NCBI RefSeq assembly: GCF_025770725.1
Contig: NZ_JANZKZ010000002.1
Span: 186,001 to 250,000, forward strand
Reading direction: 5' to 3'
Source of the DNA: Sulfurospirillum oryzae
Lineage (GTDB): Bacteria > Campylobacterota > Campylobacteria > Campylobacterales > Sulfurospirillaceae
DNA length: 64,000 nt
In this document: positions 1-64,000 of the stretch, in pieces
How positions within the stretch are numbered: the stretch's first letter is position 1
How the letters are laid out: every line of letters starts with the position of its first letter
Position numbers and translations under genes: made by a program
Notes under the pieces: generated by a model
Databases searched by the model: none
The model's input: the letters and a program-made list of their open reading frames with translations, nothing else
Told to the model about the DNA's origin: nothing

Positions 1-184
1 CTGCAATGTAAAGGCTGTAGAAGCGGTATCCAATCAAATAGACACATACTGATGCTGTTAATACCCACATGGCATTAATCGATTCACCCCGATTTAATGC
101 AATATAACCAAATGCAAAAGCACCCAAAATGGCTACAAATAACCAAGCTATCTTCGTTGAAGAGCTTGTACTGTTTGTCGACAT
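1..184 (-). CDS. cstA: Carbon starvation protein CstA, N-terminal part (cut by window edge)
   Basis: The first 61 codons of a minus-strand gene running off the window start. The reverse-strand ATG at 184-182 is preceded by a strong Shine-Dalgarno (GGAGGT). The peptide has one hydrophobic segment, then GYIALNRGE, INAMWV and YRFYSLYIA, which match the well-conserved start of CstA-family peptide/pyruvate transporters. CstA proteins are large multi-span inner-membrane proteins that import peptides or pyruvate during carbon limitation. Only the first two membrane segments are visible, so completeness cannot be judged. The family assignment rests on these conserved N-terminal motifs. Confidence 0.85.
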   Translation of the reverse strand, partial: MSTNSTSSSTKIAWLFVAILGAFAFGYIALNRGESINAMWVLTASVCVYLIGYRFYSLYIA

Positions 185-524
185 ATTTTACCTCCGTATA
201 AAATTTGCAATCGTAGAGCATGAAACGTCAAAAAAATTGACATTGCTAAAGCATCTGCTAAATCAAATGCCATAACAACGGTTGAAGGTAGCATATATTT
301 TTTTAGATTAGGTTTAATTATTCTTTTCTTTTAAAAAAATAACACTTAATGTTTCAAAAAGTGTTTTAACTTTTCTTATCTGAAAAATTTGATGTTTATT
401 CTGATCTAAAACATCTATTTAAGAGTTCTCTTTTTAAGATTTTGCAAATACTCATTAAAGACAGGATGGTATACGGAACGATTCTTGTATATGCTTATAA
501 AAGCTCAATTAAAAGAGGTTCATA
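185..524. other. Divergent intergenic region between cstA and the aldo/keto reductase
   Basis: 340 bases without a gene between two diverging genes. It is A+T-rich. It contains two inverted repeats (341-365 and 391-415, described separately) and a -10-like TATAAA at 496-501 before the plus-strand gene. No small open reading frame with a credible ribosome binding site was seen. Confidence 0.6.
341..415. promoter_or_regulatory. Two inverted repeats with equal geometry, possible operators
   Basis: AACACTT (341-347) pairs with AAGTGTT (359-365), and GATGTTT (391-397) pairs with AAACATC (409-415). Both have 7-base arms and an 11-base spacer, and their centres are 50 bases apart. The arms differ in sequence. 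They lie between divergent promoters, so binding sites for regulators of cstA or the aldo/keto reductase are possible. In this A+T-rich DNA, chance is not excluded. Confidence 0.35.
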
Positions 525-1652
525 ATGCGTTTTACTCATGCAACACCTGAAGCAACTTATGGTTTTGCCAAACGTTTTTCACATTATAAAGACTTTTATG
601 CAAGGCATAATGGGCTTATCTTCTCCAAGCTTGGTTTTGGAACCTTCAAAAAAGAGCCTTACAAAGAAGAAAATTATACATTTGACTATAAAGATGCCTT
701 AAAGAGTGCCATACAAGGCGGTGTGAATGTCATTGACACTGCCATAAACTACCGTTATCAACAAAGTGAACGTGAGATCGGCGAAGTGCTAGAAGAACTT
801 TTTGACAAGGGTGATGTAAAGCGCGAAGAGTTGATCATCTGTTCCAAAGGTGGCTTTGTCCCACTTGATTTTCCTTTTCCTGAAAATCCTTATGCGTGGA
901 TTCATGAGCATATTATTCAAAAAGGTTTGGCAAGTCCTGAAGAGATCGAGCTTGATCAACATTGTATGAGTCCTGCTTTTTTACAAGACTCGTTGGAACG
1001 CTCTTTAAAAAACTTACATGTAAAGTGTTTGGATATCTACTTTTTGCACAATCCAGAGACCCAACTGACTAAAATAGGCTACGACCAGTTTCTCAAAAAG
1101 CTTGAAGAGATCTTTGCATGTTTTGAAACGATGGTCAGTGAGGGAAAAATCAAAGCGTATGGTTTAGCGGTTTGGAACGCTTTTACTTATGAAGAAGGCA
1201 ATAGCGAGTACATTCGCCTTGAAGATGTCTACGATGTCGCTTGTCGTGTAGGCGGCGCTAATCATCATTTTAAGTACATCCAGCTTCCTTTTAACATTGC
1301 TAAAACCCATGCATACAGTGTACCAAACCAAAAGATGCGCGATGGCAACTACTACACACCTCTGCAGGTAGCGCACAAGCTAGGGCTTGGTGTGATGAGT
1401 AGCACGTCATTGTTGCAGATGCACCTTTTTCAAAAACCTTTTAAGCCTGAAATCGGTTTTCTTTTGGATTCCAAGATGGAGCTGCAAAGCGATGTTCAGC
1501 TTGCCCTTCAGTTTGTACGCTCAACTAGGGGTATTGTAACTTCGTTGTTTAGTTCAAGTAAAAGTGAACATGTAAGGAGCAATCTAGGCATTGCTACGAT
1601 AAATGCCACCAACAGTGCCAAATACAATCTTCTATACAAAGTGGAGCGATAA
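525..1652 (+). CDS. Aldo/keto reductase
   Basis: A 375-residue NAD(P)H-dependent oxidoreductase of the aldo/keto reductase superfamily. The family tetrad is visible: D71 and Y76 (DTAINYRY), K108 (ICSKGG) and H175 (FLHNPE). The start follows AAGAGG at a normal distance. It is longer than typical members (about 320 residues), with an extended N-terminus. The stop codon is one base before the start of the flavoprotein gene, so the two are probably co-transcribed and lead into nifT-nifA. The substrate cannot be deduced. Codons for LHVK at about 165-168 are an instance of the TTACATGTAA palindrome. Confidence 0.85.
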   Translation: MRFTHATPEATYGFAKRFSHYKDFYARHNGLIFSKLGFGTFKKEPYKEENYTFDYKDALKSAIQGGVNVIDTAINYRYQQSEREIGEVLEELFDKGDVKREELIICSKGGFVPLDFPFPENPYAWIHEHIIQKGLASPEEIELDQHCMSPAFLQDSLERSLKNLHVKCLDIYFLHNPETQLTKIGYDQFLKKLEEIFACFETMVSEGKIKAYGLAVWNAFTYEEGNSEYIRLEDVYDVACRVGGANHHFKYIQLPFNIAKTHAYSVPNQKMRDGNYYTPLQVAHKLGLGVMSSTSLLQMHLFQKPFKPEIGFLLDSKMELQSDVQLALQFVRSTRGIVTSLFSSSKSEHVRSNLGIATINATNSAKYNLLYKVER

Positions 1653-1653
1653 T

Positions 1654-3291
1654 ATGACGTACGATGTAATTGTAATAGGCTCAGGCATCGCAGGTCTCAT
1701 GGCGGCGATCGAGGCAAAGAGTGAACACAACAGTGTTGCTATCATCACTAAAAGCAATATTTTTAAATCCAACAGTTCGGTTGCGAGTGGGGGTATCAAT
1801 GCTGTTTTAGATGAAAATGATGAAGCTGAAATTCAAAAACACATTGACGATACGATGAAAAGCTCGAAAGATCTTGGCGATAGTAAGGCTATTAGTTATC
1901 TTTGCCATCAAGCACCGTTGATTATTAAAAAACTTGTTAAGTATGGTGTTGCGTTTGATCGTGATGAAAATGGCAAGATACTGCAGAGAAGTTTTGGTGG
2001 CGGTAGCTCGAAACGTACTTGTTTTGTGGGCGATAGCACGGGGTCAGCCATCACTCAAGCATTGATTAAAAAAGCAAAATTGGTAGGTGTTGAGTTTTTA
2101 GTCAATCACTTTGTGATGGACATCACTAAGATTGAAGAGTATGTGAGTGGTGTGGTTGCACTTAAAAAATTAGACTCAACAGTAACCGTTTATCCTGCAA
2201 AAGCAGTGGTGTTTGCAGGCGGTGGGTATGCGGGAATTTACAGGGGTTTTAGCACCAATGCCCAAGACTGCACAGGAGATCTTTTAAGCGTAGCGCTTCG
2301 TGCTGGTTTAAGTCTTAAAGATATGGAATTTGTGCAGTTTCACCCCACAGGTTTTGCTAAAACAAGCTACCTCGTCTCTGAGGCAGCAAGGGGAGAGGGT
2401 GGACATCTAGTCAACTCTGATGGAGAACGTTTTGTCAATGAACTAGGCACTCGCGATGTCCTTGCACGTGCCATTTTTGAACAGATGAGAGCGGGAAAAA
2501 AAGTCTATCTTGACATGCGTCATATCCCCAAAGACGTCCTAGAGACACGTATTCCTTCGTTGTATAAAAGTGCTTATAACCAAGTAGGCATTGATCTATC
2601 AGATGAGCTTTTAGAGATCAAACCTGTGGCACATTACAGTATGGGAGGTATTGCCTCTTCGATGACAAAAAGTGAAATTAAAGGGCTTTTTATCTGCGGA
2701 GAGAGCGCAGCTCTTGGTGTTCATGGCGCTAATCGTTTGGGTGGAAATTCGCTTTTAGAAGGCGCCGTTTTTGGAGAACTCGCAGGGAAAAAAGCGAGAA
2801 AGTATGCTTTTAATAAAGAGTTTTTACCCATTGATTATAACGTGGTGATTAAAAATATGAATTTGGTACAGCGCATTTTTGATGGAGATTGTTCCAAGAA
2901 TTTCAATGCAATGCGCATCTCTGTGGGGAAAATAATGTTTGATAAAGCGGGCATTTTTCGTAATGAAAGCTCCTTACAAGAAGCATTTGATTACATGAAA
3001 TACCTTCGCCTTGAGTCCAATACGCTTCACTGCATCGACAAAAGCAAGCACAATAACGTTGAACTTATCTCAATTTTAGAACTTAGAAATGCGCTTGAAC
3101 TCTCTGAAGCAATCATTCTTTGTGCTATGCAAAGAAAAGAGAGCAGAGGGGCTCATTTTAGAGAAGACTTTGCCTTTACAAGTAAAGAGGGAAATCGTCA
3201 TGTTCTTATTAAAGAACTTCAAAAAGGGTTTTTTAAAGTGCATTACGAAGAGAGTGGATTGACCAAGTGGCTCAAGAAAATTTTAACATAA
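1654..3291 (+). CDS. FAD-dependent fumarate reductase/L-aspartate oxidase family flavoprotein
   Basis: 545 residues, soluble. It begins with a dinucleotide-binding fold (VIGSGIAGL, residues 7-15). The family substrate-site motifs are present: HPTG near residue 230, RGEGG near 247, HYSMGG near 327 and GANRLGGNSLLE further on. The HYSMGG and LGGNSLLE forms are closer to fumarate reductase/succinate dehydrogenase flavoproteins than to NadB, which usually has HYTCGG and LASNSLLE. A NadB annotation is therefore possible but less well supported. The ATG at 1654 follows GGAG at a short distance. An in-frame upstream start lies inside the preceding gene and was rejected. Position just before nifT suggests a role in nitrogen fixation or redox supply. 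Confidence 0.75.
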   Translation: MTYDVIVIGSGIAGLMAAIEAKSEHNSVAIITKSNIFKSNSSVASGGINAVLDENDEAEIQKHIDDTMKSSKDLGDSKAISYLCHQAPLIIKKLVKYGVAFDRDENGKILQRSFGGGSSKRTCFVGDSTGSAITQALIKKAKLVGVEFLVNHFVMDITKIEEYVSGVVALKKLDSTVTVYPAKAVVFAGGGYAGIYRGFSTNAQDCTGDLLSVALRAGLSLKDMEFVQFHPTGFAKTSYLVSEAARGEGGHLVNSDGERFVNELGTRDVLARAIFEQMRAGKKVYLDMRHIPKDVLETRIPSLYKSAYNQVGIDLSDELLEIKPVAHYSMGGIASSMTKSEIKGLFICGESAALGVHGANRLGGNSLLEGAVFGELAGKKARKYAFNKEFLPIDYNVVIKNMNLVQRIFDGDCSKNFNAMRISVGKIMFDKAGIFRNESSLQEAFDYMKYLRLESNTLHCIDKSKHNNVELISILELRNALELSEAIILCAMQRKESRGAHFREDFAFTSKEGNRHVLIKELQKGFFKVHYEESGLTKWLKKILT

Positions 3292-3301
3292 GGAAAAGGC
3301 A

Positions 3302-3511
3302 ATGGCAAAAGTAATGCTTCGAGAAGAAAATGGAGAAATTTGTTTTTATATCGCTAAAAAAGACATGGAAGAGACTATCACTGAAATTGAGTTTAACAGT
3401 GAAGAGAAGTGGGGCGGTGAAGTAGTGCTGAGTAATGGTGAGACATGGTGGATTCAACCAAATCCTAAAAAACTCCCTAAAGAAGAGGTCTGCAAGAAGT
3501 TGTCTGATTAA
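3302..3511 (+). CDS. nifT: NifT/FixU family protein
   Basis: A 69-residue protein beginning MAKVMLRE, with a KKDMEE segment and the family signature EKWGGEVVLSNGETWWI. It matches NifT/FixU, a small conserved protein of nitrogen-fixation clusters whose exact role is unknown. The start at 3302 follows AAGGAAAAGG. It is 10 bases after the flavoprotein gene and upstream of nifA. nifHDK are not in the window, so this is a detached part of the nif regulon or one edge of a larger cluster. Confidence 0.88.
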   Translation: MAKVMLREENGEICFYIAKKDMEETITEIEFNSEEKWGGEVVLSNGETWWIQPNPKKLPKEEVCKKLSD

Positions 3512-3528
3512 AATATAAACATAAATAC

Positions 3529-3559
3529 TGGACGTTAAGTGTCCATCTTTAACTATAAT
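3529..3559 (+). promoter_or_regulatory. Candidate nifA promoter with inverted repeat
   Basis: TGGAC (3529-3533) and GTCCA (3541-3545) form an inverted repeat with a 7-base spacer. A perfect -10 hexamer TATAAT follows at 3554-3559, and the nifA start is at 3591. The inverted repeat sits where a -35 element would be, so a regulator bound there could control nifA. This is inferred from position only. Confidence 0.45.
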
Positions 3560-3590
3560 ATTTTAATCAGATTGAGAAAAGGAGTGAAAA

Positions 3591-4988
3591 ATGGTTCCAT
3601 TTGAAGCTAAGTGTGGGGATTGCCTTACCACTAGAGAACTTATGACACTCTACGAGACAGCAACAGTCGTTTCTAACTCGTTAGATTTAGTCGCTTCACT
3701 CGAAAAAGCATTACAGATTTTAAAAAATAGATTGCATTTAGAAAAATGTGTCATACATACGCTGAGTGAAGAAAATCTTTTAACGGTTTACGCCTGTATT
3801 GATTTTAGCAAGCACCAAAAAGAGCTTGCGACTTATAAGTTAGGTGAGGGTGTGACAGGCTTTGCAGCGGAAAGCAAAGAACCTGTTGTGATTGAAAATT
3901 TACATAACGATATGATGTTTCTAAACAAATCAGGTAATCGTGACCAAAATGCACTCTCTTACATCGCGGTTCCTATGTTGGTTGATCAAGAAGTCATTGG
4001 TGTTTTGGGGGCAAGTATCACTAAAACAACAGCGATTGATTTTGAAAGTACGATTCGTGTTTTGACTATTTTAAGCTCTATTTTTGCACAGTCTATCAGG
4101 TCGCATGACATCAATCTCAAAGAAAAAGAGCGCCTTAAAGAGCTCAAACTTTACTATAAAATGGAGTGGGACTCAAAAGTGCACAATTTTGGTGATATTA
4201 TCGGTGAGAGCCCAAAAATGAAGAGTGTTTATAACGTTGTTGAGCGTATTGCTGAAAGCAATGTGACGGTTTTAGTACGGGGTGAAACAGGAACGGGAAA
4301 AGAGCTTGTAGCCGCAGCGATTCATAAGCGCTCAAAGCGTCGTGAAGAGCCATTTGTTAAACTGAACTGTGCTGCCATTACCGATACACTCATTGAAAGT
4401 GAACTTTTTGGGCATGAAAAAGGGGCGTTTACCGATGCCAAAGAGGCACGCAAAGGACGCTTTGAACTTGCCGATGGTGGAACACTCTTTTTGGATGAAA
4501 TCGGCGATATCTCATCCTCTGCCCAAGTCAAGCTTTTGCGCGTTTTACAAGAGCGGGAGTTTGAGCGTGTAGGTGGAAGCAAGACCATCAAGGTCAATGT
4601 CAGGCTGGTTGCCGCAACGAATAGAAACCTTGAAGAAATGGTGAAAAACGGCACGTTTAGAGAAGATCTTTACTACCGTCTTAACGTCATTCCCATAGAT
4701 TTACCTCCACTTCGTGAACGTGGTAATGACATTGCGCTTTTGGTCAATTTCTTTTTGCAAAAATCAATGAACAATCATAAAAAAAGAGTCATCATTACCG
4801 ATGAAGCAATGGATATACTCTGCCAATACACATGGCCTGGCAATGTTCGTGAGCTTGAAAATACGGTTGAGCGTATCGTGCTTATGGGTAATGAATATGG
4901 CATTAGTGCCGACGAAATGTTACTTTTACTTCCAGCCTTTAACCAAAAATTAATGTGTCAAAGAAGGATCATGAGTGAAGAAGAGTGA
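3591..4988 (+). CDS. nifA: NifA-like sigma-54 activator lacking the C-terminal DNA-binding domain
   Basis: 465 residues. An N-terminal GAF sensor domain spans about 20-170, with a CxxC pair (C8, C11). A sigma-54-interacting AAA+ domain spans about 200-435: Walker A GETGTGKE (231-238), Walker B LFLDEI (299-304), and GNVRELEN (417-424). The sigma-54 contact loop reads GAFTDA (278-283) instead of the usual GAFTGA. After about residue 440 only 25 residues remain and no Fis-type helix-turn-helix is present. The next gene overlaps the 3' end by 14 bases, leaving no room for a frameshifted domain. Context with nifT supports NifA. How it finds its promoters is unclear. Confidence 0.8.
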   Translation: MVPFEAKCGDCLTTRELMTLYETATVVSNSLDLVASLEKALQILKNRLHLEKCVIHTLSEENLLTVYACIDFSKHQKELATYKLGEGVTGFAAESKEPVVIENLHNDMMFLNKSGNRDQNALSYIAVPMLVDQEVIGVLGASITKTTAIDFESTIRVLTILSSIFAQSIRSHDINLKEKERLKELKLYYKMEWDSKVHNFGDIIGESPKMKSVYNVVERIAESNVTVLVRGETGTGKELVAAAIHKRSKRREEPFVKLNCAAITDTLIESELFGHEKGAFTDAKEARKGRFELADGGTLFLDEIGDISSSAQVKLLRVLQEREFERVGGSKTIKVNVRLVAATNRNLEEMVKNGTFREDLYYRLNVIPIDLPPLRERGNDIALLVNFFLQKSMNNHKKRVIITDEAMDILCQYTWPGNVRELENTVERIVLMGNEYGISADEMLLLLPAFNQKLMCQRRIMSEEE

Positions 4989-5802
4989 ATTAGAAGCACG
5001 CATTAAAGAAGGTAGTTTAATTCCTTTTCTAGGGATGGGTGTCTTTAAAGAGACCAAAACAGAAGAGGGGGAGCAACTTCCATTTGATAGCGACTCGATG
5101 ATTTTGCGTCTTAATGGCGGAAGGGCGATGTCGCCTCGCTTGATGTATGAATACTCGCGTGCGGCGATGAGCCTAGAACAGCGCAAAGGGCGACCTTTTA
5201 TTGAGCAGATGACACATCATATCTTTACAGCAAAACCTTACCCAATTCCTGAAGTGTACGTGTGGCTTAAAACCTTGATGCCACACTATGTGGTCGATCT
5301 TAACCTTGATGATTCACTTCTTAAGCTTTACGCGGATGTTGATCACTTTTTGATTACAGGGGTGAGCCGCATTATGGCTGGGTATGATCGTTTTATTGTT
5401 TACATGTACACTTCTTCCACTAAAGCGTATCATCGCGTTGAAAAAGAGATGTTAAATCCCATGATTCCCATTCTTTTCAAACCCTTAGGATGCACTGTTC
5501 CTGAAAAAAGCTTTATTATTAGCGATGCTGACTTTGTCGATTGGTTGACTGAAGCGATGGGCGGTTACGCACTTCCACCGTTTCTCAAAACCTTTAAAAA
5601 TGAAAAAAGCTACCTTTTTTTAGGGATTGATTTTGATCGCGATACGTATCGTATGGTGGCAAATGAAGTCACACTTGGCTTGGATGGTGGCTATTTAGTG
5701 AATGATAAAAAAGAGATGAGTAAAAAAGAGGAGAAGTTTCTAACGTCTCATAAAATTGAAAAGTTAGAAACTTCATTAGAAAGTTTTTTAAAGGGTGCCT
5801 AA
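4975..5802 (+). CDS. SIR2-like domain protein, probably catalytically degenerate
   Basis: 275 residues. It starts at GTG 4975, 14 bases inside nifA and downstream of AAGGA, suggesting translational coupling. The layout resembles SIR2-like folds: PFLGMGVF (17-24) where the NAD-binding GAGxS motif would be, LNLDD (109-113) where TNxD would be, KPLG (169-172) where the catalytic-histidine HG motif would be, and YLFLGIDFDRD (213-223) like the closing fiGysl.D motif. The Ser, Asn and His expected of an active NAD hydrolase or deacylase are missing. I infer a binding or regulatory protein coupled to NifA. The relation to SIR2 is by hand alignment and moderately sure. Confidence 0.6.
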   Translation: MKKSELEARIKEGSLIPFLGMGVFKETKTEEGEQLPFDSDSMILRLNGGRAMSPRLMYEYSRAAMSLEQRKGRPFIEQMTHHIFTAKPYPIPEVYVWLKTLMPHYVVDLNLDDSLLKLYADVDHFLITGVSRIMAGYDRFIVYMYTSSTKAYHRVEKEMLNPMIPILFKPLGCTVPEKSFIISDADFVDWLTEAMGGYALPPFLKTFKNEKSYLFLGIDFDRDTYRMVANEVTLGLDGGYLVNDKKEMSKKEEKFLTSHKIEKLETSLESFLKGA

Positions 5803-5824
5803 TTTTAGGCAGCCTTGATATCTG

Positions 5825-6217
5825 TTATTCTTCGACAGTCACTTCGACAGGTTCGCTTTCCCAAACACCGTGTTTTGTGCAGTAGCTTTGCGCAACAAGC
5901 GTTAGTTTTTTACCGCTTGGAACGATGCTAAACGTAACTTCTGCTTGTCCTTTTTTGTCTTGTCCTCCAAGAGTTCCTGAAATAAAATCAGCACGTGCTA
6001 AAAGCACATCTGCATTATAAAGTTGTACATTTGCGATGTAGTGATCAAAATCATCAGGGTGTGTATAGGCATTGCCAACTTTTACGGTAATTTTAAAAGG
6101 TGCATTTTGTTTAGCAGTGCTAGCACAGGTAATGAACGGAGAGTGTCTATCAATATAATCTTTTCGTGCTTCTCTCTCAACAGTATCGATGTCAACGTAA
6201 CGATTGATTTTTGGCAT
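5825..6217 (-). CDS. Superoxide reductase (neelaredoxin/desulfoferrodoxin family)
   Basis: 130 residues, class II type with a single iron centre. The ligands are all visible: H25 (RHSPF), H53 and H59 (THPDDFDHYI), C113 and H116 (YCTKHGVW). There is no N-terminal desulforedoxin domain. The EKHxP lid motif common in this family reads DRHSP here, conserving charge but not identity. The enzyme reduces superoxide to peroxide in the cytoplasm of anaerobes and microaerophiles. It is convergent with the SIR2-like gene and may protect oxygen-sensitive enzymes such as nitrogenase. The start follows AAAAGGAG. Confidence 0.85.
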   Translation of the reverse strand: MPKINRYVDIDTVEREARKDYIDRHSPFITCASTAKQNAPFKITVKVGNAYTHPDDFDHYIANVQLYNADVLLARADFISGTLGGQDKKGQAEVTFSIVPSGKKLTLVAQSYCTKHGVWESEPVEVTVEE

Positions 6218-6235
6218 TTAGAACTCCTTTTTAAT

Positions 6236-6408
6236 AATAGATTTTTTTCATAACCCATTGAAACAAGAGTATTGCTTATAGCACATCACTTTTTAAAACT
6301 AAAAACATCGCCATAGCTTTGGCTATGACTCAATTTTGAGTTTTAAAAATTAATGCACTCTAAATAAACTCTTTATGGTTTCAAGGGTTATGAAAAAAAT
6401 CTAATAAG
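6236..6408. repeat. MITE-like imperfect inverted repeat
   Basis: About 170 bases with near-perfect terminal inverted repeats of about 24 bases: 6241-6264 pairs with 6376-6400 with a single inserted base. Further pairing continues inward (AAGAGT at 6265-6270 with ACTCTT at 6368-6373, and TTTTTAAAACT with its complement). The centre has a small hairpin CATAGC/GCTATG. TAATAA flanks both ends (6232-6237 and 6402-6407) and could be a target duplication, but the DNA is A+T-rich. No coding capacity. It could be a non-autonomous element or a large hairpin in the superoxide reductase leader. Confidence 0.5.
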
Positions 6409-6483
6409 TTTTGAAATAATAATAAAGTCTCACACAAACATCTCTTAAGAAAGGGATAAAATAAGTCTTATTTAGAATGATTT

Positions 6484-6505
6484 AAGGGTAGAGAAATCTA
6501 CCCTT
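6484..6505 (-). terminator. Hairpin after the SdhE-like gene
   Basis: A perfect 9-base stem (6484-6492 with 6497-6505) around a 4-base loop, just beyond the stop codon of the minus-strand gene at 6509. A clear T-run is missing, so terminator strength is uncertain. Confidence 0.5.
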
Positions 6506-6508
6506 GTA

Positions 6509-7354
6509 TTAGATAAGTGTAATAGCTACTTTATGTTGATCAAGACCGATGCTTTTTTTATCGGTATTGCCAAAAGCAAGAAGAAGGAGTTCCGCAAGGC
6601 TTAAAACGCTCAGTCCAATATCGCGACCTGCTGTTTTTTCAAGCTCTTTTTGGTAGAAATCAAACATTACAAAGCTTCGTGCATCGCTTACAAGAATAAA
6701 ATCTGCAGCATTGTCAAACATATCGAGCATTGCTTTAGCGCCAAGTTTTTTAGCCAGTAGAGAAGACGCGTCGTAAACCTCAAAGCCATCACTCTCATAC
6801 ATACTAGCGTGTTTAATAGATTTGAGTTTGATAAGATCAAGTAAGTCTGGTATAAACTCTGCCTTGCTGTATTTTTTAGCACGACACGCGTTTGAGCCTA
6901 AAAAGAGGGCTGCTTGAAAATTTCCAAATGGATTTTTGAGCAAAGTTGTTAGTTTTTCTCTACCCACTTCTTCTAGAAGAAGTTGCTCAAGTGAAATAAC
7001 ATTCACATCTAAATTTAACGCTAAGTTTTTTTTCTCTAAACGGCTAGCGATTTCAAATTTGAGATTATCGTCATTTAAAAGAATCTCTTTGGTATGGGCA
7101 TGGCAGATAAGAGAACTTTGTTCAAAACAGAGAATATCACGTTTTTGCTCAGCTGCTAAGGTGAGATTATATGCATAATGCTCTAAAAACTTGAGACGAT
7201 CCAAGCCCATGTATTCACTGCCAAGATCGGCTTTAGCATTTTTAAAAGAAGGTGCATCAATGTTTAAAAGGTCTATGAGTTTTCGTGCAGCTGTGATCAT
7301 TGGAGCTGTTTTTTCACGTTGGATAATGGCATCAAAAAGAAAATAGTTTTTCAT
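6509..7354 (-). CDS. SdhE/HdrB-like protein without the CCG cysteines
   Basis: 281 residues. The fold pattern follows the CCG-domain proteins HdrB/SdhE: LFLGSNACRAK (about 151-160) where the Y-G-C motif of each repeat occurs, then HASMYESDG where CCG is expected, then FILVSDARSFVMFD where CP.C is expected, ending LAELLLLAFG as in the family. Only three cysteines remain (C76, C84, C157), so the iron-sulfur site cannot form in the usual way. It lies 9 bases after the SdhB-like gene, so both are one operon. The homology is my reading of motif positions. The function is unknown. It may be a structural or regulatory relative of the methylmenaquinol:fumarate reductase MfrE/SdhE. Confidence 0.6.
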   Translation of the reverse strand: MKNYFLFDAIIQREKTAPMITAARKLIDLLNIDAPSFKNAKADLGSEYMGLDRLKFLEHYAYNLTLAAEQKRDILCFEQSSLICHAHTKEILLNDDNLKFEIASRLEKKNLALNLDVNVISLEQLLLEEVGREKLTTLLKNPFGNFQAALFLGSNACRAKKYSKAEFIPDLLDLIKLKSIKHASMYESDGFEVYDASSLLAKKLGAKAMLDMFDNAADFILVSDARSFVMFDFYQKELEKTAGRDIGLSVLSLAELLLLAFGNTDKKSIGLDQHKVAITLI

Positions 7355-7363
7355 GGTTACTCC

Positions 7364-8041
7364 TTACAAAAGATCAATGTGATGAGAAAATTTTTCGACA
7401 AGTGGGTTAGCAAATGGTCTAAGTTTCATCACTTCATTTTTAAGTTCAGTGATTTTTTTCTCGACATCTGCACCACAAGGGTAAATTTTCTTACACAATC
7501 TTACATGTAAAAAGACGCCAGTATGTTCATTGGCAACGATTTCTAGAATTTCACGTTTGTGTTCAGGGTGTTTATGAATCATGTCGTAAGCAAAGGCAAA
7601 AAGTGCATCGCCTTGATAGTCTTCAACCAAATCAAGTACGCTTGAAGCGTAGTGATAAATGAGGTATTGTTCAAACAGGGCTCTATCTTTTCCTGCAACA
7701 AAAGTGCATAAAAGGTCAAAGCTTCGATAAAAATCATCCGTGTTGATAATCATATCTTTGGTAACACGTTTAGTGTTAAGTGGCTCTATGGTGAGTGATT
7801 TTCCAAACGAGTTGATAATACCATCAATTGAGGCATTAGTAAAAAGAGCTTTTCCATTGATTTTCAGGGCAGATAATTCGCCTTTTGGGTAATCAAAACT
7901 GCAATCTTCCATTTGAATAAGCGCTAAAAGATCGTTAACATTTTTGTTTCTATCAATCGTGATAAAATGTTTTTTATAGTAAGGTAAAAAATCCGTTTTA
8001 GCGTCAAAGCGAAAGACGCTGAGGGCGAGCGTACACTCCAT
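7364..8041 (-). CDS. SdhB/FrdB-like protein without ferredoxin cysteines (DUF5644-like)
   Basis: 225 residues. The N-terminal 105 residues resemble the plant-ferredoxin domain of succinate dehydrogenase/fumarate reductase iron-sulfur subunits: SVFRFDAKTDFLPYYK at 8-23, LKINGKALF at 59-67 (as in VKINGKPVL), and LTIEPLNTKRVTKDMII at 83-99 (as in ITVEPLP..PVIKDLVVD). The [2Fe-2S] cysteines between 47 and 62 are absent except C47. The C-terminal helical half keeps only scattered cysteines. I believe such proteins are catalogued as DUF5644. First gene of a two-gene operon with the SdhE-like protein. A TTACATGTAA palindrome encodes LHVR near residue 178. Confidence 0.6.
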   Translation of the reverse strand: MECTLALSVFRFDAKTDFLPYYKKHFITIDRNKNVNDLLALIQMEDCSFDYPKGELSALKINGKALFTNASIDGIINSFGKSLTIEPLNTKRVTKDMIINTDDFYRSFDLLCTFVAGKDRALFEQYLIYHYASSVLDLVEDYQGDALFAFAYDMIHKHPEHKREILEIVANEHTGVFLHVRLCKKIYPCGADVEKKITELKNEVMKLRPFANPLVEKFSHHIDLL

Positions 8042-8233
8042 ATTTAAGGACTCCTTTTAGATGTATCTTTCCATAATAGCGCAAGATTACTTGTAAGATT
8101 CTGTTACTTAAAAGTTAACTATGAGACGTGTTTTAGCCTAAGAGAGTGTTGTTACTTTTTTGTGATGATCTTGCCTAATGGCTTCTTAATGCATAACATC
8201 CTACAATAGGAGAGTTTTATCAAAGAGGATTTT

Positions 8234-9058
8234 ATGTCAAAAGAGGCATTTTTTATTTCAGAATTTTCCAGTAAACACATCGGCGATGATGGTGCTGTTA
8301 TTGGGGATTTTGTTTATTCCAAAGATCTGTTTTGCGAAGATATTCACTTCAAGCGTTCGTGGATGAGCTTAGAGCAGATAGCCCAAAAAAGCATGCTGGT
8401 TAATATCTCCGATGCGATTGCTATGAATGCTAAACCTAAGTGGGCGCTTATCGGCGTGGTAATGCCGAAACATTTTACGTATGAACAATTGCGTGAATTA
8501 AGTACTGGGTTTCAAAATGTAGCACAAACGTATGGCGTTGAGATCATTGGTGGCGATACAACAGCAGGCGAAAAGTTGATGATCTCCATTACCATCATCG
8601 CAAAACGTCCTTCGAAAGTGCTTTATCGAAGCGGTGCGAAATACGGAGATTTGGTCGCCTTTACAGGTACATTAGGTCACTCTTACAAAGAGTTAACCAG
8701 ACTTTTGCGCGGTGGGCATATCGGCAAAGATTCACGCTTTATGAAACCAGCGTTAAGGGCAGATTTTCTTTATAAAGTTGCCAAACACTTAAATGCAGGC
8801 ATGGACATCTCTGATGGTCTTTCAAAAGACCTCTCAAGGCTTTTAAAAGCTAGTGGTAATTTAGGCTTACATGTAAAGCATAAAATGCCTAAACGAACGC
8901 TCTGTAGCGGTGAGGAGTATGAGATGCTTTTCACCTTTGATGCCCGTAAAAAAGCTATCATTAAGCGCATAGCAAAGCAGAGACGTACACCGATTACTAT
9001 TGTAGGACAAGTAGCACGTAAACACTATGTTTGCCGTTGTAAAGAACACCATTTTTAA
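8234..9058 (+). CDS. thiL: Thiamine-monophosphate kinase
   Basis: 274 residues of the AIR synthase-like ATP-binding fold. It phosphorylates thiamine monophosphate to thiamine diphosphate, the last step of the pathway. Motifs: IGDDGAVI near residue 16, the metal-binding DIHF segment, NISDAIAMNAKPKWALIGV, GGDTTAGE, and MDISDGLSKDLSRLL. It is shorter than most ThiL (about 310-330) with a reduced C-terminus. The start follows AGAGG. The other thi genes lie at 15.9-18.7 kb and 60.9 kb. LHVK near 213-216 is encoded by the iterated palindrome. Confidence 0.9.
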   Translation: MSKEAFFISEFSSKHIGDDGAVIGDFVYSKDLFCEDIHFKRSWMSLEQIAQKSMLVNISDAIAMNAKPKWALIGVVMPKHFTYEQLRELSTGFQNVAQTYGVEIIGGDTTAGEKLMISITIIAKRPSKVLYRSGAKYGDLVAFTGTLGHSYKELTRLLRGGHIGKDSRFMKPALRADFLYKVAKHLNAGMDISDGLSKDLSRLLKASGNLGLHVKHKMPKRTLCSGEEYEMLFTFDARKKAIIKRIAKQRRTPITIVGQVARKHYVCRCKEHHF

Positions 9059-9075
9059 CCCATTTAAGGATATTT

Positions 9076-10161
9076 ATGATTAGACAATTTTTTCTCTCCC
9101 ATTCGCCCATTAATGCGATGTTTACCAAAAATAGCAGTGACTTCGTGGTCAATGAAATTCCTCTGTATCCTTTTAGTGGTGAGGGCGAGCATCTTGTTTT
9201 ACATGTAAGAAAAAAAGACCTCACGACATGGGATATGTTGCAATACTTAAGCGAAGTAACAGGATGTAAAGTGCGTGATTTTGGTTATGCAGGGCTTAAA
9301 GACAAAGATGGCATGACAACGCAGTACATTTCGTTGCATAAGAATTTCGAGCCAAAACTTGCTACTTTTTCGCATGAAAAGATCAAAATTTTAGATAAAA
9401 CCTACCACAATAATAAAATCCGCACAGGACACTTAAAAGGCAATCGCTTTTTTGTCCGCCTTAAAAAGGTTAATCCTATTGATGCGAAAAAATTGCAAGA
9501 TGGACTCAAAAAGATAAGCAAAGAGGGGTTTCCTAACTTTTTTGGCTATCAGCGTTTTGGCATTGATGGCGACAACTATATCAAAGGCAAAGCAATTTTA
9601 GAAGGAAAACGCAAAGAGCGTAACCCTAAGATGAAAGAGTTTTTTATCAACGCTTATCAAAGTCATCTTTTCAATAACTGGCTTAGTAAACGTATTGAAA
9701 TAAGCCGTTTGATTGAAGAGTTTAATGCCGCCGATGCAACTCGCGCGACCAATTTACCCAAAGAGCTCGTCGAAAGCCTTAAAAAACAGCCACAGTTTTT
9801 CAAACTTCTTCATGGCGATGTTTTGCATCATTATCCTGCGGGGAAGGCGTTTGTATGCGAAAATGTCGAAGAAGAATTACCCCGCTTTTTGGAACGTGGA
9901 ATTACCATCGCAGGCTGGCTTGTGGGTGGCAAAAACATTAGAGCTGAGTATGAAGCAGGTGTCATAGAGCAGGAAATTTTTAAAGAAAGCGAGCCATTTT
10001 TAGACAAAATCAATGGAAGTAGACGTTTTGCATGGACTTTTGCAGAAGATGTTGAGGGTGTCTATAAAGAAGAAGAGGCATGGTTTGAAATGCACTTTTC
10101 ATTGCCTAAGGGCTCCTATGCAACCGTAATTATAGAAGAGCTAATAAAAGATACGCTATAA
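9076..10161 (+). CDS. truD: tRNA pseudouridine(13) synthase TruD
   Basis: 361 residues. It converts uridine 13 of tRNA-Glu to pseudouridine. The TruD catalytic motif GYAGLKDKDGMTTQY is present near residue 72, with the catalytic aspartate in KDKDG, followed by the RTGHLKGNRFFVRL and FPNFFGYQRFG blocks typical of the family. The start at 9076 follows AAGGA. It is 17 bases after thiL, consistent with an operon. The stop codon overlaps the -10 hexamer of rnpB. Confidence 0.93.
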   Translation: MIRQFFLSHSPINAMFTKNSSDFVVNEIPLYPFSGEGEHLVLHVRKKDLTTWDMLQYLSEVTGCKVRDFGYAGLKDKDGMTTQYISLHKNFEPKLATFSHEKIKILDKTYHNNKIRTGHLKGNRFFVRLKKVNPIDAKKLQDGLKKISKEGFPNFFGYQRFGIDGDNYIKGKAILEGKRKERNPKMKEFFINAYQSHLFNNWLSKRIEISRLIEEFNAADATRATNLPKELVESLKKQPQFFKLLHGDVLHHYPAGKAFVCENVEEELPRFLERGITIAGWLVGGKNIRAEYEAGVIEQEIFKESEPFLDKINGSRRFAWTFAEDVEGVYKEEEAWFEMHFSLPKGSYATVIIEELIKDTL

Positions 10162-10162
10162 T
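10157..10162 (+). promoter_or_regulatory. rnpB -10 element
   Basis: A perfect TATAAT hexamer that includes the truD stop codon TAA. It lies about 10 bases before the inferred 5' end of RNase P RNA. No good -35 hexamer was found, as is common in this group. Confidence 0.7.
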
Positions 10163-10170
10163 CTGCCCTT

Positions 10171-10511
10171 CAAAAGGTACAGTAGGTGATTGCTTGAGAT
10201 TTCACGCTCAAGAGGAAAGTCCGGGCTGCATGTGAGACATGGTTCCGTCTAACGGACGGCTAGGGTAACCTAAGGGATTAGTGCAACAGAGAGTAAACTA
10301 CCTAGAATTTTTCTAGGAAAAGGTGAAACGGTGGGGTAAGAGCCCACCAGTGCTTTAAGTAATTAAGGCAGCTATGTAAACCCAACCTGCAGCAAGAAGG
10401 GATGGTTTTGGTCTCACACACGATAAACCCTTCGCTAGAGGTCTATCGTAAGATAGATCGTAGATAAATAATCACCCACGACAGAACCCGGCTTATCGCT
10501 GTACCTTTTGT
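10171..10511 (+). ncRNA. rnpB: RNase P RNA
   Basis: The catalytic RNA of RNase P, bacterial type A. Diagnostic conserved segments are GAGGAAAGTCCGGGC near 10210 and ACAGAACCCGGCTTA near 10482-10496. The ends pair through AAAAGGTAC (10172-10180) and GTACCTTTT (10501-10509), forming helix P1. Conserved GGTAA and GTGAAA-type elements are also present. There is no obvious terminator before the antiporter gene, which starts about 20 bases later, so read-through is likely. Confidence 0.95.
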
Positions 10512-10531
10512 CAACAAAGCCTAAAAAAAGG

Positions 10532-11716
10532 ATGTTTTTGGAAAATCTTATCTTTTTAGCGCATGTTGTGCTTTTGATGGTACTTTCTCCTATTATTTCT
10601 CGCGTATTTCGTATTCCTACTCCTGTTGTTGAGATTTTACTTGGCTCGTTTGCCGTTTGGGCAGGTTTTTTGCATGTAGGCAATGAAGTTTTTAGAAGTC
10701 TCGCCAAAATTGGCTTTTTGTACTTGATGTTCCTAGCGGGTCTTGAGATCGACATTCAACGTTTTCTTCACTACCGAGACCGTTTTTTAAAAAAAGCACT
10801 TCTATATTTTATCTGTCTTTACAGTATCTCTTTTATCATCTATCTCTCTTTTAACCTTTCACCTGTGTATATCGTTGCTATTCCTATCGTTTCTCTGGGC
10901 ATGATTATGGCACTTATTAATCAGCATGGCAGGGAACACAAATGGTTGGAACTTTCACTCATTATTGGTGTCATTGGAGAGCTGATTAGTATTGGGGCAT
11001 TGGTTATTTTTGATGGTGCGATTACCCATGGTCTTGGGTGGCATTTTTTCAAAAGTATTTTAATCCTCATTACAGTTCTTTTCTCTTCGTATTTCCTTTA
11101 TCGCATTCTCAAAATTATCTTTTGGTGGTATCCAAACCTTAAGCGCCTCATTATGCCAAACGACGATACCATGCATCAAAGTTTACGCTTTAGTATGGCA
11201 CTTTTTTTCATTTTGTTAGCTCTCATGCAATGGCTCGAAATAGACATGGCGCTAGGTGCTTTTATGGCAGGCATTTTCATTGCAAACTTTTTTGCGCATA
11301 AAAAAGAGCTTCCACACCAACTCTCAGCATTTGGCTTTGGTTTACTAGTTCCATTTTTCTTTATTTTTGTAGGCACAACGCTCGATTTAAACTTAATCTT
11401 TAGTGCCAATATTTTAACCCACGCTTTATGGATTGTTGTTGCAATGGTGGGCGCGCGTCTTGCGAGCTCTTTTGCGGCATATTACAGTTATCTAGGGTTT
11501 CGAAGTACGGTCTTGTTTAGCCTCGGCGATTCGATGCCATTGCTTTTTTTGGTTGCCATCGCTACGATTTCAGTCAAAAATGGAGCTATTGGCGAAGAAG
11601 AGTATGCCTCATTTATCGTAGCTGCTTTGATTGAGGGTATTGTTATTATGACGTTGATTCAGTTTTTAATGTTTCTTTTTAAACGCTTCGATAGGAAAAA
11701 TGAAGAAAAAAATTAA
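10532..11716 (+). CDS. Cation:proton antiporter (KefB/NhaP-like CPA2 family)
   Basis: About 394 residues with roughly 11-12 hydrophobic segments. LYLMFLAGLEID near the N-terminus and ALGAFMAGIFIAN in the middle are typical of CPA2-family Na+/H+ or K+/H+ antiporters. There is no C-terminal nucleotide-binding (TrkA-N) domain, unlike KefB/KefC. The start is uncertain: ATG 10532 has AAAGG immediately adjacent, whereas TTG 10538 has AAAGGA at a better distance. A TTG at 10508 lies inside rnpB. It is transcribed from rnpB or from read-through. Confidence 0.8.
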   Translation: MFLENLIFLAHVVLLMVLSPIISRVFRIPTPVVEILLGSFAVWAGFLHVGNEVFRSLAKIGFLYLMFLAGLEIDIQRFLHYRDRFLKKALLYFICLYSISFIIYLSFNLSPVYIVAIPIVSLGMIMALINQHGREHKWLELSLIIGVIGELISIGALVIFDGAITHGLGWHFFKSILILITVLFSSYFLYRILKIIFWWYPNLKRLIMPNDDTMHQSLRFSMALFFILLALMQWLEIDMALGAFMAGIFIANFFAHKKELPHQLSAFGFGLLVPFFFIFVGTTLDLNLIFSANILTHALWIVVAMVGARLASSFAAYYSYLGFRSTVLFSLGDSMPLLFLVAIATISVKNGAIGEEEYASFIVAALIEGIVIMTLIQFLMFLFKRFDRKNEEKN

Positions 11717-11732
11717 CTAAGGGGTATAAGAG

Positions 11733-14690
11733 ATGAGAGTGCGCCAAAAATTAAGTTTGTTTCACTATTTTCACATCATCACTTTAATTCTTTTTTTAAC
11801 TTTTGCGATCATCTTTTTTTCACTCAATTTTTACAATGCTAAGGTTAAGTTTGAACGCGATTCTGAGCGTCTTCAAGCCAATTATATTGAAACCAAAAAA
11901 GGTATGCTTGTCGCAAAAATTGAGCATTTTTTAGATTATATTGCAAAAGAACGCCAAAAGACATATATCCATACACAACAGATAGTTAAATCACGCGTTT
12001 ATGAAGCCCATGCGATAGCAACGCAAATCTATGAAAAATATAAAAATACCCATGATGATGCTTTTATTCAAAAGCAGATTATTGAAACCCTTCGCCTCTT
12101 GCGCTATGAAAACAATCAAGGTTACTATTTTATTACGCGTTTAGATGGTATATCGATGCTTTTTCCCTTTAGTCCAGAATTGGAAGGGAAAAATATGTTT
12201 GACTCACACAATGATCAGATGGTTTTGGCTAATCAAGGAATGCTTAATATCTTCAAAACAGCAGATGAGGGGTATTATGATTATCTTTGGAGTAAACCTT
12301 CTTCTAAGGATCAATTTAATTTTAAAAAAGTCTCTTACGTCAAAGTTTTTAAACCGTACAATTGGGTTATTGGTACAGGGTTTTACCTTGATGATATGGA
12401 GCAGAAGATCAAAAAAGAGATTGTGAATGATGAAAAGCGTCTGATCACTGATAAAGAGAAAGGTGATTATATTTTTATTGGAACATGGGATGGTGTTGGT
12501 TTAACGTATCCTGCTAAAGATCAAAATATTTCACATCTTCAAGATGGCAATGGAAAATATTATATTCAAGAAATTATCACGAAAGTAAAAGAGGGCGGTG
12601 GGTTTGTTGAATACCAAACACTAGAGCGCCACCAACTCGTATCACAAAAAAAGCTGAGTTACGTTGTGCCTCTTGCAGACTGGCAATGGTACATCGGTAC
12701 GGGTGTTTTTATCAATAACCTCAATCAAGAGATTCAGATACTGCGTAATGCCATGTCAGAAGAGATACAACGCGCATTCTACTCTATCATCGTATGGTTT
12801 TTAGTTTTTAGCTTTATTGCAGGTATTTTATATTTTTACATTAGCCATAAAATTCGTAAAGACTTTGCTCTTTTCATCAATTTTTTTGACTCATTAGCCA
12901 ACAAAGACGAAGTTATAGACCCTGCTTCACTCAAATTCAAAGAGTTTGAAGAGTTGGCAAAGCATGCCAATACGATGCTTAAAGCAAAAATTTTTACTAA
13001 TAAGCATTTAGAACAGTATAAAAAAATTGTTTCAAGTTCTGATGACTTTTTAGCTTTAATTGATCGTAACTACACCTATCTTGCGATCAGCGAGGCGTAT
13101 CAGAAGTTTTTTAATAAGCGTACTGAAGAGATACTTGGGCATACCATGCCAGAGCTTCATGGATCACAATATTTTATAGAAAATCTTAAACACCTAAGTG
13201 ATCGAGCTTTGTCTGGAGAGACTTTTGAAGATGAATTTTGGGCACTTTCGGCTTATGGAAAACGCTTTTTGCATACCAAATATTTTCCTTATTATGAAAA
13301 CGAAGGCGATGTTCTTCCCATGGCGTATGTGGTTTCTGCACGCGATAATACTGAGAAAAAAGCAAATGAAGATCGCTTGCTTGCTTCCGAGAAAGAGTTG
13401 GAATTTTTAGCGCATAATGATGCACTGACAGGACTTCCAAATCGTCTGCTTTTAAGCGATAGAATTGCTCATGCGATTGAAAACAGTAAACGTCAAGGCG
13501 GTATGATAGCGGTCTGTTTTATTGATCTTGATAACTTTAAAAAAGTCAATGATAGTTATGGACATTCCTACGGTGATGAGATTCTCAAACAGTTTGCACA
13601 GCGTGTTCAAGGAAAAATTCGTCATTGTGATACGCTTTCACGCGTTGGTGGTGATGAGTTTATTTTGTTAGTTGAAAATATTCAAGAGAAGCATGAAATA
13701 GAGATTATCCTCTCCAAAATTCAAATGATTTTTGAAGAGCCTTTTATCAATAAAAAGCAAAAATTCTTTCTCTCTGCCAGCATGGGCATTAGTCTCTATC
13801 CAGATCATGGTATTGATGGTGAGACACTGATTAAAAATGCAGATACGGCAATGTACAAAGCGAAAGATGCGGGTAAAAATACGTATGCCTTTTACACGCT
13901 TGATATGACCGTAGCATCATACGAGCGCGTTGGTATGGAAAATGCCTTGCGTGAAGCGATTAAAGAGAAGCAGTTTTTGGTTTATTATCAACCACAAATG
14001 GATCTTAAAACCCATAAACTTATTGGACTCGAAGCGCTTCTTAGGTGGAACCACCCTTTAGAGGGAATCTTAGCGCCAGGGCGATTTATTGCTTTTACTG
14101 AAGAGACGCATCTTATTGTTGAGATTGGGGCATGGATATTAAAACAAACATGTATTGATCTTGTCGGGCTTCATCAAGAAGAGCTCTTTAAAGGGACAGT
14201 TTCTATCAATATCTCGGGTGTGCAGATTGAATTTAGTGATTTTCTTAAAACACTTAAAGAGACGATAGAAGAGACGAAAGTTGACCCTTCCATGCTTGAG
14301 ATTGAAATAACAGAATCTTTTATCATGCACGATCCTGAACGTTGGATTGCACTTTTAAAACAGATGCAAAATCTTGGTATGAACATTGCCATTGATGATT
14401 TTGGAACGGGGTACTCTTCTTTAAGTTATCTAAGAAAACTTCCTATCAATAAGCTCAAAGTTGATATGTCATTTGTCAAAGACATCCCGAATCTTGAAGA
14501 TGCGTGTGCCATCGTAAACTCTATTATTAACTTGGCTCAAAATATGAAAATTACAACTTTAGCGGAAGGTATTGAGCGGAAAGACCAAGAGAGCTATCTT
14601 GCTGAACATGGATGTGAGCAAGGGCAAGGATATTTATATGCCAAACCGATGAGTTTAGTAGAGCTCAAACATTGGATTAAAAAGCTTTAG
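11733..14690 (+). CDS. Membrane Cache-PAS-GGDEF-EAL c-di-GMP signalling protein
   Basis: 985 residues. A membrane segment at about 10-30, two consecutive Cache-type sensor modules (about 45-345, each with a GYYF/GDYI and W.IGTG core), a second membrane segment at about 350-372, a PAS domain at about 430-550, a GGDEF domain and an EAL domain. The cyclase motif GGDEF is intact at 639-643 with an RxxD inhibitory site five residues before it. The EAL motif is intact at 767-769, with DDFGTGYSSLSYL later. Both synthesis and hydrolysis of c-di-GMP are therefore possible. The periplasmic Cache region probably binds a small ligand. It follows the antiporter by 16 bases. Confidence 0.9.
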   Translation: MRVRQKLSLFHYFHIITLILFLTFAIIFFSLNFYNAKVKFERDSERLQANYIETKKGMLVAKIEHFLDYIAKERQKTYIHTQQIVKSRVYEAHAIATQIYEKYKNTHDDAFIQKQIIETLRLLRYENNQGYYFITRLDGISMLFPFSPELEGKNMFDSHNDQMVLANQGMLNIFKTADEGYYDYLWSKPSSKDQFNFKKVSYVKVFKPYNWVIGTGFYLDDMEQKIKKEIVNDEKRLITDKEKGDYIFIGTWDGVGLTYPAKDQNISHLQDGNGKYYIQEIITKVKEGGGFVEYQTLERHQLVSQKKLSYVVPLADWQWYIGTGVFINNLNQEIQILRNAMSEEIQRAFYSIIVWFLVFSFIAGILYFYISHKIRKDFALFINFFDSLANKDEVIDPASLKFKEFEELAKHANTMLKAKIFTNKHLEQYKKIVSSSDDFLALIDRNYTYLAISEAYQKFFNKRTEEILGHTMPELHGSQYFIENLKHLSDRALSGETFEDEFWALSAYGKRFLHTKYFPYYENEGDVLPMAYVVSARDNTEKKANEDRLLASEKELEFLAHNDALTGLPNRLLLSDRIAHAIENSKRQGGMIAVCFIDLDNFKKVNDSYGHSYGDEILKQFAQRVQGKIRHCDTLSRVGGDEFILLVENIQEKHEIEIILSKIQMIFEEPFINKKQKFFLSASMGISLYPDHGIDGETLIKNADTAMYKAKDAGKNTYAFYTLDMTVASYERVGMENALREAIKEKQFLVYYQPQMDLKTHKLIGLEALLRWNHPLEGILAPGRFIAFTEETHLIVEIGAWILKQTCIDLVGLHQEELFKGTVSINISGVQIEFSDFLKTLKETIEETKVDPSMLEIEITESFIMHDPERWIALLKQMQNLGMNIAIDDFGTGYSSLSYLRKLPINKLKVDMSFVKDIPNLEDACAIVNSIINLAQNMKITTLAEGIERKDQESYLAEHGCEQGQGYLYAKPMSLVELKHWIKKL

Positions 14691-14717
14691 ATTTTTTGAA
14701 GTATGGAAGAAGTTTAT

Positions 14718-14969
14718 TTATAATTTGAAAAACTCACATATATCCACTTCCAAAATGGTGGCTATTTTGTATAGATGTTCTATATTGTAATGCTTATTTT
14801 CCAATCCTGCTTCAATTTTAGCAATTGTACTAACCGATTTATGTCCTATTGTTAGGGCTAAATCTAACTGCGTAATCTTTTTTTCTTTACGAATACGTTG
14901 AACATTTTTTGCTATCATGCGGTGAAATTCTCTAATTTCATTTGGTAAAAATTCATGATGAGTTTTCAT
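14718..14969 (-). CDS. Small Xre-family helix-turn-helix regulator
   Basis: 83 residues, almost entirely one Xre/Cro-type HTH: IRKEKKITQLDLALTIGHKSVSTIAKIEAG at about 26-55, followed by LYKIATILEVDICEFF as in stand-alone Xre repressors. It is transcribed away from the adjacent GGDEF gene. The shared intergenic region holds two copies of a 14-base palindromic element, one 6 bases from this start codon, suggesting autoregulation and control of the cyclase gene. Confidence 0.85.
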   Translation of the reverse strand: MKTHHEFLPNEIREFHRMIAKNVQRIRKEKKITQLDLALTIGHKSVSTIAKIEAGLENKHYNIEHLYKIATILEVDICEFFKL

Positions 14970-14974
14970 TGTCT

Positions 14975-14988
14975 TTCCCTATAGTGAA
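14975..14988. promoter_or_regulatory. Candidate Xre operator, copy 1
   Basis: TTCCCTATAGTGAA, a palindrome of form TTC-n-CTATAG-n-GAA, placed just upstream of the Xre start codon where it would overlap the ribosome binding region or promoter. An identical copy lies 53 bases away. Confidence 0.6.
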
Positions 14989-15027
14989 GTATAGTCTAAG
15001 TCTATAATGGTTACAATGTTTTTAAAA

Positions 15028-15041
15028 TTCCCTATAGTGAA
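15028..15041. promoter_or_regulatory. Candidate Xre operator, copy 2
   Basis: A second identical TTCCCTATAGTGAA in the same orientation, 27 bases before the cyclase start codon. The centre-to-centre distance to copy 1 is 53 bases, about five helical turns, so two bound dimers would face the same side of the DNA. Confidence 0.6.
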
Positions 15042-15067
15042 GTTTAAAAAAGAGGTATGGTGCGTTA

Positions 15068-15664
15068 ATGGCAGAGTATTCGTGTATTAGTATTATTACG
15101 ATAGCATGCACTGTATTATGTATCATTTGTTTTGTATTGGTGAAAATTATTTATCATCAAAAGCGCCAAGTTATGGATTTGCATCTACTTACGCAAAAAG
15201 ATGAATTAACTCAAGCCTATACAAGACGCTATTTTTGTGAAATTTTAGAGTATCACCTAAAGTTAATTCAAAGGTACAATAACTCTTCTGCTGTTTTAAT
15301 GATAGATATTGATAATTTTAAAGAGATAAATGATACGTTTGGACACCCCTTTGGTGATAATGTTTTAATACAAGTCGTACGAGAGTGTAACCATGCGTTA
15401 CGTGAAAGTGATGTGATAGCTCGCTATGGTGGTGATGAATTTATTCTCTTGTGCCCTTTGATCACTCATGAAGACCTCATCATTATCGCACAACGCGTTC
15501 AAAATGCCTTACGTGATTTCCAAGGAGTACCTATCACATTAAGCGTAGGTGCATGTCTATTTGAAAAAACGTTTAGTGCATCGCATATTATTCATTCCGC
15601 TGATAAAGCTCTCTATAATGCTAAAAAAAATGGCAAGGATAGAATCGAATTTCTCATCCCTTGA
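15068..15664 (+). CDS. Membrane-anchored diguanylate cyclase
   Basis: 198 residues: one N-terminal membrane segment (about 7-27), then a GGDEF domain (about 45-195). The active-site motif GGDEF is at 121-125 (RYGGDEF). RESD five residues before it is a canonical inhibitory RxxD site. There is no recognisable sensory domain, so activity may be set mainly by expression level. It diverges from the Xre regulator with two shared operators. The start ATG 15068 has AGAGG at a rather long distance. A three-codon ATG-GTG-CGT-TAA runs into it at TAATG, which may couple translation. Confidence 0.85.
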   Translation: MAEYSCISIITIACTVLCIICFVLVKIIYHQKRQVMDLHLLTQKDELTQAYTRRYFCEILEYHLKLIQRYNNSSAVLMIDIDNFKEINDTFGHPFGDNVLIQVVRECNHALRESDVIARYGGDEFILLCPLITHEDLIIIAQRVQNALRDFQGVPITLSVGACLFEKTFSASHIIHSADKALYNAKKNGKDRIEFLIP

Positions 15665-15689
15665 AAATCGTTTTAAATCAGAGTACAAT
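15661..15689 (+). promoter_or_regulatory. Promoter of the TPP riboswitch-thiD operon
   Basis: TTGAAA (15661-15666), a 17-base spacer and TACAAT (15684-15689) form a standard sigma-70 type promoter. The -35 overlaps the stop codon of the cyclase gene. Transcription would start just before the riboswitch. Confidence 0.65.
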
Positions 15690-15702
15690 TGTCCTTAATC
15701 GT

Positions 15703-15800
15703 TCGTGCTAGGAGGGCTGGTAAACCAGCTGAGATAAAGAATGGTGATTCTTTGATCCTTGTGACCTGATCTGGGTAATGCCAGCGTAGGAAAGCTCAAT
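15703..15800 (+). promoter_or_regulatory. TPP (thi-box) riboswitch
   Basis: The aptamer carries the diagnostic thi-box elements: AGCTGAGAT near 15727, GACCTGATCTGGGTAATGCC at 15763-15782 and CAGCGTAGGAAAGC after it. It senses thiamine diphosphate and controls the downstream thiD-cytX-thiM genes. Confidence 0.95.
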
Positions 15801-15814
15801 CAAACCAACACACA

Positions 15815-15886
15815 TCCTCTTTTGATACCTTCTCACAACTTTCATAATCTTTACATGTAAAAGTAATTTAATTCATTTTAAGAGGA
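15815..15886 (+). promoter_or_regulatory. Expression platform: anti-Shine-Dalgarno and thiD ribosome binding site
   Basis: TCCTCTT at 15815-15821, just after the aptamer, is the exact complement of AAGAGGA at 15880-15886, the thiD Shine-Dalgarno. Pairing would hide the ribosome binding site, suggesting translational control. A full TTTACATGTAAA palindrome lies between them (15850-15861) and could form or hold a hairpin loop. No intrinsic terminator is seen. Confidence 0.55.
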
Positions 15887-15892
15887 AAATAT

Positions 15893-16696
15893 ATGAAACA
15901 TTGTTTAACCATAGCGGGTTCGGACAGCTGTGGCGGAGCGGGCATTCAAGCTGACTTAAAAGCTTTTAGCGCCAATGGAACGTATGGCATGAGCGTTATA
16001 ACCGCAATTACTGCGCAAAATACGCAAGGTGTATTTGATGTGCAAGACATTAACCCCTCTGTGATACAGCATCAAATCGAAGCAATTTTTGATGATATTC
16101 GTGTCGATGCCATTAAAATCGGTATGGTCTCTCGCCCTGAAACGATTGAGATCATCGCAGAAACGCTTAAAAAATACCCCTTACCACCTTTAGTAGTTGA
16201 TCCTGTCATGATTTCCAAAAGTGGGTATGACCTATTACAACCTGAAGCCAAAAAAGCACTCATCGAAATTCTTTTACCGATGGCAACGCTTATCACTCCC
16301 AATCTTCCTGAAGCGGAAGTGATCGTTGGTTATAAGATCGATACGATTGAATTGATGCAAAAAGCCGCCGTTGATCTGCATAAACTGGGTTGTAAGTACG
16401 TGCTGGTTAAAGGAGGGCATTTGGAAAATGATGCCACCGATGTGCTTTATGATGGCGAGCAGTTTTATCTTTTACACTCTAAACGATTAGAGACGATTAA
16501 CACGCATGGAACGGGTTGTACGCTCTCTTCCGCCATTGCGGCTAACCTTGCCAAAGGTTTACATGTAAAGGAAGCAGTTGAGGAAGCCAAAGCGTATATT
16601 ACCGAAGCGATCACACATGGATTTAAACTAGGGCATGGCGTGGGGCCAGTGCATCATTTTTACGCACTTTACAAAAAAGCAGGAGTTGAGGCATGA
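15893..16696 (+). CDS. thiD: Hydroxymethylpyrimidine/phosphomethylpyrimidine kinase
   Basis: 267 residues of the ribokinase-like ThiD family. It phosphorylates HMP and HMP-P for thiamine synthesis. Motifs: TIAGSDSCGGAGIQADLK at the N-terminus, TAITAQNTQGV, DPVMISKSG, TPNLPEAE, and the anion-hole INTHGTGCTLSSAIAANL near the C-terminus. First gene of the riboswitch operon. It overlaps cytX by 4 bases (ATGA). LHVK near 223 comes from the iterated palindrome. Confidence 0.95.
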   Translation: MKHCLTIAGSDSCGGAGIQADLKAFSANGTYGMSVITAITAQNTQGVFDVQDINPSVIQHQIEAIFDDIRVDAIKIGMVSRPETIEIIAETLKKYPLPPLVVDPVMISKSGYDLLQPEAKKALIEILLPMATLITPNLPEAEVIVGYKIDTIELMQKAAVDLHKLGCKYVLVKGGHLENDATDVLYDGEQFYLLHSKRLETINTHGTGCTLSSAIAANLAKGLHVKEAVEEAKAYITEAITHGFKLGHGVGPVHHFYALYKKAGVEA

Positions 16697-17904
16697 TGGA
16701 AGAAAAGACCACATTAAGTGGATTTGGACTTTTTGCACTCTGGTTTGGTGCCGCTGTGTCAATGGCAGAGATTTTTACGGGCGGACTTATAGCGCCACTT
16801 GGGTTTAGCGAAGGTTTAAAAGCGATTCTTTTAGGACATCTTATCGGTGGTTTGATTCTTATTTTGGGTGGCTACATTGGAGCTAAAAGTAAGCTTCCTG
16901 CCATCATGTCTACACGCATCTCCTTTGGGCGTTATGGTTCGTATCTTTTTTCGTTTTTAAATGTGCTTCAACTCATTGGCTGGACAGCCGTGATGATCAT
17001 CTCGGGTGGGCGTGCTGCGAATGAGCTTGGCATTAGTCTGTTTGGATTTGATAGCATCAATACCTGGGCGATAGCCATTGGTGTTTTTATAGGACTTTGG
17101 ATTTGGCTTGGAAAAGTAGGGTTTCAAAAACTCAATGTCGTTGCTGTTGTTCTTCTTTTTGCGCTCACATTGGTTTTGTGTGGCGTTGTTTTTCAGGAGG
17201 GAAGCATTTTACATGTAAAGCCCACGGGTGAAATGAGTTTTGGCTCCGCGCTTGAATTGAGTGTCATTATGCCGCTTTCATGGTTACCACTCATTTCAGA
17301 CTATACACGTTTTGCGAAGAGTAAAAAAGGTGGACTCATCGGCAGTTTTACGGGGTATTTTGTAGGAAGCTCTTTGATGTACGCCATCGGTCTTGCCATC
17401 GCGCTTTATGCGCAAGATGCAAGTGTGGGAACGATGATGATGGCACTGCATTTAGGCTTTGCCGCTCTTGGCATCGTACTTCTCTCCACCATTACAACGA
17501 CCTTTTTAGATGCCTACTCAGCAGGCGTAACGTTTACGAACATTTTCCCCCAAATGAGCGAGCGAAAGATCGCGCTTGCTATGGCACTCATTGGTCTTTT
17601 GGTAGCACTTTTTACACCTATAGAGCAGTATGAAACCTTTTTATACGCCATAGGTTCTGTCTTTGGACCGCTCTTTGCCATTTTGCTGAGTGACTATTTT
17701 ATCTTTAAAAAAGAACAGATCGAGCCTACTTTATCTTTACATGTAGGCTCATTCATTGTGTGGGCAATGGGTGTTGTGCTTTATTATTGGTTTATGACAC
17801 TTGATTTAACGCTGGGATCAACACTGCCTACAATGCTTGCAACGAGCACGATTTTTATTATTTCAAAAAAGGCGATCGCATCATGGACATTAAAGAGCAA
17901 CTAA
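16693..17904 (+). CDS. cytX: Putative hydroxymethylpyrimidine transporter CytX
   Basis: 403 residues, about 12 membrane segments, of the nucleobase:cation symporter-1 family. FALWFGAAVSMAEIFTGG at the N-terminus, RISFGRYGSYLFSFLN and LPLISDYTRF fit the CytX subgroup found in thiamine operons. It sits between thiD and thiM under a TPP riboswitch, so HMP or a related pyrimidine is the likely substrate. It overlaps thiM by 22 bases. One exact palindrome encodes LHVK (17209), and a near-copy with one changed base encodes LHVG (17737). Confidence 0.88.
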   Translation: MMEEKTTLSGFGLFALWFGAAVSMAEIFTGGLIAPLGFSEGLKAILLGHLIGGLILILGGYIGAKSKLPAIMSTRISFGRYGSYLFSFLNVLQLIGWTAVMIISGGRAANELGISLFGFDSINTWAIAIGVFIGLWIWLGKVGFQKLNVVAVVLLFALTLVLCGVVFQEGSILHVKPTGEMSFGSALELSVIMPLSWLPLISDYTRFAKSKKGGLIGSFTGYFVGSSLMYAIGLAIALYAQDASVGTMMMALHLGFAALGIVLLSTITTTFLDAYSAGVTFTNIFPQMSERKIALAMALIGLLVALFTPIEQYETFLYAIGSVFGPLFAILLSDYFIFKKEQIEPTLSLHVGSFIVWAMGVVLYYWFMTLDLTLGSTLPTMLATSTIFIISKKAIASWTLKSN

Positions 17905-18686
17905 AAGAACAATTTATTGCATTGCAAAGTAAGCGAGCTTTGGTGCATCACATTACCAATTATGTCACGGTCAATGACTGTGCCAATGTTGTTCTTGCCA
18001 TTGGTGCTTCACCGATTATGGCAGATGAAATGCGCGAAGTTGAAGAGATGGTAAGTATTTGCGATGCGCTGGTTTTAAACATTGGAACGGCGAACGAGCG
18101 CACCATCACTTCGATGCTTAAAGCGGGAAGTGCTGCGAACGCTAAAGGCATTCCTGTCGTGCTTGATCCTGTGGGTGTGGGTGCGACTTCTTTTCGTCAT
18201 CAAAGTGTGGCAAAGTTGATGGAAGCCATACACTTTAGTGTCATTAGGGGCAATATGGCGGAGATAAAAACCATCGCGGGGCTTGAAGCCAAAAGTGCGG
18301 GAGTAGACTCGCTGGATCAAGAGAGCGATGGCGGTAAAATCGCTATGAGCTTGGCGCAAAAGCTAGATTGTGTGATTGCCATTACCGGTAAAACAGACAT
18401 TGTATCAGATGGCAGAGTTTGCTATGCACTGGAGAATGGTGATGTTGCTTTAACTAAGGTAACAGGAACGGGATGCATGAGTACTTCACTCATTGGCAGT
18501 TTTCTAGGGGCTTCAAGAAATGCCTTAGGTAGTGCCATTGCTGGCATCTTAACGATGGCAATTGCAGGTGAAATAGCCGATAAGAGCAGTGGCATGGGAA
18601 CATTTCACACCTCCCTTATTGATGCCATCAGTCAAATGGATGTGAAAACTATTGTGGATAAATGTAACATAAGCTTGATTAAATAA
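17883..18686 (+). CDS. thiM: Hydroxyethylthiazole kinase
   Basis: 267 residues. It salvages the thiazole moiety by phosphorylation. Family motifs: LVHHITNYVTVNDCANVVLAIGASPIM, LVLNIGT, VLDPVGVGAT, IRGNMAEI, AITGKTD and TGTGCMSTSLIGSF with the catalytic cysteine. Last gene of the riboswitch operon. A thiE to join the salvaged halves is not adjacent, but a ThiE-like gene is at 60.9 kb. Confidence 0.95.
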   Translation: MDIKEQLKEQFIALQSKRALVHHITNYVTVNDCANVVLAIGASPIMADEMREVEEMVSICDALVLNIGTANERTITSMLKAGSAANAKGIPVVLDPVGVGATSFRHQSVAKLMEAIHFSVIRGNMAEIKTIAGLEAKSAGVDSLDQESDGGKIAMSLAQKLDCVIAITGKTDIVSDGRVCYALENGDVALTKVTGTGCMSTSLIGSFLGASRNALGSAIAGILTMAIAGEIADKSSGMGTFHTSLIDAISQMDVKTIVDKCNISLIK

Positions 18687-18760
18687 TAAAAATTATTATT
18701 TAATATATAGTTTAGTTTTTCTGCTGTAAGATTGTACCATTACCATCAAAGGAGTCAATC

Positions 18761-19276
18761 ATGGCAAGAGTTGGAAATTCAATTATCAAAGGGATCGAGG
18801 TTCAAGAAATCATCACGACACTTAATCGTGCCTATGCCGATGAGTGGTTAGCGTACTATCAATATTTCATTGAAGCAAAAGTGGTCAAAGGGCTGATGAA
18901 AGATGCAGCCATAGCAGAGCTTGTGCAACATGCTGCTGATGAATTGCGTCATGCCACAATGTTAGCCGATCGCATCATTCAGTTAGGGGGTGCTCCACTG
19001 CTTCATCCCGCGGATTGGCTCAAACAGACCAACTGTGGTTATGATGCTCCCAATGATTTTGATGTAGTCGCTGTTTTAAATGACTCAATTAAAGGGGAGC
19101 AGTGTGCGATTGCTACCTACTCAAGCATTGTTGATCTCACACGCAATAAAGATATCGTCACTTATGACTTGGTTTCACAGATTTTAGCTGATGAAGTAAT
19201 GCACGAAGAAGATTTGCAAAATTTACATGATGATATTACTGAATTTATCAGCAATCTTAAGAAATCTATGAACTAG
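18761..19276 (+). CDS. Dps-like (DPSL) ferritin
   Basis: 171 residues, four-helix ferritin-like. Carboxylate and histidine ligands are visible: E in DEWLAYYQY, E..H in AADELRHA, E in KGEQC, and E..H in ADEVMHEE. Two cysteines (TNCGYDAP and GEQCAIATY) flank the site as in the Dps-like/thioferritin subgroup, where they form a disulfide pair. The protein would oxidise and store iron with peroxide. The start follows AAAGGAG. It is followed by a hairpin at 19306-19335. Confidence 0.85.
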   Translation: MARVGNSIIKGIEVQEIITTLNRAYADEWLAYYQYFIEAKVVKGLMKDAAIAELVQHAADELRHATMLADRIIQLGGAPLLHPADWLKQTNCGYDAPNDFDVVAVLNDSIKGEQCAIATYSSIVDLTRNKDIVTYDLVSQILADEVMHEEDLQNLHDDITEFISNLKKSMN

Positions 19277-19305
19277 ATTTCGTACCAAACTTTCGTTAAA
19301 AAGTG

Positions 19306-19335
19306 GGTAAGTATGAGTAAGATATCATACTTACC
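19306..19335 (+). terminator. Hairpin terminator after the ferritin gene
   Basis: A perfect 11-base stem GGTAAGTATGA (19306-19316) with TCATACTTACC (19325-19335) and an 8-base loop, starting about 30 bases after the stop codon. The following T-run is weak. Confidence 0.6.
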
Positions 19336-19558
19336 TTTCCTAATTTATACTCAAAATATATCTAATTTCCCAATATTAAATAAAAATTGAACATTTTTCA
19401 TCATCATTTGGTTACTTTAAGTTACATCAATTAATTTTAAAATGAAATATTTTTTCACATTACGCATAAGTGACCGAAGTATGACCAATGCAATGATAGC
19501 ATTATGAGTTTTGATTTAATTGTGACGAAAAAAATAAAGTAATAAATAAGGGGCGCAT
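19336..19558. other. A+T-rich leader before the soluble chemoreceptor
   Basis: 223 bases between the hairpin and the chemoreceptor start. No gene and no convincing promoter hexamer pair or sigma-28 element was found. An AAGGGG ribosome binding site lies just before the GTG start. Confidence 0.5.
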
Positions 19559-20656
19559 GTGTTTGGAGGTAAGAGTAGGGCATTAGAAGAGGTAAATCAA
19601 AATTTAGTTAAAGAGAATGAAAATCTTAAAAACGAGATTTTGTCTCTTAAAAATGAAATTGAAAAGTTGAGTGAGAAAAATTCAGAAAATCAAGGTACGA
19701 TAAACGAAAATCGGCTCATTTTAGAGTTAAATAGTATTATGAGTGATGGATGTAAAGTTGGTATAAGCGAAATTCAAAAAGATATTGAGCAAAATTTGGC
19801 AGCTGCTAAAGAGATTGCGAGCATGGGTGGTACCACTGTTTCAACGATAACAATCCTTGACGAAACATCTTCAGAGCTGATTGCTTCACTTTCGCATATT
19901 AATGAATCAGCGAGTGAGTCAAGACATCTTGCTGAAAATCTTCATCATAGTGTGGATGAGATTTCGAGCGTTATCAATCTCATTAAAGACATTTCCGATC
20001 AAACCAACCTTTTAGCGCTCAATGCAGCCATAGAAGCGGCACGTGCAGGTGAACACGGACGTGGTTTTGCAGTGGTTGCTGATGAAGTACGAAAATTAGC
20101 AGAGCGAACGCAAAAAGCAACATCCGAAGTTGAAATGAACATCAATGTTTTAAAACAAAATGCGGGTTCTATGTTCAGACAAAATGAAGAAGTTGAAAAC
20201 GTTGCGTTAGCGTCAAATAAACATATTGAGACATTCAAAGTAGAACTAAATAATATTCAAAAAAGCGCAATTGAGATCCAAAAAGACTCAAATACAATTT
20301 CTTATGCGATTTTTGTGGCACTAGCGAAGTTAGATCACGTTTCATTTAAAGCTAGAGGATATGGCGCTATCTTTAATAGAGACTATCAGCAAATGGTGGA
20401 TCACCATAATTGCCGTTTGGGCAAATGGTACGCAGGTATTGGAAAAGAAACGTTCCAAAATACCTCAGGGTATAAAGGTCTTGATGATCCCCATAAAATT
20501 GTTCATGAGTCCATCAACAAAGCTATCGCATATCTTGCGGAGGGAAATAGTTCAAATGATGCTTCAGTTGTGATTAACTCTTTTAAAAGTGCGGAAAATG
20601 CCTCTTCTAAACTCTTTGAATTGCTCAACCAAATGTTAACAGAAAAGAGTCAGTAG
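19559..20656 (+). CDS. Soluble methyl-accepting chemotaxis protein with CZB zinc domain
   Basis: 365 residues, no membrane segment. A coiled coil at about 8-50, then a short chemoreceptor signalling domain whose tip ([20 protein letters not shown]) is near 145-165, then a C-terminal CZB domain with the H..C..H..H zinc ligands ([24 protein letters not shown]). Soluble CZB receptors sense zinc-linked signals such as oxidants. The start is GTG 19559, chosen because AAGGGG precedes it and the nearby ATG is out of frame. Confidence 0.9.
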
Positions 20657-20694
20657 TTTTTTGTATAATTTCACATCTAAGATAAGGTTACTAT

Positions 20695-21435
20695 GTGAAA
20701 TTTGAGTTTTTAGGAACAGCCGATACAGGGGGAATTCCTCTGCATCGATGTCAGTGTGAGATTTGTGAGAGCGCAAGGCTAAAAGGAGTGAGCAATCGTT
20801 CCAGCAGTGCTTATTTGGAGCTGGATGATGGTAGCGTCATTCTTTTTGACGCAGGGTATGATCTGTTATGTGATCGGTTCAATAAAAAGCATATCAGGGC
20901 AGTTTTTCTCACGCATTTTCATGCTGACCACTGTTTTGGGCTTATTCGTCTGCGTAAATCTGCTGATACCATTATCTGTTATACTCCAAATGACACACAA
21001 GGCTTTGGTGATCTTTTTATTCATAAAGATTCTATTGACTATCAAGTCCTTCAACCTTTTGAAGCCAAAGAGATTGAAGGTGTTAAAATTGTAGCTCTTC
21101 CTCTGCTTCATTCTAAGACGACACATGGCTATGTTATCTTTACATGTAAAGGTGTGGTAGCGTACTTGACAGATTGCGCAAGCATACCTGAATCTTCACT
21201 TGCGTATCTAAAAGCACAAAAGATTGATCATCTTTTTTTAGATGCGGCCTATACGCCATATTTTGAATCAAAGAAACATTTAAACTGGGAAAGTGCAGGG
21301 GAGTATATAGATGCTATTAAGCCTAAAAACGGTTATTTAATTCATGCGAGTTGTAAAACCTTACTTCCTTTACATGTAAAGAAAATAAGGCTGAAATACC
21401 CTTATATAGAACAAGGATTTACGATTGAGGTGTGA
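20695..21435 (+). CDS. PhnP-like metallo-beta-lactamase fold phosphodiesterase
   Basis: 246 residues. It has the MBL metal motif THFHADH (73-79), later LHSKTTHGY and LTDCA, and an N-terminal GTADTGGIP..RCQCEIC block. The order closely follows E. coli PhnP (GTGGAQGVP, CECAAC, LTHYHMDH, LNHSKLTFGY), including zinc-binding cysteines near the start. PhnP opens cyclic ribose phosphates in the C-P lyase pathway, but no other phn gene is nearby, so a more general cyclic-phosphate role is possible. GTG start. It carries two TTTACATGTAAA copies (21140, 21370). Confidence 0.8.
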   Translation: MKFEFLGTADTGGIPLHRCQCEICESARLKGVSNRSSSAYLELDDGSVILFDAGYDLLCDRFNKKHIRAVFLTHFHADHCFGLIRLRKSADTIICYTPNDTQGFGDLFIHKDSIDYQVLQPFEAKEIEGVKIVALPLLHSKTTHGYVIFTCKGVVAYLTDCASIPESSLAYLKAQKIDHLFLDAAYTPYFESKKHLNWESAGEYIDAIKPKNGYLIHASCKTLLPLHVKKIRLKYPYIEQGFTIEV

Positions 21436-21438
21436 AGA

Positions 21439-21732
21439 TTACTCTTCATCCTCATCGTCTTCAAATTCTTCTTCTTCCTCTTCAAAGTAGATGTTGTCTT
21501 CATTACCATCGTAGTTATAGTCACTTTGATAAATCGGATCGTCTTCCTCTTCATCAAACTCATCATCTTCATCTATTCCCTCTTCGTAGTCTTCTTCATT
21601 CATCAAAATATCTTCAACTTTGTCGAGAAACGCATCAATGTCACCATTAAAGAGATGCTCAAATCGCATCGCATCGAGGATGAATTCGCTAGAACAGCCG
21701 CTCTCTAAAAGGAGCTCTTTTAAGTCACGCAT
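21439..21732 (-). CDS. Small acidic protein of unknown function
   Basis: 97 residues. The first 45 residues form an ordinary, probably helical domain (MRDLKELLLESGCSSEFILDAM is its start region). The remaining half is an extremely acidic, low-complexity tail of Asp/Glu with a few Tyr. I do not recognise a family. It is convergent with phnP (stops 3 bases apart) and follows the ABC-F gene on the same strand. Highly acidic tails can mimic nucleic acid or bind basic proteins, but no function is claimed. Confidence 0.65.
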   Translation of the reverse strand: MRDLKELLLESGCSSEFILDAMRFEHLFNGDIDAFLDKVEDILMNEEDYEEGIDEDDEFDEEEDDPIYQSDYNYDGNEDNIYFEEEEEEFEDDEDEE

Positions 21733-21763
21733 ACTTTACCTTTGCTTTTTTCGCAATTCTACA

Positions 21764-23596
21764 CTAATTTTGGATGTTTTTCAATTGCATTTCATAGCTC
21801 TCAAAGAGCTCATCATGGTTTACATGTAAGGTTTCAAATTGCTCATAAAGCTTTTCAAGCTCGGCTTCATCGCTTTTTAACTCTTTTGAAATTCGCCCAA
21901 GTTCGCCGATGTCATTGCTAGAGGAACACGCCACCAAGGCTTCGTTTTTGGATTTCATAGCCTCTTCAAGCTTCATAATTTTTGCTTCACACTGTTCGAT
22001 CTGCTTTTTAAGAGGAGAGAGTTTAGAACTTCGCTCTTGAATAAGCTTTGTGCGCAGTTTCTTACTCTCCACATAGTCATTATTGGCTACTTTTTTGGGT
22101 GCAATGTCAGTCTCTTCTTCCCAGCCAATTTTCTCTAAAAACTCATCGTAATTACCATCAAAAAACTCTGCTTTATCATGGTGGAAAATGATGAGAGCAT
22201 CGGCTAATTTGTGAAGCATCATTTCCGAGTGGGTGACAATGATGGTAGATCCCTCAAAGTTTTTAATAGCATCACACAGTGAGTCAATGGAGTACATATC
22301 AAGGTGGTTGGTTGGCTCATCTAAAAAGAGAAGATTGGCAGGTGTCGCGATGATCTTTCCAAGCATAACACGACTGCGCTCGCCTCCGGAGAGAATGCTG
22401 ATCTCTTTTTCTGCCATTTTGCCGCTAAACATCATACCACCACAGATGGCGCGCACTTTGGTAATCCCTAAAAGTGGATCAACCTCATAAATTTCATCAA
22501 TGATGCTGTTTTTAAGATTGAGCCTTTGGATATTTGTTTGCCCAAAGTGTGCAAATGCTGTTTCAGGATGGAAGGAAAGTGTGCCTTGTTGTAGCGGTAA
22601 TTCGCCTGCTAAAACGTTTAGGAGCGTTGATTTTCCTTTGCCATTTTTACCGATGATCGCTAAACATTTTCCCTTTTCAAGTTTGAAAGAGAGGTTTTGA
22701 AATAAAGGACGTGCTGGGTCATATCCAAAGCCTATATTTTGGGCATCAAGTACAATTTTAGCGGGAGTCTTTTTGTAGTTAAAGTTAAATGAGAGATTGC
22801 TTTCCTCTTCAAGATCATCCATCTCTCCCATTTTCTCGAGCTGTTTGGCTTTACTTTGCGCCATAACCGCTTTGGAAGCACGGGCTTTTTGACGTGTTAC
22901 AAAGTCTTCAAGTTCCGCACGTTTTTTGTCTAAATTGGCTTTGGTTTTAAGGTAACGCTCATCGTCTTCTTCCAACTTGGCGTAGTACTTGTGACTGTTT
23001 CCCTCAATCATCATCAAACTTTTACGACGAAGTCCCATCGTGTGTGTAGTGATAGCGTCCATAAAGTCACGATCATGGGTGATGAGAATGATCTCACCCT
23101 TAAACTCTTTGAGGAAGTTTTGCAGCCAGCGCATCGAGACAATGTCAAGATAGTTGGTTGGTTCATCTAAGAGAAGTAAAGAGGGGTTTGTTGCCAGAAG
23201 TTTGACTAAATTGAGGCGAATTTGATAACCGCCAGAAAAGCTCATAGGGTCTTTGTCTAAATCTTCTTGAGAAAAACCAAGTCCAAAAAGCATCTTTTCG
23301 ATTTTGTAAAGGTCAAACGCTTCATCACCAGGCAAGGCAGAAGCACACTCTTCGCGCACTGTTTTATGGGTAAATTCGATATGTTGGCGAAGTGCGCCTA
23401 TGGTGTAATTTTTAGGAATGAGAATATCGCCTGAATCTGCTTCTTCTTCGCCTAAAAGAATTTTAAAAAGGGTAGATTTACCAGAGCCATTACGACCAAC
23501 AAAACCTATTTTATTGCCATGTGCTAGTGTAAAGCTGATATTTTCAAAAAGGGTTTGTGCCCCAAAATGTTTGGAAAGATTAGTGACTTGAATCAT
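21764..23596 (-). CDS. ABC-F family ATPase
   Basis: 610 residues with two ABC domains and no membrane segments. Walker A GRNGSGKST and GKNGKGKST, signature SFSGGYQIR and LSGGERSR, Walker B LLLLDEPTNYLD and LLFLDEPTNHLD. The inter-domain linker is basic and helical, and a C-terminal coiled coil (about 520-600) resembles Uup. ABC-F proteins act on the ribosome. The start is set at the canonical MIQVTNLSKHFG (23596). An ATG at 23608 is in frame but overlaps a TTACATGTAA palindrome and adds only four residues. Confidence 0.9.
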   Translation of the reverse strand: MIQVTNLSKHFGAQTLFENISFTLAHGNKIGFVGRNGSGKSTLFKILLGEEEADSGDILIPKNYTIGALRQHIEFTHKTVREECASALPGDEAFDLYKIEKMLFGLGFSQEDLDKDPMSFSGGYQIRLNLVKLLATNPSLLLLDEPTNYLDIVSMRWLQNFLKEFKGEIILITHDRDFMDAITTHTMGLRRKSLMMIEGNSHKYYAKLEEDDERYLKTKANLDKKRAELEDFVTRQKARASKAVMAQSKAKQLEKMGEMDDLEEESNLSFNFNYKKTPAKIVLDAQNIGFGYDPARPLFQNLSFKLEKGKCLAIIGKNGKGKSTLLNVLAGELPLQQGTLSFHPETAFAHFGQTNIQRLNLKNSIIDEIYEVDPLLGITKVRAICGGMMFSGKMAEKEISILSGGERSRVMLGKIIATPANLLFLDEPTNHLDMYSIDSLCDAIKNFEGSTIIVTHSEMMLHKLADALIIFHHDKAEFFDGNYDEFLEKIGWEEETDIAPKKVANNDYVESKKLRTKLIQERSSKLSPLKKQIEQCEAKIMKLEEAMKSKNEALVACSSSNDIGELGRISKELKSDEAELEKLYEQFETLHVNHDELFESYEMQLKNIQN

Positions 23597-23741
23597 ATAA
23601 AAACTCATTACATGTAAAAATTTTTGCTTAGTGAAAAGCGAGTGGTATTATAAAAAAAGTTTTGCAAGAACTTGATTAAACGCTACGACAAATAAGGCAA
23701 ACTCTATCCCTTTGCCGATAGCGTAGTTTTTAATTAAGTTG

Positions 23742-24536
23742 TTATTCTGCTTTCTTATTAAGCGTATTGAGTGTGTCTAGGATAGACTCTTTTTTGCTTG
23801 AACTATCAGGTCCTGAGATGCGCATGGTGAACTCGACACGACCATTTTTTTCACGACCTTCGGCTGTATCATTGGTCGCAAGCGGTTTGGTGTCACCATA
23901 ACCTGCTGAACTTAAGCGATCTTTGGCAATGCCATTGCGAACGAGGACACGAATAACAGCATTTGCACGTGCGCTTGACAACTCAAGGTTGTCTTGAAAT
24001 TTAGAGCCGCTTGGAAGTGCTGATGTATCTGTATAACCTTTTACGATTACTTCAACATTTTTTGGAAGCATTGCGATAATGTCAGAAACACGTTTTAAGA
24101 AAAGCATGGAGTCACTATTGATAATTTCTGCTGATCCTGCTGAAAAAAGAAGTTTGGTAGGGAGTTTTAAAATGGCACCATCAATTTTTTGCTCCAAAGA
24201 GCCTTCTCCAATGTTCATTTTTTCAATCATTTGCGCCATTCGAGCAATCTCTTCAAGTTGTGCAGAAGTTCCTCCTGCATTTCCTTTGTCTTTATCTTTT
24301 GCTGCATCGCCAGATTTGAGACTCATACTCATAACAGGCGTTGCTTCTTCAGGTTTAGCACTGTAATCGTAGATTTTGACAAACTCTTCTTTGAGTGCTT
24401 TCATCTTCTCTGTATTGGTTGAGGCAATAGCAAAAAGGGCAATAAAAAGTGCGAGCAAAAGACTGAAAAAGTCAGCAAAGGGTACTGCCCACTTCTCACC
24501 CGCTTCGCATTCAACTTTTTTACATTTTTTACCCAC
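23742..24536 (-). CDS. motB: Flagellar motor stator protein MotB
   Basis: 264 residues: one N-terminal membrane helix with the essential proton-binding aspartate (PFADFFSLLLALFIALFA) and a C-terminal OmpA-like peptidoglycan-binding domain (VKGYTDTS, LSSARANAVIRVLV, YGDTKPLATN). It anchors the stator to the cell wall. GTG start 11 bases downstream of motA, same operon. Confidence 0.95.
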   Translation of the reverse strand: MGKKCKKVECEAGEKWAVPFADFFSLLLALFIALFAIASTNTEKMKALKEEFVKIYDYSAKPEEATPVMSMSLKSGDAAKDKDKGNAGGTSAQLEEIARMAQMIEKMNIGEGSLEQKIDGAILKLPTKLLFSAGSAEIINSDSMLFLKRVSDIIAMLPKNVEVIVKGYTDTSALPSGSKFQDNLELSSARANAVIRVLVRNGIAKDRLSSAGYGDTKPLATNDTAEGREKNGRVEFTMRISGPDSSSKKESILDTLNTLNKKAE

Positions 24537-24547
24537 GTTATCGTCCC

Positions 24548-25321
24548 TTATTTGTCAAATTGGCTTTTTTTCTCTTCGAGTGGAGAGAGATAGTTAAGAA
24601 GTTTCATTTCCAGTGTACGAGGATTGTCACCGTGCGAGATGCCTAAGATACCCGCTAAAATGACATGTTTTTCTTTGATAATATCTTTTGATTTTCCTTT
24701 GAGTTTATGTCCCCAAGGACCTAGAAAGATGTATGAGCCTGCAATACCAAAAACGGTTGCAGTAAACGCACCACCAATACCATTTGCCATTTCTTGTGGA
24801 TTGTCAAGTTTTTGAAGAGCGAGAATTAGACCTAAAACCGCACCAATAAGTCCCATAACGGGGCTCGTTTCACCGGCATGTACCCAGTAATGCGCTGCAC
24901 CATGATAATACTCTTCCGTCTCTTCAATAAGAATCTCTAAAGTCTCTTCAATTTCATGAGCTTCAACACCATCAACTGCCATACTAAGACCTTTTTTGAA
25001 AAACTCATCATCCATTTGGTTTGCATGAGATTCAAGAGCCAAAATACCATCACGACGTGCAATAATAGCAAAATCAACGATTTGCTTAATGCGTGCATGA
25101 AGATCAACAGAGGACTTTTTAAAAATAACTTTAAACTCTTTAAATGCCCCTTTGACGTATTCTTGTGGGGTGGCTGTCATAGCTGCTGCCATAGCGGTTG
25201 GAATAACGATAATAAATGAAGTAATATGAAGAATATGGATAGGATTTCCACCTTCCATAATATCGCCAGTAGAAATTGTGGTAATGGCAAGTACCATTCC
25301 CAAAATGACGGTTAAGTCCAT
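24548..25321 (-). CDS. motA: Flagellar motor stator protein MotA
   Basis: 257 residues with four membrane segments. GETSPVMGLIGAVLGLILAL is the conserved third-helix region containing the proton-channel residues. The cytoplasmic loop carries RRDGILALE. It forms the stator ion channel with MotB. The start follows GGAG, and a near-consensus sigma-28 promoter lies 42 bases upstream. Confidence 0.95.
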   Translation of the reverse strand: MDLTVILGMVLAITTISTGDIMEGGNPIHILHITSFIIVIPTAMAAAMTATPQEYVKGAFKEFKVIFKKSSVDLHARIKQIVDFAIIARRDGILALESHANQMDDEFFKKGLSMAVDGVEAHEIEETLEILIEETEEYYHGAAHYWVHAGETSPVMGLIGAVLGLILALQKLDNPQEMANGIGGAFTATVFGIAGSYIFLGPWGHKLKGKSKDIIKEKHVILAGILGISHGDNPRTLEMKLLNYLSPLEEKKSQFDK

Positions 25322-25362
25322 ACGTTATGCTCCAAAAAATAATATTCAAACACTTTCAAGCA

Positions 25363-25389
25363 TTATCGGTTAAAATACGAAAAACTTTA
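25363..25389 (-). promoter_or_regulatory. Sigma-28 (FliA) promoter of motAB overlapping a TTACATGTAA palindrome
   Basis: Read on the minus strand: TAAAGTTT, an 11-base spacer, then ACCGATAA, against the consensus TAAAGTTT-N11-GCCGATAA (one mismatch). The TAAA of the -35 is the right arm of a complete TTTACATGTAAA palindrome at 25386-25397. Confidence 0.85.
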
Positions 25390-25446
25390 CATGTAAAACA
25401 ATGATATAACAATATTCCTTAGATAAGATGTTGTTTTTTTGCTTTT

Positions 25447-26181
25447 TTAGGCATGAAATTCACTCATATAAGTACGGTAAAGCAGAGGAACCCAATTTTG
25501 TTGAAGTTTTGGATTGTACCTACTTTCCACAGCGGCTGCTTTAAAAAAGCTCTTCCATAACGCTTTAAATTTCTCTTCATCGCTTGAATACGTTGGAGCA
25601 TCAAAAGAAGCAATAGAGCGAATTTCTCGTAATTCATCATTTTTCACAAAAGCAAGAGAACGTTTAACATCGTGGATAATAAAAGGGATCTTTCCTAATC
25701 GTTTGGCAAAATGATCGCCTAAAAAAGGGACAATGTTAAATTTCGTCTCAATTTTGGCATACAATGTGCCATCGTCCAACTCCTCAAAGCGCGTAAATCC
25801 ATACATCTTATGCACCAAACACAAAAGCTCTTTTTCAAGGTTCTGAATGTAAAAAAGATGGGCATTGTTAATGTTGCGAAGCTCTTTGGGATTTTTAAAG
25901 CCGATGCGAAGATACTCCAAAAGTGCCATTTCATGCTCCCTCGTGTCGCATAAAAAGATATTAAAAATGGTGCGTTGTTGCTCTTTTGTAAACTGTTTTG
26001 TGATACCTTCTAAGACTTTGCGCGCTTTTGCTTCATCGGTAAAAACTTCATGAAATCGTTCAAATAAAAGAGATCCAGGCATTTTTTTGACAATAGTGCT
26101 TACCTGTAACTTCTCATAATAAACCTCATAGACTAAACTCAAAAATCCTTCAAAACTACCATCGTAAAGTAAGATCATCAC
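25447..26181 (-). CDS. TIGR03915-family putative DNA repair protein
   Basis: 244 residues, starting MMILLYDGSFEGFLSLVYEVY, with VKRSLAFVKNDELREIRS and LWKSFFKAAAVESRYNPKLQQNWVPLLYR. This matches the family of putative DNA metabolism proteins (TIGR03915, DUF4130 type) that is encoded next to a radical SAM partner. The two genes overlap by 4 bases, supporting joint function. The biochemical role is not established. Confidence 0.85.
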   Translation of the reverse strand: MMILLYDGSFEGFLSLVYEVYYEKLQVSTIVKKMPGSLLFERFHEVFTDEAKARKVLEGITKQFTKEQQRTIFNIFLCDTREHEMALLEYLRIGFKNPKELRNINNAHLFYIQNLEKELLCLVHKMYGFTRFEELDDGTLYAKIETKFNIVPFLGDHFAKRLGKIPFIIHDVKRSLAFVKNDELREIRSIASFDAPTYSSDEEKFKALWKSFFKAAAVESRYNPKLQQNWVPLLYRTYMSEFHA

Positions 26182-27410
26182 AGCTCACCCGTGTAGATAG
26201 ATGTATCGAACAAGGTAGGCTGGATGATGTTCGATCCTTGATGAATGAGGGCTAGCTTGATCTTCTCTTCATATAGACTAGTGCTTCTATGAAAGTCTTT
26301 CCCCGCGATGATGAAATAACGTGCTTTTTTAAGGGAAATTTTGAGTTTCACGAGGTCTTCAAAACTAAGCTGTTTAAAACGTCTCGCTTGTAAAATTTTC
26401 AAAGCACCACGTATCCCAATGCCAGGAATCCGCACCAAAATCTCTTGAGGCGCACGGTTGACATCAATGGGAAAAAGATGAAGGTTTGAGAGAGCCCAAA
26501 ATGTTTTGGGGTCAAACTGAATGTCAAGGTTTTGGTTTTCACTCAAAATCTCATCATACGAAAAGCCGTAAAAACGTAACAGCCAATCGGCTTGATAGAG
26601 CCTATGTTCACGAAGCAAGGGAGGCTTGGAGAGCTCAGGAACAGGCAGATGTTTATGGTTATTGACCGCAATGTACGCAGAGTAATAGACGCGTTTCAGT
26701 AATGCTTTTTGATAGAGCGATGAAGAGAGTTTTAGTATCTCAAAATCACTCTCACTGGTTGCGCCTATAATCATCTGCGTGCTCATAGAGATGGGCTTTG
26801 AGGAACGTTCCATCGTGATGTCACGTGCATGTTTTAGCGGGGAGAGAAGCTTCTCTTTGGTTTTATCAGGAGCAAGTAGGGCAAGGCTTTTGGAGCTTGG
26901 AAGTTCAATGTTGGAGCTGACACGATGCGCTAAAAGTGTGGCTTCTTCGATGAGTTCTTTGGAAGCTCCTGGGATGAGTTTGACATGAATGTATCCATTA
27001 AATCGGTACTCATGGCGTAAAATGCGCAACGTTTGAAGTAGTAAACTCATCGTATGGTCTTCATTTTTGATGATGCCAGAGCTTAAAAAGAGCCCTTCGA
27101 TGTAGTTTCGTTTATAAAAATTGATGGTAAGTTCGGCGAGCTCTCTTGGCGTAAATGCGGTTCGTGGGGTGTCATTGCTTACGCGGTTGATGCAGTAGGC
27201 ACAGTCATAAATGCAAACATTGGTAAGCAAAACTTTTAGAAGCGAAACGCATCTGCCGTCACTGGTAAAACTGTGACAAATGCCACTGTTGTGGGTGCAG
27301 CCAAGCTCACCTGTTTTATAGTTGTTCTCACTGCCACTAGAAGAGCATGAGACATCGTATTTGGCACTGCCTGCTAAGAGTGAGAGTTTATCTTCGATGG
27401 TTAATTTCAT
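26178..27410 (-). CDS. Putative DNA modification/repair radical SAM protein (TIGR03916)
   Basis: 410 residues. Radical SAM cysteines CxxxCxxC at about C66, C70, C73 (VCIYDCAYC), with further cysteines before them that may bind another cluster. The C-terminus has a helix-hairpin-helix DNA-binding motif (VNRAPQEILVRIPGIGIRGALKIL region), consistent with a DNA substrate. Co-transcribed with the TIGR03915 gene. The start is placed at MKLTIEDKL. An upstream in-frame ATG would add twelve residues, including ones from a TTTACATGTAAA palindrome. Confidence 0.88.
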   Translation of the reverse strand: MKLTIEDKLSLLAGSAKYDVSCSSSGSENNYKTGELGCTHNSGICHSFTSDGRCVSLLKVLLTNVCIYDCAYCINRVSNDTPRTAFTPRELAELTINFYKRNYIEGLFLSSGIIKNEDHTMSLLLQTLRILRHEYRFNGYIHVKLIPGASKELIEEATLLAHRVSSNIELPSSKSLALLAPDKTKEKLLSPLKHARDITMERSSKPISMSTQMIIGATSESDFEILKLSSSLYQKALLKRVYYSAYIAVNNHKHLPVPELSKPPLLREHRLYQADWLLRFYGFSYDEILSENQNLDIQFDPKTFWALSNLHLFPIDVNRAPQEILVRIPGIGIRGALKILQARRFKQLSFEDLVKLKISLKKARYFIIAGKDFHRSTSLYEEKIKLALIHQGSNIIQPTLFDTSIYTGEL

Positions 27411-27477
27411 GCAGGCATGATAAAACTTTTTTACATGTAAAGGCAAAAATATTTCAAAATGAAATGAAGAAGAGTGA

Positions 27478-27498
27478 AGAGCCTAATTTCTAGGCTCT
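27478..27498 (-). terminator. Hairpin after the nitroreductase gene
   Basis: An 8-base perfect stem (27478-27485 with 27491-27498) and 5-base loop, 10 bases past the stop codon of the minus-strand nitroreductase. No strong T-run. Confidence 0.5.
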
Positions 27499-27507
27499 GG
27501 AAGTAAC

Positions 27508-28137
27508 TTACTTAATAAACTCAACCGCTTCGTTAAAAGGAACTCTTAATTGAGTGGATTGTGGGTTGATGCGATACCCAAATGGAAGCACCATTGATAG
27601 TTGGTATTTGCTCGCATCAAGTCCTAAAATGGCTTCGACTTTTTCTTTTTCAAAGCCTTCAATAGGGCAAGAGTCGATGCCGATGTACGCTGCTGCTGTC
27701 ATCATGTTACCCGCTGCGATATAACTCTGTTTTGAAGTCCAAGCGTAGATGTTTTTATCAGAACTTAGAGTCTCTTTGAGGTGGTTAGCGTAGAGGTTAA
27801 TGTAAAAATCTTTTTTCTCTTGTGGCATCTCGCGTCTTCCAAAACGAAGCGCTGGTATACCACTTTCAACTTTAACAGCATCAATCGCCGCTAAAATGAT
27901 GACAAGGTGTGAGCAAGTTGTCACTTGAGGTTGATCCCAACAGACTGGGCGCAGTTTTGCTTTGAGCTCTTCGTTGGTAATGACCAAAAATTTCCATGGC
28001 TCCATACCAAATGAAGAGGGCGACTTGTGACCTGCTTCTAAGATAAAATTGATCTGCTCATCGCTGATCTTTTTTGTTTCGTCAAATAGTTTGCACGCAT
28101 GGCGAAAGTCCATCGCTTTGGTAAAGTCATTTTGCAT
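27508..28137 (-). CDS. Nitroreductase family oxidoreductase
   Basis: 209 residues, FMN-dependent NAD(P)H oxidoreductase of the NfsB-like group. Motifs: FRHACKLFDETKKI at the N-terminus, SPSSFGMEPWKFLVI, AAGNMMTAAAYIGIDSCPIEGF and LPFGYR near the C-terminus. It reduces nitroaromatics, quinones or flavins. The start follows GGAGAAC. It stands alone, with a hairpin behind it. Confidence 0.9.
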   Translation of the reverse strand: MQNDFTKAMDFRHACKLFDETKKISDEQINFILEAGHKSPSSFGMEPWKFLVITNEELKAKLRPVCWDQPQVTTCSHLVIILAAIDAVKVESGIPALRFGRREMPQEKKDFYINLYANHLKETLSSDKNIYAWTSKQSYIAAGNMMTAAAYIGIDSCPIEGFEKEKVEAILGLDASKYQLSMVLPFGYRINPQSTQLRVPFNEAVEFIK

Positions 28138-28219
28138 CGAATGTTCTCCTCTATATTTTTTAAAATCATAACGTCTACAAACTTTATTTTCTCTTACATT
28201 ACTTTTGGTAAGTATTGAA

Positions 28220-29569
28220 TTAAGAAAAGGCGCTTAAAAAACGTTTTCGTGCGCTTTCATGCCCTATGATGGGCTTTGGATAGCCTGCAATATCATGCGT
28301 CATTAAGTACGCTTCTTTGTGTAAATAAGTGGCTGGAATATCGCGTAATAATGGAAGGTGGTGTTTGATGTAGTGCGCTTCTTTGTCAAACTTTACTGAT
28401 TGCGCGTAAGGGTTAAAGATACGAAAATAAGGTTGTGGGTCGATTCCTGTTCCAGCGCACCATTGCCATGAAAGTATGTTTGCCGACGCATCATAATCCA
28501 AAAGATGTTTCGCAAAAAACGCCTCACCTTTTTGCCACGGCAACATCAGATGCTTAGTAAAAAATGACCCCACCACCATGCGAGCACGATTGTGCATCAG
28601 CCCAGATGTTAGAAGCTCCGTGATCGCCGCATCAATAAGCGGATAACCCGTTTGAGCAGAGATAAATCGTTCATACACTTCGGTGTCATTTGAAATAGGT
28701 GGAGAGTATTTATAATTCTCCCATGCAAGTTTGGGGAAATGGTAGAGCAAATAAGCATAAAATTCACGAAATATAAGCTGCCTAAAAAAGGGTTCAGTGT
28801 TATGACCTTGTGCTTTTTGAGCGGTTAAAAAGCGTACGACCTCTCTGATGGAAACGGTACCAAAACGAAGATGGACACTTAAATGAGACGTGGCATTCAC
28901 GTTAAGAAAGTCACGTTTTTCATCATACGAATCTAGTTTACATGTAAAGATTTCTAACGCCTTTTGAGGCTCTAAAATGTTTACATGTAAAGGCTCAAAT
29001 CCAAGACTTTCAACCTTTACATGTAAAGGTGTTTTTGTTTCGCTTTTGATACTCCAAAGCTCGTTATACTCGAAGTTTACAAGGCTTTGATTGCCTTTTT
29101 TGTATTTTAATGCGTAAAATTGTGTGTAAAGTGCTTGGCAAGCACGGTAATATGGGGTGAAAACAAGGTAAGGAGAGCCGTCTTTTTTAAGCACTTCATT
29201 GGGCTCAAAAAGGTAACAATCATTGAGTGCATGAAAGCTTAGTTGCTCTGCGATTTTAGCATCACGCTCTTTGGCGCAAGCATCATAATCCACACTGGCA
29301 TAGACATCATGGAACCCTAGTGTTTTGAGGTAGGTAAAGACATCATGTGGCGTACCATAAAAAAGAGCAAGGTCAAGCCCCATTGCTTTAAGGTCAGATT
29401 TGAGTTTAAGTACCTGCTCAAAAATAAACGAGACTCTTCGATCATTTTTCTCAAGACCATTAAGAATGTTTGTATCGAAAATAAAGAGAGGCAAAACTTC
29501 TCCATCAATCGATAATAACATCGAATCTTGAATGCGTAAATCGCGTCTAAACCATAATATTTTTTTCAT
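28220..29569 (-). CDS. phrB: Deoxyribodipyrimidine photolyase
   Basis: 449 residues: an N-terminal antenna-binding domain (WFRRDLRIQD) and a C-terminal FAD domain (FFRQLIFREFYAYLLYHFP, MHNRARMVVGSFFTKHL, DYDASANILSWQWCAGTGIDPQPYFRIFNP). This is a class I CPD photolyase that repairs UV-induced pyrimidine dimers with blue light. The linker between the domains (about residues 175-215) contains three TTACATGTAA palindromes within 89 bases, read as LHVK, LHVN and FTCK. Confidence 0.93.
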   Translation of the reverse strand: MKKILWFRRDLRIQDSMLLSIDGEVLPLFIFDTNILNGLEKNDRRVSFIFEQVLKLKSDLKAMGLDLALFYGTPHDVFTYLKTLGFHDVYASVDYDACAKERDAKIAEQLSFHALNDCYLFEPNEVLKKDGSPYLVFTPYYRACQALYTQFYALKYKKGNQSLVNFEYNELWSIKSETKTPLHVKVESLGFEPLHVNILEPQKALEIFTCKLDSYDEKRDFLNVNATSHLSVHLRFGTVSIREVVRFLTAQKAQGHNTEPFFRQLIFREFYAYLLYHFPKLAWENYKYSPPISNDTEVYERFISAQTGYPLIDAAITELLTSGLMHNRARMVVGSFFTKHLMLPWQKGEAFFAKHLLDYDASANILSWQWCAGTGIDPQPYFRIFNPYAQSVKFDKEAHYIKHHLPLLRDIPATYLHKEAYLMTHDIAGYPKPIIGHESARKRFLSAFS

Positions 29570-29689
29570 ACAAATTTTATCCTCGTTTTGATGTAACTAT
29601 TATAAATAAATTAAATATAAAATCCCATTTTTATCCAAGCTCATTCGATAGAATGGAGCCCAAATATAGGTTTAGGATGGAGTAAATTA

Positions 29690-31816
29690 ATGTCTAATTA
29701 TTCGCTCAAGATGAGAATCTTAATGGTTTTTGTCGTTTCAATTGGTGTCATGGCACTGATCTTTTTAACGATGGTTGTCCGTGGTATGTATGGACTTGGA
29801 AGTACGCAAATGAAAGATCAATCCGAGCTGATAACAAATCTTAACAAACAAGAGGTCAAAAACTACCTTCAAATCGCCCAAGAAGCTGTTAAAGCTTCCT
29901 ATGAAAAGACACGGGACGATAACATCGTTGACATGATTAAAGAAGATGCCGTGATGTTTGAAGATGTCTTAATGGCAATCTACAATGAGAAAAAAGGTTC
30001 CATGAGTGAAAAAGAGCTGAGAGATCTTTTGATTCATATTATTCAAAGCTATCGTTATAACAAAGGTGCAGGTTACTTTTTTGCGTATACACCAGAAGGC
30101 ATAAACATAGCGCATGAAAGTAAAAATCTGATTGGTAAAAATTTGATTGATCGTAAAGACATTAAAGGTAATTATACGGTTAAAACCATTATCGAATCAG
30201 CAATGCCTGGTGGGAACAATATCGCTAAATATTACAGCAAAAACCCGCTTACCGATGAAGTTGAGGGCAAGATTTCGTACAACTTCTTTTTCAAACCACT
30301 TGGCATCATCATCGGAACAGGCGAGTATATGTCCATCATCAAAGCCTACCATCAAGAACGTGCCATTGAAGTGCTTTCAAGTTTAAAATACGGCACAGGT
30401 GGTTATTTCTTTGGTATCAAAAAAAGTAAAGACGGTTACAATGTCGTCTTTCATGGTGCAAACTCAGCATTACGTAACACCGTGTTTGATCTTAGTGAAA
30501 AAGATATTAACGGTGTGATGTATCGTAAAAAGCTGGTTGAAGAGAGTATGGCGCATGAAAATGAAGGTGCTTATATCTCGTATAACTTTCAAAATCCAAC
30601 GACAGGCAAAATCGAGCCGAAGATGGTGTATGCTAAGTATTTTAAAGATTGGGAGTGGATTTTAGTTTCAAGTATCTACCTCGATGATGTTGAAAAAAAC
30701 ATCGCAGAACAACAGAGTAAAGTCGATGGAAATATTACGGGATTATTGACAAAACTCATTCTTTCGGGTGTTGTGATGGTTATTATCATCTTTGGTGTCA
30801 TTTATATGGTTTTAGGGCGTGTTGTCAATCGTCCGCTTGATTCTCTGACCCAAAAAGCGGCTGATCTTGCCAGAGGAGAAGGAGACCTTACATGTAAACT
30901 TGACGTTGCAGGACAAGACGAGATAGGCAAAGCGGCAACACAGATCAACCATTTTATTGAAAAAGTGCATCATACGATGGTGTCTGCAAAAAACGCAAGT
31001 AGTGAAAATGCAACACTTTCCAACACGCTCTCTTCAATCTCGCAAACGATGAGCCAACGCGTGGAGCACTCAACACATTTGATTACAGATGCTACGAAAA
31101 TTTCTCAGACATTACGCCATGAGATTGAAACCTCTGTTGGAGAAGCAAAACGTTCCAAAGATGAGATCACTAAAGCAAATGAGAACCTCAAGAATGCGTG
31201 CAAAGAGATTGTGATTCTTGGAGAAAAAGTAGAGCAGAGTGCTCAAACAGAGATGGAGTTAGCATCACGTATGCGACAACTGAGTTCCGATGCAGAACAA
31301 GTTAAAAGTGTTCTTACGGTTATTAGCGACATTGCCGATCAAACCAATTTATTGGCGCTTAATGCAGCCATTGAGGCGGCGCGTGCGGGTGAACATGGTC
31401 GTGGCTTTGCGGTTGTTGCTGATGAAGTGCGAAAACTCGCAGAGCGTACGCAAAAAAGCCTGCTTGAAATCAATGCAACGATCAATGTGATTGTTCAAGC
31501 CATTATCGATTCGGGCGATCAGATGAACCAAAACTCTGAACAAGTGCAAGAGCTAACCCATACCGCACAAATGGTCGAAGAGAAGATCAAAGAGACCACA
31601 AGTATTATGGAAATGGCAACTAAAATGAGCGATAAAACAGTCAATGACTACATTAAAACCGAAAAAAGCATTGATGTGATCGTCGAAAAAATCGAAAGCA
31701 TTAACACGATTTCTGATCAAAACGCTAAAGGATTAGAAGAGATCACCGTTGCGAGTGGAGACCTTCGCCAGATGGCTGAAAATCTCAACGCAACACTTTC
31801 GACATTTAAAACGTGA
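29690..31816 (+). CDS. Methyl-accepting chemotaxis protein with Cache ligand-binding region
   Basis: 708 residues. Membrane segment at about 8-30, a periplasmic region to about 350 with two Cache-type modules ([12 protein letters not shown] and [12 protein letters not shown], each followed by a W/G-I-I-GTG type strand), a second membrane segment at about 355-377, a HAMP domain, then a chemoreceptor signalling domain with the conserved tip [20 protein letters not shown] near 550. The tip is identical in protein sequence to that of the soluble receptor at 19.6 kb. The ligand is unknown. It sits alone between inverted neighbours. Confidence 0.92.
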
Positions 31817-32764
31817 TCATTTGCCTTCTTGAATAAAAGAGCGAAGTGAGAGGTCTTTAGGGTAGGGGTTTAAAAACTTCTGCCCTAAAAGATAGGTTGT
31901 ATTGTACTTTTTAGCTAAAAATTCGATCGTACTCATCACCGCGATCAGCGGAATAATCTCATCGCGAAACTCTTCGATTTGAAGATGTAACTCTCTTTTT
32001 TCGTTCCCCTCTAGCTCTTTTTTGAAAAATCCCACCAGATGTTGAAGCACATTGACCGTTTTACTAATCGAGCCTTTAGTAGCAATCGTCTTTTTAAAAA
32101 GGGCGATGTACTCTTGTGTTATCTCTTGCAAGGTCCTTTTGTCGTGATTTGCGACGATTTTACCCAAAAGACGGTAGTTTGTTTCGTGTTTGCTTTGCAG
32201 TAAAAATTTATACGCAGTATGAAATGCCACAAGCTCTTGCATGGTTTTGATCTTTTTTTGAAGCCGCATTGCATCATGGTAAGCAAAAAGCTGCATCACA
32301 AAATTTTCCCTTAGCCAAGGGTCGATCAAACGCGCCTCTTCCTCGATGGGAAAATCCACAAAATGCTCTTTACATGTAAGCGCAAAAAGCCCATCTTTTT
32401 TCCCTTCACTCATCTCACCACTATAATATTTGGTGCTACCAAGTCCACAACTGGGCGATTTTGATTTCAAGATAATACCGCAAATCTCTTCGCTTTGGAT
32501 ATTGTGTAGTTCATGCGCTATCGCATCATTCATCGCTTGGGTAACATCGTTTTTGGAAAAGACAGTGATGACTTTTTTGCGCTCATTGTCTAGCACGATG
32601 CGTATAGTCTCACGAGGTGTTCCAAAGGCTAAATGCTCAGGACAAAACGGTATGAATGAGGCGTACTTTCCAAGCTTGTCAGTAATAAAACGATCTCTTT
32701 GACCCGTTTTATCGTAACGAATAGGCTCGCCCAATAAACAGGCTGAAACAGCAATTTTGAGCAT
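31817..32764 (-). CDS. DUF523 and DUF1722 (YbgA-like) domain protein
   Basis: 315 residues. The N-terminal DUF523 domain has SACLLGEPIRYDKTG, FCPE and KSPSCGLGSTKYY, with conserved cysteines that in related proteins (TudS type) bind an iron-sulfur cluster for desulfurising thiouracil. The C-terminal DUF1722 domain has HDAMRLQKKIKTMQELVAFH, KFLLQSKHETNYRLLG and QKFLNPYPKDLSLR. This fusion is widespread, but its function is not settled. The stop abuts the chemoreceptor end with no spacer. Confidence 0.85.
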   Translation of the reverse strand: MLKIAVSACLLGEPIRYDKTGQRDRFITDKLGKYASFIPFCPEHLAFGTPRETIRIVLDNERKKVITVFSKNDVTQAMNDAIAHELHNIQSEEICGIILKSKSPSCGLGSTKYYSGEMSEGKKDGLFALTCKEHFVDFPIEEEARLIDPWLRENFVMQLFAYHDAMRLQKKIKTMQELVAFHTAYKFLLQSKHETNYRLLGKIVANHDKRTLQEITQEYIALFKKTIATKGSISKTVNVLQHLVGFFKKELEGNEKRELHLQIEEFRDEIIPLIAVMSTIEFLAKKYNTTYLLGQKFLNPYPKDLSLRSFIQEGK

Positions 32765-32820
32765 GAAAGTCCTTTGTGGGAATTTTACATGTAAAGCCCA
32801 AAGACTTTACATGTAAAAGA

Positions 32821-34119
32821 TTATTTCGGTCGTTTGTCCACCACTCTCACTGCTTTCCCCTCACTTCTTTGCAAAGATTTAGGAGCGACGAGTTTGACTT
32901 CGACATTGATGTAGAGATTGTTTAAAAGAGCGTGTTCAAGGTTTTTCTTTAAACTTCCAAGGTAGCTCATATCGTCGCTGATGAGATGCTCATCGAGCTC
33001 TACGTCAACTTCGAGTTTATCGAGGTAGCCTTTTTTATCGGCGATGATTTGGTAGTTGAGCGTGATGCCTTCTTGTTTTGAGAGGACATGCTCGATTTGC
33101 GATGGAAAGACGTTCACACCGTTGATAAGGAGCATATCGTCGCTTCTGCCTACAATGCTCTCAATTCTGCCGATAGTTCTGCCACAGCGACATGGAATGC
33201 GTGTCAAAGAGGTGATGTCACCCGTTCGGTAGCGAATGATCGGCAAACCTTGTTTGGTAAGCGTTGTGATGACAAGCTCACCGCGTGTGCCCTCTGGCAA
33301 GACTTCGCCCGTTTCAGGGTTGATGATCTCAGGGTAGAAATGGTCTTCGTGAATATGAAGCAGGTTTGAGTGTTTGCAGTTACACGCGACACCTGGTCCT
33401 ATGATCTCGGAGAGTCCATAAATCTCGTGGTAATCAATGCCCCAAATATGGGCTATCTCGTTTTTAAGCCCTTCACTGGTTGGTTCTGCTCCGAAAAATC
33501 CCACACGTAGTTTGAAATCTTTGTGAATGTCGTAACTCTCAGCTTGTGCCACTTCTGCCATGTGCAAGGCAAACGAAGGTGTTGCTGTGAGTACCGTTGC
33601 GCCAAAGTCTTTTAAAAGCAAGAGTTGGCGAGAGGTAAAGCCCGTGGAGCTAGGGATGACGGCGATTTTCATGCGTTCTGCGGCGTTATGAAAGCCTAGA
33701 CCACCCGTGAAAAGTCCATATCCGTGAGAGTTTTGCATGATGTCTTGGCATGTCACACCGCCCATCGTAAAGGCTCGACCCATCACTTCTGCCCAGATGT
33801 CCATATCGTGCTCTGTGTAGCCTACAACGGTGGGTTTTCCTGTGGTTCCACTGGAGCTGTGGATGCGTACGATTTGGTCCATATCGACTGAGAACATACC
33901 AAACGGGTAGTTGTCGCGAAGGTCTTTTTTCTTCGTAAAGGGGAGTTTTGCAAGATCTTCTAAAGACTTCACATCCTGCGGTAAAACACCGTGTTCGTCA
34001 AATTTTTTTTTGTAAAAAGGAACGAGATGATAGACCCTAAGCAGTGTCTCTTTGAGATGTTTTAACTGCCACGCTTGAAGTTCATCTTTACACAGACTTT
34101 CGTTTTTACTAAATGTCAT
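32821..34119 (-). CDS. paaK: Phenylacetate-CoA ligase, paralog 1
   Basis: 432 residues of the adenylate-forming PaaK family. ATP-binding motif [10 protein letters not shown], then [10 protein letters not shown] and RYRTGDIT, with a zinc-binding-like cysteine cluster (CNCKHSN, CRCGRT). It makes arylacetyl-CoA from arylacetate, ATP and CoA. Last gene of the ior operon. ATG 34119 is preferred over the in-frame TTG at 34131 and gives the same length as the second paralog (432). It shares long identical nucleotide stretches with that paralog. Confidence 0.9.
   Translation of the reverse strand: MTFSKNESLCKDELQAWQLKHLKETLLRVYHLVPFYKKKFDEHGVLPQDVKSLEDLAKLPFTKKKDLRDNYPFGMFSVDMDQIVRIHSSSGTTGKPTVVGYTEHDMDIWAEVMGRAFTMGGVTCQDIMQNSHGYGLFTGGLGFHNAAERMKIAVIPSSTGFTSRQLLLLKDFGATVLTATPSFALHMAEVAQAESYDIHKDFKLRVGFFGAEPTSEGLKNEIAHIWGIDYHEIYGLSEIIGPGVACNCKHSNLLHIHEDHFYPEIINPETGEVLPEGTRGELVITTLTKQGLPIIRYRTGDITSLTRIPCRCGRTIGRIESIVGRSDDMLLINGVNVFPSQIEHVLSKQEGITLNYQIIADKKGYLDKLEVDVELDEHLISDDMSYLGSLKKNLEHALLNNLYINVEVKLVAPKSLQRSEGKAVRVVDKRPK
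33014..33057. repeat. 44-base segment identical to 34762-34805
   Basis: Within paaK paralog 1, a 44-base stretch matches the corresponding stretch of paralog 2 exactly, including third codon positions, while neighbouring sequence differs. This suggests recent gene conversion between the tandem ligase genes. Confidence 0.75.
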
Positions 34120-34134
34120 TGGTTTTCCCAACCT

Positions 34135-34569
34135 TTACATGTAAAAATGTTTGGCTTGAACGATCTCAATATTTTTAGCTTGCAATGCTTTTATAGCATC
34201 ATCAAAGCGATCTTTATCGACGCTGAAAATGAAAATACCCGTACTTGCCTCATAAAAGCTGTACGTGTAAAGAATGTTAATGCCAGCCTCTGAAAGCGCA
34301 CTCACGGCTTTGTCAAAGCTTCCCACAACATCTTCGATCTTAACGCCAAAGACATCGGTAAAACGTACGCTAAAGCCTTCATCTTCGAGCACGGTTTTGG
34401 CTTTTTCAGGATTGTCCACGATGGTGCGAACCAAACCAAAGTCGGTCGAGTCTGCGAGTAAAATGGACTTGATAGAGATGCCATTTTTGGAGAGAATATG
34501 GGTAAGAACAGAAAGCTCACCTGCCTTATTTTCTAAAAAAATCGTTAGTTGTTTAATGTTGCATTTCAT
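34135..34569 (-). CDS. ACT domain protein
   Basis: 144 residues with two consecutive ACT-type halves (KQLTIFLENKAGELSVLTHIL at 5-25 and LSEAGINILYTYSFYE at about 91-106). ACT domains bind amino acids and regulate enzymes. Being between two PaaK genes and behind iorAB, it may sense an aromatic amino acid. It overlaps the upstream ligase by one base (TAATG). It ends in Tyr-Met-stop encoded by a TTTACATGTAAA palindrome, so the stop codon is part of the repeat. Confidence 0.88.
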   Translation of the reverse strand: MKCNIKQLTIFLENKAGELSVLTHILSKNGISIKSILLADSTDFGLVRTIVDNPEKAKTVLEDEGFSVRFTDVFGVKIEDVVGSFDKAVSALSEAGINILYTYSFYEASTGIFIFSVDKDRFDDAIKALQAKNIEIVQAKHFYM

Positions 34570-35867
34570 TATAGACTCCTTTTATCGATGACGCGAACGG
34601 CTTTGCCGATACTGCGCTCTATGGTTCTTGGCTCAACAAGTTTTATATCTGCGTTAATGTAGAGATTGTTCAACAGTTCATGTTGGATTTTTTTCTTCAA
34701 AGCTTCGAGTGCTCCGATGCTATCAAGAGGCATATCTTCGGTCACTTCCACCATAATTTCAAGTTTATCGAGGTAGCCTTTTTTATCGGCGATGATTTGG
34801 TAGTTAAGCGTAATGCCTTCGATGTTGGAGAGTACATGCTCAACTTGCGATGGGAAGACATTGACACCATTAACGATGAGCATGTCATCGACGCGTCCCA
34901 TAACACTTTTCATACGCACGTGCGTTCTGCCACACTTACATGGAGTCTGGTCAAGAGAGGTGATGTCACCCGTTCGGTAGCGAATGATGGGGAATGCTTG
35001 CTTGGTAAGACTGGTGATGACCAACTCGCCTTTTTCGCCATACGGCAACACTTCTCCCGTTTTAGGGTCGATGATCTCTGGGTAGAAATGATCTTCAAAA
35101 ACGTGTAGATCTTTGCTCTCAAAACAGTTAGAAGAAACACCCGGTCCGATGATCTCAGAGAGTCCGTAAATCTCGCAATAGTGAATGCCCCAAACACGGG
35201 CTACTTCTTCTTTGAGTCCCAGACTTGTAGGTTCTGCACCAAAGATGCCGCATTTGAGTTTGAAGTCGTTTTGGATGTCGTAACCCTCAGAGACTGCCGC
35301 TTCTGCCATGTGTAGAGCGAAAGAGGGTGTAGAAGTTAAAACGGTTGCTTCAAAGTCTTTCATCAACATGAGTTGGCGTGACGTAAAACCACCACTGCTT
35401 GGAACAACGGTTGCACCGACGGTTTCAGCGCCGTAGTGAAGTCCAAGACCACCCGTGAAAAGTCCATAACCATAAGCGTTATGTGCCGTATCTTCGCTTG
35501 TGACACCTGCCATAGTGAAAACACGTGCCATCACTTCATTCCATGTGTCCAAATCGGCTTTGGTGTAGCCAACAACAGTTGGTTTTCCCGTCGTTCCACT
35601 ACTGCTATGAATGCGCACAACTGCATCTTTTTTAACGGCAAAAAGCCCAAAAGGGTAGTTGTCTCGAAGGTCTTGTTTCTTTGTAAATGGAAGTTTTACA
35701 ATGTCATCAATAGAATGAATATCGTTAGGCGTGATGCCAAGCTCTTCAAACTTCTTTTGGTAAAAAGGTACATGCGCATAGACACGAGCAACCGTGTCTT
35801 GCAGCCTCTTTGTTTGAAGTTCGGTGAGTTTATGGCGTGGGAGCGTCTCTTCTTTTGACCAGATCAT
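34569..35867 (-). CDS. paaK: Phenylacetate-CoA ligase, paralog 2
   Basis: 432 residues, same family and motifs as paralog 1: [28 protein letters not shown] and a cysteine pair CKCGRT. It overlaps iorB by 4 bases (ATGA), so it is translationally coupled to it. With IorAB it could interconvert arylpyruvate, arylacetyl-CoA and arylacetate. Two ligase copies may differ in substrate (phenylacetate, indoleacetate, hydroxyphenylacetate). Confidence 0.9.
34762..34805. repeat. 44-base segment identical to 33014-33057
   Basis: The partner copy in paaK paralog 2, in the same orientation. Confidence 0.75.
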
Positions 35868-36400
35868 TTGTTATCCTTTGCATCATCGATTCCTTGATGG
35901 AGAACGACAATGTTTTTATCGGCTACTTTGGCATTCATAAGTCTAATGGCTTCTTCGATCTCTTTACATGTAAACGGAAAATGTGGATCGAGGGCAAGCG
36001 TAACGCCAAGCATATAGACGTTAAGTGCATCGATGGGAAACTCATTGGCTTTTGCTTTTTTAAACGCGTCAATGCTGTGAGTTTCAAAGTCAACTTTCGG
36101 GAAATTTTTAGGTGCATTCATCACGATGACACCTTTTTCTTTGCTCAGATACTGAATGTTGCGAAGTGCTTCATTGCCTTCTAGTGCAATTAAAAGATCG
36201 GCTTGCCCTTCATCAATCGCTGGGGCGTAAAAATCACCGATTTTAACGTAGCACGACACAGAGCCTCCGCGTTGGCTCATACCATGATTTTCAGTTCCAA
36301 GACATTTTTGGTTTTTAATCGCAGAAGCAATGCTTAAAACTTTGACCAAAAAGACAGCGCCTTGTCCGCCAATTCCTGCGATAACAATTTGATACTTCAT
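35864..36400 (-). CDS. iorB: Indolepyruvate:ferredoxin oxidoreductase subunit beta
   Basis: 178 residues, the gamma-type domain of 2-oxoacid:ferredoxin oxidoreductases: [18 protein letters not shown] at the N-terminus, [18 protein letters not shown], and [12 protein letters not shown]. Pairs with IorA to oxidise arylpyruvates (from Trp, Phe, Tyr) to arylacetyl-CoA with reduction of ferredoxin. Two bases after iorA. Confidence 0.93.
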
Positions 36401-36402
36401 GG

Positions 36403-38214
36403 CTACTTCTCCTCTTTTTTTACAAACGCATCAGTCGGGCAGATGACATCAAGGCATGAACCACAACCTGCACATAAGAACGGGTCAATCTCCATTTTGC
36501 CAGCATCGTTGTAGTGCATTGGTGGGCATTTGTAGTTGGTAATACACGAATCACACGCGACACATTTGTCTTCATCGACTTCGACAACCACGTTGCCAAG
36601 ACGACCCGTTGCATTTTCTTTATCGAGTACGCAAAATTCACGCACAACCGCAACGACAGGAGCCGTAGCGGTTTTATACATCTCTTGAAGTGACTTCATA
36701 AAGTCAACGGTTTTGTTCAAGTCTTGCTCATACACATACTCATGGCAACTGACGCCACATCCTTCAACAATGCGTTTGATGTCGATTTGGTGAGGATTGG
36801 TGCGTTCTGGTGTTGTTTGACGACCTGTCATGGCAGTCGTGGAGTTGTCTAAAATGACAAGAATAAATTTGTGGTTTTGATACACAGCGTTAATGAGTGG
36901 CGCAACCCCTGAGTGCATAAAGGTACTGTCTCCAATGGTTGCAATAACAGTTTTATCAGGATCAGAGATGCTAAAACCACTCGCCATGGAAATGCTTGCA
37001 CCCATACACAAAATGGTGTCGATTGCCGCTTGATTGAGCCCTAGCGTGTAACAGCCGATGTCTGAGGTATAGATAGACTTTTTCTTTTTAAAGACTTTAG
37101 TAATGGCATAGTGAACATCACGGTGAGGACAGCCTGGGCACATATTGGGTGGGCGTTTAGGAAGTTCAAGGTCGTATTTTTCACTTTTGTACGCATGACT
37201 TGGAGCTATAACACCCGCATTTGCAAAAGCGGAGAGTACTTTGTCTTTGGAAAACTCATCAATAACATGAACATGCTTAGTCAGTTTTCCATAGAGTTTT
37301 GGCGAGCTTAACTGCTCTTCGATGCACGGAAAGCTCTCTTCAAAAACAATGACTTTGTCGTAGTTGACAAAGAGTGCTTCAAGTTTTTCTTTTGGAAGAG
37401 GGTAGGGCATATCGAGTTTGAGTACATCGGCATGAATATCAAGTTCGCTAAGAGCTTCTCTCACATAACCATCACCCGTTCCACTGGTAAGGCAGAGAAC
37501 ATTTTCGCCTTTAAGCGCATGGGTTTTAGGCTTAATGAGATGATCCCAGTTCCATGCTTTGATGGCTTCTAAACGATCAATCTGCTCTAAGCCTTGTCGA
37601 AATCTCCCAGCAGGTGGTACAGCACCCCAACGAGGAATATTGCGTTCAAAATCACCTTCATTGGCTTTTACATGTAAGCCATCATCGACCTCGCAAATCT
37701 CTCTGGCGTGGCTGACACGCATAACAGGGCGTAACATGACAATGGATTCAAATTCATGGGAAAGTTCAACTCCTAGTTTAACCATGTCATAGGCTTCTTG
37801 CGGCGTGGAGGGGTCAAGCACAGGAATGCGCGCAAACTTGGCAAAACTTCGGCTGTCTTGTTCTGTTTGAGAAGAATAAAAACCTGGATCATCACACGAA
37901 ATGAGAAGCATAGCACCTTTAAGCCCGATGTAAGAAGCACTCATTAAAGGATCGCTCGCCACATTAAGTCCTACTTGCTTCATGGTAGCACAGGTACGTT
38001 TGCCAGAAATGGCTCCAGCATAAGCGACTTCAAAACCTACTTTTTCATTGGTTGCCCATTGCGCGTAAGCTTCTAATTTATTTTTGTCTCGAAATTTTTG
38101 AAAATTTCCCAAAATCTCACTTGAAGGTGTCCCTGGATAACCCGAGACCATATCGACACCTGCGTGAATAAGCCCTAAGGCAATTGCTTCATTCCCCATC
38201 AAAATTTGTTTCAT
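36403..38214 (-). CDS. iorA: Indolepyruvate:ferredoxin oxidoreductase subunit alpha
   Basis: 603 residues. Contains the pyrimidine-binding domain (VSGYPGTPSSEI), the thiamine-diphosphate domain (IGDSTFMHSGV with CPGCPHRD) and a C-terminal ferredoxin domain with two 4Fe-4S motifs (CVACDSCITNYKCP and CAGCGSCLDVICP). First gene of the ior-paaK operon. The start is placed at MKQILMGNEA (38214) because GGAG lies 9 bases before it. An ATG at 38229 lacks such a site. Confidence 0.93.
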   Translation of the reverse strand: MKQILMGNEAIALGLIHAGVDMVSGYPGTPSSEILGNFQKFRDKNKLEAYAQWATNEKVGFEVAYAGAISGKRTCATMKQVGLNVASDPLMSASYIGLKGAMLLISCDDPGFYSSQTEQDSRSFAKFARIPVLDPSTPQEAYDMVKLGVELSHEFESIVMLRPVMRVSHAREICEVDDGLHVKANEGDFERNIPRWGAVPPAGRFRQGLEQIDRLEAIKAWNWDHLIKPKTHALKGENVLCLTSGTGDGYVREALSELDIHADVLKLDMPYPLPKEKLEALFVNYDKVIVFEESFPCIEEQLSSPKLYGKLTKHVHVIDEFSKDKVLSAFANAGVIAPSHAYKSEKYDLELPKRPPNMCPGCPHRDVHYAITKVFKKKKSIYTSDIGCYTLGLNQAAIDTILCMGASISMASGFSISDPDKTVIATIGDSTFMHSGVAPLINAVYQNHKFILVILDNSTTAMTGRQTTPERTNPHQIDIKRIVEGCGVSCHEYVYEQDLNKTVDFMKSLQEMYKTATAPVVAVVREFCVLDKENATGRLGNVVVEVDEDKCVACDSCITNYKCPPMHYNDAGKMEIDPFLCAGCGSCLDVICPTDAFVKKEEK

Positions 38215-38347
38215 CGTGTTGTGCTCCATCGCTTGTACATAGTAATTTTAAAGGGTATTGAAACTAAGATTATAAATTACTTATCTAAGAAGCTTTGACA
38301 AAATCATTACATGTAAAGTGGGCAATTTTGAAACCTTATAACTTTTT

Positions 38348-38353
38348 TATAAT
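38348..38353 (+). promoter_or_regulatory. Candidate -10 element for the symporter operon
   Basis: TATAAT 76 bases before the small accessory gene. An upstream TTGAAA is at 38328-38333 but only 14 bases away. The same intergenic region (38230-38428) holds a TTACATGTAA palindrome at 38307. Confidence 0.4.
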
Positions 38354-38428
38354 CTATTAAGGATAAAAATAAAGTTTCGTTAAAGCAATTTATATTACTT
38401 TGAAGAACTTTTATAAGGAGATGAAGGC

Positions 38429-38596
38429 ATGGGAACATTTGATCTTGGGGTTGGGACGGCGTTTTGGCTGATGAATGCGAGTGCTCTTTTGTGCGTTATT
38501 TACGGGGTAATATACTGGAATAAGGACAAAGAGGAGAAGGTGTTAAACACCAAGTCTTGGGATAAAGATGAAGCTAAAATCAATAAGGAGCTATGA
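38429..38596 (+). CDS. Symporter small accessory protein
   Basis: 55 residues: one N-terminal membrane helix (about 8-30; FWLMNASALLCVIYGVIYW) followed by a charged cytoplasmic tail (NKDKEEK..). The start ATG follows AAGGAG. It ends at TGA overlapping the symporter ATG by four bases. Tiny single-span proteins directly upstream of sodium:solute symporters recur in this position and are annotated as symporter small accessory proteins. Its exact role is unknown. Confidence 0.75.
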   Translation: MGTFDLGVGTAFWLMNASALLCVIYGVIYWNKDKEEKVLNTKSWDKDEAKINKEL

Positions 38597-40236
38597 TGAA
38601 TTTAATTGAAAATATTGTCATTATACTTTATCTTGCAGTCCTTGGGTATTTGGGTTTTGTAGGATATAAACAGACGAAAAGTTCAGCGGATTATCTTATC
38701 GCAGGTGGCGATACGCATCCCTTTGTTATGGCACTCAGCTATGGAGCAACCTTTATCTCTACAGCTGCTATTGTAGGTTTTGGTGGTGTGGCGGCATGGC
38801 TTGGTAATTCACTGCTTTGGCTTACCTTTTGTAACATCTTTATCGGTGTATTCATCGCGTTTGTGGTTTTGGGCAATCCGACGCGAAAAATGGGTATTCG
38901 TCTAAACGCACACACCTTTCCTGAATTACTAGGGCGCCGTTTTAATTCTAAGTTTATTCAGATGTTTGGCGGTGTTTTAATTACCGTTTTTATGCCTTTG
39001 TACACATCGGCAGTTCTCATTGGCGGTACAGAGTTCTTGGTGGCTTACTTCAAAGTGGATTATCATTTGGCACTGCTTGTGATGTCGGTGATTGTAACGG
39101 GTTATGTGCTTGCGGGTGGTCTTAAAGGCGTTATGTTAACCGATGCGTTGCAAGGTGTCATTATGTTCGTTGCAATGGTCATTCTTTTGGTGATGGTTTT
39201 TAATTCTGTTGGTGGTGTTGATGTTGGATTCTCGAAACTAGAAACCGTTTGGAATGAAACGGTGGCATCGCTTGGGAATGTTAACATTAAAGATCTCAAA
39301 GCAGGTAGTCCTGATTTTATGATGAAGCTCTCTATGAACTGGGGATTTCAAGGTTGGAACAAAATGCCTGTTTTCCTCTCAGAAGGATGGCTCTTTGTTA
39401 TTACGACGATTACGATGGGTGTTGGGATTGGCGTTTTAGCACAACCACAGTTGGTCGTTCGTTTTATGACCGTTAAGAGTAAAAATGAGCTCAATCGTGC
39501 GGTTTTAATCGGCGGTGTTTTTATCATTGCAATGACGGGAATTGTTTTTATTGTTGGGGCACTTACCAATGTTTGGTATTATGATTTTAATGAGGGAAAA
39601 AATGCGCTTCAAAGTGCTGGTGGTATTGGTAAAGTTATTCCTCATTTTATTAATGCCGCAATGCCAAAATGGTTTGCATTTATCTTTTTATTTGCACTCA
39701 TTTCAGCGGCAATGAGTACGCTCTCAAGCCAGTTTCATGCAATGGGAACAGCGATAGGTCGTGATGTCTTTGAACAGATTGCGGGAAAACACAACCCAAA
39801 TTCACTCTTAATTACCCGCGTGGGAATTATTGTCATGATCGTCATTTCGGTAACACTTGCTTATGTTTTTGATAAACAGCCTGCGATTATCGCACGTAGT
39901 ACGGCAATCTTTTTTGCGCTGTGTGCGAGTATCTTTTTACCGACCTATTTTGGTGGACTTTTTTGGAGAAGAATGACTAAAAAAGGAGCAATCGCTTCAA
40001 TGATTGTCGGTACAGTCGTTACCACGTTTTGGCTCTTATTTGTTCACTTTCAAGAAGCCAAAGAGTTGGGTCTTTGTAAAATGATCTTTGGTGTCAACAC
40101 ACTCTTAACGGGTAAAGTGACCTTTGTCGATGCCATGATCGTTGCATTACCGCTCTCAGCGTTAAGTGCTGTTATTGTCTCATTGATGACAAAACCAGAG
40201 AGTCCTGCTTTAATTAAAAAGTGTTTTGAAGATTAG
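38593..40236 (+). CDS. Sodium:solute symporter
   Basis: 547 residues with about 13 membrane segments of the SSS family. Signature elements: SSADYLIAGGDTHPFVMALSYGATFISTAAIVGFGG near the start and the GG.KGVMLTDALQGVIMF segment. Family members import acetate, proline, pantothenate or other organic acids with Na+. The divergent ior-paaK operon makes an aromatic or other carboxylate a reasonable but unproven substrate. Confidence 0.88.
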   Translation: MMNLIENIVIILYLAVLGYLGFVGYKQTKSSADYLIAGGDTHPFVMALSYGATFISTAAIVGFGGVAAWLGNSLLWLTFCNIFIGVFIAFVVLGNPTRKMGIRLNAHTFPELLGRRFNSKFIQMFGGVLITVFMPLYTSAVLIGGTEFLVAYFKVDYHLALLVMSVIVTGYVLAGGLKGVMLTDALQGVIMFVAMVILLVMVFNSVGGVDVGFSKLETVWNETVASLGNVNIKDLKAGSPDFMMKLSMNWGFQGWNKMPVFLSEGWLFVITTITMGVGIGVLAQPQLVVRFMTVKSKNELNRAVLIGGVFIIAMTGIVFIVGALTNVWYYDFNEGKNALQSAGGIGKVIPHFINAAMPKWFAFIFLFALISAAMSTLSSQFHAMGTAIGRDVFEQIAGKHNPNSLLITRVGIIVMIVISVTLAYVFDKQPAIIARSTAIFFALCASIFLPTYFGGLFWRRMTKKGAIASMIVGTVVTTFWLLFVHFQEAKELGLCKMIFGVNTLLTGKVTFVDAMIVALPLSALSAVIVSLMTKPESPALIKKCFED

Positions 40237-40238
40237 AC

Positions 40239-40264
40239 ATCTTGCAAAACTCAATTTGCAAGAT
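40239..40264 (+). terminator. Hairpin after the symporter
   Basis: A perfect 10-base stem ATCTTGCAAA/TTTGCAAGAT with a 6-base loop, three bases past the stop codon. It lacks a T-run. Confidence 0.5.
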
Positions 40265-40360
40265 ATTAAAGCACCAAAGGTGCGTGGGCTTTATGCCGAA
40301 TAAAACTCAGTGTTAACGTAGTGTTTGAAGCTTTGTTTTAAACGCGTGTTAAGAGTAGAG

Positions 40361-40380
40361 GAGGGTAAATTTTTACCCTC
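40361..40380 (-). terminator. Hairpin at the end of the fliDS operon
   Basis: GAGGGTAA (40361-40368) and TTACCCTC (40373-40380) with a 4-base loop. It overlaps the stop codon of the minus-strand fliT-like gene. Confidence 0.5.
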
Positions 40381-40624
40381 TGTATTCTTGTAGGTGTGAT
40401 TCGGAAGATGTTTCAATAAAATGACGTGTTTTTTTAAGTTTTTGCATCGCATCAAATGTATTTGCTTTTTCTCGTTCCATAATAATCAATGCTTCTTGAA
40501 TCAATGCACATGCTGTTTGTGCTTCCTCAATCGTTTCAAAATGAGGTACACTCTCAATAAGTTCACCAATATTTGTGTAATTTTCTTCTATGATAGCAAT
40601 CGTGAAATTTTTAATCCACGACAT
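40373..40624 (-). CDS. FliT-like small flagellar protein
   Basis: 83 residues, helical and charged, no recognised motif. It starts MSWIKNFTIAIIEENYTNIG at 40624, 14 bases inside the end of fliS. A longer reading is possible but would lie across fliS. The position directly after fliS in a fliD-fliS operon is where FliT-type export chaperones occur, so this is inferred from context, not homology. Confidence 0.6.
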   Translation of the reverse strand: MSWIKNFTIAIIEENYTNIGELIESVPHFETIEEAQTACALIQEALIIMEREKANTFDAMQKLKKTRHFIETSSESHLQEYRG

Positions 40625-40988
40625 ACTCGGTCTCTTCTTTCCATGCTTGTAACAGTTCTCTTGCAACATTAATAACTTCATCAAGTTTCGTTGTGTCATT
40701 GTGCATATTGGCTTCTGCAAGAAGTTTGACTTGGTGAATATAAAGACCACTGAGATAATGCGCTATTTGTCCTCCGTCGTAATTGAGAGAGTTGATAAGC
40801 TCTGTATAGATGGCAGATGTACGGTTGATCCAATACGTTCGTTTTTCGATATTGCCATCTTCAATGGCTTTTTTGGCTTGTGAAGCAAAGCGTAAAACGC
40901 CTTCATATAGCATTCTAATCAACTTTTCAGAAGATTCAATGGAGGCGTTGTTTTGTGAGTAAGTTGAATAGGCTAAATTGGTGTACAT
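40611..40988 (-). CDS. fliS: Flagellin chaperone FliS
   Basis: 125 residues, an all-helical export chaperone for flagellin. YTNLAYSTYSQNNASIESSEKLIRMLYEGVLRF at the N-terminus is the FliS signature, followed by the LNYDGGQIAHYLSGLYIH segment. The start follows AAGGAAAT. It lies downstream of fliD in the same operon. Confidence 0.95.
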   Translation of the reverse strand: MYTNLAYSTYSQNNASIESSEKLIRMLYEGVLRFASQAKKAIEDGNIEKRTYWINRTSAIYTELINSLNYDGGQIAHYLSGLYIHQVKLLAEANMHNDTTKLDEVINVARELLQAWKEETEYVVD

Positions 40989-41003
40989 AATGATTTCCTT
41001 GAA

Positions 41004-42686
41004 TTATTTGCTAACGTATGACTGTTTAATAATGCTAGAGAGTGAACTAAATTGGTTGTTTAGTTTACTAATGATGCTATCATAGGCAGCAAATTTTGTT
41101 GCCATTGCTTCATACTTGGAATCTAAACGTGAAACAGCAGTTGTTCTTGTCGTCGTCAATGCTTTTTTTTCAGTTGTTAAACTTTTGTTGTACTGAGTCA
41201 AGGTTCCATCCGTTGTATTAACATAGCTTTTAAGCATATTATTAAACGTTGTAAAGAGACCGTCTTTTGTATGAGGCGAAGAGTAAACATTGGTTGCTTG
41301 AAGCCCTAAAGAAGAGAGTGCTGTGCTATTGCCTGTGATAACAATATCCGCACCTGCATCACCTTTTAGAACAATGTTGTTATTGGTTCCAAGACTCGCA
41401 TTAATACCTGTGATTCCTGCATTGCTGATAGCCGTTTTGATGGCTGCTAAGTTATCTGCTATAGTTGAAGTTGAAAGTGTTGTAAACGTAATTGCTTTAC
41501 CATTAATCGAAAACGCGTCAGCACCTATACTTAATCCTCCAGCAGAAACAGCAGAACCGCTATAAGATGTTGTGCTATAGGTCGTTGAACCGAAAAAATA
41601 GTCTTTAACATCAGCGGGATTGGCAGCTACTTTGGCATTGAATGTTGTTGCATTAAACTCAAGTTTGCCTTCGGTATTCATGCTGACGCCATAGTCACTA
41701 AGACCTCTACCTTGACTATCAATTCCTAAAACTTGTTTACGAATATCAGTACTTAATGAGTTGATTTGCGTAACGCCTTGAAAGGTACCAGCAGTTTTTG
41801 CTGTTATATCGTAAGCCGTGGCACTTTTGAGTTTTGTCATTAAGTCATTGTATGACGTAACGAGTGATTTAAGATTGGTTGTAATATTGGTCCAATCTTG
41901 TGTAACTGAAACAGTTGTATTTGTAGAAGCATCTTGTGCTTTATTTAACGTAATGCTTGCACCTACAACAAGATCATCAATCGTATTAGACGTACGTGTT
42001 ACCGTTACTCCGTTATAAACAAATGAAGCATCTGATGCGGTTTTAAGATGATTAGCACTTTGATCTAGTCCCAAATCTGTCAGTGCTGTTCCCGTCGAAG
42101 ATAATGTGATGGCATTAGATGCACCTGTCGAATCAGATTTGATGACAAGTCTATAAGGATTTGTTCCACCAACATTGAGAATCGAAGCTGTGACTTTATC
42201 GCCAGCCTTATCGTTGATCATATTTTTAAGATCTGAAAGCGTAGTTGTTGATGTTATATCAAAGGCATACGTATTTGTTCCAAGTTGCAGACTAAGAGTG
42301 TCACTTGCAGATGTAAATGTACTGGTTTGGCTTGTAAAACTAGACGATTGATAAATGTCTTGACTTGCCAATGTATTCACATGCATCGTAAAATTTTCTA
42401 ACGTTGCACCTGCTTTTGTTGTAACAGATATGGCATCATTTGAAACGGTGGTCGTTCTTTGAAGATAGTTGTTTTCTTCTGATAATGCAGCTGTTGATGA
42501 CTTTAAAGTATTTGCCAATGATGTCAGCGTAGACAAATCAGTCTGCTTGGTTGTATTGGTGGTTAGCTTTGCATCAATAGGATCAAGTTGAGCCTTTTCA
42601 TCGACTGCTCTTAATTTATCAATAGTATCGTATGTAAGAACACCGTTACTACCAAGCCCTAGTGAGCTTAAGCTTGAAGTTGCCAT
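41004..42686 (-). CDS. fliD: Flagellar filament cap protein FliD
   Basis: 560 residues. N-terminal LGLGSNGVLTYDTIDKLR and a long C-terminal coiled coil, with Ser/Thr-rich variable middle. It caps the growing flagellar filament and aids flagellin assembly. No signal peptide, as expected for type III export. The start follows AAAGGA. Three bases separate it from flaG. Confidence 0.93.
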   Translation of the reverse strand: MATSSLSSLGLGSNGVLTYDTIDKLRAVDEKAQLDPIDAKLTTNTTKQTDLSTLTSLANTLKSSTAALSEENNYLQRTTTVSNDAISVTTKAGATLENFTMHVNTLASQDIYQSSSFTSQTSTFTSASDTLSLQLGTNTYAFDITSTTTLSDLKNMINDKAGDKVTASILNVGGTNPYRLVIKSDSTGASNAITLSSTGTALTDLGLDQSANHLKTASDASFVYNGVTVTRTSNTIDDLVVGASITLNKAQDASTNTTVSVTQDWTNITTNLKSLVTSYNDLMTKLKSATAYDITAKTAGTFQGVTQINSLSTDIRKQVLGIDSQGRGLSDYGVSMNTEGKLEFNATTFNAKVAANPADVKDYFFGSTTYSTTSYSGSAVSAGGLSIGADAFSINGKAITFTTLSTSTIADNLAAIKTAISNAGITGINASLGTNNNIVLKGDAGADIVITGNSTALSSLGLQATNVYSSPHTKDGLFTTFNNMLKSYVNTTDGTLTQYNKSLTTEKKALTTTRTTAVSRLDSKYEAMATKFAAYDSIISKLNNQFSSLSSIIKQSYVSK

Positions 42687-42689
42687 CGT

Positions 42690-43049
42690 CTATCCTTTTT
42701 TATCAAAAATAATTCCTACGATCTCTTTCATTTTAGCTGAAAGGCTCATTGCTTCTTCTGTTGGGAATTTGCGAATGACTTTACCTGTACTTTTTTCAAT
42801 AACATTGATAAACATTTGATTAATTTTATCGTTATATCCAAACGTAATATTTGTATTGAGTAAGTCCATCTGTTTATTGAGTTCTTTGACGGTTTCGCTT
42901 AGTCCTTTTGAATCTTCATCTTGGCTTTGCTGATTGACTTTTGATGTATCAGCTGTTTGTTCGACTTGTCTTACCGGAACTGAGTTTGTTACCTTCGGAG
43001 CACTTGTTGCTTCGACTTGCTGTTTACTGGTTGCGCTAAAGATGTCCAT
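42690..43049 (-). CDS. flaG: Flagellar protein FlaG
   Basis: 119 residues. The C-terminal half has the FlaG pattern LNKQMDLLNTNITFGYNDKINQMFINVIEKSTGKVIRKFPTEE (only part of this is quoted as the core). The N-terminus is disordered and Gln/Ser-rich. It influences filament length. The start at 43049 follows AAGGAGGG. An upstream ATG at 43067 lies within that site and was rejected. A sigma-28 promoter precedes it. Confidence 0.88.
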   Translation of the reverse strand: MDIFSATSKQQVEATSAPKVTNSVPVRQVEQTADTSKVNQQSQDEDSKGLSETVKELNKQMDLLNTNITFGYNDKINQMFINVIEKSTGKVIRKFPTEEAMSLSAKMKEIVGIIFDKKG

Positions 43050-43088
43050 AATTGCCCTCCTTGACATTTTATAATTTTCCTATTGACA

Positions 43089-43115
43089 AGATCGACACAT
43101 CTTTTTTTTTATTTA
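43089..43115 (-). promoter_or_regulatory. Sigma-28 promoter of the flaG-fliD-fliS operon
   Basis: On the minus strand: TAAA, a 15-base spacer, then GTCGATCT (consensus TAAA-N15-GCCGATAA). It lies 40 bases before the flaG start codon, consistent with late flagellar gene control. Confidence 0.7.
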
Positions 43116-43190
43116 GTGCTATCCATATATGGAAAAAGAGGATTAAGATTTAGTGTGTTACTATTTCAATACTACACAGAGAGGAAGAAG

Positions 43191-43553
43191 ATGAAAATAG
43201 CTTTAGTTTGCCAATCATTACTGTTGAGCCGCGCACTGAAAAGTTTTTTAGGAGAGATCGTTGTTCCTTATAAGCAGTGCGATTTTGTCATCAGTGATAA
43301 AAAGATTGAGCTTGATAAACCTATATTCTATATTTCATCCAATGAAGGCAATTTAATCATTCCTTTTTCCAAATCTTCACTACTCATTGAACTTGATAAA
43401 TTTTTTCAGCATCTCATCATGCTTCAAGGCAATGTTGATGACATGATGCCTCAAAGTAAAATAACCCATGCTTTAGAAGAGAAGATCACAGCACTGACTG
43501 AGAAATTTAGAGCAGAATTGATTCAGACGATTCGGGGATATTATGGCAACTAA
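43191..43553 (+). CDS. Conserved hypothetical protein upstream of rsmD (flagellar locus)
   Basis: 120 residues, soluble. No recognised domain. The start MKIALVCQS at 43191 follows GAGGAAG. It overlaps rsmD by 11 bases. A small uncharacterised protein also precedes the rsmD-flgI gene pair in Campylobacter, so it is probably conserved in the group, but the function is unknown. Confidence 0.7.
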   Translation: MKIALVCQSLLLSRALKSFLGEIVVPYKQCDFVISDKKIELDKPIFYISSNEGNLIIPFSKSSLLIELDKFFQHLIMLQGNVDDMMPQSKITHALEEKITALTEKFRAELIQTIRGYYGN

Positions 43554-44118
43554 GCCACTTTTTACAACCATTTCCGCGGGCAAATATAAGGGCAAGAAAC
43601 TAGAACTTCCTTCATTAGAAAGTACACGAAGCACGAAAGCCATTCTTAAAGGTTCTCTTTTTGATACATTACAATATGATATTCTAGATGAAACGTTTGT
43701 CGAGGTGTTTGGTGGAAGTGGATCAATGGGACTCGAAGCGCTTAGTCGAGGTGCCAAGCATGCATATTTTATTGAAAAAGATAGAGCAGCCTTTAGTACG
43801 TTGAAAAATAACTGTAAAGCTATTGCTGAAAAGAACACAACACCAATGCACGGAGATAGTTTTGTGCTCTTTCCAACGCTTCTTTCTACGCTTACATGTA
43901 AGACTTATTTTTATTTTGATCCGCCTTTTTCGATTCGTGAGGGGATGGAAGATATTTACACAAAAGTACTCTCTTTGATTGCTTCAATTCCAAGAGAAAA
44001 AGCGCATTTGATTGTTATCGAGCACATGAGCAATATGAGTTTACCTGAAAATATTGGCGAATATATGCTTTCTAAAACAAAAAAATTTGGGAATAGCTCA
44101 CTAAGCTATTACATGTAA
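43543..44118 (+). CDS. rsmD: 16S rRNA (guanine(966)-N(2))-methyltransferase
   Basis: 191 residues of the RsmD family. AGKYKGKKLELP near the start, STKAILKGSLFDTL, VEVFGGSGSMGLEALSRGA (SAM site) and the N6/N2 methylase motif DPPF. It methylates G966 of 16S rRNA. The stop codon is part of a TTACATGTAA palindrome (Tyr-Met-stop), and another copy lies within the gene at 43892. Confidence 0.9.
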   Translation: MATKPLFTTISAGKYKGKKLELPSLESTRSTKAILKGSLFDTLQYDILDETFVEVFGGSGSMGLEALSRGAKHAYFIEKDRAAFSTLKNNCKAIAEKNTTPMHGDSFVLFPTLLSTLTCKTYFYFDPPFSIREGMEDIYTKVLSLIASIPREKAHLIVIEHMSNMSLPENIGEYMLSKTKKFGNSSLSYYM

Positions 44119-44119
44119 G

Positions 44120-44839
44120 ATGGAAAACAATACTTTTATCAGCGATATATCGCATCAATCTTTTCCTCTTTCTGAACGCATTTCTGCTACAACCATTCGT
44201 CATTCGATTTTAAAGTCCATCCAAGAATCATATCCTGCCTTTGGGGAGGAGAGTTATCTTGCGCTTACGGAACTCAATGCCTTTAGAGAAAAATATATTG
44301 CTGATTATTTAGCAAAAGAATTAGGGCAACTCTCAGACTTAGAACAACGCGTTCTTGCTTCTTTTCAAAATAACACCACATTAACCGATAAAGTCGAAAA
44401 TGACGATAGCACTCCTTTAACGTTTGGTCAAAAAGTCGCAGACAAAGTAGCTACGTTTGGCGGTAGTTGGACATTTATTATCTCTTTTTGTTCTTTTTTG
44501 GTCATTTGGATACTTATCAATGTTTTTTGGTTTAACAATCAAGGCTTTGATCCCTATCCCTATATTTTACTCAATTTAATTTTGTCGTGTATCGCAGCGC
44601 TTCAAGCACCTGTCATTATGATGAGCCAAAACAGGCAAGAAGAGAAAGATAGAATTCGTGCCAAAAATGACTATATGATTAACCTCAAATCTGAACTTGA
44701 AATTCGGATGCTTCATGAAAAAATAGACCATCTTATTATGCATCAACAAGAAGAACTCCTTGAAATCCAAAAAGTTCAAATCGATATGATGCAAGATATT
44801 TTGCAACGTGTAAATAAAAAAGGACTTTTGGAACATTAA
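44120..44839 (+). CDS. DUF1003 membrane protein
   Basis: 239 residues: a soluble N-terminus (about 1-110), two membrane helices (about 113-135 and 145-170), then a charged helical tail. FGQKVADKVATFGGSWTFIISF and YPYILLNLILSCIAALQAPVIMMSQNRQ, ending DRIRAKNDY, are the DUF1003 signature. The function is unknown. It sits one base after rsmD and before flgI. Confidence 0.88.
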   Translation: MENNTFISDISHQSFPLSERISATTIRHSILKSIQESYPAFGEESYLALTELNAFREKYIADYLAKELGQLSDLEQRVLASFQNNTTLTDKVENDDSTPLTFGQKVADKVATFGGSWTFIISFCSFLVIWILINVFWFNNQGFDPYPYILLNLILSCIAALQAPVIMMSQNRQEEKDRIRAKNDYMINLKSELEIRMLHEKIDHLIMHQQEELLEIQKVQIDMMQDILQRVNKKGLLEH

Positions 44840-44881
44840 TTGCTTTAAAGTTGGCAAGAATGTCAAATTTAAAGGCAATTG

Positions 44882-45934
44882 ATGAAAATCATTAAACTAT
44901 CCTTCGTATTGATTTCAGCGCTCAGTACACTGTATGCTCAAAGACTTGGTGATATTGCTAATGTCATTGGCGTACGCGATAACCAACTTATTGGTTACGG
45001 TCTCGTCGTTGGTCTTAACGGAACAGGAGACGGTTCTTCTTCTCAGTTTACATTGCGTTCACTTTCAAATCTTTTGCAAACAGTGAATGTTAAAATAGAT
45101 CCTGCTGACATTAAATCTAAAAACGTTGCTGCTGTTCTTGTGACAGCAAAACTTCCTGCCTTTGCAAGACAAGGTGATAAACTCGATGTTTCTGTCTCTT
45201 CTATTGGCGATGCAAAGTCATTGCAAGGTGGAAATCTTATTTTGACACCACTCAAAGGTGTGGATGGCAAAATTTACTCTTTGGCACAAGGTTCACTTAC
45301 TATTGGTGGTATGAATGGCAAAGAAAAAGGTCAACTCAATCATCCTGCATCTGCCAATATTTTTGGTGGTGCTTTAGTGGAACGTGAGATTGAAAATGAT
45401 CTGCATGAACAAGAGTATATTAATCTTTCATTGAAAGAAGCAAACTTCAATACAGCCGTCTCTGTTCAAAATGAACTCAATCGAAAATTTGGTAAAAAAG
45501 TTGCTGTTGCAACAGATTCGCGAACAATTCGTATGATGCGTCCTGAAAGTTTAACTTCAGTTGAGTTCTTGGCAAAAACTTTAGACACAGATGTCAGATA
45601 TGAAAAAGAAGACAAAATCGTTATTGATGAGCGAACAGGAACCATTGTTTCTGGTGTCAATATTAAAGTGGATCCTGTTGTGGTAACACACGGTGATATT
45701 ACTATTAAGATCGAATCGAGCAATACGCCCCTTGATGATAAAAGCGTTGATATTGGCGGCGATGTACAGATTGCAAGTACAGAAAATCGTATTAAGATCA
45801 AAGAGGGCAGTATGACCGTTGCTAACATTGCACGAGCGCTTACAAAGCTTGGCGCAAAACCAAAAGACATTATCTCTATTCTTGAAAACATTAAACGTTC
45901 AGGTGCGATTACAGCTCAATTGGAGATCATCTAA
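44882..45934 (+). CDS. flgI: Flagellar P-ring protein FlgI
   Basis: 350 residues with a cleavable signal peptide (about 1-19, ending STLYA). The mature start QRLGDIANVIGVRDNQLIGYGLVVGLNGTGDG is the classic FlgI signature. It forms the periplasmic ring around the flagellar rod. The preferred start is ATG 44882 after AAAGG. A TTG one codon earlier is in frame. Confidence 0.95.
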   Translation: MKIIKLSFVLISALSTLYAQRLGDIANVIGVRDNQLIGYGLVVGLNGTGDGSSSQFTLRSLSNLLQTVNVKIDPADIKSKNVAAVLVTAKLPAFARQGDKLDVSVSSIGDAKSLQGGNLILTPLKGVDGKIYSLAQGSLTIGGMNGKEKGQLNHPASANIFGGALVEREIENDLHEQEYINLSLKEANFNTAVSVQNELNRKFGKKVAVATDSRTIRMMRPESLTSVEFLAKTLDTDVRYEKEDKIVIDERTGTIVSGVNIKVDPVVVTHGDITIKIESSNTPLDDKSVDIGGDVQIASTENRIKIKEGSMTVANIARALTKLGAKPKDIISILENIKRSGAITAQLEII

Positions 45935-46239
45935 TGCAAGCTGATAACAGTGTAGCTCTTTTAAATGCAAATTACAGTGGCGCTCTCAATAAAGTAAGCT
46001 CTACAAATTCAAGTGATGCAGCACTGAGAGAACAGACCGATAAATTTGAAGCATTTTTCCTCAAACAAGTTCTTGATATTGCGATGAACAGTGAAGATAA
46101 TAGTGAAAATAGCCTTTTCCCAAAAGATGCAGGCGATAAGATTTATAAATCGATGTATAACGATACGATGAGTACAGCTTTAAGTGGAAATCTTGGATTA
46201 AGTGAGATGTTATTTAATTATTTGAAGGAAGGACGTTAA
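45934..46239 (+). CDS. flgJ: Rod-binding protein FlgJ (rod domain only)
   Basis: 101 residues containing just the rod-cap domain: LREQTDKFEAFFLKQVLDIAM and LFPKDAGDKIYKSMYNDTMSTAL. The muramidase domain of enterobacterial FlgJ is absent, as is normal in Campylobacterota. It overlaps flgI by one base. Its stop codon overlaps the flgM promoter. Confidence 0.88.
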   Translation: MQADNSVALLNANYSGALNKVSSTNSSDAALREQTDKFEAFFLKQVLDIAMNSEDNSENSLFPKDAGDKIYKSMYNDTMSTALSGNLGLSEMLFNYLKEGR

Positions 46240-46262
46240 AGTTTTATCATTTTGGACGATAT
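46237..46262 (+). promoter_or_regulatory. Sigma-28 promoter of flgM
   Basis: TAAAGTTT (46237-46244), a 12-base spacer and CGATAT (46257-46262), matching sigma-28 promoters. The first bases are the flgJ stop codon. It gives flgM its own late promoter, so anti-sigma factor is made once sigma-28 is free. Confidence 0.7.
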
Positions 46263-46299
46263 GGTTGTAGGTATCTACAATCTATACAAAGGGTTTAAA

Positions 46300-46500
46300 A
46301 TGATTTCAAAAGTTCAGACGTCCAACGCGGCGTATATACAGCAAAGCACTCCTAAAGATACTTCATCTAAAGGTGTTGAAAAAACAGAAAAAAGTGAAGG
46401 GGTAGACAAAGTCTCCGCACTCAAAGAGCAGATCGCAAATGGAACCTATAAAGTCGATCTAGCAAAAACTGCTCAGGCGGTCGCGGAAGAGTTGATCTAA
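46300..46500 (+). CDS. flgM: Anti-sigma-28 factor FlgM
   Basis: 66 residues. Disordered N-terminal half, and a C-terminal sigma-binding region VDKVSALKEQIANGTYKVDLAKTAQAVAEELI (the core VSALKEQIANGTYKVD fits the family). It binds sigma-28 until exported through the hook. The start MISKVQTSN follows AAAGGG. An upstream in-frame ATG lies inside the promoter and was rejected. Confidence 0.9.
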   Translation: MISKVQTSNAAYIQQSTPKDTSSKGVEKTEKSEGVDKVSALKEQIANGTYKVDLAKTAQAVAEELI

Positions 46501-46526
46501 ATCCTTACATGTAAAAGGATAATAAG

Positions 46527-46955
46527 ATGTTGACGCACTATCTACACAATGCTATTAAAGATATAGAAAACCTCATTGAACAAACACATAAAGATATAGC
46601 CGATATTAAAGTCGCAAAACATAGTGAGGTTTTTGAGAGAGCAAAAATTAAAAATGATTTGATACAGTCATTTGAAAACAAAAAATCTCTTTTAGATAAC
46701 GAATTGATGAAAATGCTCAAAGAGAGCGGTAAAACTTCATTAGAAGAGTTGTTAAGTGTTGAACAAAAAGAGCTTTTAGCCCAAATGAAAGTAAAACTCT
46801 CAGAACTAAAAACCTATAACAAACAATATGCTAAGTATGTCGTCACCATCAGTCAATTTTACAATGTACTGCTCGATAGCATTTTCCCTCGAGATATGGA
46901 AGGGTATAAAGTTTCAAATCATAAGCCAGCGTCTTTACTTAAAGTAAGGGCTTAG
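46527..46955 (+). CDS. FlgN-like flagellar chaperone
   Basis: 142 residues, almost all helix with coiled coil. No invariant motif, but position between flgM and flgK and the helical character fit FlgN, the export chaperone for FlgK and FlgL. A TTACATGTAA palindrome flanked by matching ATCC/GGAT arms sits in its leader (46501-46520), next to the AAAGGATAA ribosome site. Confidence 0.75.
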   Translation: MLTHYLHNAIKDIENLIEQTHKDIADIKVAKHSEVFERAKIKNDLIQSFENKKSLLDNELMKMLKESGKTSLEELLSVEQKELLAQMKVKLSELKTYNKQYAKYVVTISQFYNVLLDSIFPRDMEGYKVSNHKPASLLKVRA

Positions 46956-46957
46956 TC

Positions 46958-48805
46958 ATGAGTAATTTATTTGGGATTTTCAATACAGGTAATTCTGGGC
47001 TTAATGCTGCCCAAGTTGCCGTAGCAACAACGAGTCAAAATATTGCTAATGCCAAAAATGAATTTTATACGCGTCAAAGAGTAAACTTTTCTGCAAGTCC
47101 CGCACTTAGTTCGCAAGGTGTCAGCGTTGGTTCTGGTGTTACGGTTACTTCGATTGTCCGTATTCATGATGAATTCGTTTTTTCAAAGCTTAGAAATGCT
47201 TCAGCCAATCTTTCTTATGACACTTACTCATCTCAATCACTTCAAGAAGTTGCAAAGTATTTTCCCGATTTAAGTGATGCTGGTATTGCAAAAGATTTGA
47301 CGAATTATTTTACAGAATGGAATAATCTTGCCTCAAATGCAACAGCAGGTTCACAAAAAATTGCTTTAGTGCAATCAGCAGCAACATTAAGTGCCGATGT
47401 TCAATCAACAAGACAGACCATTCGAGGACTTCAAGATTCTATTAACTCACAGCTTAAAACATCTATTGATGAAATTAATAGCCTTGGCGAAAGAATTGCG
47501 AATGTTAATAAGCAAATTGCTGCCATTGAATCTGACAAAGGGAATTATGCCAATGATCTTCGTGATAAACGTGATGAGTTAGAGCTTACGTTATCCAAAA
47601 TGCTTGATGTTTCCGTTGCGAAAGGTAATATTACCAGTGACACGAGCATTGATGCTAATATGACAGACTCAGGTACACAATACTATCTGAATATTGCTGG
47701 CGCTTCATTTGTAGATGGCTCAACTTTTCATCCTTTGGTCATTGATAATACATCCAATGAAAGCAGTTACTACTCTATTTATTCTGAAATTCAAGATGGC
47801 ACACGATACAACATTACAGAGCAGCTATCTGGCGGTAAAGTAGGTTCAATGCTTGATCTTCGTGGTCGTGTGATTGATTCTAGTGTCAATGGCGGGTATC
47901 CACAAGATGGTACTATTCAAGGTTACATCAATAAACTTGATAGCTTTGCTCAAACCATTATTACAGAAACAAATAACATTTATGCTAAGAGTGCTCAAAC
48001 GAGTATGCAATCACCTAATTTAGATCTCAAAAGCGATACTTCTTTAAAAAATGCCTACAATAATATCGAAAGTGGCTCTTTTGATATGGTCGTCTATGAT
48101 AGCTCTGGAAAAGAAGTAGCCCGTAAAACGATTAATATTGAAAATGCTACAACAATGGGCGATGATACATTTTCTTCTAGTATTTTGACACAAATGAATA
48201 AAAATACGGATGATAACAAAGATAATAATTCACTAAATGACGTTGATGATTATTATAAAGCGACGTTTATGGACAATGGGGCATTTTCACTTTCTCCGAC
48301 ATCCCTTAATAATGGCTATACAATTGCAATCCAAGACAATGGAACCAACTTCCCTGGTGCTATTGGGCTAAACCAATTCTTGACAGGAAGTGATGCTTCT
48401 AATATAGATGTCAATTCAGAATATAAGAAAAATCCATCTTTAATGCAAGCGTATGGCGCGCCAGTCGTTGGTAACCATGATGTTGCCAATTCAATGTTAC
48501 AGCTACAGTACAATACATTGAATTTTTATTCTAAAGATGGCTCAATTGCAAAAGAGACAATCGCAGGTTATTACAGTGCATTGACAACAAAAGTCGCTAC
48601 AGATGCTTCAGCATCTTCAACGAGTTATGATACCAATGAGGCACTTCATAACACTATCAATACACAATATCAATCTATCAGTGGTGTTAATAAAGATGAA
48701 GAGTTAGCCAATTTGATGCAATATCAAAGCTCCTACAGCGCGGCAGCAAAGATCATTACAACCATTGATGAAATGCTCAATACTCTTTTAGGCATTAAAC
48801 AATAG
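46958..48805 (+). CDS. flgK: Flagellar hook-associated protein 1 FlgK
   Basis: 615 residues. N-terminus LFGIFNTGNSGLNAAQVAVATTSQNIAN and C-terminus GVNKDEELANLMQYQSSYSAAAKIITTIDEMLNTLLG are the axial-protein signatures. It joins hook and filament. It starts two bases after flgN. Its TAG stop overlaps the GTG start of the next gene. Confidence 0.95.
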   Translation: MSNLFGIFNTGNSGLNAAQVAVATTSQNIANAKNEFYTRQRVNFSASPALSSQGVSVGSGVTVTSIVRIHDEFVFSKLRNASANLSYDTYSSQSLQEVAKYFPDLSDAGIAKDLTNYFTEWNNLASNATAGSQKIALVQSAATLSADVQSTRQTIRGLQDSINSQLKTSIDEINSLGERIANVNKQIAAIESDKGNYANDLRDKRDELELTLSKMLDVSVAKGNITSDTSIDANMTDSGTQYYLNIAGASFVDGSTFHPLVIDNTSNESSYYSIYSEIQDGTRYNITEQLSGGKVGSMLDLRGRVIDSSVNGGYPQDGTIQGYINKLDSFAQTIITETNNIYAKSAQTSMQSPNLDLKSDTSLKNAYNNIESGSFDMVVYDSSGKEVARKTINIENATTMGDDTFSSSILTQMNKNTDDNKDNNSLNDVDDYYKATFMDNGAFSLSPTSLNNGYTIAIQDNGTNFPGAIGLNQFLTGSDASNIDVNSEYKKNPSLMQAYGAPVVGNHDVANSMLQLQYNTLNFYSKDGSIAKETIAGYYSALTTKVATDASASSTSYDTNEALHNTINTQYQSISGVNKDEELANLMQYQSSYSAAAKIITTIDEMLNTLLGIKQ

Positions 48806-49617
48806 TGAAACGATTTCCTTTATTGAGCACCATCCTTTTGGTGCTCATCTTCCTTTTTTGCTTTGTTTTACCCTTCTTCTATGCAGGCTCTGCTTATGAT
48901 CTTGATCCAAAAGCCATTTTATTACCACCAAGTTTTGAGCATCTTTTAGGAACCGATAGACTAGGTCGTGACCTGTTTACAAGGTTGATGGTGGGCGGGC
49001 AAGTATCCTTAATGATTGGCATTTTAAGTGCGCTGTTCTCTAGTTTAGCAGGGCTTATGATTGGTATTAGTGCGGGATTTTTCCAAAAGAATGTTGATAA
49101 AATGATTATTGTGCTTATTGATCTTTTTCTCACGTTTCCGACATTTTTTCTTTTACTCGCACTCATTAGCTATATGAGCGCTTCAGTCTGGGTGTTGATT
49201 TTTATCATTTCAATTACTGGCTGGATGGGCATGGCGAGGATGATACGAAGTGAAAGCTTTGCCATTTCCAATGCTCCGTTTATTAAAATTCTTAAACTCT
49301 CCAATGTCAATACCTTCAAAATTATTTTCAAATACTTTGCCCCTTTACTTACGCCTATCTTTTTTATCAGCTTTACGTTTGGTGTGAGTGGGGCGATTTT
49401 GGCAGAGAGTGGGCTTAGTTTTCTAGGTATTGGCATCACACCGCCACAGATGAGCTGGGGTGTGATTATTAGCGAAGGTAAAGAGGTCATCGATATTGCA
49501 TGGTGGCTGAGTTTTTTCCCTGGGTTTCTCATCTTTTTAGTCACGTTTTCGCTTATTAATCTCTCTGATTATTTGCAAAGTAAAAGCAACGAAAAAGACA
49601 TTTTGAATGACGTTTGA
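48805..49617 (+). CDS. ABC transporter permease, DppC/OppC type, without partner genes
   Basis: 270 residues with about six membrane segments. LLGTDRLGRDLFTRLMVGGQVSL and ESGLSFLGIGITPPQMSWGVII are typical of the C-type permease of oligopeptide/nickel ABC importers. No binding protein, second permease or ATPase lies nearby, so partners must be elsewhere. GTG start overlaps the flgK stop by one base. It overlaps the next gene by 11 bases. Confidence 0.85.
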   Translation: MKRFPLLSTILLVLIFLFCFVLPFFYAGSAYDLDPKAILLPPSFEHLLGTDRLGRDLFTRLMVGGQVSLMIGILSALFSSLAGLMIGISAGFFQKNVDKMIIVLIDLFLTFPTFFLLLALISYMSASVWVLIFIISITGWMGMARMIRSESFAISNAPFIKILKLSNVNTFKIIFKYFAPLLTPIFFISFTFGVSGAILAESGLSFLGIGITPPQMSWGVIISEGKEVIDIAWWLSFFPGFLIFLVTFSLINLSDYLQSKSNEKDILNDV

Positions 49618-50359
49618 AAAAGTTGCAAAACTTTTAAAAGAAGAATCTTTCAAACGAAATCATTTGGAGGAAATTAGTTTGGAGCGCCCTGATCCTTTGA
49701 TGGTTGCTTCAAAGCACAAAGATGAGTTTAGTGCGCTTATTTGCGCGCTTTTTGCCTATGGCAATGTTCAAGCCATCATCAAGTTTTTAGAGAGTTTGGA
49801 TTTTTCACTGCTCGAAAAAGATGAGATAAGCATTACTCAAACACTAAGTCAGCACTATTATCGTTTTCAAACCTCCCAAGATATTCAGCAATTTTTTCTT
49901 ACATGTAAAAGAGCAAAAGCCCAATCTGCCACATTAGAGTCTATCTTTTTAGAGGGCTATCGCAAAAGCCATAACGTGATGGATGGATTAAGAGGGTTAA
50001 TAGCATTTTTATACGATATAAATCCCTATAGGTCGCGTGGATATGAGTTTTTATTGGGCAAAATACCTGCTACTATCCCAACGTCTCCTTATAAACGATG
50101 GCACATGTATCTAAGGTGGATGGTGCGTAAAGACCATCTTGATCTTGGTCTTTGGAGCGGAGTTGAGAGCAAAGATCTGCTTGTCCCTCTTGATACGCAT
50201 ACGTTTGCACTAGGAAAAAAACTGGGTTTGATTCAGCGAAAATCGTATGATTTTAAAGCGGTGTTAGAACTCACCGAGTCATTTAAAAAGCTAGATCATA
50301 ATGACCCGATTAAGTACGATTTTGCACTGTATCGCTTAGGACAAGAGCGACGTTTTTAA
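49607..50359 (+). CDS. TIGR02757 (DUF2400) family protein
   Basis: 250 residues. Matches the family through ERPDPLMVASKHKDEFSALICALFAYGN at the N-terminus, RLNMYLRWM-like HMYLRWMVRKD, DLGLW and LVPLDTHTF near the C-terminus. Function unknown; distantly resembles helix-hairpin-helix DNA glycosylase-type folds. Its stop codon overlaps that of the convergent hyfI-like gene by a few bases. Confidence 0.85.
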   Translation: MTFEKVAKLLKEESFKRNHLEEISLERPDPLMVASKHKDEFSALICALFAYGNVQAIIKFLESLDFSLLEKDEISITQTLSQHYYRFQTSQDIQQFFLTCKRAKAQSATLESIFLEGYRKSHNVMDGLRGLIAFLYDINPYRSRGYEFLLGKIPATIPTSPYKRWHMYLRWMVRKDHLDLGLWSGVESKDLLVPLDTHTFALGKKLGLIQRKSYDFKAVLELTESFKKLDHNDPIKYDFALYRLGQERRF

Positions 50360-51108
50360 ACTCTTCCAAGAAATTGTAGAAGTCCATTGAGTGCTGTGTA
50401 AGGGTGCGGTGGGCATCCAGGAATGTAGAGATCAACGGGTAAAAGCGAATCGACACCATTGCACACTTCATCGCTCTTTTGGAACAAACCTCCTGAAATG
50501 GCACACGTGCCTGAGGCAATGACAATCTTTGGACTAGGCAGGGCATCGTAAGTATCCATGAGCGCTTGTTTCATGTTGAGTGTCACAGGGCCTGTGATGA
50601 TGATACCATCAGCATGACGAGGCGAAGCTGTAAAACTAATACCAAAACGATTAAGGTCATAAACGGGTGTGCCTAAAACATTGAGGTCTGCTTCACACGC
50701 ATTACATCCACCTGCGGATACAAGGCGCAATTGAAGCGATCTTTTAAAAAGTTTTTGTATTTGTTGGTTTAATTGAAACCCAATTTTTTCGACCTCTTTG
50801 GTCACAAGGAGTGTTGATCTTTGATGGGACGCCAAGCGATACTCATGGGTAAATTGAATGTTGTTATGGGTGCAAAGCGGAACACATTGATCACAAAAGA
50901 TACATTTGCCTAAATCAATCGCAATGCTTTGCTCTTTTTTTGCAATCGCCTCTGTCGGACAAACATCTATGCACGCTTTACATGTAAGATCACAACTTCC
51001 CGTTATCTTTGGCACGCCTGAAAAACGAGGGGATAAAATAGGCTCAATTTTAGGGTATTTACTGGTGTTATAACCTTGTCTCAATCGTTCCAAAAGTACA
51101 AAAAACAT
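50356..51108 (-). CDS. Hyf/Ehr complex small subunit fused to a two-cluster ferredoxin domain
   Basis: 250 residues combining HyfH-type and HyfI-type parts. Residues 39-50 and 69-79 hold two 4Fe-4S motifs (C39, C43, C46, C50; C69, C72, C75, C79). The C-terminal domain is NuoB/HyfI-like with GGCNACEAD (C135, C138), GTCAISGG and IPGCPPHP, all four ligands of the proximal cluster present. Start at MFFVLLERL (51108) after AAGGA. An upstream TTG lies in the preceding gene. It should pass electrons to or from the large subunit. Confidence 0.85.
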   Translation of the reverse strand: MFFVLLERLRQGYNTSKYPKIEPILSPRFSGVPKITGSCDLTCKACIDVCPTEAIAKKEQSIAIDLGKCIFCDQCVPLCTHNNIQFTHEYRLASHQRSTLLVTKEVEKIGFQLNQQIQKLFKRSLQLRLVSAGGCNACEADLNVLGTPVYDLNRFGISFTASPRHADGIIITGPVTLNMKQALMDTYDALPSPKIVIASGTCAISGGLFQKSDEVCNGVDSLLPVDLYIPGCPPHPYTALNGLLQFLGRV

Positions 51109-51118
51109 CGCTTTATCC

Positions 51119-52630
51119 TTATAAATCAAAGCCGCAGTAAGAGAGGTTAAAGCTCTTATTGCACAGAGGGAAATCTGAAATTTGCCCCTCTCTCATGGCA
51201 AGACTGAGTGCTGTCCAATTATGAAAAGATGGGTCTGTGATTTTATAGCGTACCAATTTTCCATGCTCATCGGTTTGCGCTACATGCACAATTTCACCTC
51301 TCCAACCCTCTGTCAGCGAAATACCTAAGGCATTTGAAGGTAAGACAACATCATTGACTCGCGTAGGTTTTTGAATGGCTATCTCTTGAATACTTCGTAA
51401 CATGTTATGAATAAGCTCTAAAGAGGAGACAATTTCAGCTCTTCGCATCATCGCTCTTGCAAAAATATCACACGATGCTTCAAGCGGTATGTCATAACTT
51501 ATAGCATTATAATAACCAAAAGGGTAATTTTTTCGTGTGTCGCGAGCTATAGCGCACGCCTTGGCGGCAATACCTACAAAACCATAGGTTATAACATCTT
51601 CTTTGGTTATTTTTCCGATGTTTTCAACTCTTTCTAAAACGGATGTCGATCTAAAAAAGAGATCAATAGCGCTGAGTGTTTTGCTTTGCAATACTTTGAG
51701 TTGCTTGGCTATCGTGGCGGCGAGATTGAAGTCAATATCATAACCCACACCCCCTACGATAATACCGCCTCTACCAAATCTATTGCCGGTGATGCTGGCG
51801 GTAAGGTTGAGAAAGTCGCCCCTCAGTTTTCCGCAGTAAGACGCCGTTGGTAAAAATCCCGTATCGCCAGAGAGCGCACCAATATCGCCCACGTGGTTAG
51901 CAATTCTCTCCAACTCTAAAAGCACTATACGAATGAGTTCACTTTTTTGAGAGACGTGAATACCTGCCATAGCTTCAACGAGTTGCACATAGGCTAAAGA
52001 GTGCCCTATGGTTGTATCGCCTGCAAGAACTTCCATTTGTGAAAGCGTTTGAGGGGAGGGGCCGCCTTGTAGCATTCTCTCAATGCCTCTGTGCTGATAC
52101 CCTAATGATATTTCTAAATTCACTACATTTTCGCCATAGCATTGAAATCGAAAGTGCCCTGGCTCAATGACCCCCGCATGAACAGGACCTACGGCTACTT
52201 CGTGTACATCTTCACCACTGACCTGAAAATAGTTGAGATCACCACACGCATTTTTCTTTACATGTAAAGAAAAGTCTTGCTCAAATCGTACAGGTTTAAG
52301 CCACGGATGATCGTGCACAGTTACACCAAATTGTTCGGCGATTTCTCTCTCAAAAAGATGGATTTGAGGGATGATGGAAGCATGTGACTGGAACGTATTG
52401 TTGATGAGCTCAAATCGGGAGATTTTTAAAAGAGAGGTTGTGTCATTACCCAAAATGCAGACCAAATGCAACGCGTTATTCATAGGTGTTGCAAAAAGCG
52501 ATAAGACGCGGAAATTATGGTTAGTGACATTTTCTACAATGTTGCTCCAAAACAGCTCTTCGGTTGAACTGGGAATATCTTCTATTTTGCCCCATGAAGG
52601 ATTACATGTAAAGAGTGTACTGTAACTCAT
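51119..52630 (-). CDS. Hyf/Ehr complex large subunit, NiFe-binding cysteines missing
   Basis: 503 residues: an N-terminal NuoC/30 kDa-like part (about 1-120; IHLFEREIAEQFGVTVHDHP) and a NuoD/HycE-like part. In group 4 hydrogenases two CxxC pairs bind the NiFe centre. Here the first reads AGDT at 203-206 and the C-terminus reads NLSYCGFDL instead of DPCxxC. The conserved surroundings (YQHRGIERML, IGHSLAYVQLVEA) remain. It is therefore unlikely to be a hydrogenase. It resembles energy-converting hydrogenase-related (Ehr) subunits. Overlaps the membrane subunit gene by 4 bases. Confidence 0.85.
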   Translation of the reverse strand: MSYSTLFTCNPSWGKIEDIPSSTEELFWSNIVENVTNHNFRVLSLFATPMNNALHLVCILGNDTTSLLKISRFELINNTFQSHASIIPQIHLFEREIAEQFGVTVHDHPWLKPVRFEQDFSLHVKKNACGDLNYFQVSGEDVHEVAVGPVHAGVIEPGHFRFQCYGENVVNLEISLGYQHRGIERMLQGGPSPQTLSQMEVLAGDTTIGHSLAYVQLVEAMAGIHVSQKSELIRIVLLELERIANHVGDIGALSGDTGFLPTASYCGKLRGDFLNLTASITGNRFGRGGIIVGGVGYDIDFNLAATIAKQLKVLQSKTLSAIDLFFRSTSVLERVENIGKITKEDVITYGFVGIAAKACAIARDTRKNYPFGYYNAISYDIPLEASCDIFARAMMRRAEIVSSLELIHNMLRSIQEIAIQKPTRVNDVVLPSNALGISLTEGWRGEIVHVAQTDEHGKLVRYKITDPSFHNWTALSLAMREGQISDFPLCNKSFNLSYCGFDL

Positions 52631-54042
52631 AGGTTTCCTTCCAATAAAGCAGCCGCGTCCATGATGAGCTGTTTGAACACATCAGGCATGCTCAGACCAA
52701 TGATGAGAATAATAGACAAAAAGAGTAAAGGGGTAAGATACATTTCAATAGTATCTTTATACCCAGTTTCAACCATAGGCGGCTTTCCTCTTGAAGCGCC
52801 AAGAAACGTTTTTCCCATACCCATAAATGCAAGTATTAGTCCTAGCATAAAAAGAAGTGAGACGAGTGGCGAGTGGGCAAGTACACCTTGTAAAATCGAA
52901 AACATACTAAAGAAAGAGCCAAAAGGAGGCGTTCCGACAACCGCTAGAAAAGCGATGAGGAAAAGAGTACCTGTTATGGGTATTTTACTCAAAGCGCCAC
53001 TGATAAACTCAGTCGTTTTTTGACCGTATGCTCTGCGGATGTTGCCTACTGCAATGAAAATAGCACCTTTAAGCAGGGCATTGTTAAAGATATGAAAGAG
53101 AGCTCCAAAAATGCCTATGCCTCCCACGCCAAGACCAAGTGCAATAATGCCCATGTGCTCAATGCTTGAATACGCCAAGACTTTTTTAATATCCAGTTGA
53201 TTTAACATCGCAATGGAGGCAAAGAGTATGGAGATAATGCCAAAGAAGATAAGAATGGTGTGTACTAAAACAGACTCTCCTGCGGCATTCATGATCTGAA
53301 TCAGTCGCATCAGTGCAAGCCATGAGAGAGAGGTGACGCCTCCTGCCATTAAAGCTCCAAAGATACCCGGTTCCACGCTGTAAGCATCCGCTTTCCAAGA
53401 GTGAAGAGGGAAGAGCCCTGTTTTAGTTGCAAAGCCTATAAACATAAACACAAATGAAATTTTGAGCCATGTGGGATTGAAATATTTATCATTTGAGAGA
53501 ATATTGGTAAACGTAAGCGACGTGTCATTTGCCCCAGCAATAATGGCGGAGTATGAGATAAAAAGCATACCAATCAGTGCTAAAACAATGCCAATGGAGC
53601 AGAGAAAAAGGTACTTCCATGTCGCTTCAATGGAGGCTTTATTTTTGTTGTAATAAATAAGCGGTGTACATGCAAGCGAAGCGGTTTCTAAAAAAATCCA
53701 CATGCTAATAAGCTCATTGGCTATAACCATCAGTGTTGCAAAAACGATAAAGACAACCAGGCTGAGTGTGACTATTTTATTGTCATTGGTGAATTGGCAT
53801 TTTGAGAAATACCCAATGCCATGAAACGAGATACCAAGGTAAAGAATACTTAGCGTGATAAGAATGAGTTTGGATAGGGCATCCATCATTAAAACAGAAG
53901 TGTTTAAGAGATAGATGGTTAATCCTAGATGAAAGATGGCTACGGCAAAAACAGTATAGGCACGTAAATAGTTCTCTTTTGAAATAAGGATAATGCCCAA
54001 AGAGAGCATGATAAAAAGAGTGCAAAGAACCAAAAGAGTCAT
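52627..54042 (-). CDS. Hyf/Ehr proton-pumping membrane subunit, HyfF/NuoN-like
   Basis: 471 residues, about 14 membrane helices. WIFLETASLACTPLIYYNKN, the ATKTGLFPLHSWKADAYSVEPG segment and KKVLAYSSIEHMGIIALGLG are the antiporter-like motifs with key lysines and a histidine. It probably moves H+ or Na+. It follows the HyfE-like gene with GGGAG as ribosome site. Confidence 0.9.
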   Translation of the reverse strand: MTLLVLCTLFIMLSLGIILISKENYLRAYTVFAVAIFHLGLTIYLLNTSVLMMDALSKLILITLSILYLGISFHGIGYFSKCQFTNDNKIVTLSLVVFIVFATLMVIANELISMWIFLETASLACTPLIYYNKNKASIEATWKYLFLCSIGIVLALIGMLFISYSAIIAGANDTSLTFTNILSNDKYFNPTWLKISFVFMFIGFATKTGLFPLHSWKADAYSVEPGIFGALMAGGVTSLSWLALMRLIQIMNAAGESVLVHTILIFFGIISILFASIAMLNQLDIKKVLAYSSIEHMGIIALGLGVGGIGIFGALFHIFNNALLKGAIFIAVGNIRRAYGQKTTEFISGALSKIPITGTLFLIAFLAVVGTPPFGSFFSMFSILQGVLAHSPLVSLLFMLGLILAFMGMGKTFLGASRGKPPMVETGYKDTIEMYLTPLLFLSIILIIGLSMPDVFKQLIMDAAALLEGNL

Positions 54043-54045
54043 GCG

Positions 54046-54690
54046 TTACTCCCGTAGCGATGTAAGCTTGCCTACATCACCTTTATCGAAGGTTGTTGAA
54101 ATATGGTTCAACATAATTCCCATAATGAAAACACCCGCTAAGACATCAAGCAAAACACCAATTTCGGCTAAAAAAGTAACGGAACCTGTGAGCATTGAAC
54201 TCAAAATATAGACGCCGTTTTCCATAATGAGATAACCAATAACCTGCGTGATGGCTTTTTGCCTTGCAATGATCAAAATCATACCCGACATTAACGTGGC
54301 AAAAAAGACGGGCACGATAATCGTCTCTTGATGGGCGGGAAGAAGCGGAAGCTTTTGCGAAATGAAAAAAGATAAAAAAACAGATAAAGCATCAATAAAC
54401 ATCGTTGGCATATACCCAATCAAAGGATGCATCTCTTGGTTGATTTCGGCAAGTTTGGTTGCACGGATGAGAAGCATTGGAATGATGATCCCTTTTATAG
54501 AGACAATAATGAGAAAAAGAATGGTTCCTTTGGGAGTAAATTCTTCTGAAAAAAATGCCAATAAAGCTAAGATAATGCCTTGTAAAGCAACGGCTTTAAT
54601 CGCGGTGATGATTCTATTGCTTCCCATAATAAACATATTGATGAGAACGACAAGCAGTAAAATGGTGTTGATAGAAGAAGCGTTCATCAT
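54046..54690 (-). CDS. Hyf/Ehr membrane subunit, HyfE-like
   Basis: 214 residues, six to seven membrane helices. Pattern GSNRIITAIKAVALQGIILALLAF and QVIGYLIMENGVYILSSML matches hydrogenase-4 component E, a NuoK-like membrane subunit with an extra N-terminal part. GAGGT precedes the start. Confidence 0.88.
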   Translation of the reverse strand: MMNASSINTILLLVVLINMFIMGSNRIITAIKAVALQGIILALLAFFSEEFTPKGTILFLIIVSIKGIIIPMLLIRATKLAEINQEMHPLIGYMPTMFIDALSVFLSFFISQKLPLLPAHQETIIVPVFFATLMSGMILIIARQKAITQVIGYLIMENGVYILSSMLTGSVTFLAEIGVLLDVLAGVFIMGIMLNHISTTFDKGDVGKLTSLRE

Positions 54691-54694
54691 GTTT

Positions 54695-55612
54695 TTACCT
54701 CGTAATCAAAATAATGCCAAATAAAGAAACGATCAATGTTCCAATCAGGACTTGTTTAATGGCAATCAGTTTCAGTCTTGCCATCACTGATTCAATAACA
54801 CCAACAACGATGCCTACGCCCAAAACACCTGCAATGGCTATAAGCGTATCATAAGCTAAAACACCTGTTTTAAAAGGAATTGCCAAGTCAACAATCAAAA
54901 CCGCATAGACTGTAAATTTCATAGCACTACCTAAAACGATGGAGGCAAGAAGCGGTCCACTATGGTCAAGCACCATCGCTTCATGGATCATCGTAAGCTC
55001 AAGGTGCGTTGCTGGATCATCAAATGGAATACGGGAATTTTCGACCAGTAAAATGACCAAAAAGCAGACAACAACAATGCCAAAAATCGTGCTATAGTCA
55101 TGCCATGCCTCTAAAATATGGGAACCAAAAAAGTCATACAGGGTTAAAGAAGAAGTCCCTTTTGCCAAAATAATCAAACAGACAAATAAGATAGGCTCAA
55201 CCAAAAATGAAAATGTAAGCTCCCTAGCACTTCCCATGCCTTCAAAACTCGAAGAGGTGTCAAGTGCCGATGAGGTTGTAAAAAATCTTAATACCCCAAA
55301 CATATAAACAAACAGCAAAAAATCTCCCTCAAAGCTGATAAGCGGAGGAATGGAAGCAAAAGGTAAAAATAAAAAAGCAAAGAAAGGTACTATCAAAGCA
55401 AAAAGAGGACCTACAAAAAAGACCCATGAAGTTGTTGTACTAAGCTTTATAGACTTTTGCACAAGCTTGATGATGTCATACATTTTTTGAAGCACAGGTG
55501 CCCCGCATCTTCCTCCAAAGAAAGCTTTTACTTTGATGATAATGCCCATATTAACAATGGAAAGAACCAAAAAGAGCAAAAGCATCAAAATGATTTGAAG
55601 TATGTCAAACAT
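54695..55612 (-). CDS. Hyf/Ehr membrane anchor subunit, HyfC/NuoH-like
   Basis: 305 residues, about eight membrane helices. KAFFGGRCGAPVLQKMYDIIKLVQK near the N-terminus and SRIPFDDPATHLELTMIHEAMVLDHSGP are the NuoH/HyfC signature with the conserved acidic residues near the quinone-chamber entrance. The start ATG 55612 is right after the HyfB stop. A longer in-frame reading into hyfB was rejected. Confidence 0.9.
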   Translation of the reverse strand: MFDILQIILMLLLFLVLSIVNMGIIIKVKAFFGGRCGAPVLQKMYDIIKLVQKSIKLSTTTSWVFFVGPLFALIVPFFAFLFLPFASIPPLISFEGDFLLFVYMFGVLRFFTTSSALDTSSSFEGMGSARELTFSFLVEPILFVCLIILAKGTSSLTLYDFFGSHILEAWHDYSTIFGIVVVCFLVILLVENSRIPFDDPATHLELTMIHEAMVLDHSGPLLASIVLGSAMKFTVYAVLIVDLAIPFKTGVLAYDTLIAIAGVLGVGIVVGVIESVMARLKLIAIKQVLIGTLIVSLFGIILITR

Positions 55613-55613
55613 T

Positions 55614-57584
55614 TTATTTTCCCACATACAAGAGCATAATAATGAGTGCTGTAAAAATATAAAGCACATAAATACCCATGTATCCATTATGAATTAACTT
55701 TCTTGTTTTCGCCGCAAATAAAAGCGTGGAATCTGCTATTTTGAGTAATGTGTAGATAACTTTATCGTTTTGACGTAGATAAAATTGATATTTTTGAACA
55801 AAAATCCCTTTCATGGATAACTCACTCTTTTTACGTTTGAGTGCCCAGCTAAAAAGATTCATAATCATTTGCGCCAAGGAAGCAGGTGTGTATTGTATTC
55901 TGGGTGTGCCATAAGGAAAAGCACATGCCCATGTGTCTATATCGGTTTTGATTTTACCTTTGAGGGTATAAAAGAGTATGCCTCCACTTAGAGCTACAAT
56001 AATCAATAATCCACTATAAGCATACGATAAATCGCTCATCGCATTAAGTTTGAGCATAAGTGGCGCATGGTTGAAAAGCATTGTGGCACGTGAGAGGAAG
56101 CTTTCTAAAATAAAGGGAAAGAGTCCTAACATAAAACAAATGACCGATAAAATACCCATAGGTAGGAGCATTGACCATGAAGATTCTTTTACATGTAAGA
56201 GTTCAATATGGCGAGGTTTACCCAAAAATGAGATACCAAAAACTTTCACAAAACAGGCAAGGGCTAATCCTCCAATGATAGAGAGAGCTATAATCCCCGC
56301 CATAACAGGAAGAAGCGAGTTTTGAGTAGAAAGAAGACTTTTAAACATTCCCATATACAGTAACCATTCACTTGCAAAACCATTAAGCGGTGGTAATCCG
56401 CTAATTGCCACAGCACCTATGAGAAAGAAGAGGGCTGTATAGGGTTGCACTTTGATGATGCCACCGTAATGATTGATGTCCCTAGTATGGTATTTTTCAA
56501 TAATAGAGCCTGCACTGTAAAAGAGCAAAGGTTTAAAGAGTGCATGATTGATGACGTGAAAGAGCGCACCGGAGAGTCCAAAAAGAACCAGTGTTTCGTT
56601 GCGATAACTTTTTCCAAGTATCGCAAGCCCAATGCCAATAAGAATAATACCGATGTTTTCTATACTATGGTAGGCTAAAAGTTTTTTGATGTCATGTTGG
56701 GCAATGGCGTAAACAACGCCTAAAATACCCGAGATAATTCCGAGCCCAAAAACTACCCATCCCCACCAATGAGGTATGTTGGTAAATAAAGAAGCCACTC
56801 TGATGATGCCATAAATTCCCATTTTAATCATAACGCCAGAGAGAAGTGCTGAGATAGCAACCGGTGCGCTTGCATGAGCGGAAGGGAGCCAAAAATATAA
56901 AGGGAAGATGCCCGCTTTGACACCAAAGCCAAAAAGTCCTAGCAAAAATATCCATGAAGCAAGACTTGAATGTGCATCAATATGCCCAAGTGCAGAGGTA
57001 AAATCAAAGTAGCCAAAGTAGTTTTGAATGATGCCAAACAGACCAAAAAGTGCCACAATACCCGTATGTGTCGCGATGATATAAAGATAACCAGCTTTTT
57101 GTGCTTCTTCATCTAATTCATCAATCGTTACTAAAAAATAGGCAAGTAAAGACATGATTTCCCAACACAACAAAAACATCATAAAGTTATCGCAGATAAC
57201 AAGAAGTATCATAAAGATGGTAAAGAAAGAGAGAAAAAGCCTGTATTTAACCGATTGGTGTAAACCCTTTTGAATCGTTGACCAATAGGATATGCTGTAA
57301 ATCGCACTCATCGCACTGATGGTATAAATTGGGATTAAAAAAACAAGGCTGAGTGTATCTATTTTGATTGAAAAATGACCAAAAAGTGTTTCAAAAGGTA
57401 GTATCGCCGCAATATCTGAATGATTGTGTAATTGCAGCAAAATAAACACCCACCCCACAATGCTACCTATTACATGTAAAGAAGCAGAAAGCTTGTCTGA
57501 TAAAGAGGGTTTCATTTTTGCTGTAAAAAAAGGAATAAGACCTGCAAGAAGTATACAAAAAAGTGACAATACAATGAGCGTCAT
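55614..57584 (-). CDS. Hyf/Ehr proton-pumping membrane subunit, HyfB/NuoL-like
   Basis: 656 residues, about 15-16 membrane helices. Motifs: MFLLCWEIMSLLAYFLV, FGVKAGIFPLYFWLPSAHASAPVAISALLSG and KKLLAYHSIENIGIILIGIG. It is an antiporter-like ion pump and the first gene of the six-gene operon (B-C-E-F-G-I order). The start follows GAGGAG. A TTTACATGTAAG and a second copy occur at 56189 and 57470. Confidence 0.9.
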   Translation of the reverse strand: MTLIVLSLFCILLAGLIPFFTAKMKPSLSDKLSASLHVIGSIVGWVFILLQLHNHSDIAAILPFETLFGHFSIKIDTLSLVFLIPIYTISAMSAIYSISYWSTIQKGLHQSVKYRLFLSFFTIFMILLVICDNFMMFLLCWEIMSLLAYFLVTIDELDEEAQKAGYLYIIATHTGIVALFGLFGIIQNYFGYFDFTSALGHIDAHSSLASWIFLLGLFGFGVKAGIFPLYFWLPSAHASAPVAISALLSGVMIKMGIYGIIRVASLFTNIPHWWGWVVFGLGIISGILGVVYAIAQHDIKKLLAYHSIENIGIILIGIGLAILGKSYRNETLVLFGLSGALFHVINHALFKPLLFYSAGSIIEKYHTRDINHYGGIIKVQPYTALFFLIGAVAISGLPPLNGFASEWLLYMGMFKSLLSTQNSLLPVMAGIIALSIIGGLALACFVKVFGISFLGKPRHIELLHVKESSWSMLLPMGILSVICFMLGLFPFILESFLSRATMLFNHAPLMLKLNAMSDLSYAYSGLLIIVALSGGILFYTLKGKIKTDIDTWACAFPYGTPRIQYTPASLAQMIMNLFSWALKRKKSELSMKGIFVQKYQFYLRQNDKVIYTLLKIADSTLLFAAKTRKLIHNGYMGIYVLYIFTALIIMLLYVGK

Positions 57585-57820
57585 ATTGAATTATCTCCTC
57601 TTTAGAGCGTCAAAAATCATCATATCACTACTTTAATAAATTATTATTTAATGTTATAAAATTAAAGTTTTTTCTCTTGTAAGGTTTATAAAAAGGTAAT
57701 AAAGCTGGAATTAAGTTTTTACAAAGTCAGCTAGCTATATCATTTCACATTAAAAACTTCTTCTTCTATGTATCAATTTATATATTCCTACATACCAGTT
57801 AGATTAATGGGAGAATTGTA
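57585..57820. other. Intergenic region between the Hyf-like operon and sulP
   Basis: 236 A+T-rich bases between divergent genes. AGCTAGCT at about 57729 is a short palindrome. No gene, riboswitch or clear promoter pair was recognised. Confidence 0.5.
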
Positions 57821-59686
57821 TTGAAATTTAATTATTGGCTACCAAGAAGCATTGCTATCTTGAAAGAAGGCTATAGTATTTCAAATTTGTCAGCAGACTT
57901 TATGGCTGGAACAACGGTGGCGATCATTGCCCTTCCTTTAGCAATGGCTTTTGCAATTGCAAGTGGCGTGAGCCCCGAGAAGGGTATTTTTACCGCTGTT
58001 ATTGCAGGGTTTCTCATCTCTTTTTTAGGGGGAAGTCGGTACCAAATCGGAGGTCCTACAGGGGCATTTGTTGTTATTTTGTATGCGATAGTACTCAAGC
58101 ATGGCTATGATGGGTTAGCACTTGCGACATTAATGGCAGGTGTGATGTTGATGTTGATGGGCTTTTTTAGGTTAGGAAGTATCATCAAGTTTATTCCATA
58201 CCCTGTGACTGTTGGTTTTACCGCTGGTATTGCTCTCATTATCTTTTCTTCACAAATGAAAGATTTTTTTGGTTTTAATATTGCTAAAATGCCTGCTGAG
58301 TTTGCAGACCAATGGGTCATTTATGCGGAAAATGCAAGTCACTTTAATGTCTATTCTCTGGTTATTGGGTTTTTGAGTGTCATTGTATTGCTCAATTTCC
58401 GTAAAATTTATCCTAAAATTCCAGCTCCCATTATTGTGATCGTCCTTTCTTCCATAGTTGTAGCACTTTTTCAGCTTCCTGTTGAAACCATTGGATCACG
58501 ATTTGGCTCTATTCCTTCCACACTTCCAAGTCCAAGTATTCCTCTTTTTTCACTGGAAAAAGTACGAGCTGTTTTTTCGGACGCCATTACGATAGCGCTT
58601 TTAGGAGCCATTGAGTCATTGTTGTCGTGCGTTGTGGCTGATGGTATGTCCGGAGACAAGCATCACTCCAATAAAGAGCTCATTGCACAAGGGCTTGCCA
58701 ATATCGCTGCACCATTGTTTGGAGGTATCGCTGCAACGGGTGCTATTGCTAGAACCGCAACCAACATTAAAGCAGGTGCTTTTAGCCCAATTTCAGGCAT
58801 GATTCACGCATTGATGCTTTTAATTTTTATGTTTTTATTTTCCAAGTGGATTTTACTAATTCCTATGGCAGCTTTGGCCGCTATTTTAGTTGTTGTAGCT
58901 TGGAATATGAGTGAATTTCATCACTTTAAAGCGATCGCATTAAAATCTGAGAAATACGACAAAATTGTTCTCTTTACCACTTTCTTCTTAACGCTTTTTA
59001 TCGATTTGAATACAGGCGTTCAGATGGGTATTTTATTTGCAGCCCTTTTATTTATTAAGCGTATGAGTTTAGTCACAGATGTTAAAGATCAAAGACAAGA
59101 TTTTTCTATCTCGTTAGATGAAGAAGATGAAGAGGTTGAAAAAGCGGATCCTTACGCGATTAGCAATCGTATTGTTCCCGCGGGTGTTGAAGTCTATGAA
59201 ATCAATGGTCCTTTCTTTTTTGGTGTTGCCGATAAGCTCAAAGGGGTGCTTGATTCGGTGAGTAAGTTTCCTGAAGTCTTTATCTTACGTATGCGTCATG
59301 TCCCTATGATGGACGCAACAGGATTTCATGCGTTAGAAGAGTTTTATGAATTGTGTAAAAAAGGCAATGCGCAGCTGGTGCTTTCGGGTGTCAGTGAAAC
59401 TATTAAGGCGAAATTGAAGCGTTTTGGATTCGATGTCATTATTGGCGAAATTAATATTACCGATAATATCGACTTAGCGCTTGCACGTGCCAATGACATC
59501 TTACTGAAAAAAGAACAAGAGAAGTTCTATGCACATATCAAAATTTCCAAAGAAAGAGTGAGCGAAGACCAAAAGGAACGTATTATTGCAGGGACACAAC
59601 ACTTACTTATGGAGATTTTAGGTAAAAAATCAACAGATACGGTTGTGGAAATTGAAGAAGAGGAAGATAAAAATGCCTTACGTTAA
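57821..59686 (+). CDS. SulP-family anion transporter with STAS domain and tautomerase-like tail
   Basis: 621 residues. A transport domain of about 12-14 helices (DFMAGTTVAIIALPLAMAFAIASG, QIGGPTGAFVV), then a STAS domain (about 455-560; LRMRHVPMMDATGFHALEEF). The extra tail at about 567-615 aligns without gaps to the neighbouring 4-oxalocrotonate tautomerase (21 of 49 residues identical by hand), but lacks the catalytic proline. TTG start after GGGAG. Probable substrates are sulfate, bicarbonate or dicarboxylates. Confidence 0.85.
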   Translation: MKFNYWLPRSIAILKEGYSISNLSADFMAGTTVAIIALPLAMAFAIASGVSPEKGIFTAVIAGFLISFLGGSRYQIGGPTGAFVVILYAIVLKHGYDGLALATLMAGVMLMLMGFFRLGSIIKFIPYPVTVGFTAGIALIIFSSQMKDFFGFNIAKMPAEFADQWVIYAENASHFNVYSLVIGFLSVIVLLNFRKIYPKIPAPIIVIVLSSIVVALFQLPVETIGSRFGSIPSTLPSPSIPLFSLEKVRAVFSDAITIALLGAIESLLSCVVADGMSGDKHHSNKELIAQGLANIAAPLFGGIAATGAIARTATNIKAGAFSPISGMIHALMLLIFMFLFSKWILLIPMAALAAILVVVAWNMSEFHHFKAIALKSEKYDKIVLFTTFFLTLFIDLNTGVQMGILFAALLFIKRMSLVTDVKDQRQDFSISLDEEDEEVEKADPYAISNRIVPAGVEVYEINGPFFFGVADKLKGVLDSVSKFPEVFILRMRHVPMMDATGFHALEEFYELCKKGNAQLVLSGVSETIKAKLKRFGFDVIIGEINITDNIDLALARANDILLKKEQEKFYAHIKISKERVSEDQKERIIAGTQHLLMEILGKKSTDTVVEIEEEEDKNALR

Positions 59687-59879
59687 CATCAAAATCACTA
59701 AAGAGGGTGCAACAAAAGAGCAAAAAGCGGAGCTGATTGAAGGTGTTACAAACCTTTTAGTTAAGGTTCTTGGTAAAAATCCAGCTACAACCGTTGTCAC
59801 AATTGATGAAGTTGATATGGATAATTGGGGCATAGGTGGCGAGCAAGTGAGCGAACTTCGCAAAAAACCGAAGCATTAA
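59673..59879 (+). CDS. 4-oxalocrotonate tautomerase family protein
   Basis: 68 residues: initiator Met followed by the catalytic Pro (MPYVNIKITKEG), typical length for 4-OT monomers, which assemble as hexamers. It overlaps the sulP 3' end by 14 bases, after AAGAGGAAG. It is the sequence relative of the sulP tail, pointing to a local duplication in which one copy was fused to the transporter. The natural substrate is unknown. Confidence 0.9.
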   Translation: MPYVNIKITKEGATKEQKAELIEGVTNLLVKVLGKNPATTVVTIDEVDMDNWGIGGEQVSELRKKPKH

Positions 59880-59902
59880 TCTACTATTAAATGATTTATA
59901 GG

Positions 59903-59908
59903 TACAAT
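59903..59908 (+). promoter_or_regulatory. Candidate atpB -10 element
   Basis: TACAAT, 31 bases before the atpB start codon, in the short gap after the tautomerase. No clear -35. Confidence 0.35.
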
Positions 59909-59939
59909 CACGAAAAATTATTAACGAAGGAAATGTGTA

Positions 59940-60617
59940 ATGGGCGAAATGTTTACATTTTTAGGTCTTATTAATCACACTCATGACTTCATCTTTGTAT
60001 CCCATATTGTTTTAGTTGGCGTTATCAGTTTTGTTTTGGCAAAACTTGCAACTTCTAAAATGCAACTGGTACCAAGTGGTGTTCAAAATGTCATGGAAGC
60101 GTATCTTGAGAGTGTCATCTCTATGGGTAAAGATGTCATTGGAGAAGAATTGGCGCGTAAATATTTACCACTTGTAGCAACAATTGGTTTGATGGTATTT
60201 ATTGCAAATGTTATTGGTATTATTCCTGGTTTTGAATCACCAACAGGTAACCTTAATATGACACTAGCACTTGCTTTGATGGTGTTTGTTTATTATAACT
60301 TTGAGGGTATTCGTGTTAATGGTGTTGTGCATTATTTTGCACACTTCATGGGACCATTGAAAGTTTTAGCACCTCTTATGTTCCCAATCGAAATTGTTTC
60401 TCACTTTTCAAGAATTGTCTCTTTGACATTCCGACTTTTCGGTAACATTAAAGGTGACGATCTTTTCTTAGCAGTTGTTTTGATGCTTGCTCCTTGGATA
60501 GCACCACTTCCTGCGTATGCGCTTTTAACATTCTCTGCATTCTTGCAGACATTTATTTTTATGATTTTGACTTATGTTTATCTTGCAGGTGCTGTTTTAA
60601 TTAGCGAAGAGCACTAA
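59940..60617 (+). CDS. atpB: ATP synthase F0 subunit a
   Basis: 225 residues with five to six membrane helices. The essential arginine is in [17 protein letters not shown]. It forms the proton half-channels against the c-ring. It lies apart from other atp genes, the usual arrangement in Campylobacterota. The start follows AAGGAAAT. Confidence 0.95.
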
Positions 60618-60628
60618 AAAGAAGAGAC

Positions 60629-60910
60629 GTGTTAACACACAAAACGCGTTTTGAAAAACTCCTCAGTCTGTTGCAAGGAGCCTCTTGGGCACTTGCAATA
60701 GCTGGTGGAGGCTATACCTTCCTTGCTTTACTCCCTTTTGGTTTTATTGTCGCTTCCATCATTGCGCTTTTCTTCTTTTTAACAGGGTGTTTTTTTGTTA
60801 TTATTTTTGAAATGGCACAACTACAACTGGATAAACTAGATGAGCTAAAAAAGCAAACATATCTTTTAGAAAAACTCTCCTGTGATGATCAAACACTATC
60901 TCATCACTGA
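60629..60910 (+). CDS. Small two-helix membrane protein of unknown function
   Basis: 93 residues: two hydrophobic helices (about 17-38 and 42-63) and a C-terminal charged helix with Leu repeats (about 64-86). GTG start after AAGAAGAGAC. It lies 11 bases after atpB and overlaps the thiE-like gene by 26 bases. I do not recognise a family. It could be an ATP-synthase-associated protein by position only. Confidence 0.65.
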   Translation: MLTHKTRFEKLLSLLQGASWALAIAGGGYTFLALLPFGFIVASIIALFFFLTGCFFVIIFEMAQLQLDKLDELKKQTYLLEKLSCDDQTLSHH

Positions 60911-61442
60911 TCCTTATTTTTATACCTCAGATCCTTTTATATGTGTTCAAAAACTTTTACATGTAAAGGCAAAACACCAGCCTGATTACATCTGTTTGAG
61001 AGACAAAACAACCTCTGATTATACCTCGCTTGCTAAAGCTGTTGCAAGGGCAGGCATTCAAGATGAAAGAACCAAACTCTATTTGCATACGGATTTTATG
61101 CTTGCACATCAACTCGGCTGTGCTGGCGTGCATCTACCTTCCACTGCTTTACATGTAATCCAAAATGCTAAAGCCTTAGGCTTGGAAGTGATTGCAAGTA
61201 CGCATACATTAGAGGAAGTAGAGGAAGCTCAAAAAAGAGGAGCAGATGCGATCACATTTAGTCCCATTTTTGCAACGCCCAATAAGGGCAAACCGCTTGG
61301 TTTAGAGAAGTTAAAAGAAATAAATGATAGAATCCGCGTTAAATGTTTCGCGCTTGGTGGCATCATCAATATGGAGCAAGTGAAAGCTTGTGAAGAGGTT
61401 GGTGTGTACGGTTTTGCCTCAATTCGCTTTTTTATAGATTAA
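60885..61442 (+). CDS. Thiamine phosphate synthase-like protein (ThiE/TenI family)
   Basis: 185 residues of the TIM-barrel ThiE/TenI family. ICLRDK at the start, GVHLPS, STHTLEEVEEAQKRGADAITFSPIFATPNKGKPLG and ALGGI further on. ThiE normally joins HMP diphosphate and thiazole phosphate. TenI-type members act as thiazole tautomerase. At 185 residues it is short for ThiE, so either role is possible. It carries two palindromes, at 60957 (LHVK) and 61149 (LHVI). Confidence 0.75.
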   Translation: MIKHYLITDPYFYTSDPFICVQKLLHVKAKHQPDYICLRDKTTSDYTSLAKAVARAGIQDERTKLYLHTDFMLAHQLGCAGVHLPSTALHVIQNAKALGLEVIASTHTLEEVEEAQKRGADAITFSPIFATPNKGKPLGLEKLKEINDRIRVKCFALGGIINMEQVKACEEVGVYGFASIRFFID

Positions 61443-61457
61443 TCCCAAAGGGTATTT

Positions 61458-62888
61458 ATGCAATTTGAAGTTGTTATTGGACTTGAAGTTCATGCTCAGT
61501 TAAATACAAAAACCAAGATTTTTTGCAGTTGTCCAACCAGTTTTGGCGACGAACCTAATACCAACGTGTGTGAAGTCTGTTTAGGACTTCCTGGAGCTTT
61601 ACCTGTTTTAAACAAAGAAGCTGTCAAAAAAGCCATTGCACTAGGCACTGCTATCAATGCAACCGTTAATCAAAAATCTATTTTTAACCGTAAAAACTAC
61701 TTCTACCCAGACCTTCCAAAGGGTTATCAAATCAGCCAATTTGAGATACCTATCGTTGAAGCGGGTGAAATTTATATTGACTTTGAAGATGGCACAACAA
61801 AACGCATTGGTGTGACACGCGCGCACCTTGAAGAGGATGCTGGTAAAAACATTCACCACGGTAATGTCTCTCATGTGGACTTAAACCGTGCTGGAACACC
61901 GCTTCTTGAGATTGTGAGTGAGCCTGATATGAGAAGCTCAGAAGAGGCAATTTTGTATCTTAAAAAGCTTCATGCCATTTTACGCTACCTCGACATCAGT
62001 GATGCCAATATGCAAGAAGGAAGCTTCCGTTGTGATGCGAACGTTTCTATTCGCCCTAAAGGCGATACGAAGCTTTATACCAGAGCTGAGATTAAGAACC
62101 TAAACTCATTTAAATTTATCCAAAAAGCGATTGACTACGAAGTAGAGCGTCAAAGTAATGCCTGGGAAGATGGCATTTATGAGAGGGAAGTGGTTCAAGA
62201 AACCAGACTTTACGATACTGAAAAAAATGAAACAAGAAGCATGAGAGGTAAAGAAGACAGTGCTGAGTATCGCTATTTCCCAGATCCAGACCTATTGCCA
62301 GTGCTTATTCCTGATGATATGCTCGCAGAGTGTATCCAAATTCCAGAACTTCCCGATCAAAAGCGTGATCGTTTCCTTAAAGAGTATGGCATTAAAGAGT
62401 ACGATGCCAATGTGATTACCTCCAGTGTTGAAATGGCGCATTTTTACGAAACTATGATCAATGAAGGCGCAGGGGCTAAGAACTCTGTAACATGGCTCAC
62501 CGTTGAGCTTTTGGCGCGATTAAGTCATGGTGTGACTCTTATGACTTCGCCTGTGGATGCAATTAAACTAGCAGCGATTGTTAAACGCATTGAAGATGGG
62601 ACCATTAGTGGCAAAGCGGCGAAAGAGGTACTTGATTATCTGATGGAAGAGCGTGTGAGTGTTGATGATGCCATTGAAAAACTCGGTCTTAAACAAGTCA
62701 GTGATGATGGTGCAATTTTAGCAATCATCGATGCAATCATCAGTGCAAATGCTGATAAAGTCGCAGAATACAGAAGTGGAAAAGATAAACTTTTTGGTTT
62801 CTTTGTTGGTCAAACGATGAAAGAGAGCAAAGGGGCAGCTAATCCTGCTAAAGTGAATGAACTTTTAAAATCTAGACTTGATGTATAA
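61458..62888 (+). CDS. gatB: Aspartyl/glutamyl-tRNA(Asn/Gln) amidotransferase subunit B
   Basis: 476 residues. [20 protein letters not shown] at the N-terminus, [51 protein letters not shown] and the C-terminal GatB/YqeY helical tail ([17 protein letters not shown]). It converts misacylated Glu-tRNA(Gln) or Asp-tRNA(Asn) together with GatA and GatC, not in the window. It is 15 bases after the thiE-like gene. Confidence 0.97.
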
Positions 62889-62900
62889 GCGAGGGAGAGC

Positions 62901-63788
62901 GTGAGTATAGCGGTCATTGGAGCTGGGAAATGGGGACAAGCACTTCAGTTTGCACTTTCTCGTAATGTTACATGTAAGATCACCTCACGCCAAATAAAAC
63001 CTCTTGAAAACTTTGTCAGCCTTGAAGAGGCTTTAAAGTGTGAGTACCTTATCTTTGCACTTCCTGCTCAAGTCGTTCGTGGCTGGCTTGAGGCGCATTT
63101 TACATTTAGTGGTCAAAAAATTCTGGTTGCTGCCAAAGGCATAGAGCAGGGAAGTGGGGCATTTCTGAATGAAATTTTTGCCAAGCATGTTCCCGAAGAT
63201 CATCTCAGTTTTTTATCGGGTCCATCATTCGCAAGTGAGGTCATGCAAGGACTTCCTACTGCCGTTGTCATTAATTCAACCAATGAAACCCTCTCCAAAG
63301 AGTTTGCCGCATTTTTCCCAACATTTATTAAAACGTATACTTCTAAAGATGTCATTGGTGCGGAAGTGTGTGGGGCTTATAAAAATGTTCTTGCCATTGC
63401 GAGTGGTATTTGCGATGGACTAAAGCTGGGCAATAATGCAAGAGCGAGTTTAATCGCCCGTGGTCTTGTTGAGATGCGCCGTTTTGGAAAATTCTTTGGT
63501 GCGCAGGATGAGACTTTTTTGGGCTTAAGTGGCGCAGGAGATCTTTTTTTAACCGCTTCAAGTACGCTCTCTCGTAACTACCGTGTCGGTCTTTTTTTGG
63601 CTGAAGGCAAAAAACTTGAAGATATTTTAAATGAATTAGGTGAAGTGGCAGAGGGTGTGTTTACTTCCGAAGCAATCTTCGAGCTTTCCACTAAACATTC
63701 TATTTATACACCCATTGCCCATGAAATAGCACTTATTCTAAAAGGCAAAGAGCCTCGAATAAGCGTGAAAGATTTATTGGCTGATTGA
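62901..63788 (+). CDS. gpsA: Glycerol-3-phosphate dehydrogenase [NAD(P)+]
   Basis: 295 residues. NAD-binding IAVIGAGKWGQALQ, LPAQVVR, VAAKGIEQ, LSGPSFASEV, CGAYKNVLAIASGICDGLKLGNNARASLI and LSGAGDLFLT. It makes glycerol 3-phosphate for phospholipid synthesis. It is slightly shorter than usual (about 330) with compact loops. GTG start after GAGGGAG. Its TGA overlaps the next ATG. Confidence 0.95.
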   Translation: MSIAVIGAGKWGQALQFALSRNVTCKITSRQIKPLENFVSLEEALKCEYLIFALPAQVVRGWLEAHFTFSGQKILVAAKGIEQGSGAFLNEIFAKHVPEDHLSFLSGPSFASEVMQGLPTAVVINSTNETLSKEFAAFFPTFIKTYTSKDVIGAEVCGAYKNVLAIASGICDGLKLGNNARASLIARGLVEMRRFGKFFGAQDETFLGLSGAGDLFLTASSTLSRNYRVGLFLAEGKKLEDILNELGEVAEGVFTSEAIFELSTKHSIYTPIAHEIALILKGKEPRISVKDLLAD

Positions 63789-64000
63789 TGCTAAAAATCC
63801 TACTTACTTGCCTACTTTTTTCTTCGCTTTTGCACGCTAAAACACCTCCTTTGGAAGATATGATTGCCCAGATGATTATGATTGGTTTTGATGGAACCAA
63901 AGAGGGTGATAAATGGGTTGACCAAATCGCCAAAGACATTAAGCGTGAAAAGATTGGCGGGGTTTTCTTAATGGATAAAAACATTCAAAGCCCGACACAA
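63788..64000 (+). CDS. Glycoside hydrolase family 3-type protein, N-terminal part (cut by window edge)
   Basis: 71 codons are visible. A signal peptide (about 1-17; LLTCLLFSSLLHA) is followed by LEDMIAQMIMIGFDGTKEG and IKREKIGGVFLMDKN, the start pattern of family 3 glycosidases such as beta-N-acetylhexosaminidases. It starts with ATG overlapping the gpsA stop (TGATG). The export signal suggests a periplasmic enzyme, unlike cytoplasmic NagZ. The catalytic residues lie outside the window. Confidence 0.75.
   Translation, partial: MLKILLTCLLFSSLLHAKTPPLEDMIAQMIMIGFDGTKEGDKWVDQIAKDIKREKIGGVFLMDKNIQSPTQ

Follow-up and report, generated by a model that had tools for sequence, protein, structure and literature searches.

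A CATG-centred palindrome that most Sulfurospirillum genomes carry in about a thousand copies is most likely a self-recognition signal

The 64,000-nucleotide stretch of Sulfurospirillum oryzae DNA that was analysed (the window) raises the question of why one ten-base palindrome recurs along its length. We recounted TTACATGTAA and found 36 exact copies, as the initial annotation had claimed; the first begins at 1014 and the last ends at 62977. In 100 dinucleotide shuffles of the window, the mean is 0.16 copies (maximum 2), close to the approximately 0.2 chance copies estimated earlier. The 12-mer TTTACATGTAAA, which like TTACATGTAA is a perfect palindrome, occurs 16 times, and two extra copies of the core, TACATGTA, are found without both flanks (at 5401 and 17738). 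The sites in the window, for which no strand is assigned, are the following.

1014-1023, TTACATGTAA, within aldo/keto reductase gene
5401-5408, TACATGTA core, one flank altered (C follows)
7501-7510, TTACATGTAA, within ORF 7364-8041(-)
8867-8876, TTACATGTAA, within ORF 8234-9058(+)
9199-9208, TTACATGTAA, within truD
15851-15860, TTACATGTAA, between ORFs
16559-16568, TTACATGTAA, within ORF 15893-16696(+)
17209-17218, TTACATGTAA, within cytX
17738-17745, TACATGTA core, one flank altered (G follows)
21140-21149, TTACATGTAA, within ORF 20695-21435(+)
21370-21379, TTACATGTAA, within ORF 20695-21435(+)
21820-21829, TTACATGTAA, within ABC-F gene
23608-23617, TTACATGTAA, ABC-F gene start
25387-25396, TTACATGTAA, between ORFs
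27431-27440, TTACATGTAA, near start of ORF 26178-27446(-)
28938-28947, TTACATGTAA, within photolyase gene, one of a three-copy cluster
28981-28990, TTACATGTAA, within photolyase gene, one of a three-copy cluster
29017-29026, TTACATGTAA, within photolyase gene, one of a three-copy cluster
30888-30897, TTACATGTAA, within chemotaxis receptor gene
32370-32379, TTACATGTAA, within ORF 31817-32764(-)
32785-32794, TTACATGTAA, between ORFs, member of a close pair
32807-32816, TTACATGTAA, between ORFs, member of a close pair
34135-34144, TTACATGTAA, stop codon of ORF 34135-34569(-)
35964-35973, TTACATGTAA, within ORF 35864-36400(-)
37668-37677, TTACATGTAA, within iorA
38307-38316, TTACATGTAA, between ORFs
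43892-43901, TTACATGTAA, within ORF 43543-44118(+)
44109-44118, TTACATGTAA, stop codon of ORF 43543-44118(+)
46505-46514, TTACATGTAA, upstream of ORF 46527-46955(+)
49899-49908, TTACATGTAA, within ORF 49607-50359(+)
50978-50987, TTACATGTAA, within ORF 50356-51129(-)
52258-52267, TTACATGTAA, within ORF 51119-52630(-)
52602-52611, TTACATGTAA, within ORF 51119-52630(-)
56189-56198, TTACATGTAA, within hyfB-like gene
57470-57479, TTACATGTAA, within hyfB-like gene
60957-60966, TTACATGTAA, within ORF 60882-61442(+)
61149-61158, TTACATGTAA, within ORF 60882-61442(+)
62968-62977, TTACATGTAA, within ORF 62901-63788(+)

The enrichment extends beyond the window. The 2.63-Mb genome contains 1056 copies of TTACATGTAA (3 of a reversed control word) and 549 of the 12-mer (0 for its control). 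TTACATGTAA is present in all 24 Sulfurospirillum genomes, with 49–1496 copies each, and most of these genomes have approximately 1000 near-perfectly preserved copies of the palindrome; one, G009, has almost no sites. S. diekertiae and S. cavolei are named among the hosts. Outside the family of Sulfurospirillum, the TACATGTA core is enriched in only 5 of 269 genomes of the order. The S. diekertiae sample contains 220 copies of TACATGTA, 80-fold more than the 2.7 given by a third-order Markov model fitted to the DNA with the motif masked. The whole-genome counts, the relatives and the conservation at orthologous places (below) uphold the proposal that this is a selected, genome-wide signal rather than a local or chance feature.

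The sites are not confined to one kind of DNA. Genes were called with our own simple caller on 664 kb sampled from S. diekertiae and from G000 (the window included). Of the 304 sites there, 202 fall inside genes; the other 102, of which 16 sit where a sampled stretch ends, are not wholly within a called gene. The expectation for this class is 28.5, so the intergenic excess suspected from the window holds (3.6-fold). Divergent intergenic regions are the poorest in sites; in contrast, the operators of a transcription factor are located in promoter regions. Across the complete S. diekertiae chromosome, twenty 20-kb samples contain 5–15 sites apiece, an even spread, whereas parS, matS and SlmA sites are biased in position relative to the origin or terminus; a role of that type is therefore disfavoured. 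The long gaps that had been pointed out in the window match near-random spacing. Regular spacing was considered and is not claimed: counts per 20 kb vary little in S. diekertiae (p 0.07 for the low variance), but other genomes show no such effect or the reverse (G169, G033).

The sites are also all-or-none, that is, single-mismatch forms occur at chance: in the S. diekertiae sample, the 24 possible one-off forms of TACATGTA occur 97 times (107.7 expected). An apparent depletion of these forms (up to twofold in S. diekertiae when the Markov model was fitted with the motif left in) disappeared when the motif was masked and was dropped. Work on the Pasteurellaceae (PMC1626085, in the part available) treats a surplus of perfect copies relative to one-mismatch copies as the mark of uptake sequences, in contrast to regulator binding sites. 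Orthologous sites are kept in 50 of 53 comparisons with five relatives (76–82% nucleotide identity), against a background of 9–16% (0.09–0.16) for ordinary 10-mers; the reciprocal comparison detected 0 gains among 50 sites, so no ongoing spread is seen. L012 (taken as the MAG G035 on the basis of size and identical counts, with no ortholog of M.HpyI) keeps 0 of 12 sites; L010, at the same distance, keeps 13 of 13. Active removal of sites in L012 was rejected as an explanation: lost sites have a mean of 3.2 mismatches (2.0 for background), and relaxed codons could explain this equally well. A tree of IorA alone did not place L012.

Around a fixed CATG centre, the flanks vary by lineage, that is, they form dialects; uptake-sequence dialects share a common fixed core (PMC3630211, in the part available). 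The sister genome G085, which encodes the methyltransferase discussed below, uses an alternate palindrome, TATCATGATA, with the same CATG centre. Across 400 kb of S. cavolei, one half-site varies independently of the other (116:74:11 observed, against an expectation of 116.5:73.1:11.5). Two plasmids and one filamentous-phage-like contig also contain dense sites, in a looser dialect. The idea that the methyltransferase subtype sets the dialect is unsupported: the plasmid and S. cavolei subtypes are related yet relax different positions.

CATG is the specificity predicted for an orphan methyltransferase of Sulfurospirillum that is orthologous to M.HpyI. Within the genus, this ortholog accompanies high TACATGTA density: the median is 520 per Mb in 12 genomes with the ortholog, and the values are 42, 96, 122, 249 and 500 in five near-complete genomes without it (p 0.005, the genomes not being independent). 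The ortholog is found in 22 of 29 genomes of the family. However, of the seven family genomes that yielded no match, six are enriched all the same (a C-terminal piece is present in one, G292), strikingly so G017 with 1201 copies; G169, from another family, is enriched without a match; and of the 65 carriers in other families, 61 show no TACATGTA enrichment. G082 and G152 bear the enzyme but are poor in TACATGTA. Over the order as a whole, the ortholog is neither required for the palindrome nor enough for it, and the rule that its presence implies the palindrome is rejected order-wide; the link between palindrome and methyltransferase is supported but with exceptions. The two plasmids with sites each have their own copy of the methyltransferase (in pieces on one). 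Phage-borne methyltransferases with a palindrome of their own were not seen in the 33 viral contigs examined of 64 found, and PF01555 methyltransferases (11 of 24 genomes) have no evident relation to site counts.

The M.HpyI/IceA system of Helicobacter pylori (CATG) includes a related methyltransferase, and the enzyme of G000 shares 51% identity with the methyltransferase from a cysE–iceA–MTase locus in a Helicobacter-like genome; in contrast, the Sulfurospirillum genomes with the methyltransferase yielded no match to IceA. Genomes with the IceA nuclease have zero or comparatively few sites, and three Helicobacter-like genomes have 8–10 copies of TACATGTA, no excess of the Sulfurospirillum kind. 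The link to IceA is weak because iceA is broken in two of these three, which still do not have the palindrome.

To our knowledge, the role of HIP1-like palindromes is an open question. The likeness to HIP1 proposed in the initial annotation holds for form and fails for sequence and repair context. HIP1 (GCGATCGC, cyanobacteria) is, in the part of PMC4390886 available, also a perfect palindrome with kilobase density; that text further describes alternate palindromes in exceptional genomes and some carriers without the enzyme, both seen here too, and a methyltransferase for the core in most carriers, to which the orphan enzyme may be the counterpart. The Sulfurospirillum word differs in being AT-rich with a CATG centre, its one-off forms are at chance whereas they are common in many cyanobacteria according to Elhai, and its hosts do not encode MutL. 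MutL is absent from all 24 genomes (PF08676 search, 0 of 24; control, 11 of 14), so the published repair model for the HIPs of cyanobacteria cannot operate in these hosts in its proposed form, and MutL-dependent mismatch repair is excluded from the earlier candidates. Uptake and methylation remain and may be one thing. The ComEC competence channel is encoded by 23 of 24 genomes, including G009 despite its near-zero sites; the literature, in the parts available, brought up no record of DNA uptake or of transformation in Sulfurospirillum.

Most probably, the palindrome serves as a self-recognition signal, possibly in DNA uptake; we found no description of such a signal for the Sulfurospirillum group. 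In our leading, still tentative, interpretation, TTTACATGTAAA marks self DNA in the manner of an uptake sequence and may be read via CATG methylation. A receptor of the competence machinery would prefer DNA with a perfect site; the homologous fragments that recombine in would be those re-creating or preserving it, so that approximately 1000 sites would become fixed in place with scarcely any intermediate decay. The orphan M.HpyI-type adenine methyltransferase, kept by most genomes, would methylate the CATG centre, and a reader protein would probably see the methylated core within its flanking context, by analogy with CtsM in Campylobacter jejuni. Such reading would explain the palindromy, the flank dialects with constant CATG and the thinner signal in four of the five species of the genus that have no enzyme (near-complete genomes).

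The uptake sequences known to us are asymmetric, none being palindromic. Those of the Neisseriaceae (DUS) and Pasteurellaceae (USS), as in Neisseria and Haemophilus, share with the Sulfurospirillum word a copy number far above expectation, an excess of perfect copies and dialects with a fixed core; they differ in that the Sulfurospirillum word is palindromic, is centred on a predicted methyltransferase target, occurs in Campylobacterota and has a putative uptake role. In C. jejuni, a member of the same order, uptake is limited to DNA with CtsM-methylated sites, that is, the machinery needs a short methylated site (PMC8468864, in the part available); that site is short and frequent whereas the Sulfurospirillum word is long, rare and accumulated, and the likeness is taken as an analogy. 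Points against the uptake reading are the palindromy of the word, the few sites in ComEC-positive G009, the dense sites in plasmids and the phage-like contig, the fact that the enzyme is neither required nor enough, and the lack of gains.

Several other explanations must be weighed. The word might be a HIP1-like methylation palindrome, with marked CATG bound by a dimeric reader in replication, repair or strand marking and with selection acting on every replicon; this is a real possibility, though on balance we doubt it. The perfect dyad is centred on the enzyme's inferred target, G085 combines the enzyme with TATCATGATA on the same centre (compare the alternate HIPs of some cyanobacteria in the available part of PMC4390886), the two plasmids pair sites with their own enzyme copy and IceA-bearing genomes have zero or few sites; however, the enzyme is neither necessary nor sufficient order-wide, the published HIP mismatch-repair model fails with MutL in 0 of 24 genomes, the reader is only hypothetical and the 33 viral contigs (of 64) with enzyme relatives have no such palindrome. 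A 10–12 bp dyad is a typical homodimer site, so an abundant nucleoid or segregation protein might bind it independently of methylation. The independently varying half-sites of S. cavolei and the retention of sites in G017 and G169 without a methyltransferase match fit this explanation, which we nevertheless consider improbable: the chromosome shows no bias (5–15 sites per 20 kb, 20 samples), flanks differ between lineages and near-matches are not above chance, in contrast to the relaxed consensus of regulators (PMC1626085, in the part available).

A Chi-like site that tames a nuclease of the AddAB/RecBCD type, and hence marks self DNA, would agree with the density, the spread and the presence on plasmids and chromosome; the Chi sites known to us, however, are asymmetric and active in one orientation, and we regard this explanation as very unlikely. 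That the palindrome is a functionless by-product of mutation or composition is barely credible, given the 80-fold enrichment over the masked third-order model (220 versus 2.7), a reversed control near chance and the contradicting conservation at orthologous places. Returning to the self-DNA signal, a fully methylation-gated form of uptake, in which the CATG methyltransferase writes, the competence receptor reads only inside TTTACATGTAAA and transformation drive locks approximately 1000 copies, seems rather unlikely; if true, HIPs and uptake sequences would be one class.

The Sulfurospirillum palindrome is an independent HIP1-like case outside the cyanobacteria, in hosts without MutL, for which the model of Elhai (2015) cannot account; its relatives show apparent losses and one palindrome switch. 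S. diekertiae and S. cavolei are culturable and non-pathogenic, so the writer, the reader and the function are directly testable. The finding suggests that self-DNA signals in the Campylobacterota are more widely spread than the C. jejuni case.

The window contains 36 exact copies of the 10-base palindrome TTACATGTAA, as the initial annotation had counted, and 16 of its 12-mer form, TTTACATGTAAA; shuffled sequences contain TTACATGTAA 0.16 times on average. That annotation proposed a genome-wide signal, to be counted in the whole genome, in related genomes and against a Markov model, and all three counts bear it out. The genome of S. oryzae (G000; 2,632,398 bases) has 1056 copies of TTACATGTAA vs 3 of the reversed word, and 549 twelve-mers vs 0 for the control. 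TTACATGTAA is present in 24 of 24 Sulfurospirillum genomes, from 49 copies (G009; control 9) to 1496. In 400 kb sampled from S. diekertiae (the IorA of strain JPD-1 is 95% identical to that encoded in the window), the core, TACATGTA, is seen 220 times, whereas a third-order model that masks the motif predicts 2.7. We counted TACATGTA in 298 genomes of the order Campylobacterales, scoring as enriched those with at least 90 copies and at least three times the reversed control. In the family of G000, 27 of 29 genomes are enriched (the others are G009, 109 vs 50, and G085, 28 vs 25); beyond it, 5 of 269 are, all in another family, f17 (G147, G169, G200, G220, and G239). The genomes of 26 relatives' loci, which overlap with the genus set, have 17–1605 copies; that of L024 is the sole one at chance (17 vs 13).

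Outward from TACATGTA, S. diekertiae has T (95%), T (78%), and C (47%), that is, a full consensus of CTTTACATGTAAAG. One-mismatch forms are no more abundant than expected (97 vs 107.7 in S. diekertiae, 64 vs 75.4 in G000, and 52 vs 57.8 in G017); sites are therefore either whole or gone. S. cavolei differs: T or G is allowed at the outer core base, where 115 one-off forms occur vs 17.7 expected, and the two halves of the site vary independently. Several more distant loci have C in the flank, as CTTACATGTA or CTACATGTAA (L019–L021) or as CTACATGTA (L022, L023, L026, L027, L031, and L034); L025, L029, and L030 retain TTACATGTAA as such. The complete sister genome G085 (L240–L259) has no excess of TACATGTA and 166 copies of TATCATGATA (vs 2), a different iterated palindrome that shares the CATG centre and has at most 21 copies in every other genome of 45 counted. 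Two S. diekertiae plasmids with genes in common, pSDCE1 and pSDIE1, contain 14 and 13 TACATGTA (about 0.7 expected); the flanking T occupies 14 of 28 half-sites in pSDCE1 vs 416 of 440 in the chromosome sample, and the plasmid enrichment is a loose dialect of the plasmids' own. A filamentous-phage-like contig (L428, IMGVR_UViG_2558860208_000001) has 7 TACATGTA in 11.9 kb vs 0.28 expected; it encodes a Zot-like protein and a protein-IV-like secretin and has slight DNA similarity to a stretch of G169.

The intergenic excess suspected initially is found in S. diekertiae and G000 DNA (664 kb, 304 sites), where 102 sites are not fully within a gene called by our own simple caller vs 28.5 expected, 16 of the 102 being at stretch ends. 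In intergenic DNA, sites are densest where the neighbouring genes converge (19 in 5.1 kb) and sparsest where they diverge (9 in 10.3 kb). Genic copies do lie in differing frames (Leu-His-Val, 135; Thr-Cys, 63; gene ends, 4). Twenty samples taken around the S. diekertiae chromosome have 5–15 sites per 20 kb. Of six genomes, most space their sites nearly at random; in S. diekertiae, pairs less than 100 bases apart are somewhat overrepresented.

The sites are also conserved at orthologous places, a check that the initial annotation had named. Five relatives keep 50 of 53 aligned window sites at 76–82% nucleotide identity (L009, 12/14; L010, 13/13; L014, 4/4; L015, 9/9; L016, 12/13), although these comparisons are not independent, since L014–L016 are closely related and individual window sites are counted in more than one relative; of ordinary 10-mers, 9–16% are unchanged. 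In the reverse comparison, all 50 sites that these relatives have in aligned DNA are present in the window. Retention is partial in L011 (6/10), L032 (9/13), L018 (6/8), L017 (3/6), and L027 (1/5), with 2/2 in L029; it is zero in L012 (of 12), L019–L024 (of 27 together), L026, L028, and L034 (of 3 each), and L031 (of 4). These counts exclude four loci for which the alignments were short; another comparison gave 2/2 for L013, 0/1 for L025, 2/3 for L030, and 2/2 for L033. In the photolyase gene, three exact copies lie in 90 bases (window 28938–29026); L009 and L010 retain the whole trio and L032 two of them. A tree of 15 concatenated genes places L012 within the window's group (SH-aLRT 98, bootstrap 86; its position inside the group is not fixed) and places L014–L016 and L018, which have the sites in common, outside; the simplest reading is thus that L012 would have lost its sites. 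Its whole genome still has 342 TACATGTA vs 32.

A candidate partner is an orphan methyltransferase, encoded outside the window and, as divergent copies, on both pSDCE1 and pSDIE1 (in pieces on pSDIE1):

G000:C3:196220-197194, D12-class adenine methyltransferase (PF02086), 325 residues
L142 (NZ_CP059996.1) 1692-2732, plasmid methyltransferase copy
L143 (NZ_CP045454.1) near 6933-7829, plasmid methyltransferase copy

The G000 enzyme and its G144 ortholog share 51% identity, and in G144 the gene order is cysE, iceA, methyltransferase (by eye, the loci of G281 and G302 are similar); we take the G144 locus to be the H. pylori iceA locus. According to an extract of PMC10423294, M.HpyI of that locus methylates adenine at CATG, and orthology predicts this specificity for the Sulfurospirillum enzyme. 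In f17 genomes G220 and G147 (L160, L176), the gene by eye adjoins a tsaD-like gene, which suggests a settled chromosomal place.

Among genus members at least 97% complete, median density is 520 TACATGTA per Mb in the 12 that have the gene vs 42, 96, 122, 249, and 500 in the five that lack it (for G011, using 270 copies counted in the genome of L017, the two being equated by size). In f17 (all 28 sampled genomes), 4 of 6 carriers are enriched vs 1 of 22 non-carriers (p 0.003). Counted over the whole order, at a carrier threshold, 1e-50, that admits about a dozen more distant matches, the association is weaker: in G000's family there is no difference (21/22 vs 6/7), and outside it 4/65 carriers vs 1/204 non-carriers are enriched (p 0.013). 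Of 60 genomes examined, seven gave a match to IceA, the nuclease of the locus (G097, G022, G144, G281, with stops, G302, split, G011, and G315, a 30% partial match); six are low or unenriched, the exception being G315 (165 copies vs 16). Enriched carriers are 31 of 34 without IceA vs 1 of 6 with it, in a set that is largely one family and with G003, G006, and G034 scored on 10-mer counts. G011 encodes an IceA-like nuclease (G011:C17:1466-1981, 41% identical); a search of this Sulfurospirillum genome for a methyltransferase ortholog found none. Given these comparisons and their exceptions, the enzyme is likely a partner of the palindrome and cannot be its whole cause.

Viral contigs L300–L332 (IMG/VR, bacterial viruses) encode relatives of the methyltransferase (at most 52% identity), and CATG is below first-order expectation in 28 of 33, probably reflecting evasion of CATG restriction. 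Five Sulfurospirillum loci (L009, L010, L011, L012, and L016) strongly avoid GGCC and CCGG (in L009, GGCC is seen once vs 34.9 expected), a hint of other restriction systems.

For the iterated palindromes of cyanobacteria (HIPs), Elhai's model, as set out in an extract of PMC4390886, has the sites written and protected by methyl-directed MutS/MutL repair. None of the 24 genus genomes gave a match to MutL_C (11 of 14 control genomes did), so the model as proposed is ruled out in Sulfurospirillum. Among the openly licensed papers listed for TTACATGTAA itself, no title concerns it, and among the matches listed for Sulfurospirillum with methylomes or DNA methylation, transformation, competence, uptake or overrepresented sequences, or palindromes, none describes it. 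The uptake sequences of Neisseriaceae and Pasteurellaceae (DUS/USS) have more perfect than singly mismatched copies, lie both in and between genes, form dialects around a fixed core, and are lineage-specific (extracts of PMC1626085 and PMC3630211). The Sulfurospirillum palindrome has the same mix of features; we therefore prefer to read it as an uptake-type signal, by analogy, a function being inferred here from a pattern. ComEC is encoded by 23 of 24 genus genomes, including G009, in which the sites are almost lost. In C. jejuni, DNA methylated by CtsM is required for uptake (extract of PMC8468864); a palindrome built around a methylation site would fit a methylated variant of an uptake-type signal.

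Follow-up and report, generated by a model that had tools for sequence, protein, structure and literature searches.

The minus-strand operon at 50356-57584 of the window (the whole 64,000-nucleotide stretch of Sulfurospirillum oryzae DNA analysed here) almost certainly encodes a complex of the energy-converting hydrogenase-related (Ehr) type, whose large subunit lacks the NiFe ligands. Its genes and motifs place it in the known Ehr family, which also includes the Geobacter complex (GSU0739-45), and in a subclade with a fused two-cluster ferredoxin domain on the small subunit. Ehr complexes occur in many phyla, and to our knowledge their substrate has not been established. The complex probably performs another redox job and is not the wreck of a hydrogenase.

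Operon layout and gene calls

Open reading frames and their translations define six genes, which encode HyfB, HyfC, HyfE, HyfF, a fused NuoC/D-like large subunit, and a fused ferredoxin/small subunit. The operon and its flanks are as follows.

49607..50359, plus strand: left flank of the insertion site, a conserved 250-aa gene, which we take to be TIGR02757-like
50356..51108, minus strand: ehrS, two-[4Fe-4S] ferredoxin domain plus NuoB/HyfI-like small subunit, with the four proximal-cluster cysteines present
51119..52630, minus strand: ehrL, fused NuoC/NuoD (HyfG-like) large subunit, 503 aa, without NiFe ligands
51131..51142, minus strand: SYCG, residues 497-500 of the ehrL product, at the site of the second CxxC
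52013..52024, minus strand: AGDT, residues 203-206 of the ehrL product, at the site of the first CxxC
52627..54042, minus strand: hyfF/ehrD, NuoM/N-like antiporter subunit, 471 aa, without the TM12 acid (SFFSMF)
54046..54690, minus strand: hyfE/ehrC, small membrane subunit, 214 aa
54695..55627, minus strand: hyfC/ehrB, NuoH-like subunit; the ORF opens at 55687, and homologs begin at the Met of MWENK, at about 55627
55614..57584, minus strand: hyfB/ehrA, NuoL-like antiporter subunit, 656 aa, ion-pump residues intact
57821..59686, plus strand: right flank of the insertion site, SulP-family permease

The initial annotation described six genes (HyfB, C, E, F, G, and I-like) at 51119-57584. The number of genes stands, but the last one is a HyfH and HyfI fusion and not just HyfI-like. 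Five of the genes lie in that range, whereas the small-subunit gene lies outside it, at 50356-51108 (or to 51129). EhrS comprises 250 aa from the ATG at 51108, and the ORF itself opens at a TTG at 51129. The start of HyfC is probably near 55627, not at 55687. Pfam and NCBIfam profiles agreed in matching the operon ORFs to the HyfB, HyfF, NuoH/HyfC, HyfE, and Complex1_30kDa/49kDa families. The hydrogenase-4 equivalog scores of the operon proteins were below the NCBIfam cut-offs.

The SulP-family permease (57821-59686) has a C-terminal tautomerase-like stretch at 570-618. In many Sulfurospirillum genomes, the match to this permease runs on past an in-frame TAA; therefore, the fusion may stem from the loss of a stop codon. 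Elsewhere in the window, at 3591-5802, a GAF-domain sigma-54 activator that reads as NifA-like lies beside an unassigned ORF.

Loss of the NiFe ligands

AGDT and SYCG were found at exactly the residues reported in the initial annotation, and both NiFe-binding CxxC pairs of a catalytic group 4 [NiFe] hydrogenase are replaced. The protein is thus a group 4-type large subunit without the four NiFe cysteines, as in Ehr. The Hyf enzyme (RVCGICG...DPCYSC) and the Ech-type enzyme (KVCALC...DPCISC) of the same genome keep their ligands in the same alignment, so the loss is no alignment artefact. Among 36 large subunits of the Ehr subclade, the old ligand columns hold A203 in 33, T206 in 33, S497 in all 36, and G500 in all 36. 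At either ligand position, a motif table distinguishes the NiFe-less proteins from Hyf, Ech, and Nuo. Sequencing error was ruled out as the origin of the missing cysteines because the loss is common to independent orthologs in other Sulfurospirillaceae, in Desulfobacterota, and in a spirochaete. Published Ehr complexes show the same NiFe-ligand loss (including PMC13194489).

Family identity

A tree built with the ligand columns removed still placed the large subunit in an Ehr clade (support 100/99), separate from the Hyf, Ech, Mbh, and Nuo proteins. When these columns were kept, the same clade of NiFe-less large subunits was recovered with an SH-aLRT of 100. The trees hold no named Geobacter or other published Ehr sequence, so the name Ehr rests on the subunit composition and the shared loss. 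The composition is that of Ehr: a membrane arm with NuoL-, NuoH-, and HyfE-like subunits is encoded in one operon with the large and small subunits. The view that this is an Ehr complex unable to bind NiFe, with a large subunit outside catalytic group 4, was therefore borne out by the tree and by the recurrence of the loss in independent genomes.

A hydrogenase-4 assignment was rejected on the missing ligands and the tree. The earlier warning that such an annotation misleads proved apt, as seen from the profile scores and from plasmid homologs that carry misleading names ('NADH-quinone oxidoreductase subunit C', 'nickel-dependent hydrogenase large subunit', and 'hydrogenase expression protein HypE'). 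Hydrogenase-4 is another label given to Ehr complexes. This genome has five large-subunit genes: two Nuo, one Ech-type, one Hyf, and the one described here. The intact Hyf, the intact Ech-type enzyme, and the two Nuo complexes of this genome provide internal controls for annotation and knock-out work.

Ion-pump subunits

The claim of intact ion-pump motifs holds for HyfB, in which the charged residues E142, K223, K300/301, H347/K351, and E406 are present. It does not hold for HyfF, which lacks the TM12 acid and reads SFFSMF at 376-381, compared with SEF in relatives; the motifs are thus intact in HyfB only. Each of the three Sulfurospirillaceae HyfF proteins lacks the TM12 acid. At the remaining loci that the search pattern recognised (it missed about half of the loci), the position is E and, once, K.

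Redox modules and the former NiFe cavity

The two-cluster ferredoxin domain fused to the small subunit has eight cysteines. The proximal-cluster ligands C135, C138, C202, and C232 are invariant, and the GGCNACE motif needs no gap when aligned to the small subunit of MBH (MbhJ). Membership of the MBS group was rejected on this proximal-cluster anatomy, that is, on the four invariant cysteines and the ungapped alignment to MbhJ.

The most conserved 18-residue windows of the large subunit start at 143-147 and 483-486, and they correspond to segments that line the cavity in related complexes. E156, the equivalent of MbhL E21, is invariant. MbhL E21 is key to proton reduction in MBH and is missing from MBS (PMC7684303). 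Its retention as E156 favours proton-coupled chemistry. The quinone-headgroup residues of complex I, Nqo4 H38 and Y87, align with I155 and G204, and CNAC stands in place of the tandem CysCys of NuoB. A complex I assignment was rejected on the ligands, these quinone residues, and the tree.

Several cysteines are conserved in the subclade: C164 and C499 occur in 36 of 36 large subunits, C490 in 35, and C266 in 31. C499 and C164 are mostly missing in six more distant rows. The near-invariance of C164, C490, and C499 in the aligned subclade sequences despite the loss of the NiFe ligands is a new observation, and it offers residues to mutate. Structures predicted from alignments without plasmid-derived rows had a mean pLDDT of 89.5 for the large subunit and 88.2 for the small subunit; loops 149-154 and 500-503 of the large-subunit model were below 50.

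Selection

The dN/dS values of subunits A, B, C, D, L, and S were 0.02-0.24 in eight close Desulfobacterota pairs. The window copy stands well apart from its nearest ortholog (66%). A 2026 Geobacter paper took the absent NiFe site as a sign that Ehr is nonfunctional and drifting (PMC13194489). In the lineages tested, the dN/dS values weigh against this reading. The dN/dS range across Ehr operons is new and, together with the conservation of the cavity, argues against the published view. Tight constraint on the Ehr family makes another redox job likely.

Distribution and insertion site

Orthologs were found in two other Sulfurospirillaceae, in one Desulfobulbaceae and one Desulfocapsaceae MAG, and in a spirochaete. 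Matches at E<=1e-60 occur in 84 of 395 Desulfobacterota-type genomes (the phylum of genome G328), with identity up to 54% over most of the protein. Relatives with 30-37% identity lie on plasmids of Rhizobium, Azospirillum, Burkholderia, Rhodococcus, and others. A wide taxonomic spread of Ehr has been reported (PMC10284858, PMC10432482), and gene order is kept in Ehr operons of other phyla.

The operon is carried by only 3 of 44 Sulfurospirillaceae genomes. In 20 operon-free relatives, about 50-60 bp separate the two flanking genes, as measured between translated matches, and the operon sits in that gap in S. oryzae (G000) and in G307. In the third carrier (L044), it lies beside other genes. 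This carriage, in a gap of about 55 bp that is empty in 20 relatives, is a new observation. Either gain or repeated loss may explain it.

Another Ehr-like large subunit without the cysteines, at about 32% identity, is common among other Campylobacterota (L015-L035). Its motifs are RISGNESIAYQ ... NKSCDLSYAGNDL, and HRGIE is changed to YRGIE in most copies.

Neighbourhood and co-occurrence

Clustering of neighbouring proteins found no recurrent enzyme partner within about 8-10 kb of the Ehr operons, with shadow ORFs in GC-rich loci bringing noise and masking some genes. The only strong recurrent neighbour, at 34 loci, was a regulator of about 224 aa with HTH_17 and PTS_EIIA_2 domains (Pfam), which lies upstream of the operon at 4180-4851 in locus L047 and in 33 other loci. 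No such regulator was seen next to the Sulfurospirillaceae operons. In Variovorax and Rhizobium, plasmid Ehr operons have universal stress protein genes about 2 kb away or less (L091, L093).

At 32.8-38.2 kb, the window encodes AMP-binding ligases and a 2-oxoacid:ferredoxin oxidoreductase of the indolepyruvate type, which are possible ferredoxin sources with no tie to the operon. In the region 32821-40236, the oxidoreductase subunits and the two AMP-binding (phenylacetate-CoA-ligase-like) genes lie beside an SSS symporter (38593-40236).

Substitution of Ehr for Rnf was rejected because Ehr and RnfC did not avoid each other in the 395 Desulfobacterota (30 shared, 26.4 expected). No RnfC match was found in S. 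oryzae. In the same 395 genomes, Ehr and nifH co-occurred above expectation (37 versus 21.1, Fisher p 1.6e-5, uncorrected for phylogeny). Among the three Sulfurospirillaceae carriers, nifH is present in just one; in S. oryzae it lies at C2:160221-161081. A role of Ehr as ferredoxin supply for N2 fixation is only weakly suggested.

Proposed mechanism and alternative explanations

We tentatively propose, at somewhat under even probability, that the complex couples ion transport to a ferredoxin-fed, proton-coupled reduction of an acceptor other than H2, most likely a quinone. Reduced ferredoxin would dock on the fused domain of the small subunit, and electrons would travel by way of its two [4Fe-4S] clusters to the proximal cluster, which has its full set of cysteine ligands. 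A hydrophobic, proton-consuming acceptor would then be reduced in the former NiFe cavity, at a quinone site rebuilt with a different set of residues from that of complex I. This reduction would drive ion translocation, mainly via HyfB. The reverse direction, in which reduced ferredoxin is produced, may also occur. The lack of the complex I quinone residues and of the MBS three-cysteine cluster, together with the retained E21 equivalent, favours such chemistry. The pump residues of HyfB, the Fe-S ligands, the conserved cavity, the dN/dS values, and the lack of a recurrent enzyme partner also count for it, and a generic acceptor would suit the wide taxonomic spread. Other points count against it. 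The replacement of Nqo4 H38 and Y87 speaks against a quinone, and a third quinone reductase would be redundant beside two Nuo complexes. In Rhizobium relatives, the small subunit is short and the listed operon encodes no ferredoxin domain, so ferredoxin feeding is not general to the family. The proteomic link of Geobacter Ehr to formate (PMC7894505) is also counted against the mechanism.

The same formate link, in which Ehr subunits are more abundant on formate (PMC7894505), and the pairing of Ehr with formate dehydrogenase proposed for Riflemargulisbacteria (PMC6349859) would suit a formate-linked chain with a formate dehydrogenase partner. No recurrent dehydrogenase gene lies near the operons examined, and no formate dehydrogenase was recognised among the window ORFs read (only part of which were profile-searched); this explanation has a slim chance. 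Reduction of polysulfide or another sulfane sulfur compound, as by archaeal MBS, would agree with the absence of the NiFe centre and the quinone residues in MBS as well (PMC7684303), with the sulfur-cycling lineages among the carriers (Sulfurospirillaceae, Desulfocapsaceae), and with the near-invariant C490 and C499. However, MBS has only three cysteine ligands at its proximal cluster and a motif shortened by three residues, whereas the motif here is ungapped with four, the E21 equivalent lost by MBS is retained, and many aerobes, among them Rhizobium and Rhodococcus, carry members of the family. An MBS-like role is therefore quite unlikely. C164, C490, C499, and often C266, kept near the former site in the subclade while the four NiFe ligands were lost, might instead ligate a different metal or Fe-S centre, or act as a redox dithiol, in a refitted NiFe pocket. 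If true, this cysteine set would give the complex I superfamily a type of catalytic centre not described before. It is an improbable reading, as loops 149-154 and 500-503 of the model have low confidence and the conservation of the cysteines may be structural. Finally, redox chemistry may have been lost altogether, leaving a passive or redox-gated ion antiporter or a plainly nonfunctional complex. The published verdict on Geobacter Ehr, the missing TM12 acid in Sulfurospirillaceae, and patchy carriage point this way. Low dN/dS in all subunits and the conserved cavity and Fe-S ligands make it unlikely, although they weigh less against a gated antiporter.

Comparison with known systems

In Geobacter sulfurreducens, the Ehr complex (GSU0739-45; work of Coppi cited by PMC7894505 and PMC13194489) shares NuoL-like, HyfE-like, large, and small subunits with the window operon and likewise lacks the catalytic NiFe-binding centre. 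It comprises seven genes, including ehrA-1 and ehrA-2, whereas the window has one EhrA; this comparison was made at the level of the locus. Desulfobacterota Ehr operons (L045, L046, L095-L148) encode large subunits 40-54% identical to that of the window, a fused ferredoxin-small subunit, and the same gene order and AGDT and NKSFNLSYCG motifs. Many of them add the upstream HTH_17-PTS_EIIA_2 regulator and a second antiporter subunit. A further difference is that the Sulfurospirillaceae copies lack the HyfF TM12 acid.

Among solved structures, the best match in both sequence and fold is E. coli formate hydrogenlyase (HycE/HycG, PDB 7z0s), with Z scores of 40.8 for the large subunit and 16.4-16.8 for the small subunit. 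HycE retains its NiFe ligands, and no adjoining formate dehydrogenase was found at the window operon. MBS of Pyrococcus furiosus (PDB 6u8y) resembles the window complex in lacking the NiFe centre and the quinone residues H38/Y87. In contrast, the window Ehr has neither the three-cysteine proximal cluster nor the shortened motif of MBS, and it has not lost the E21 equivalent.
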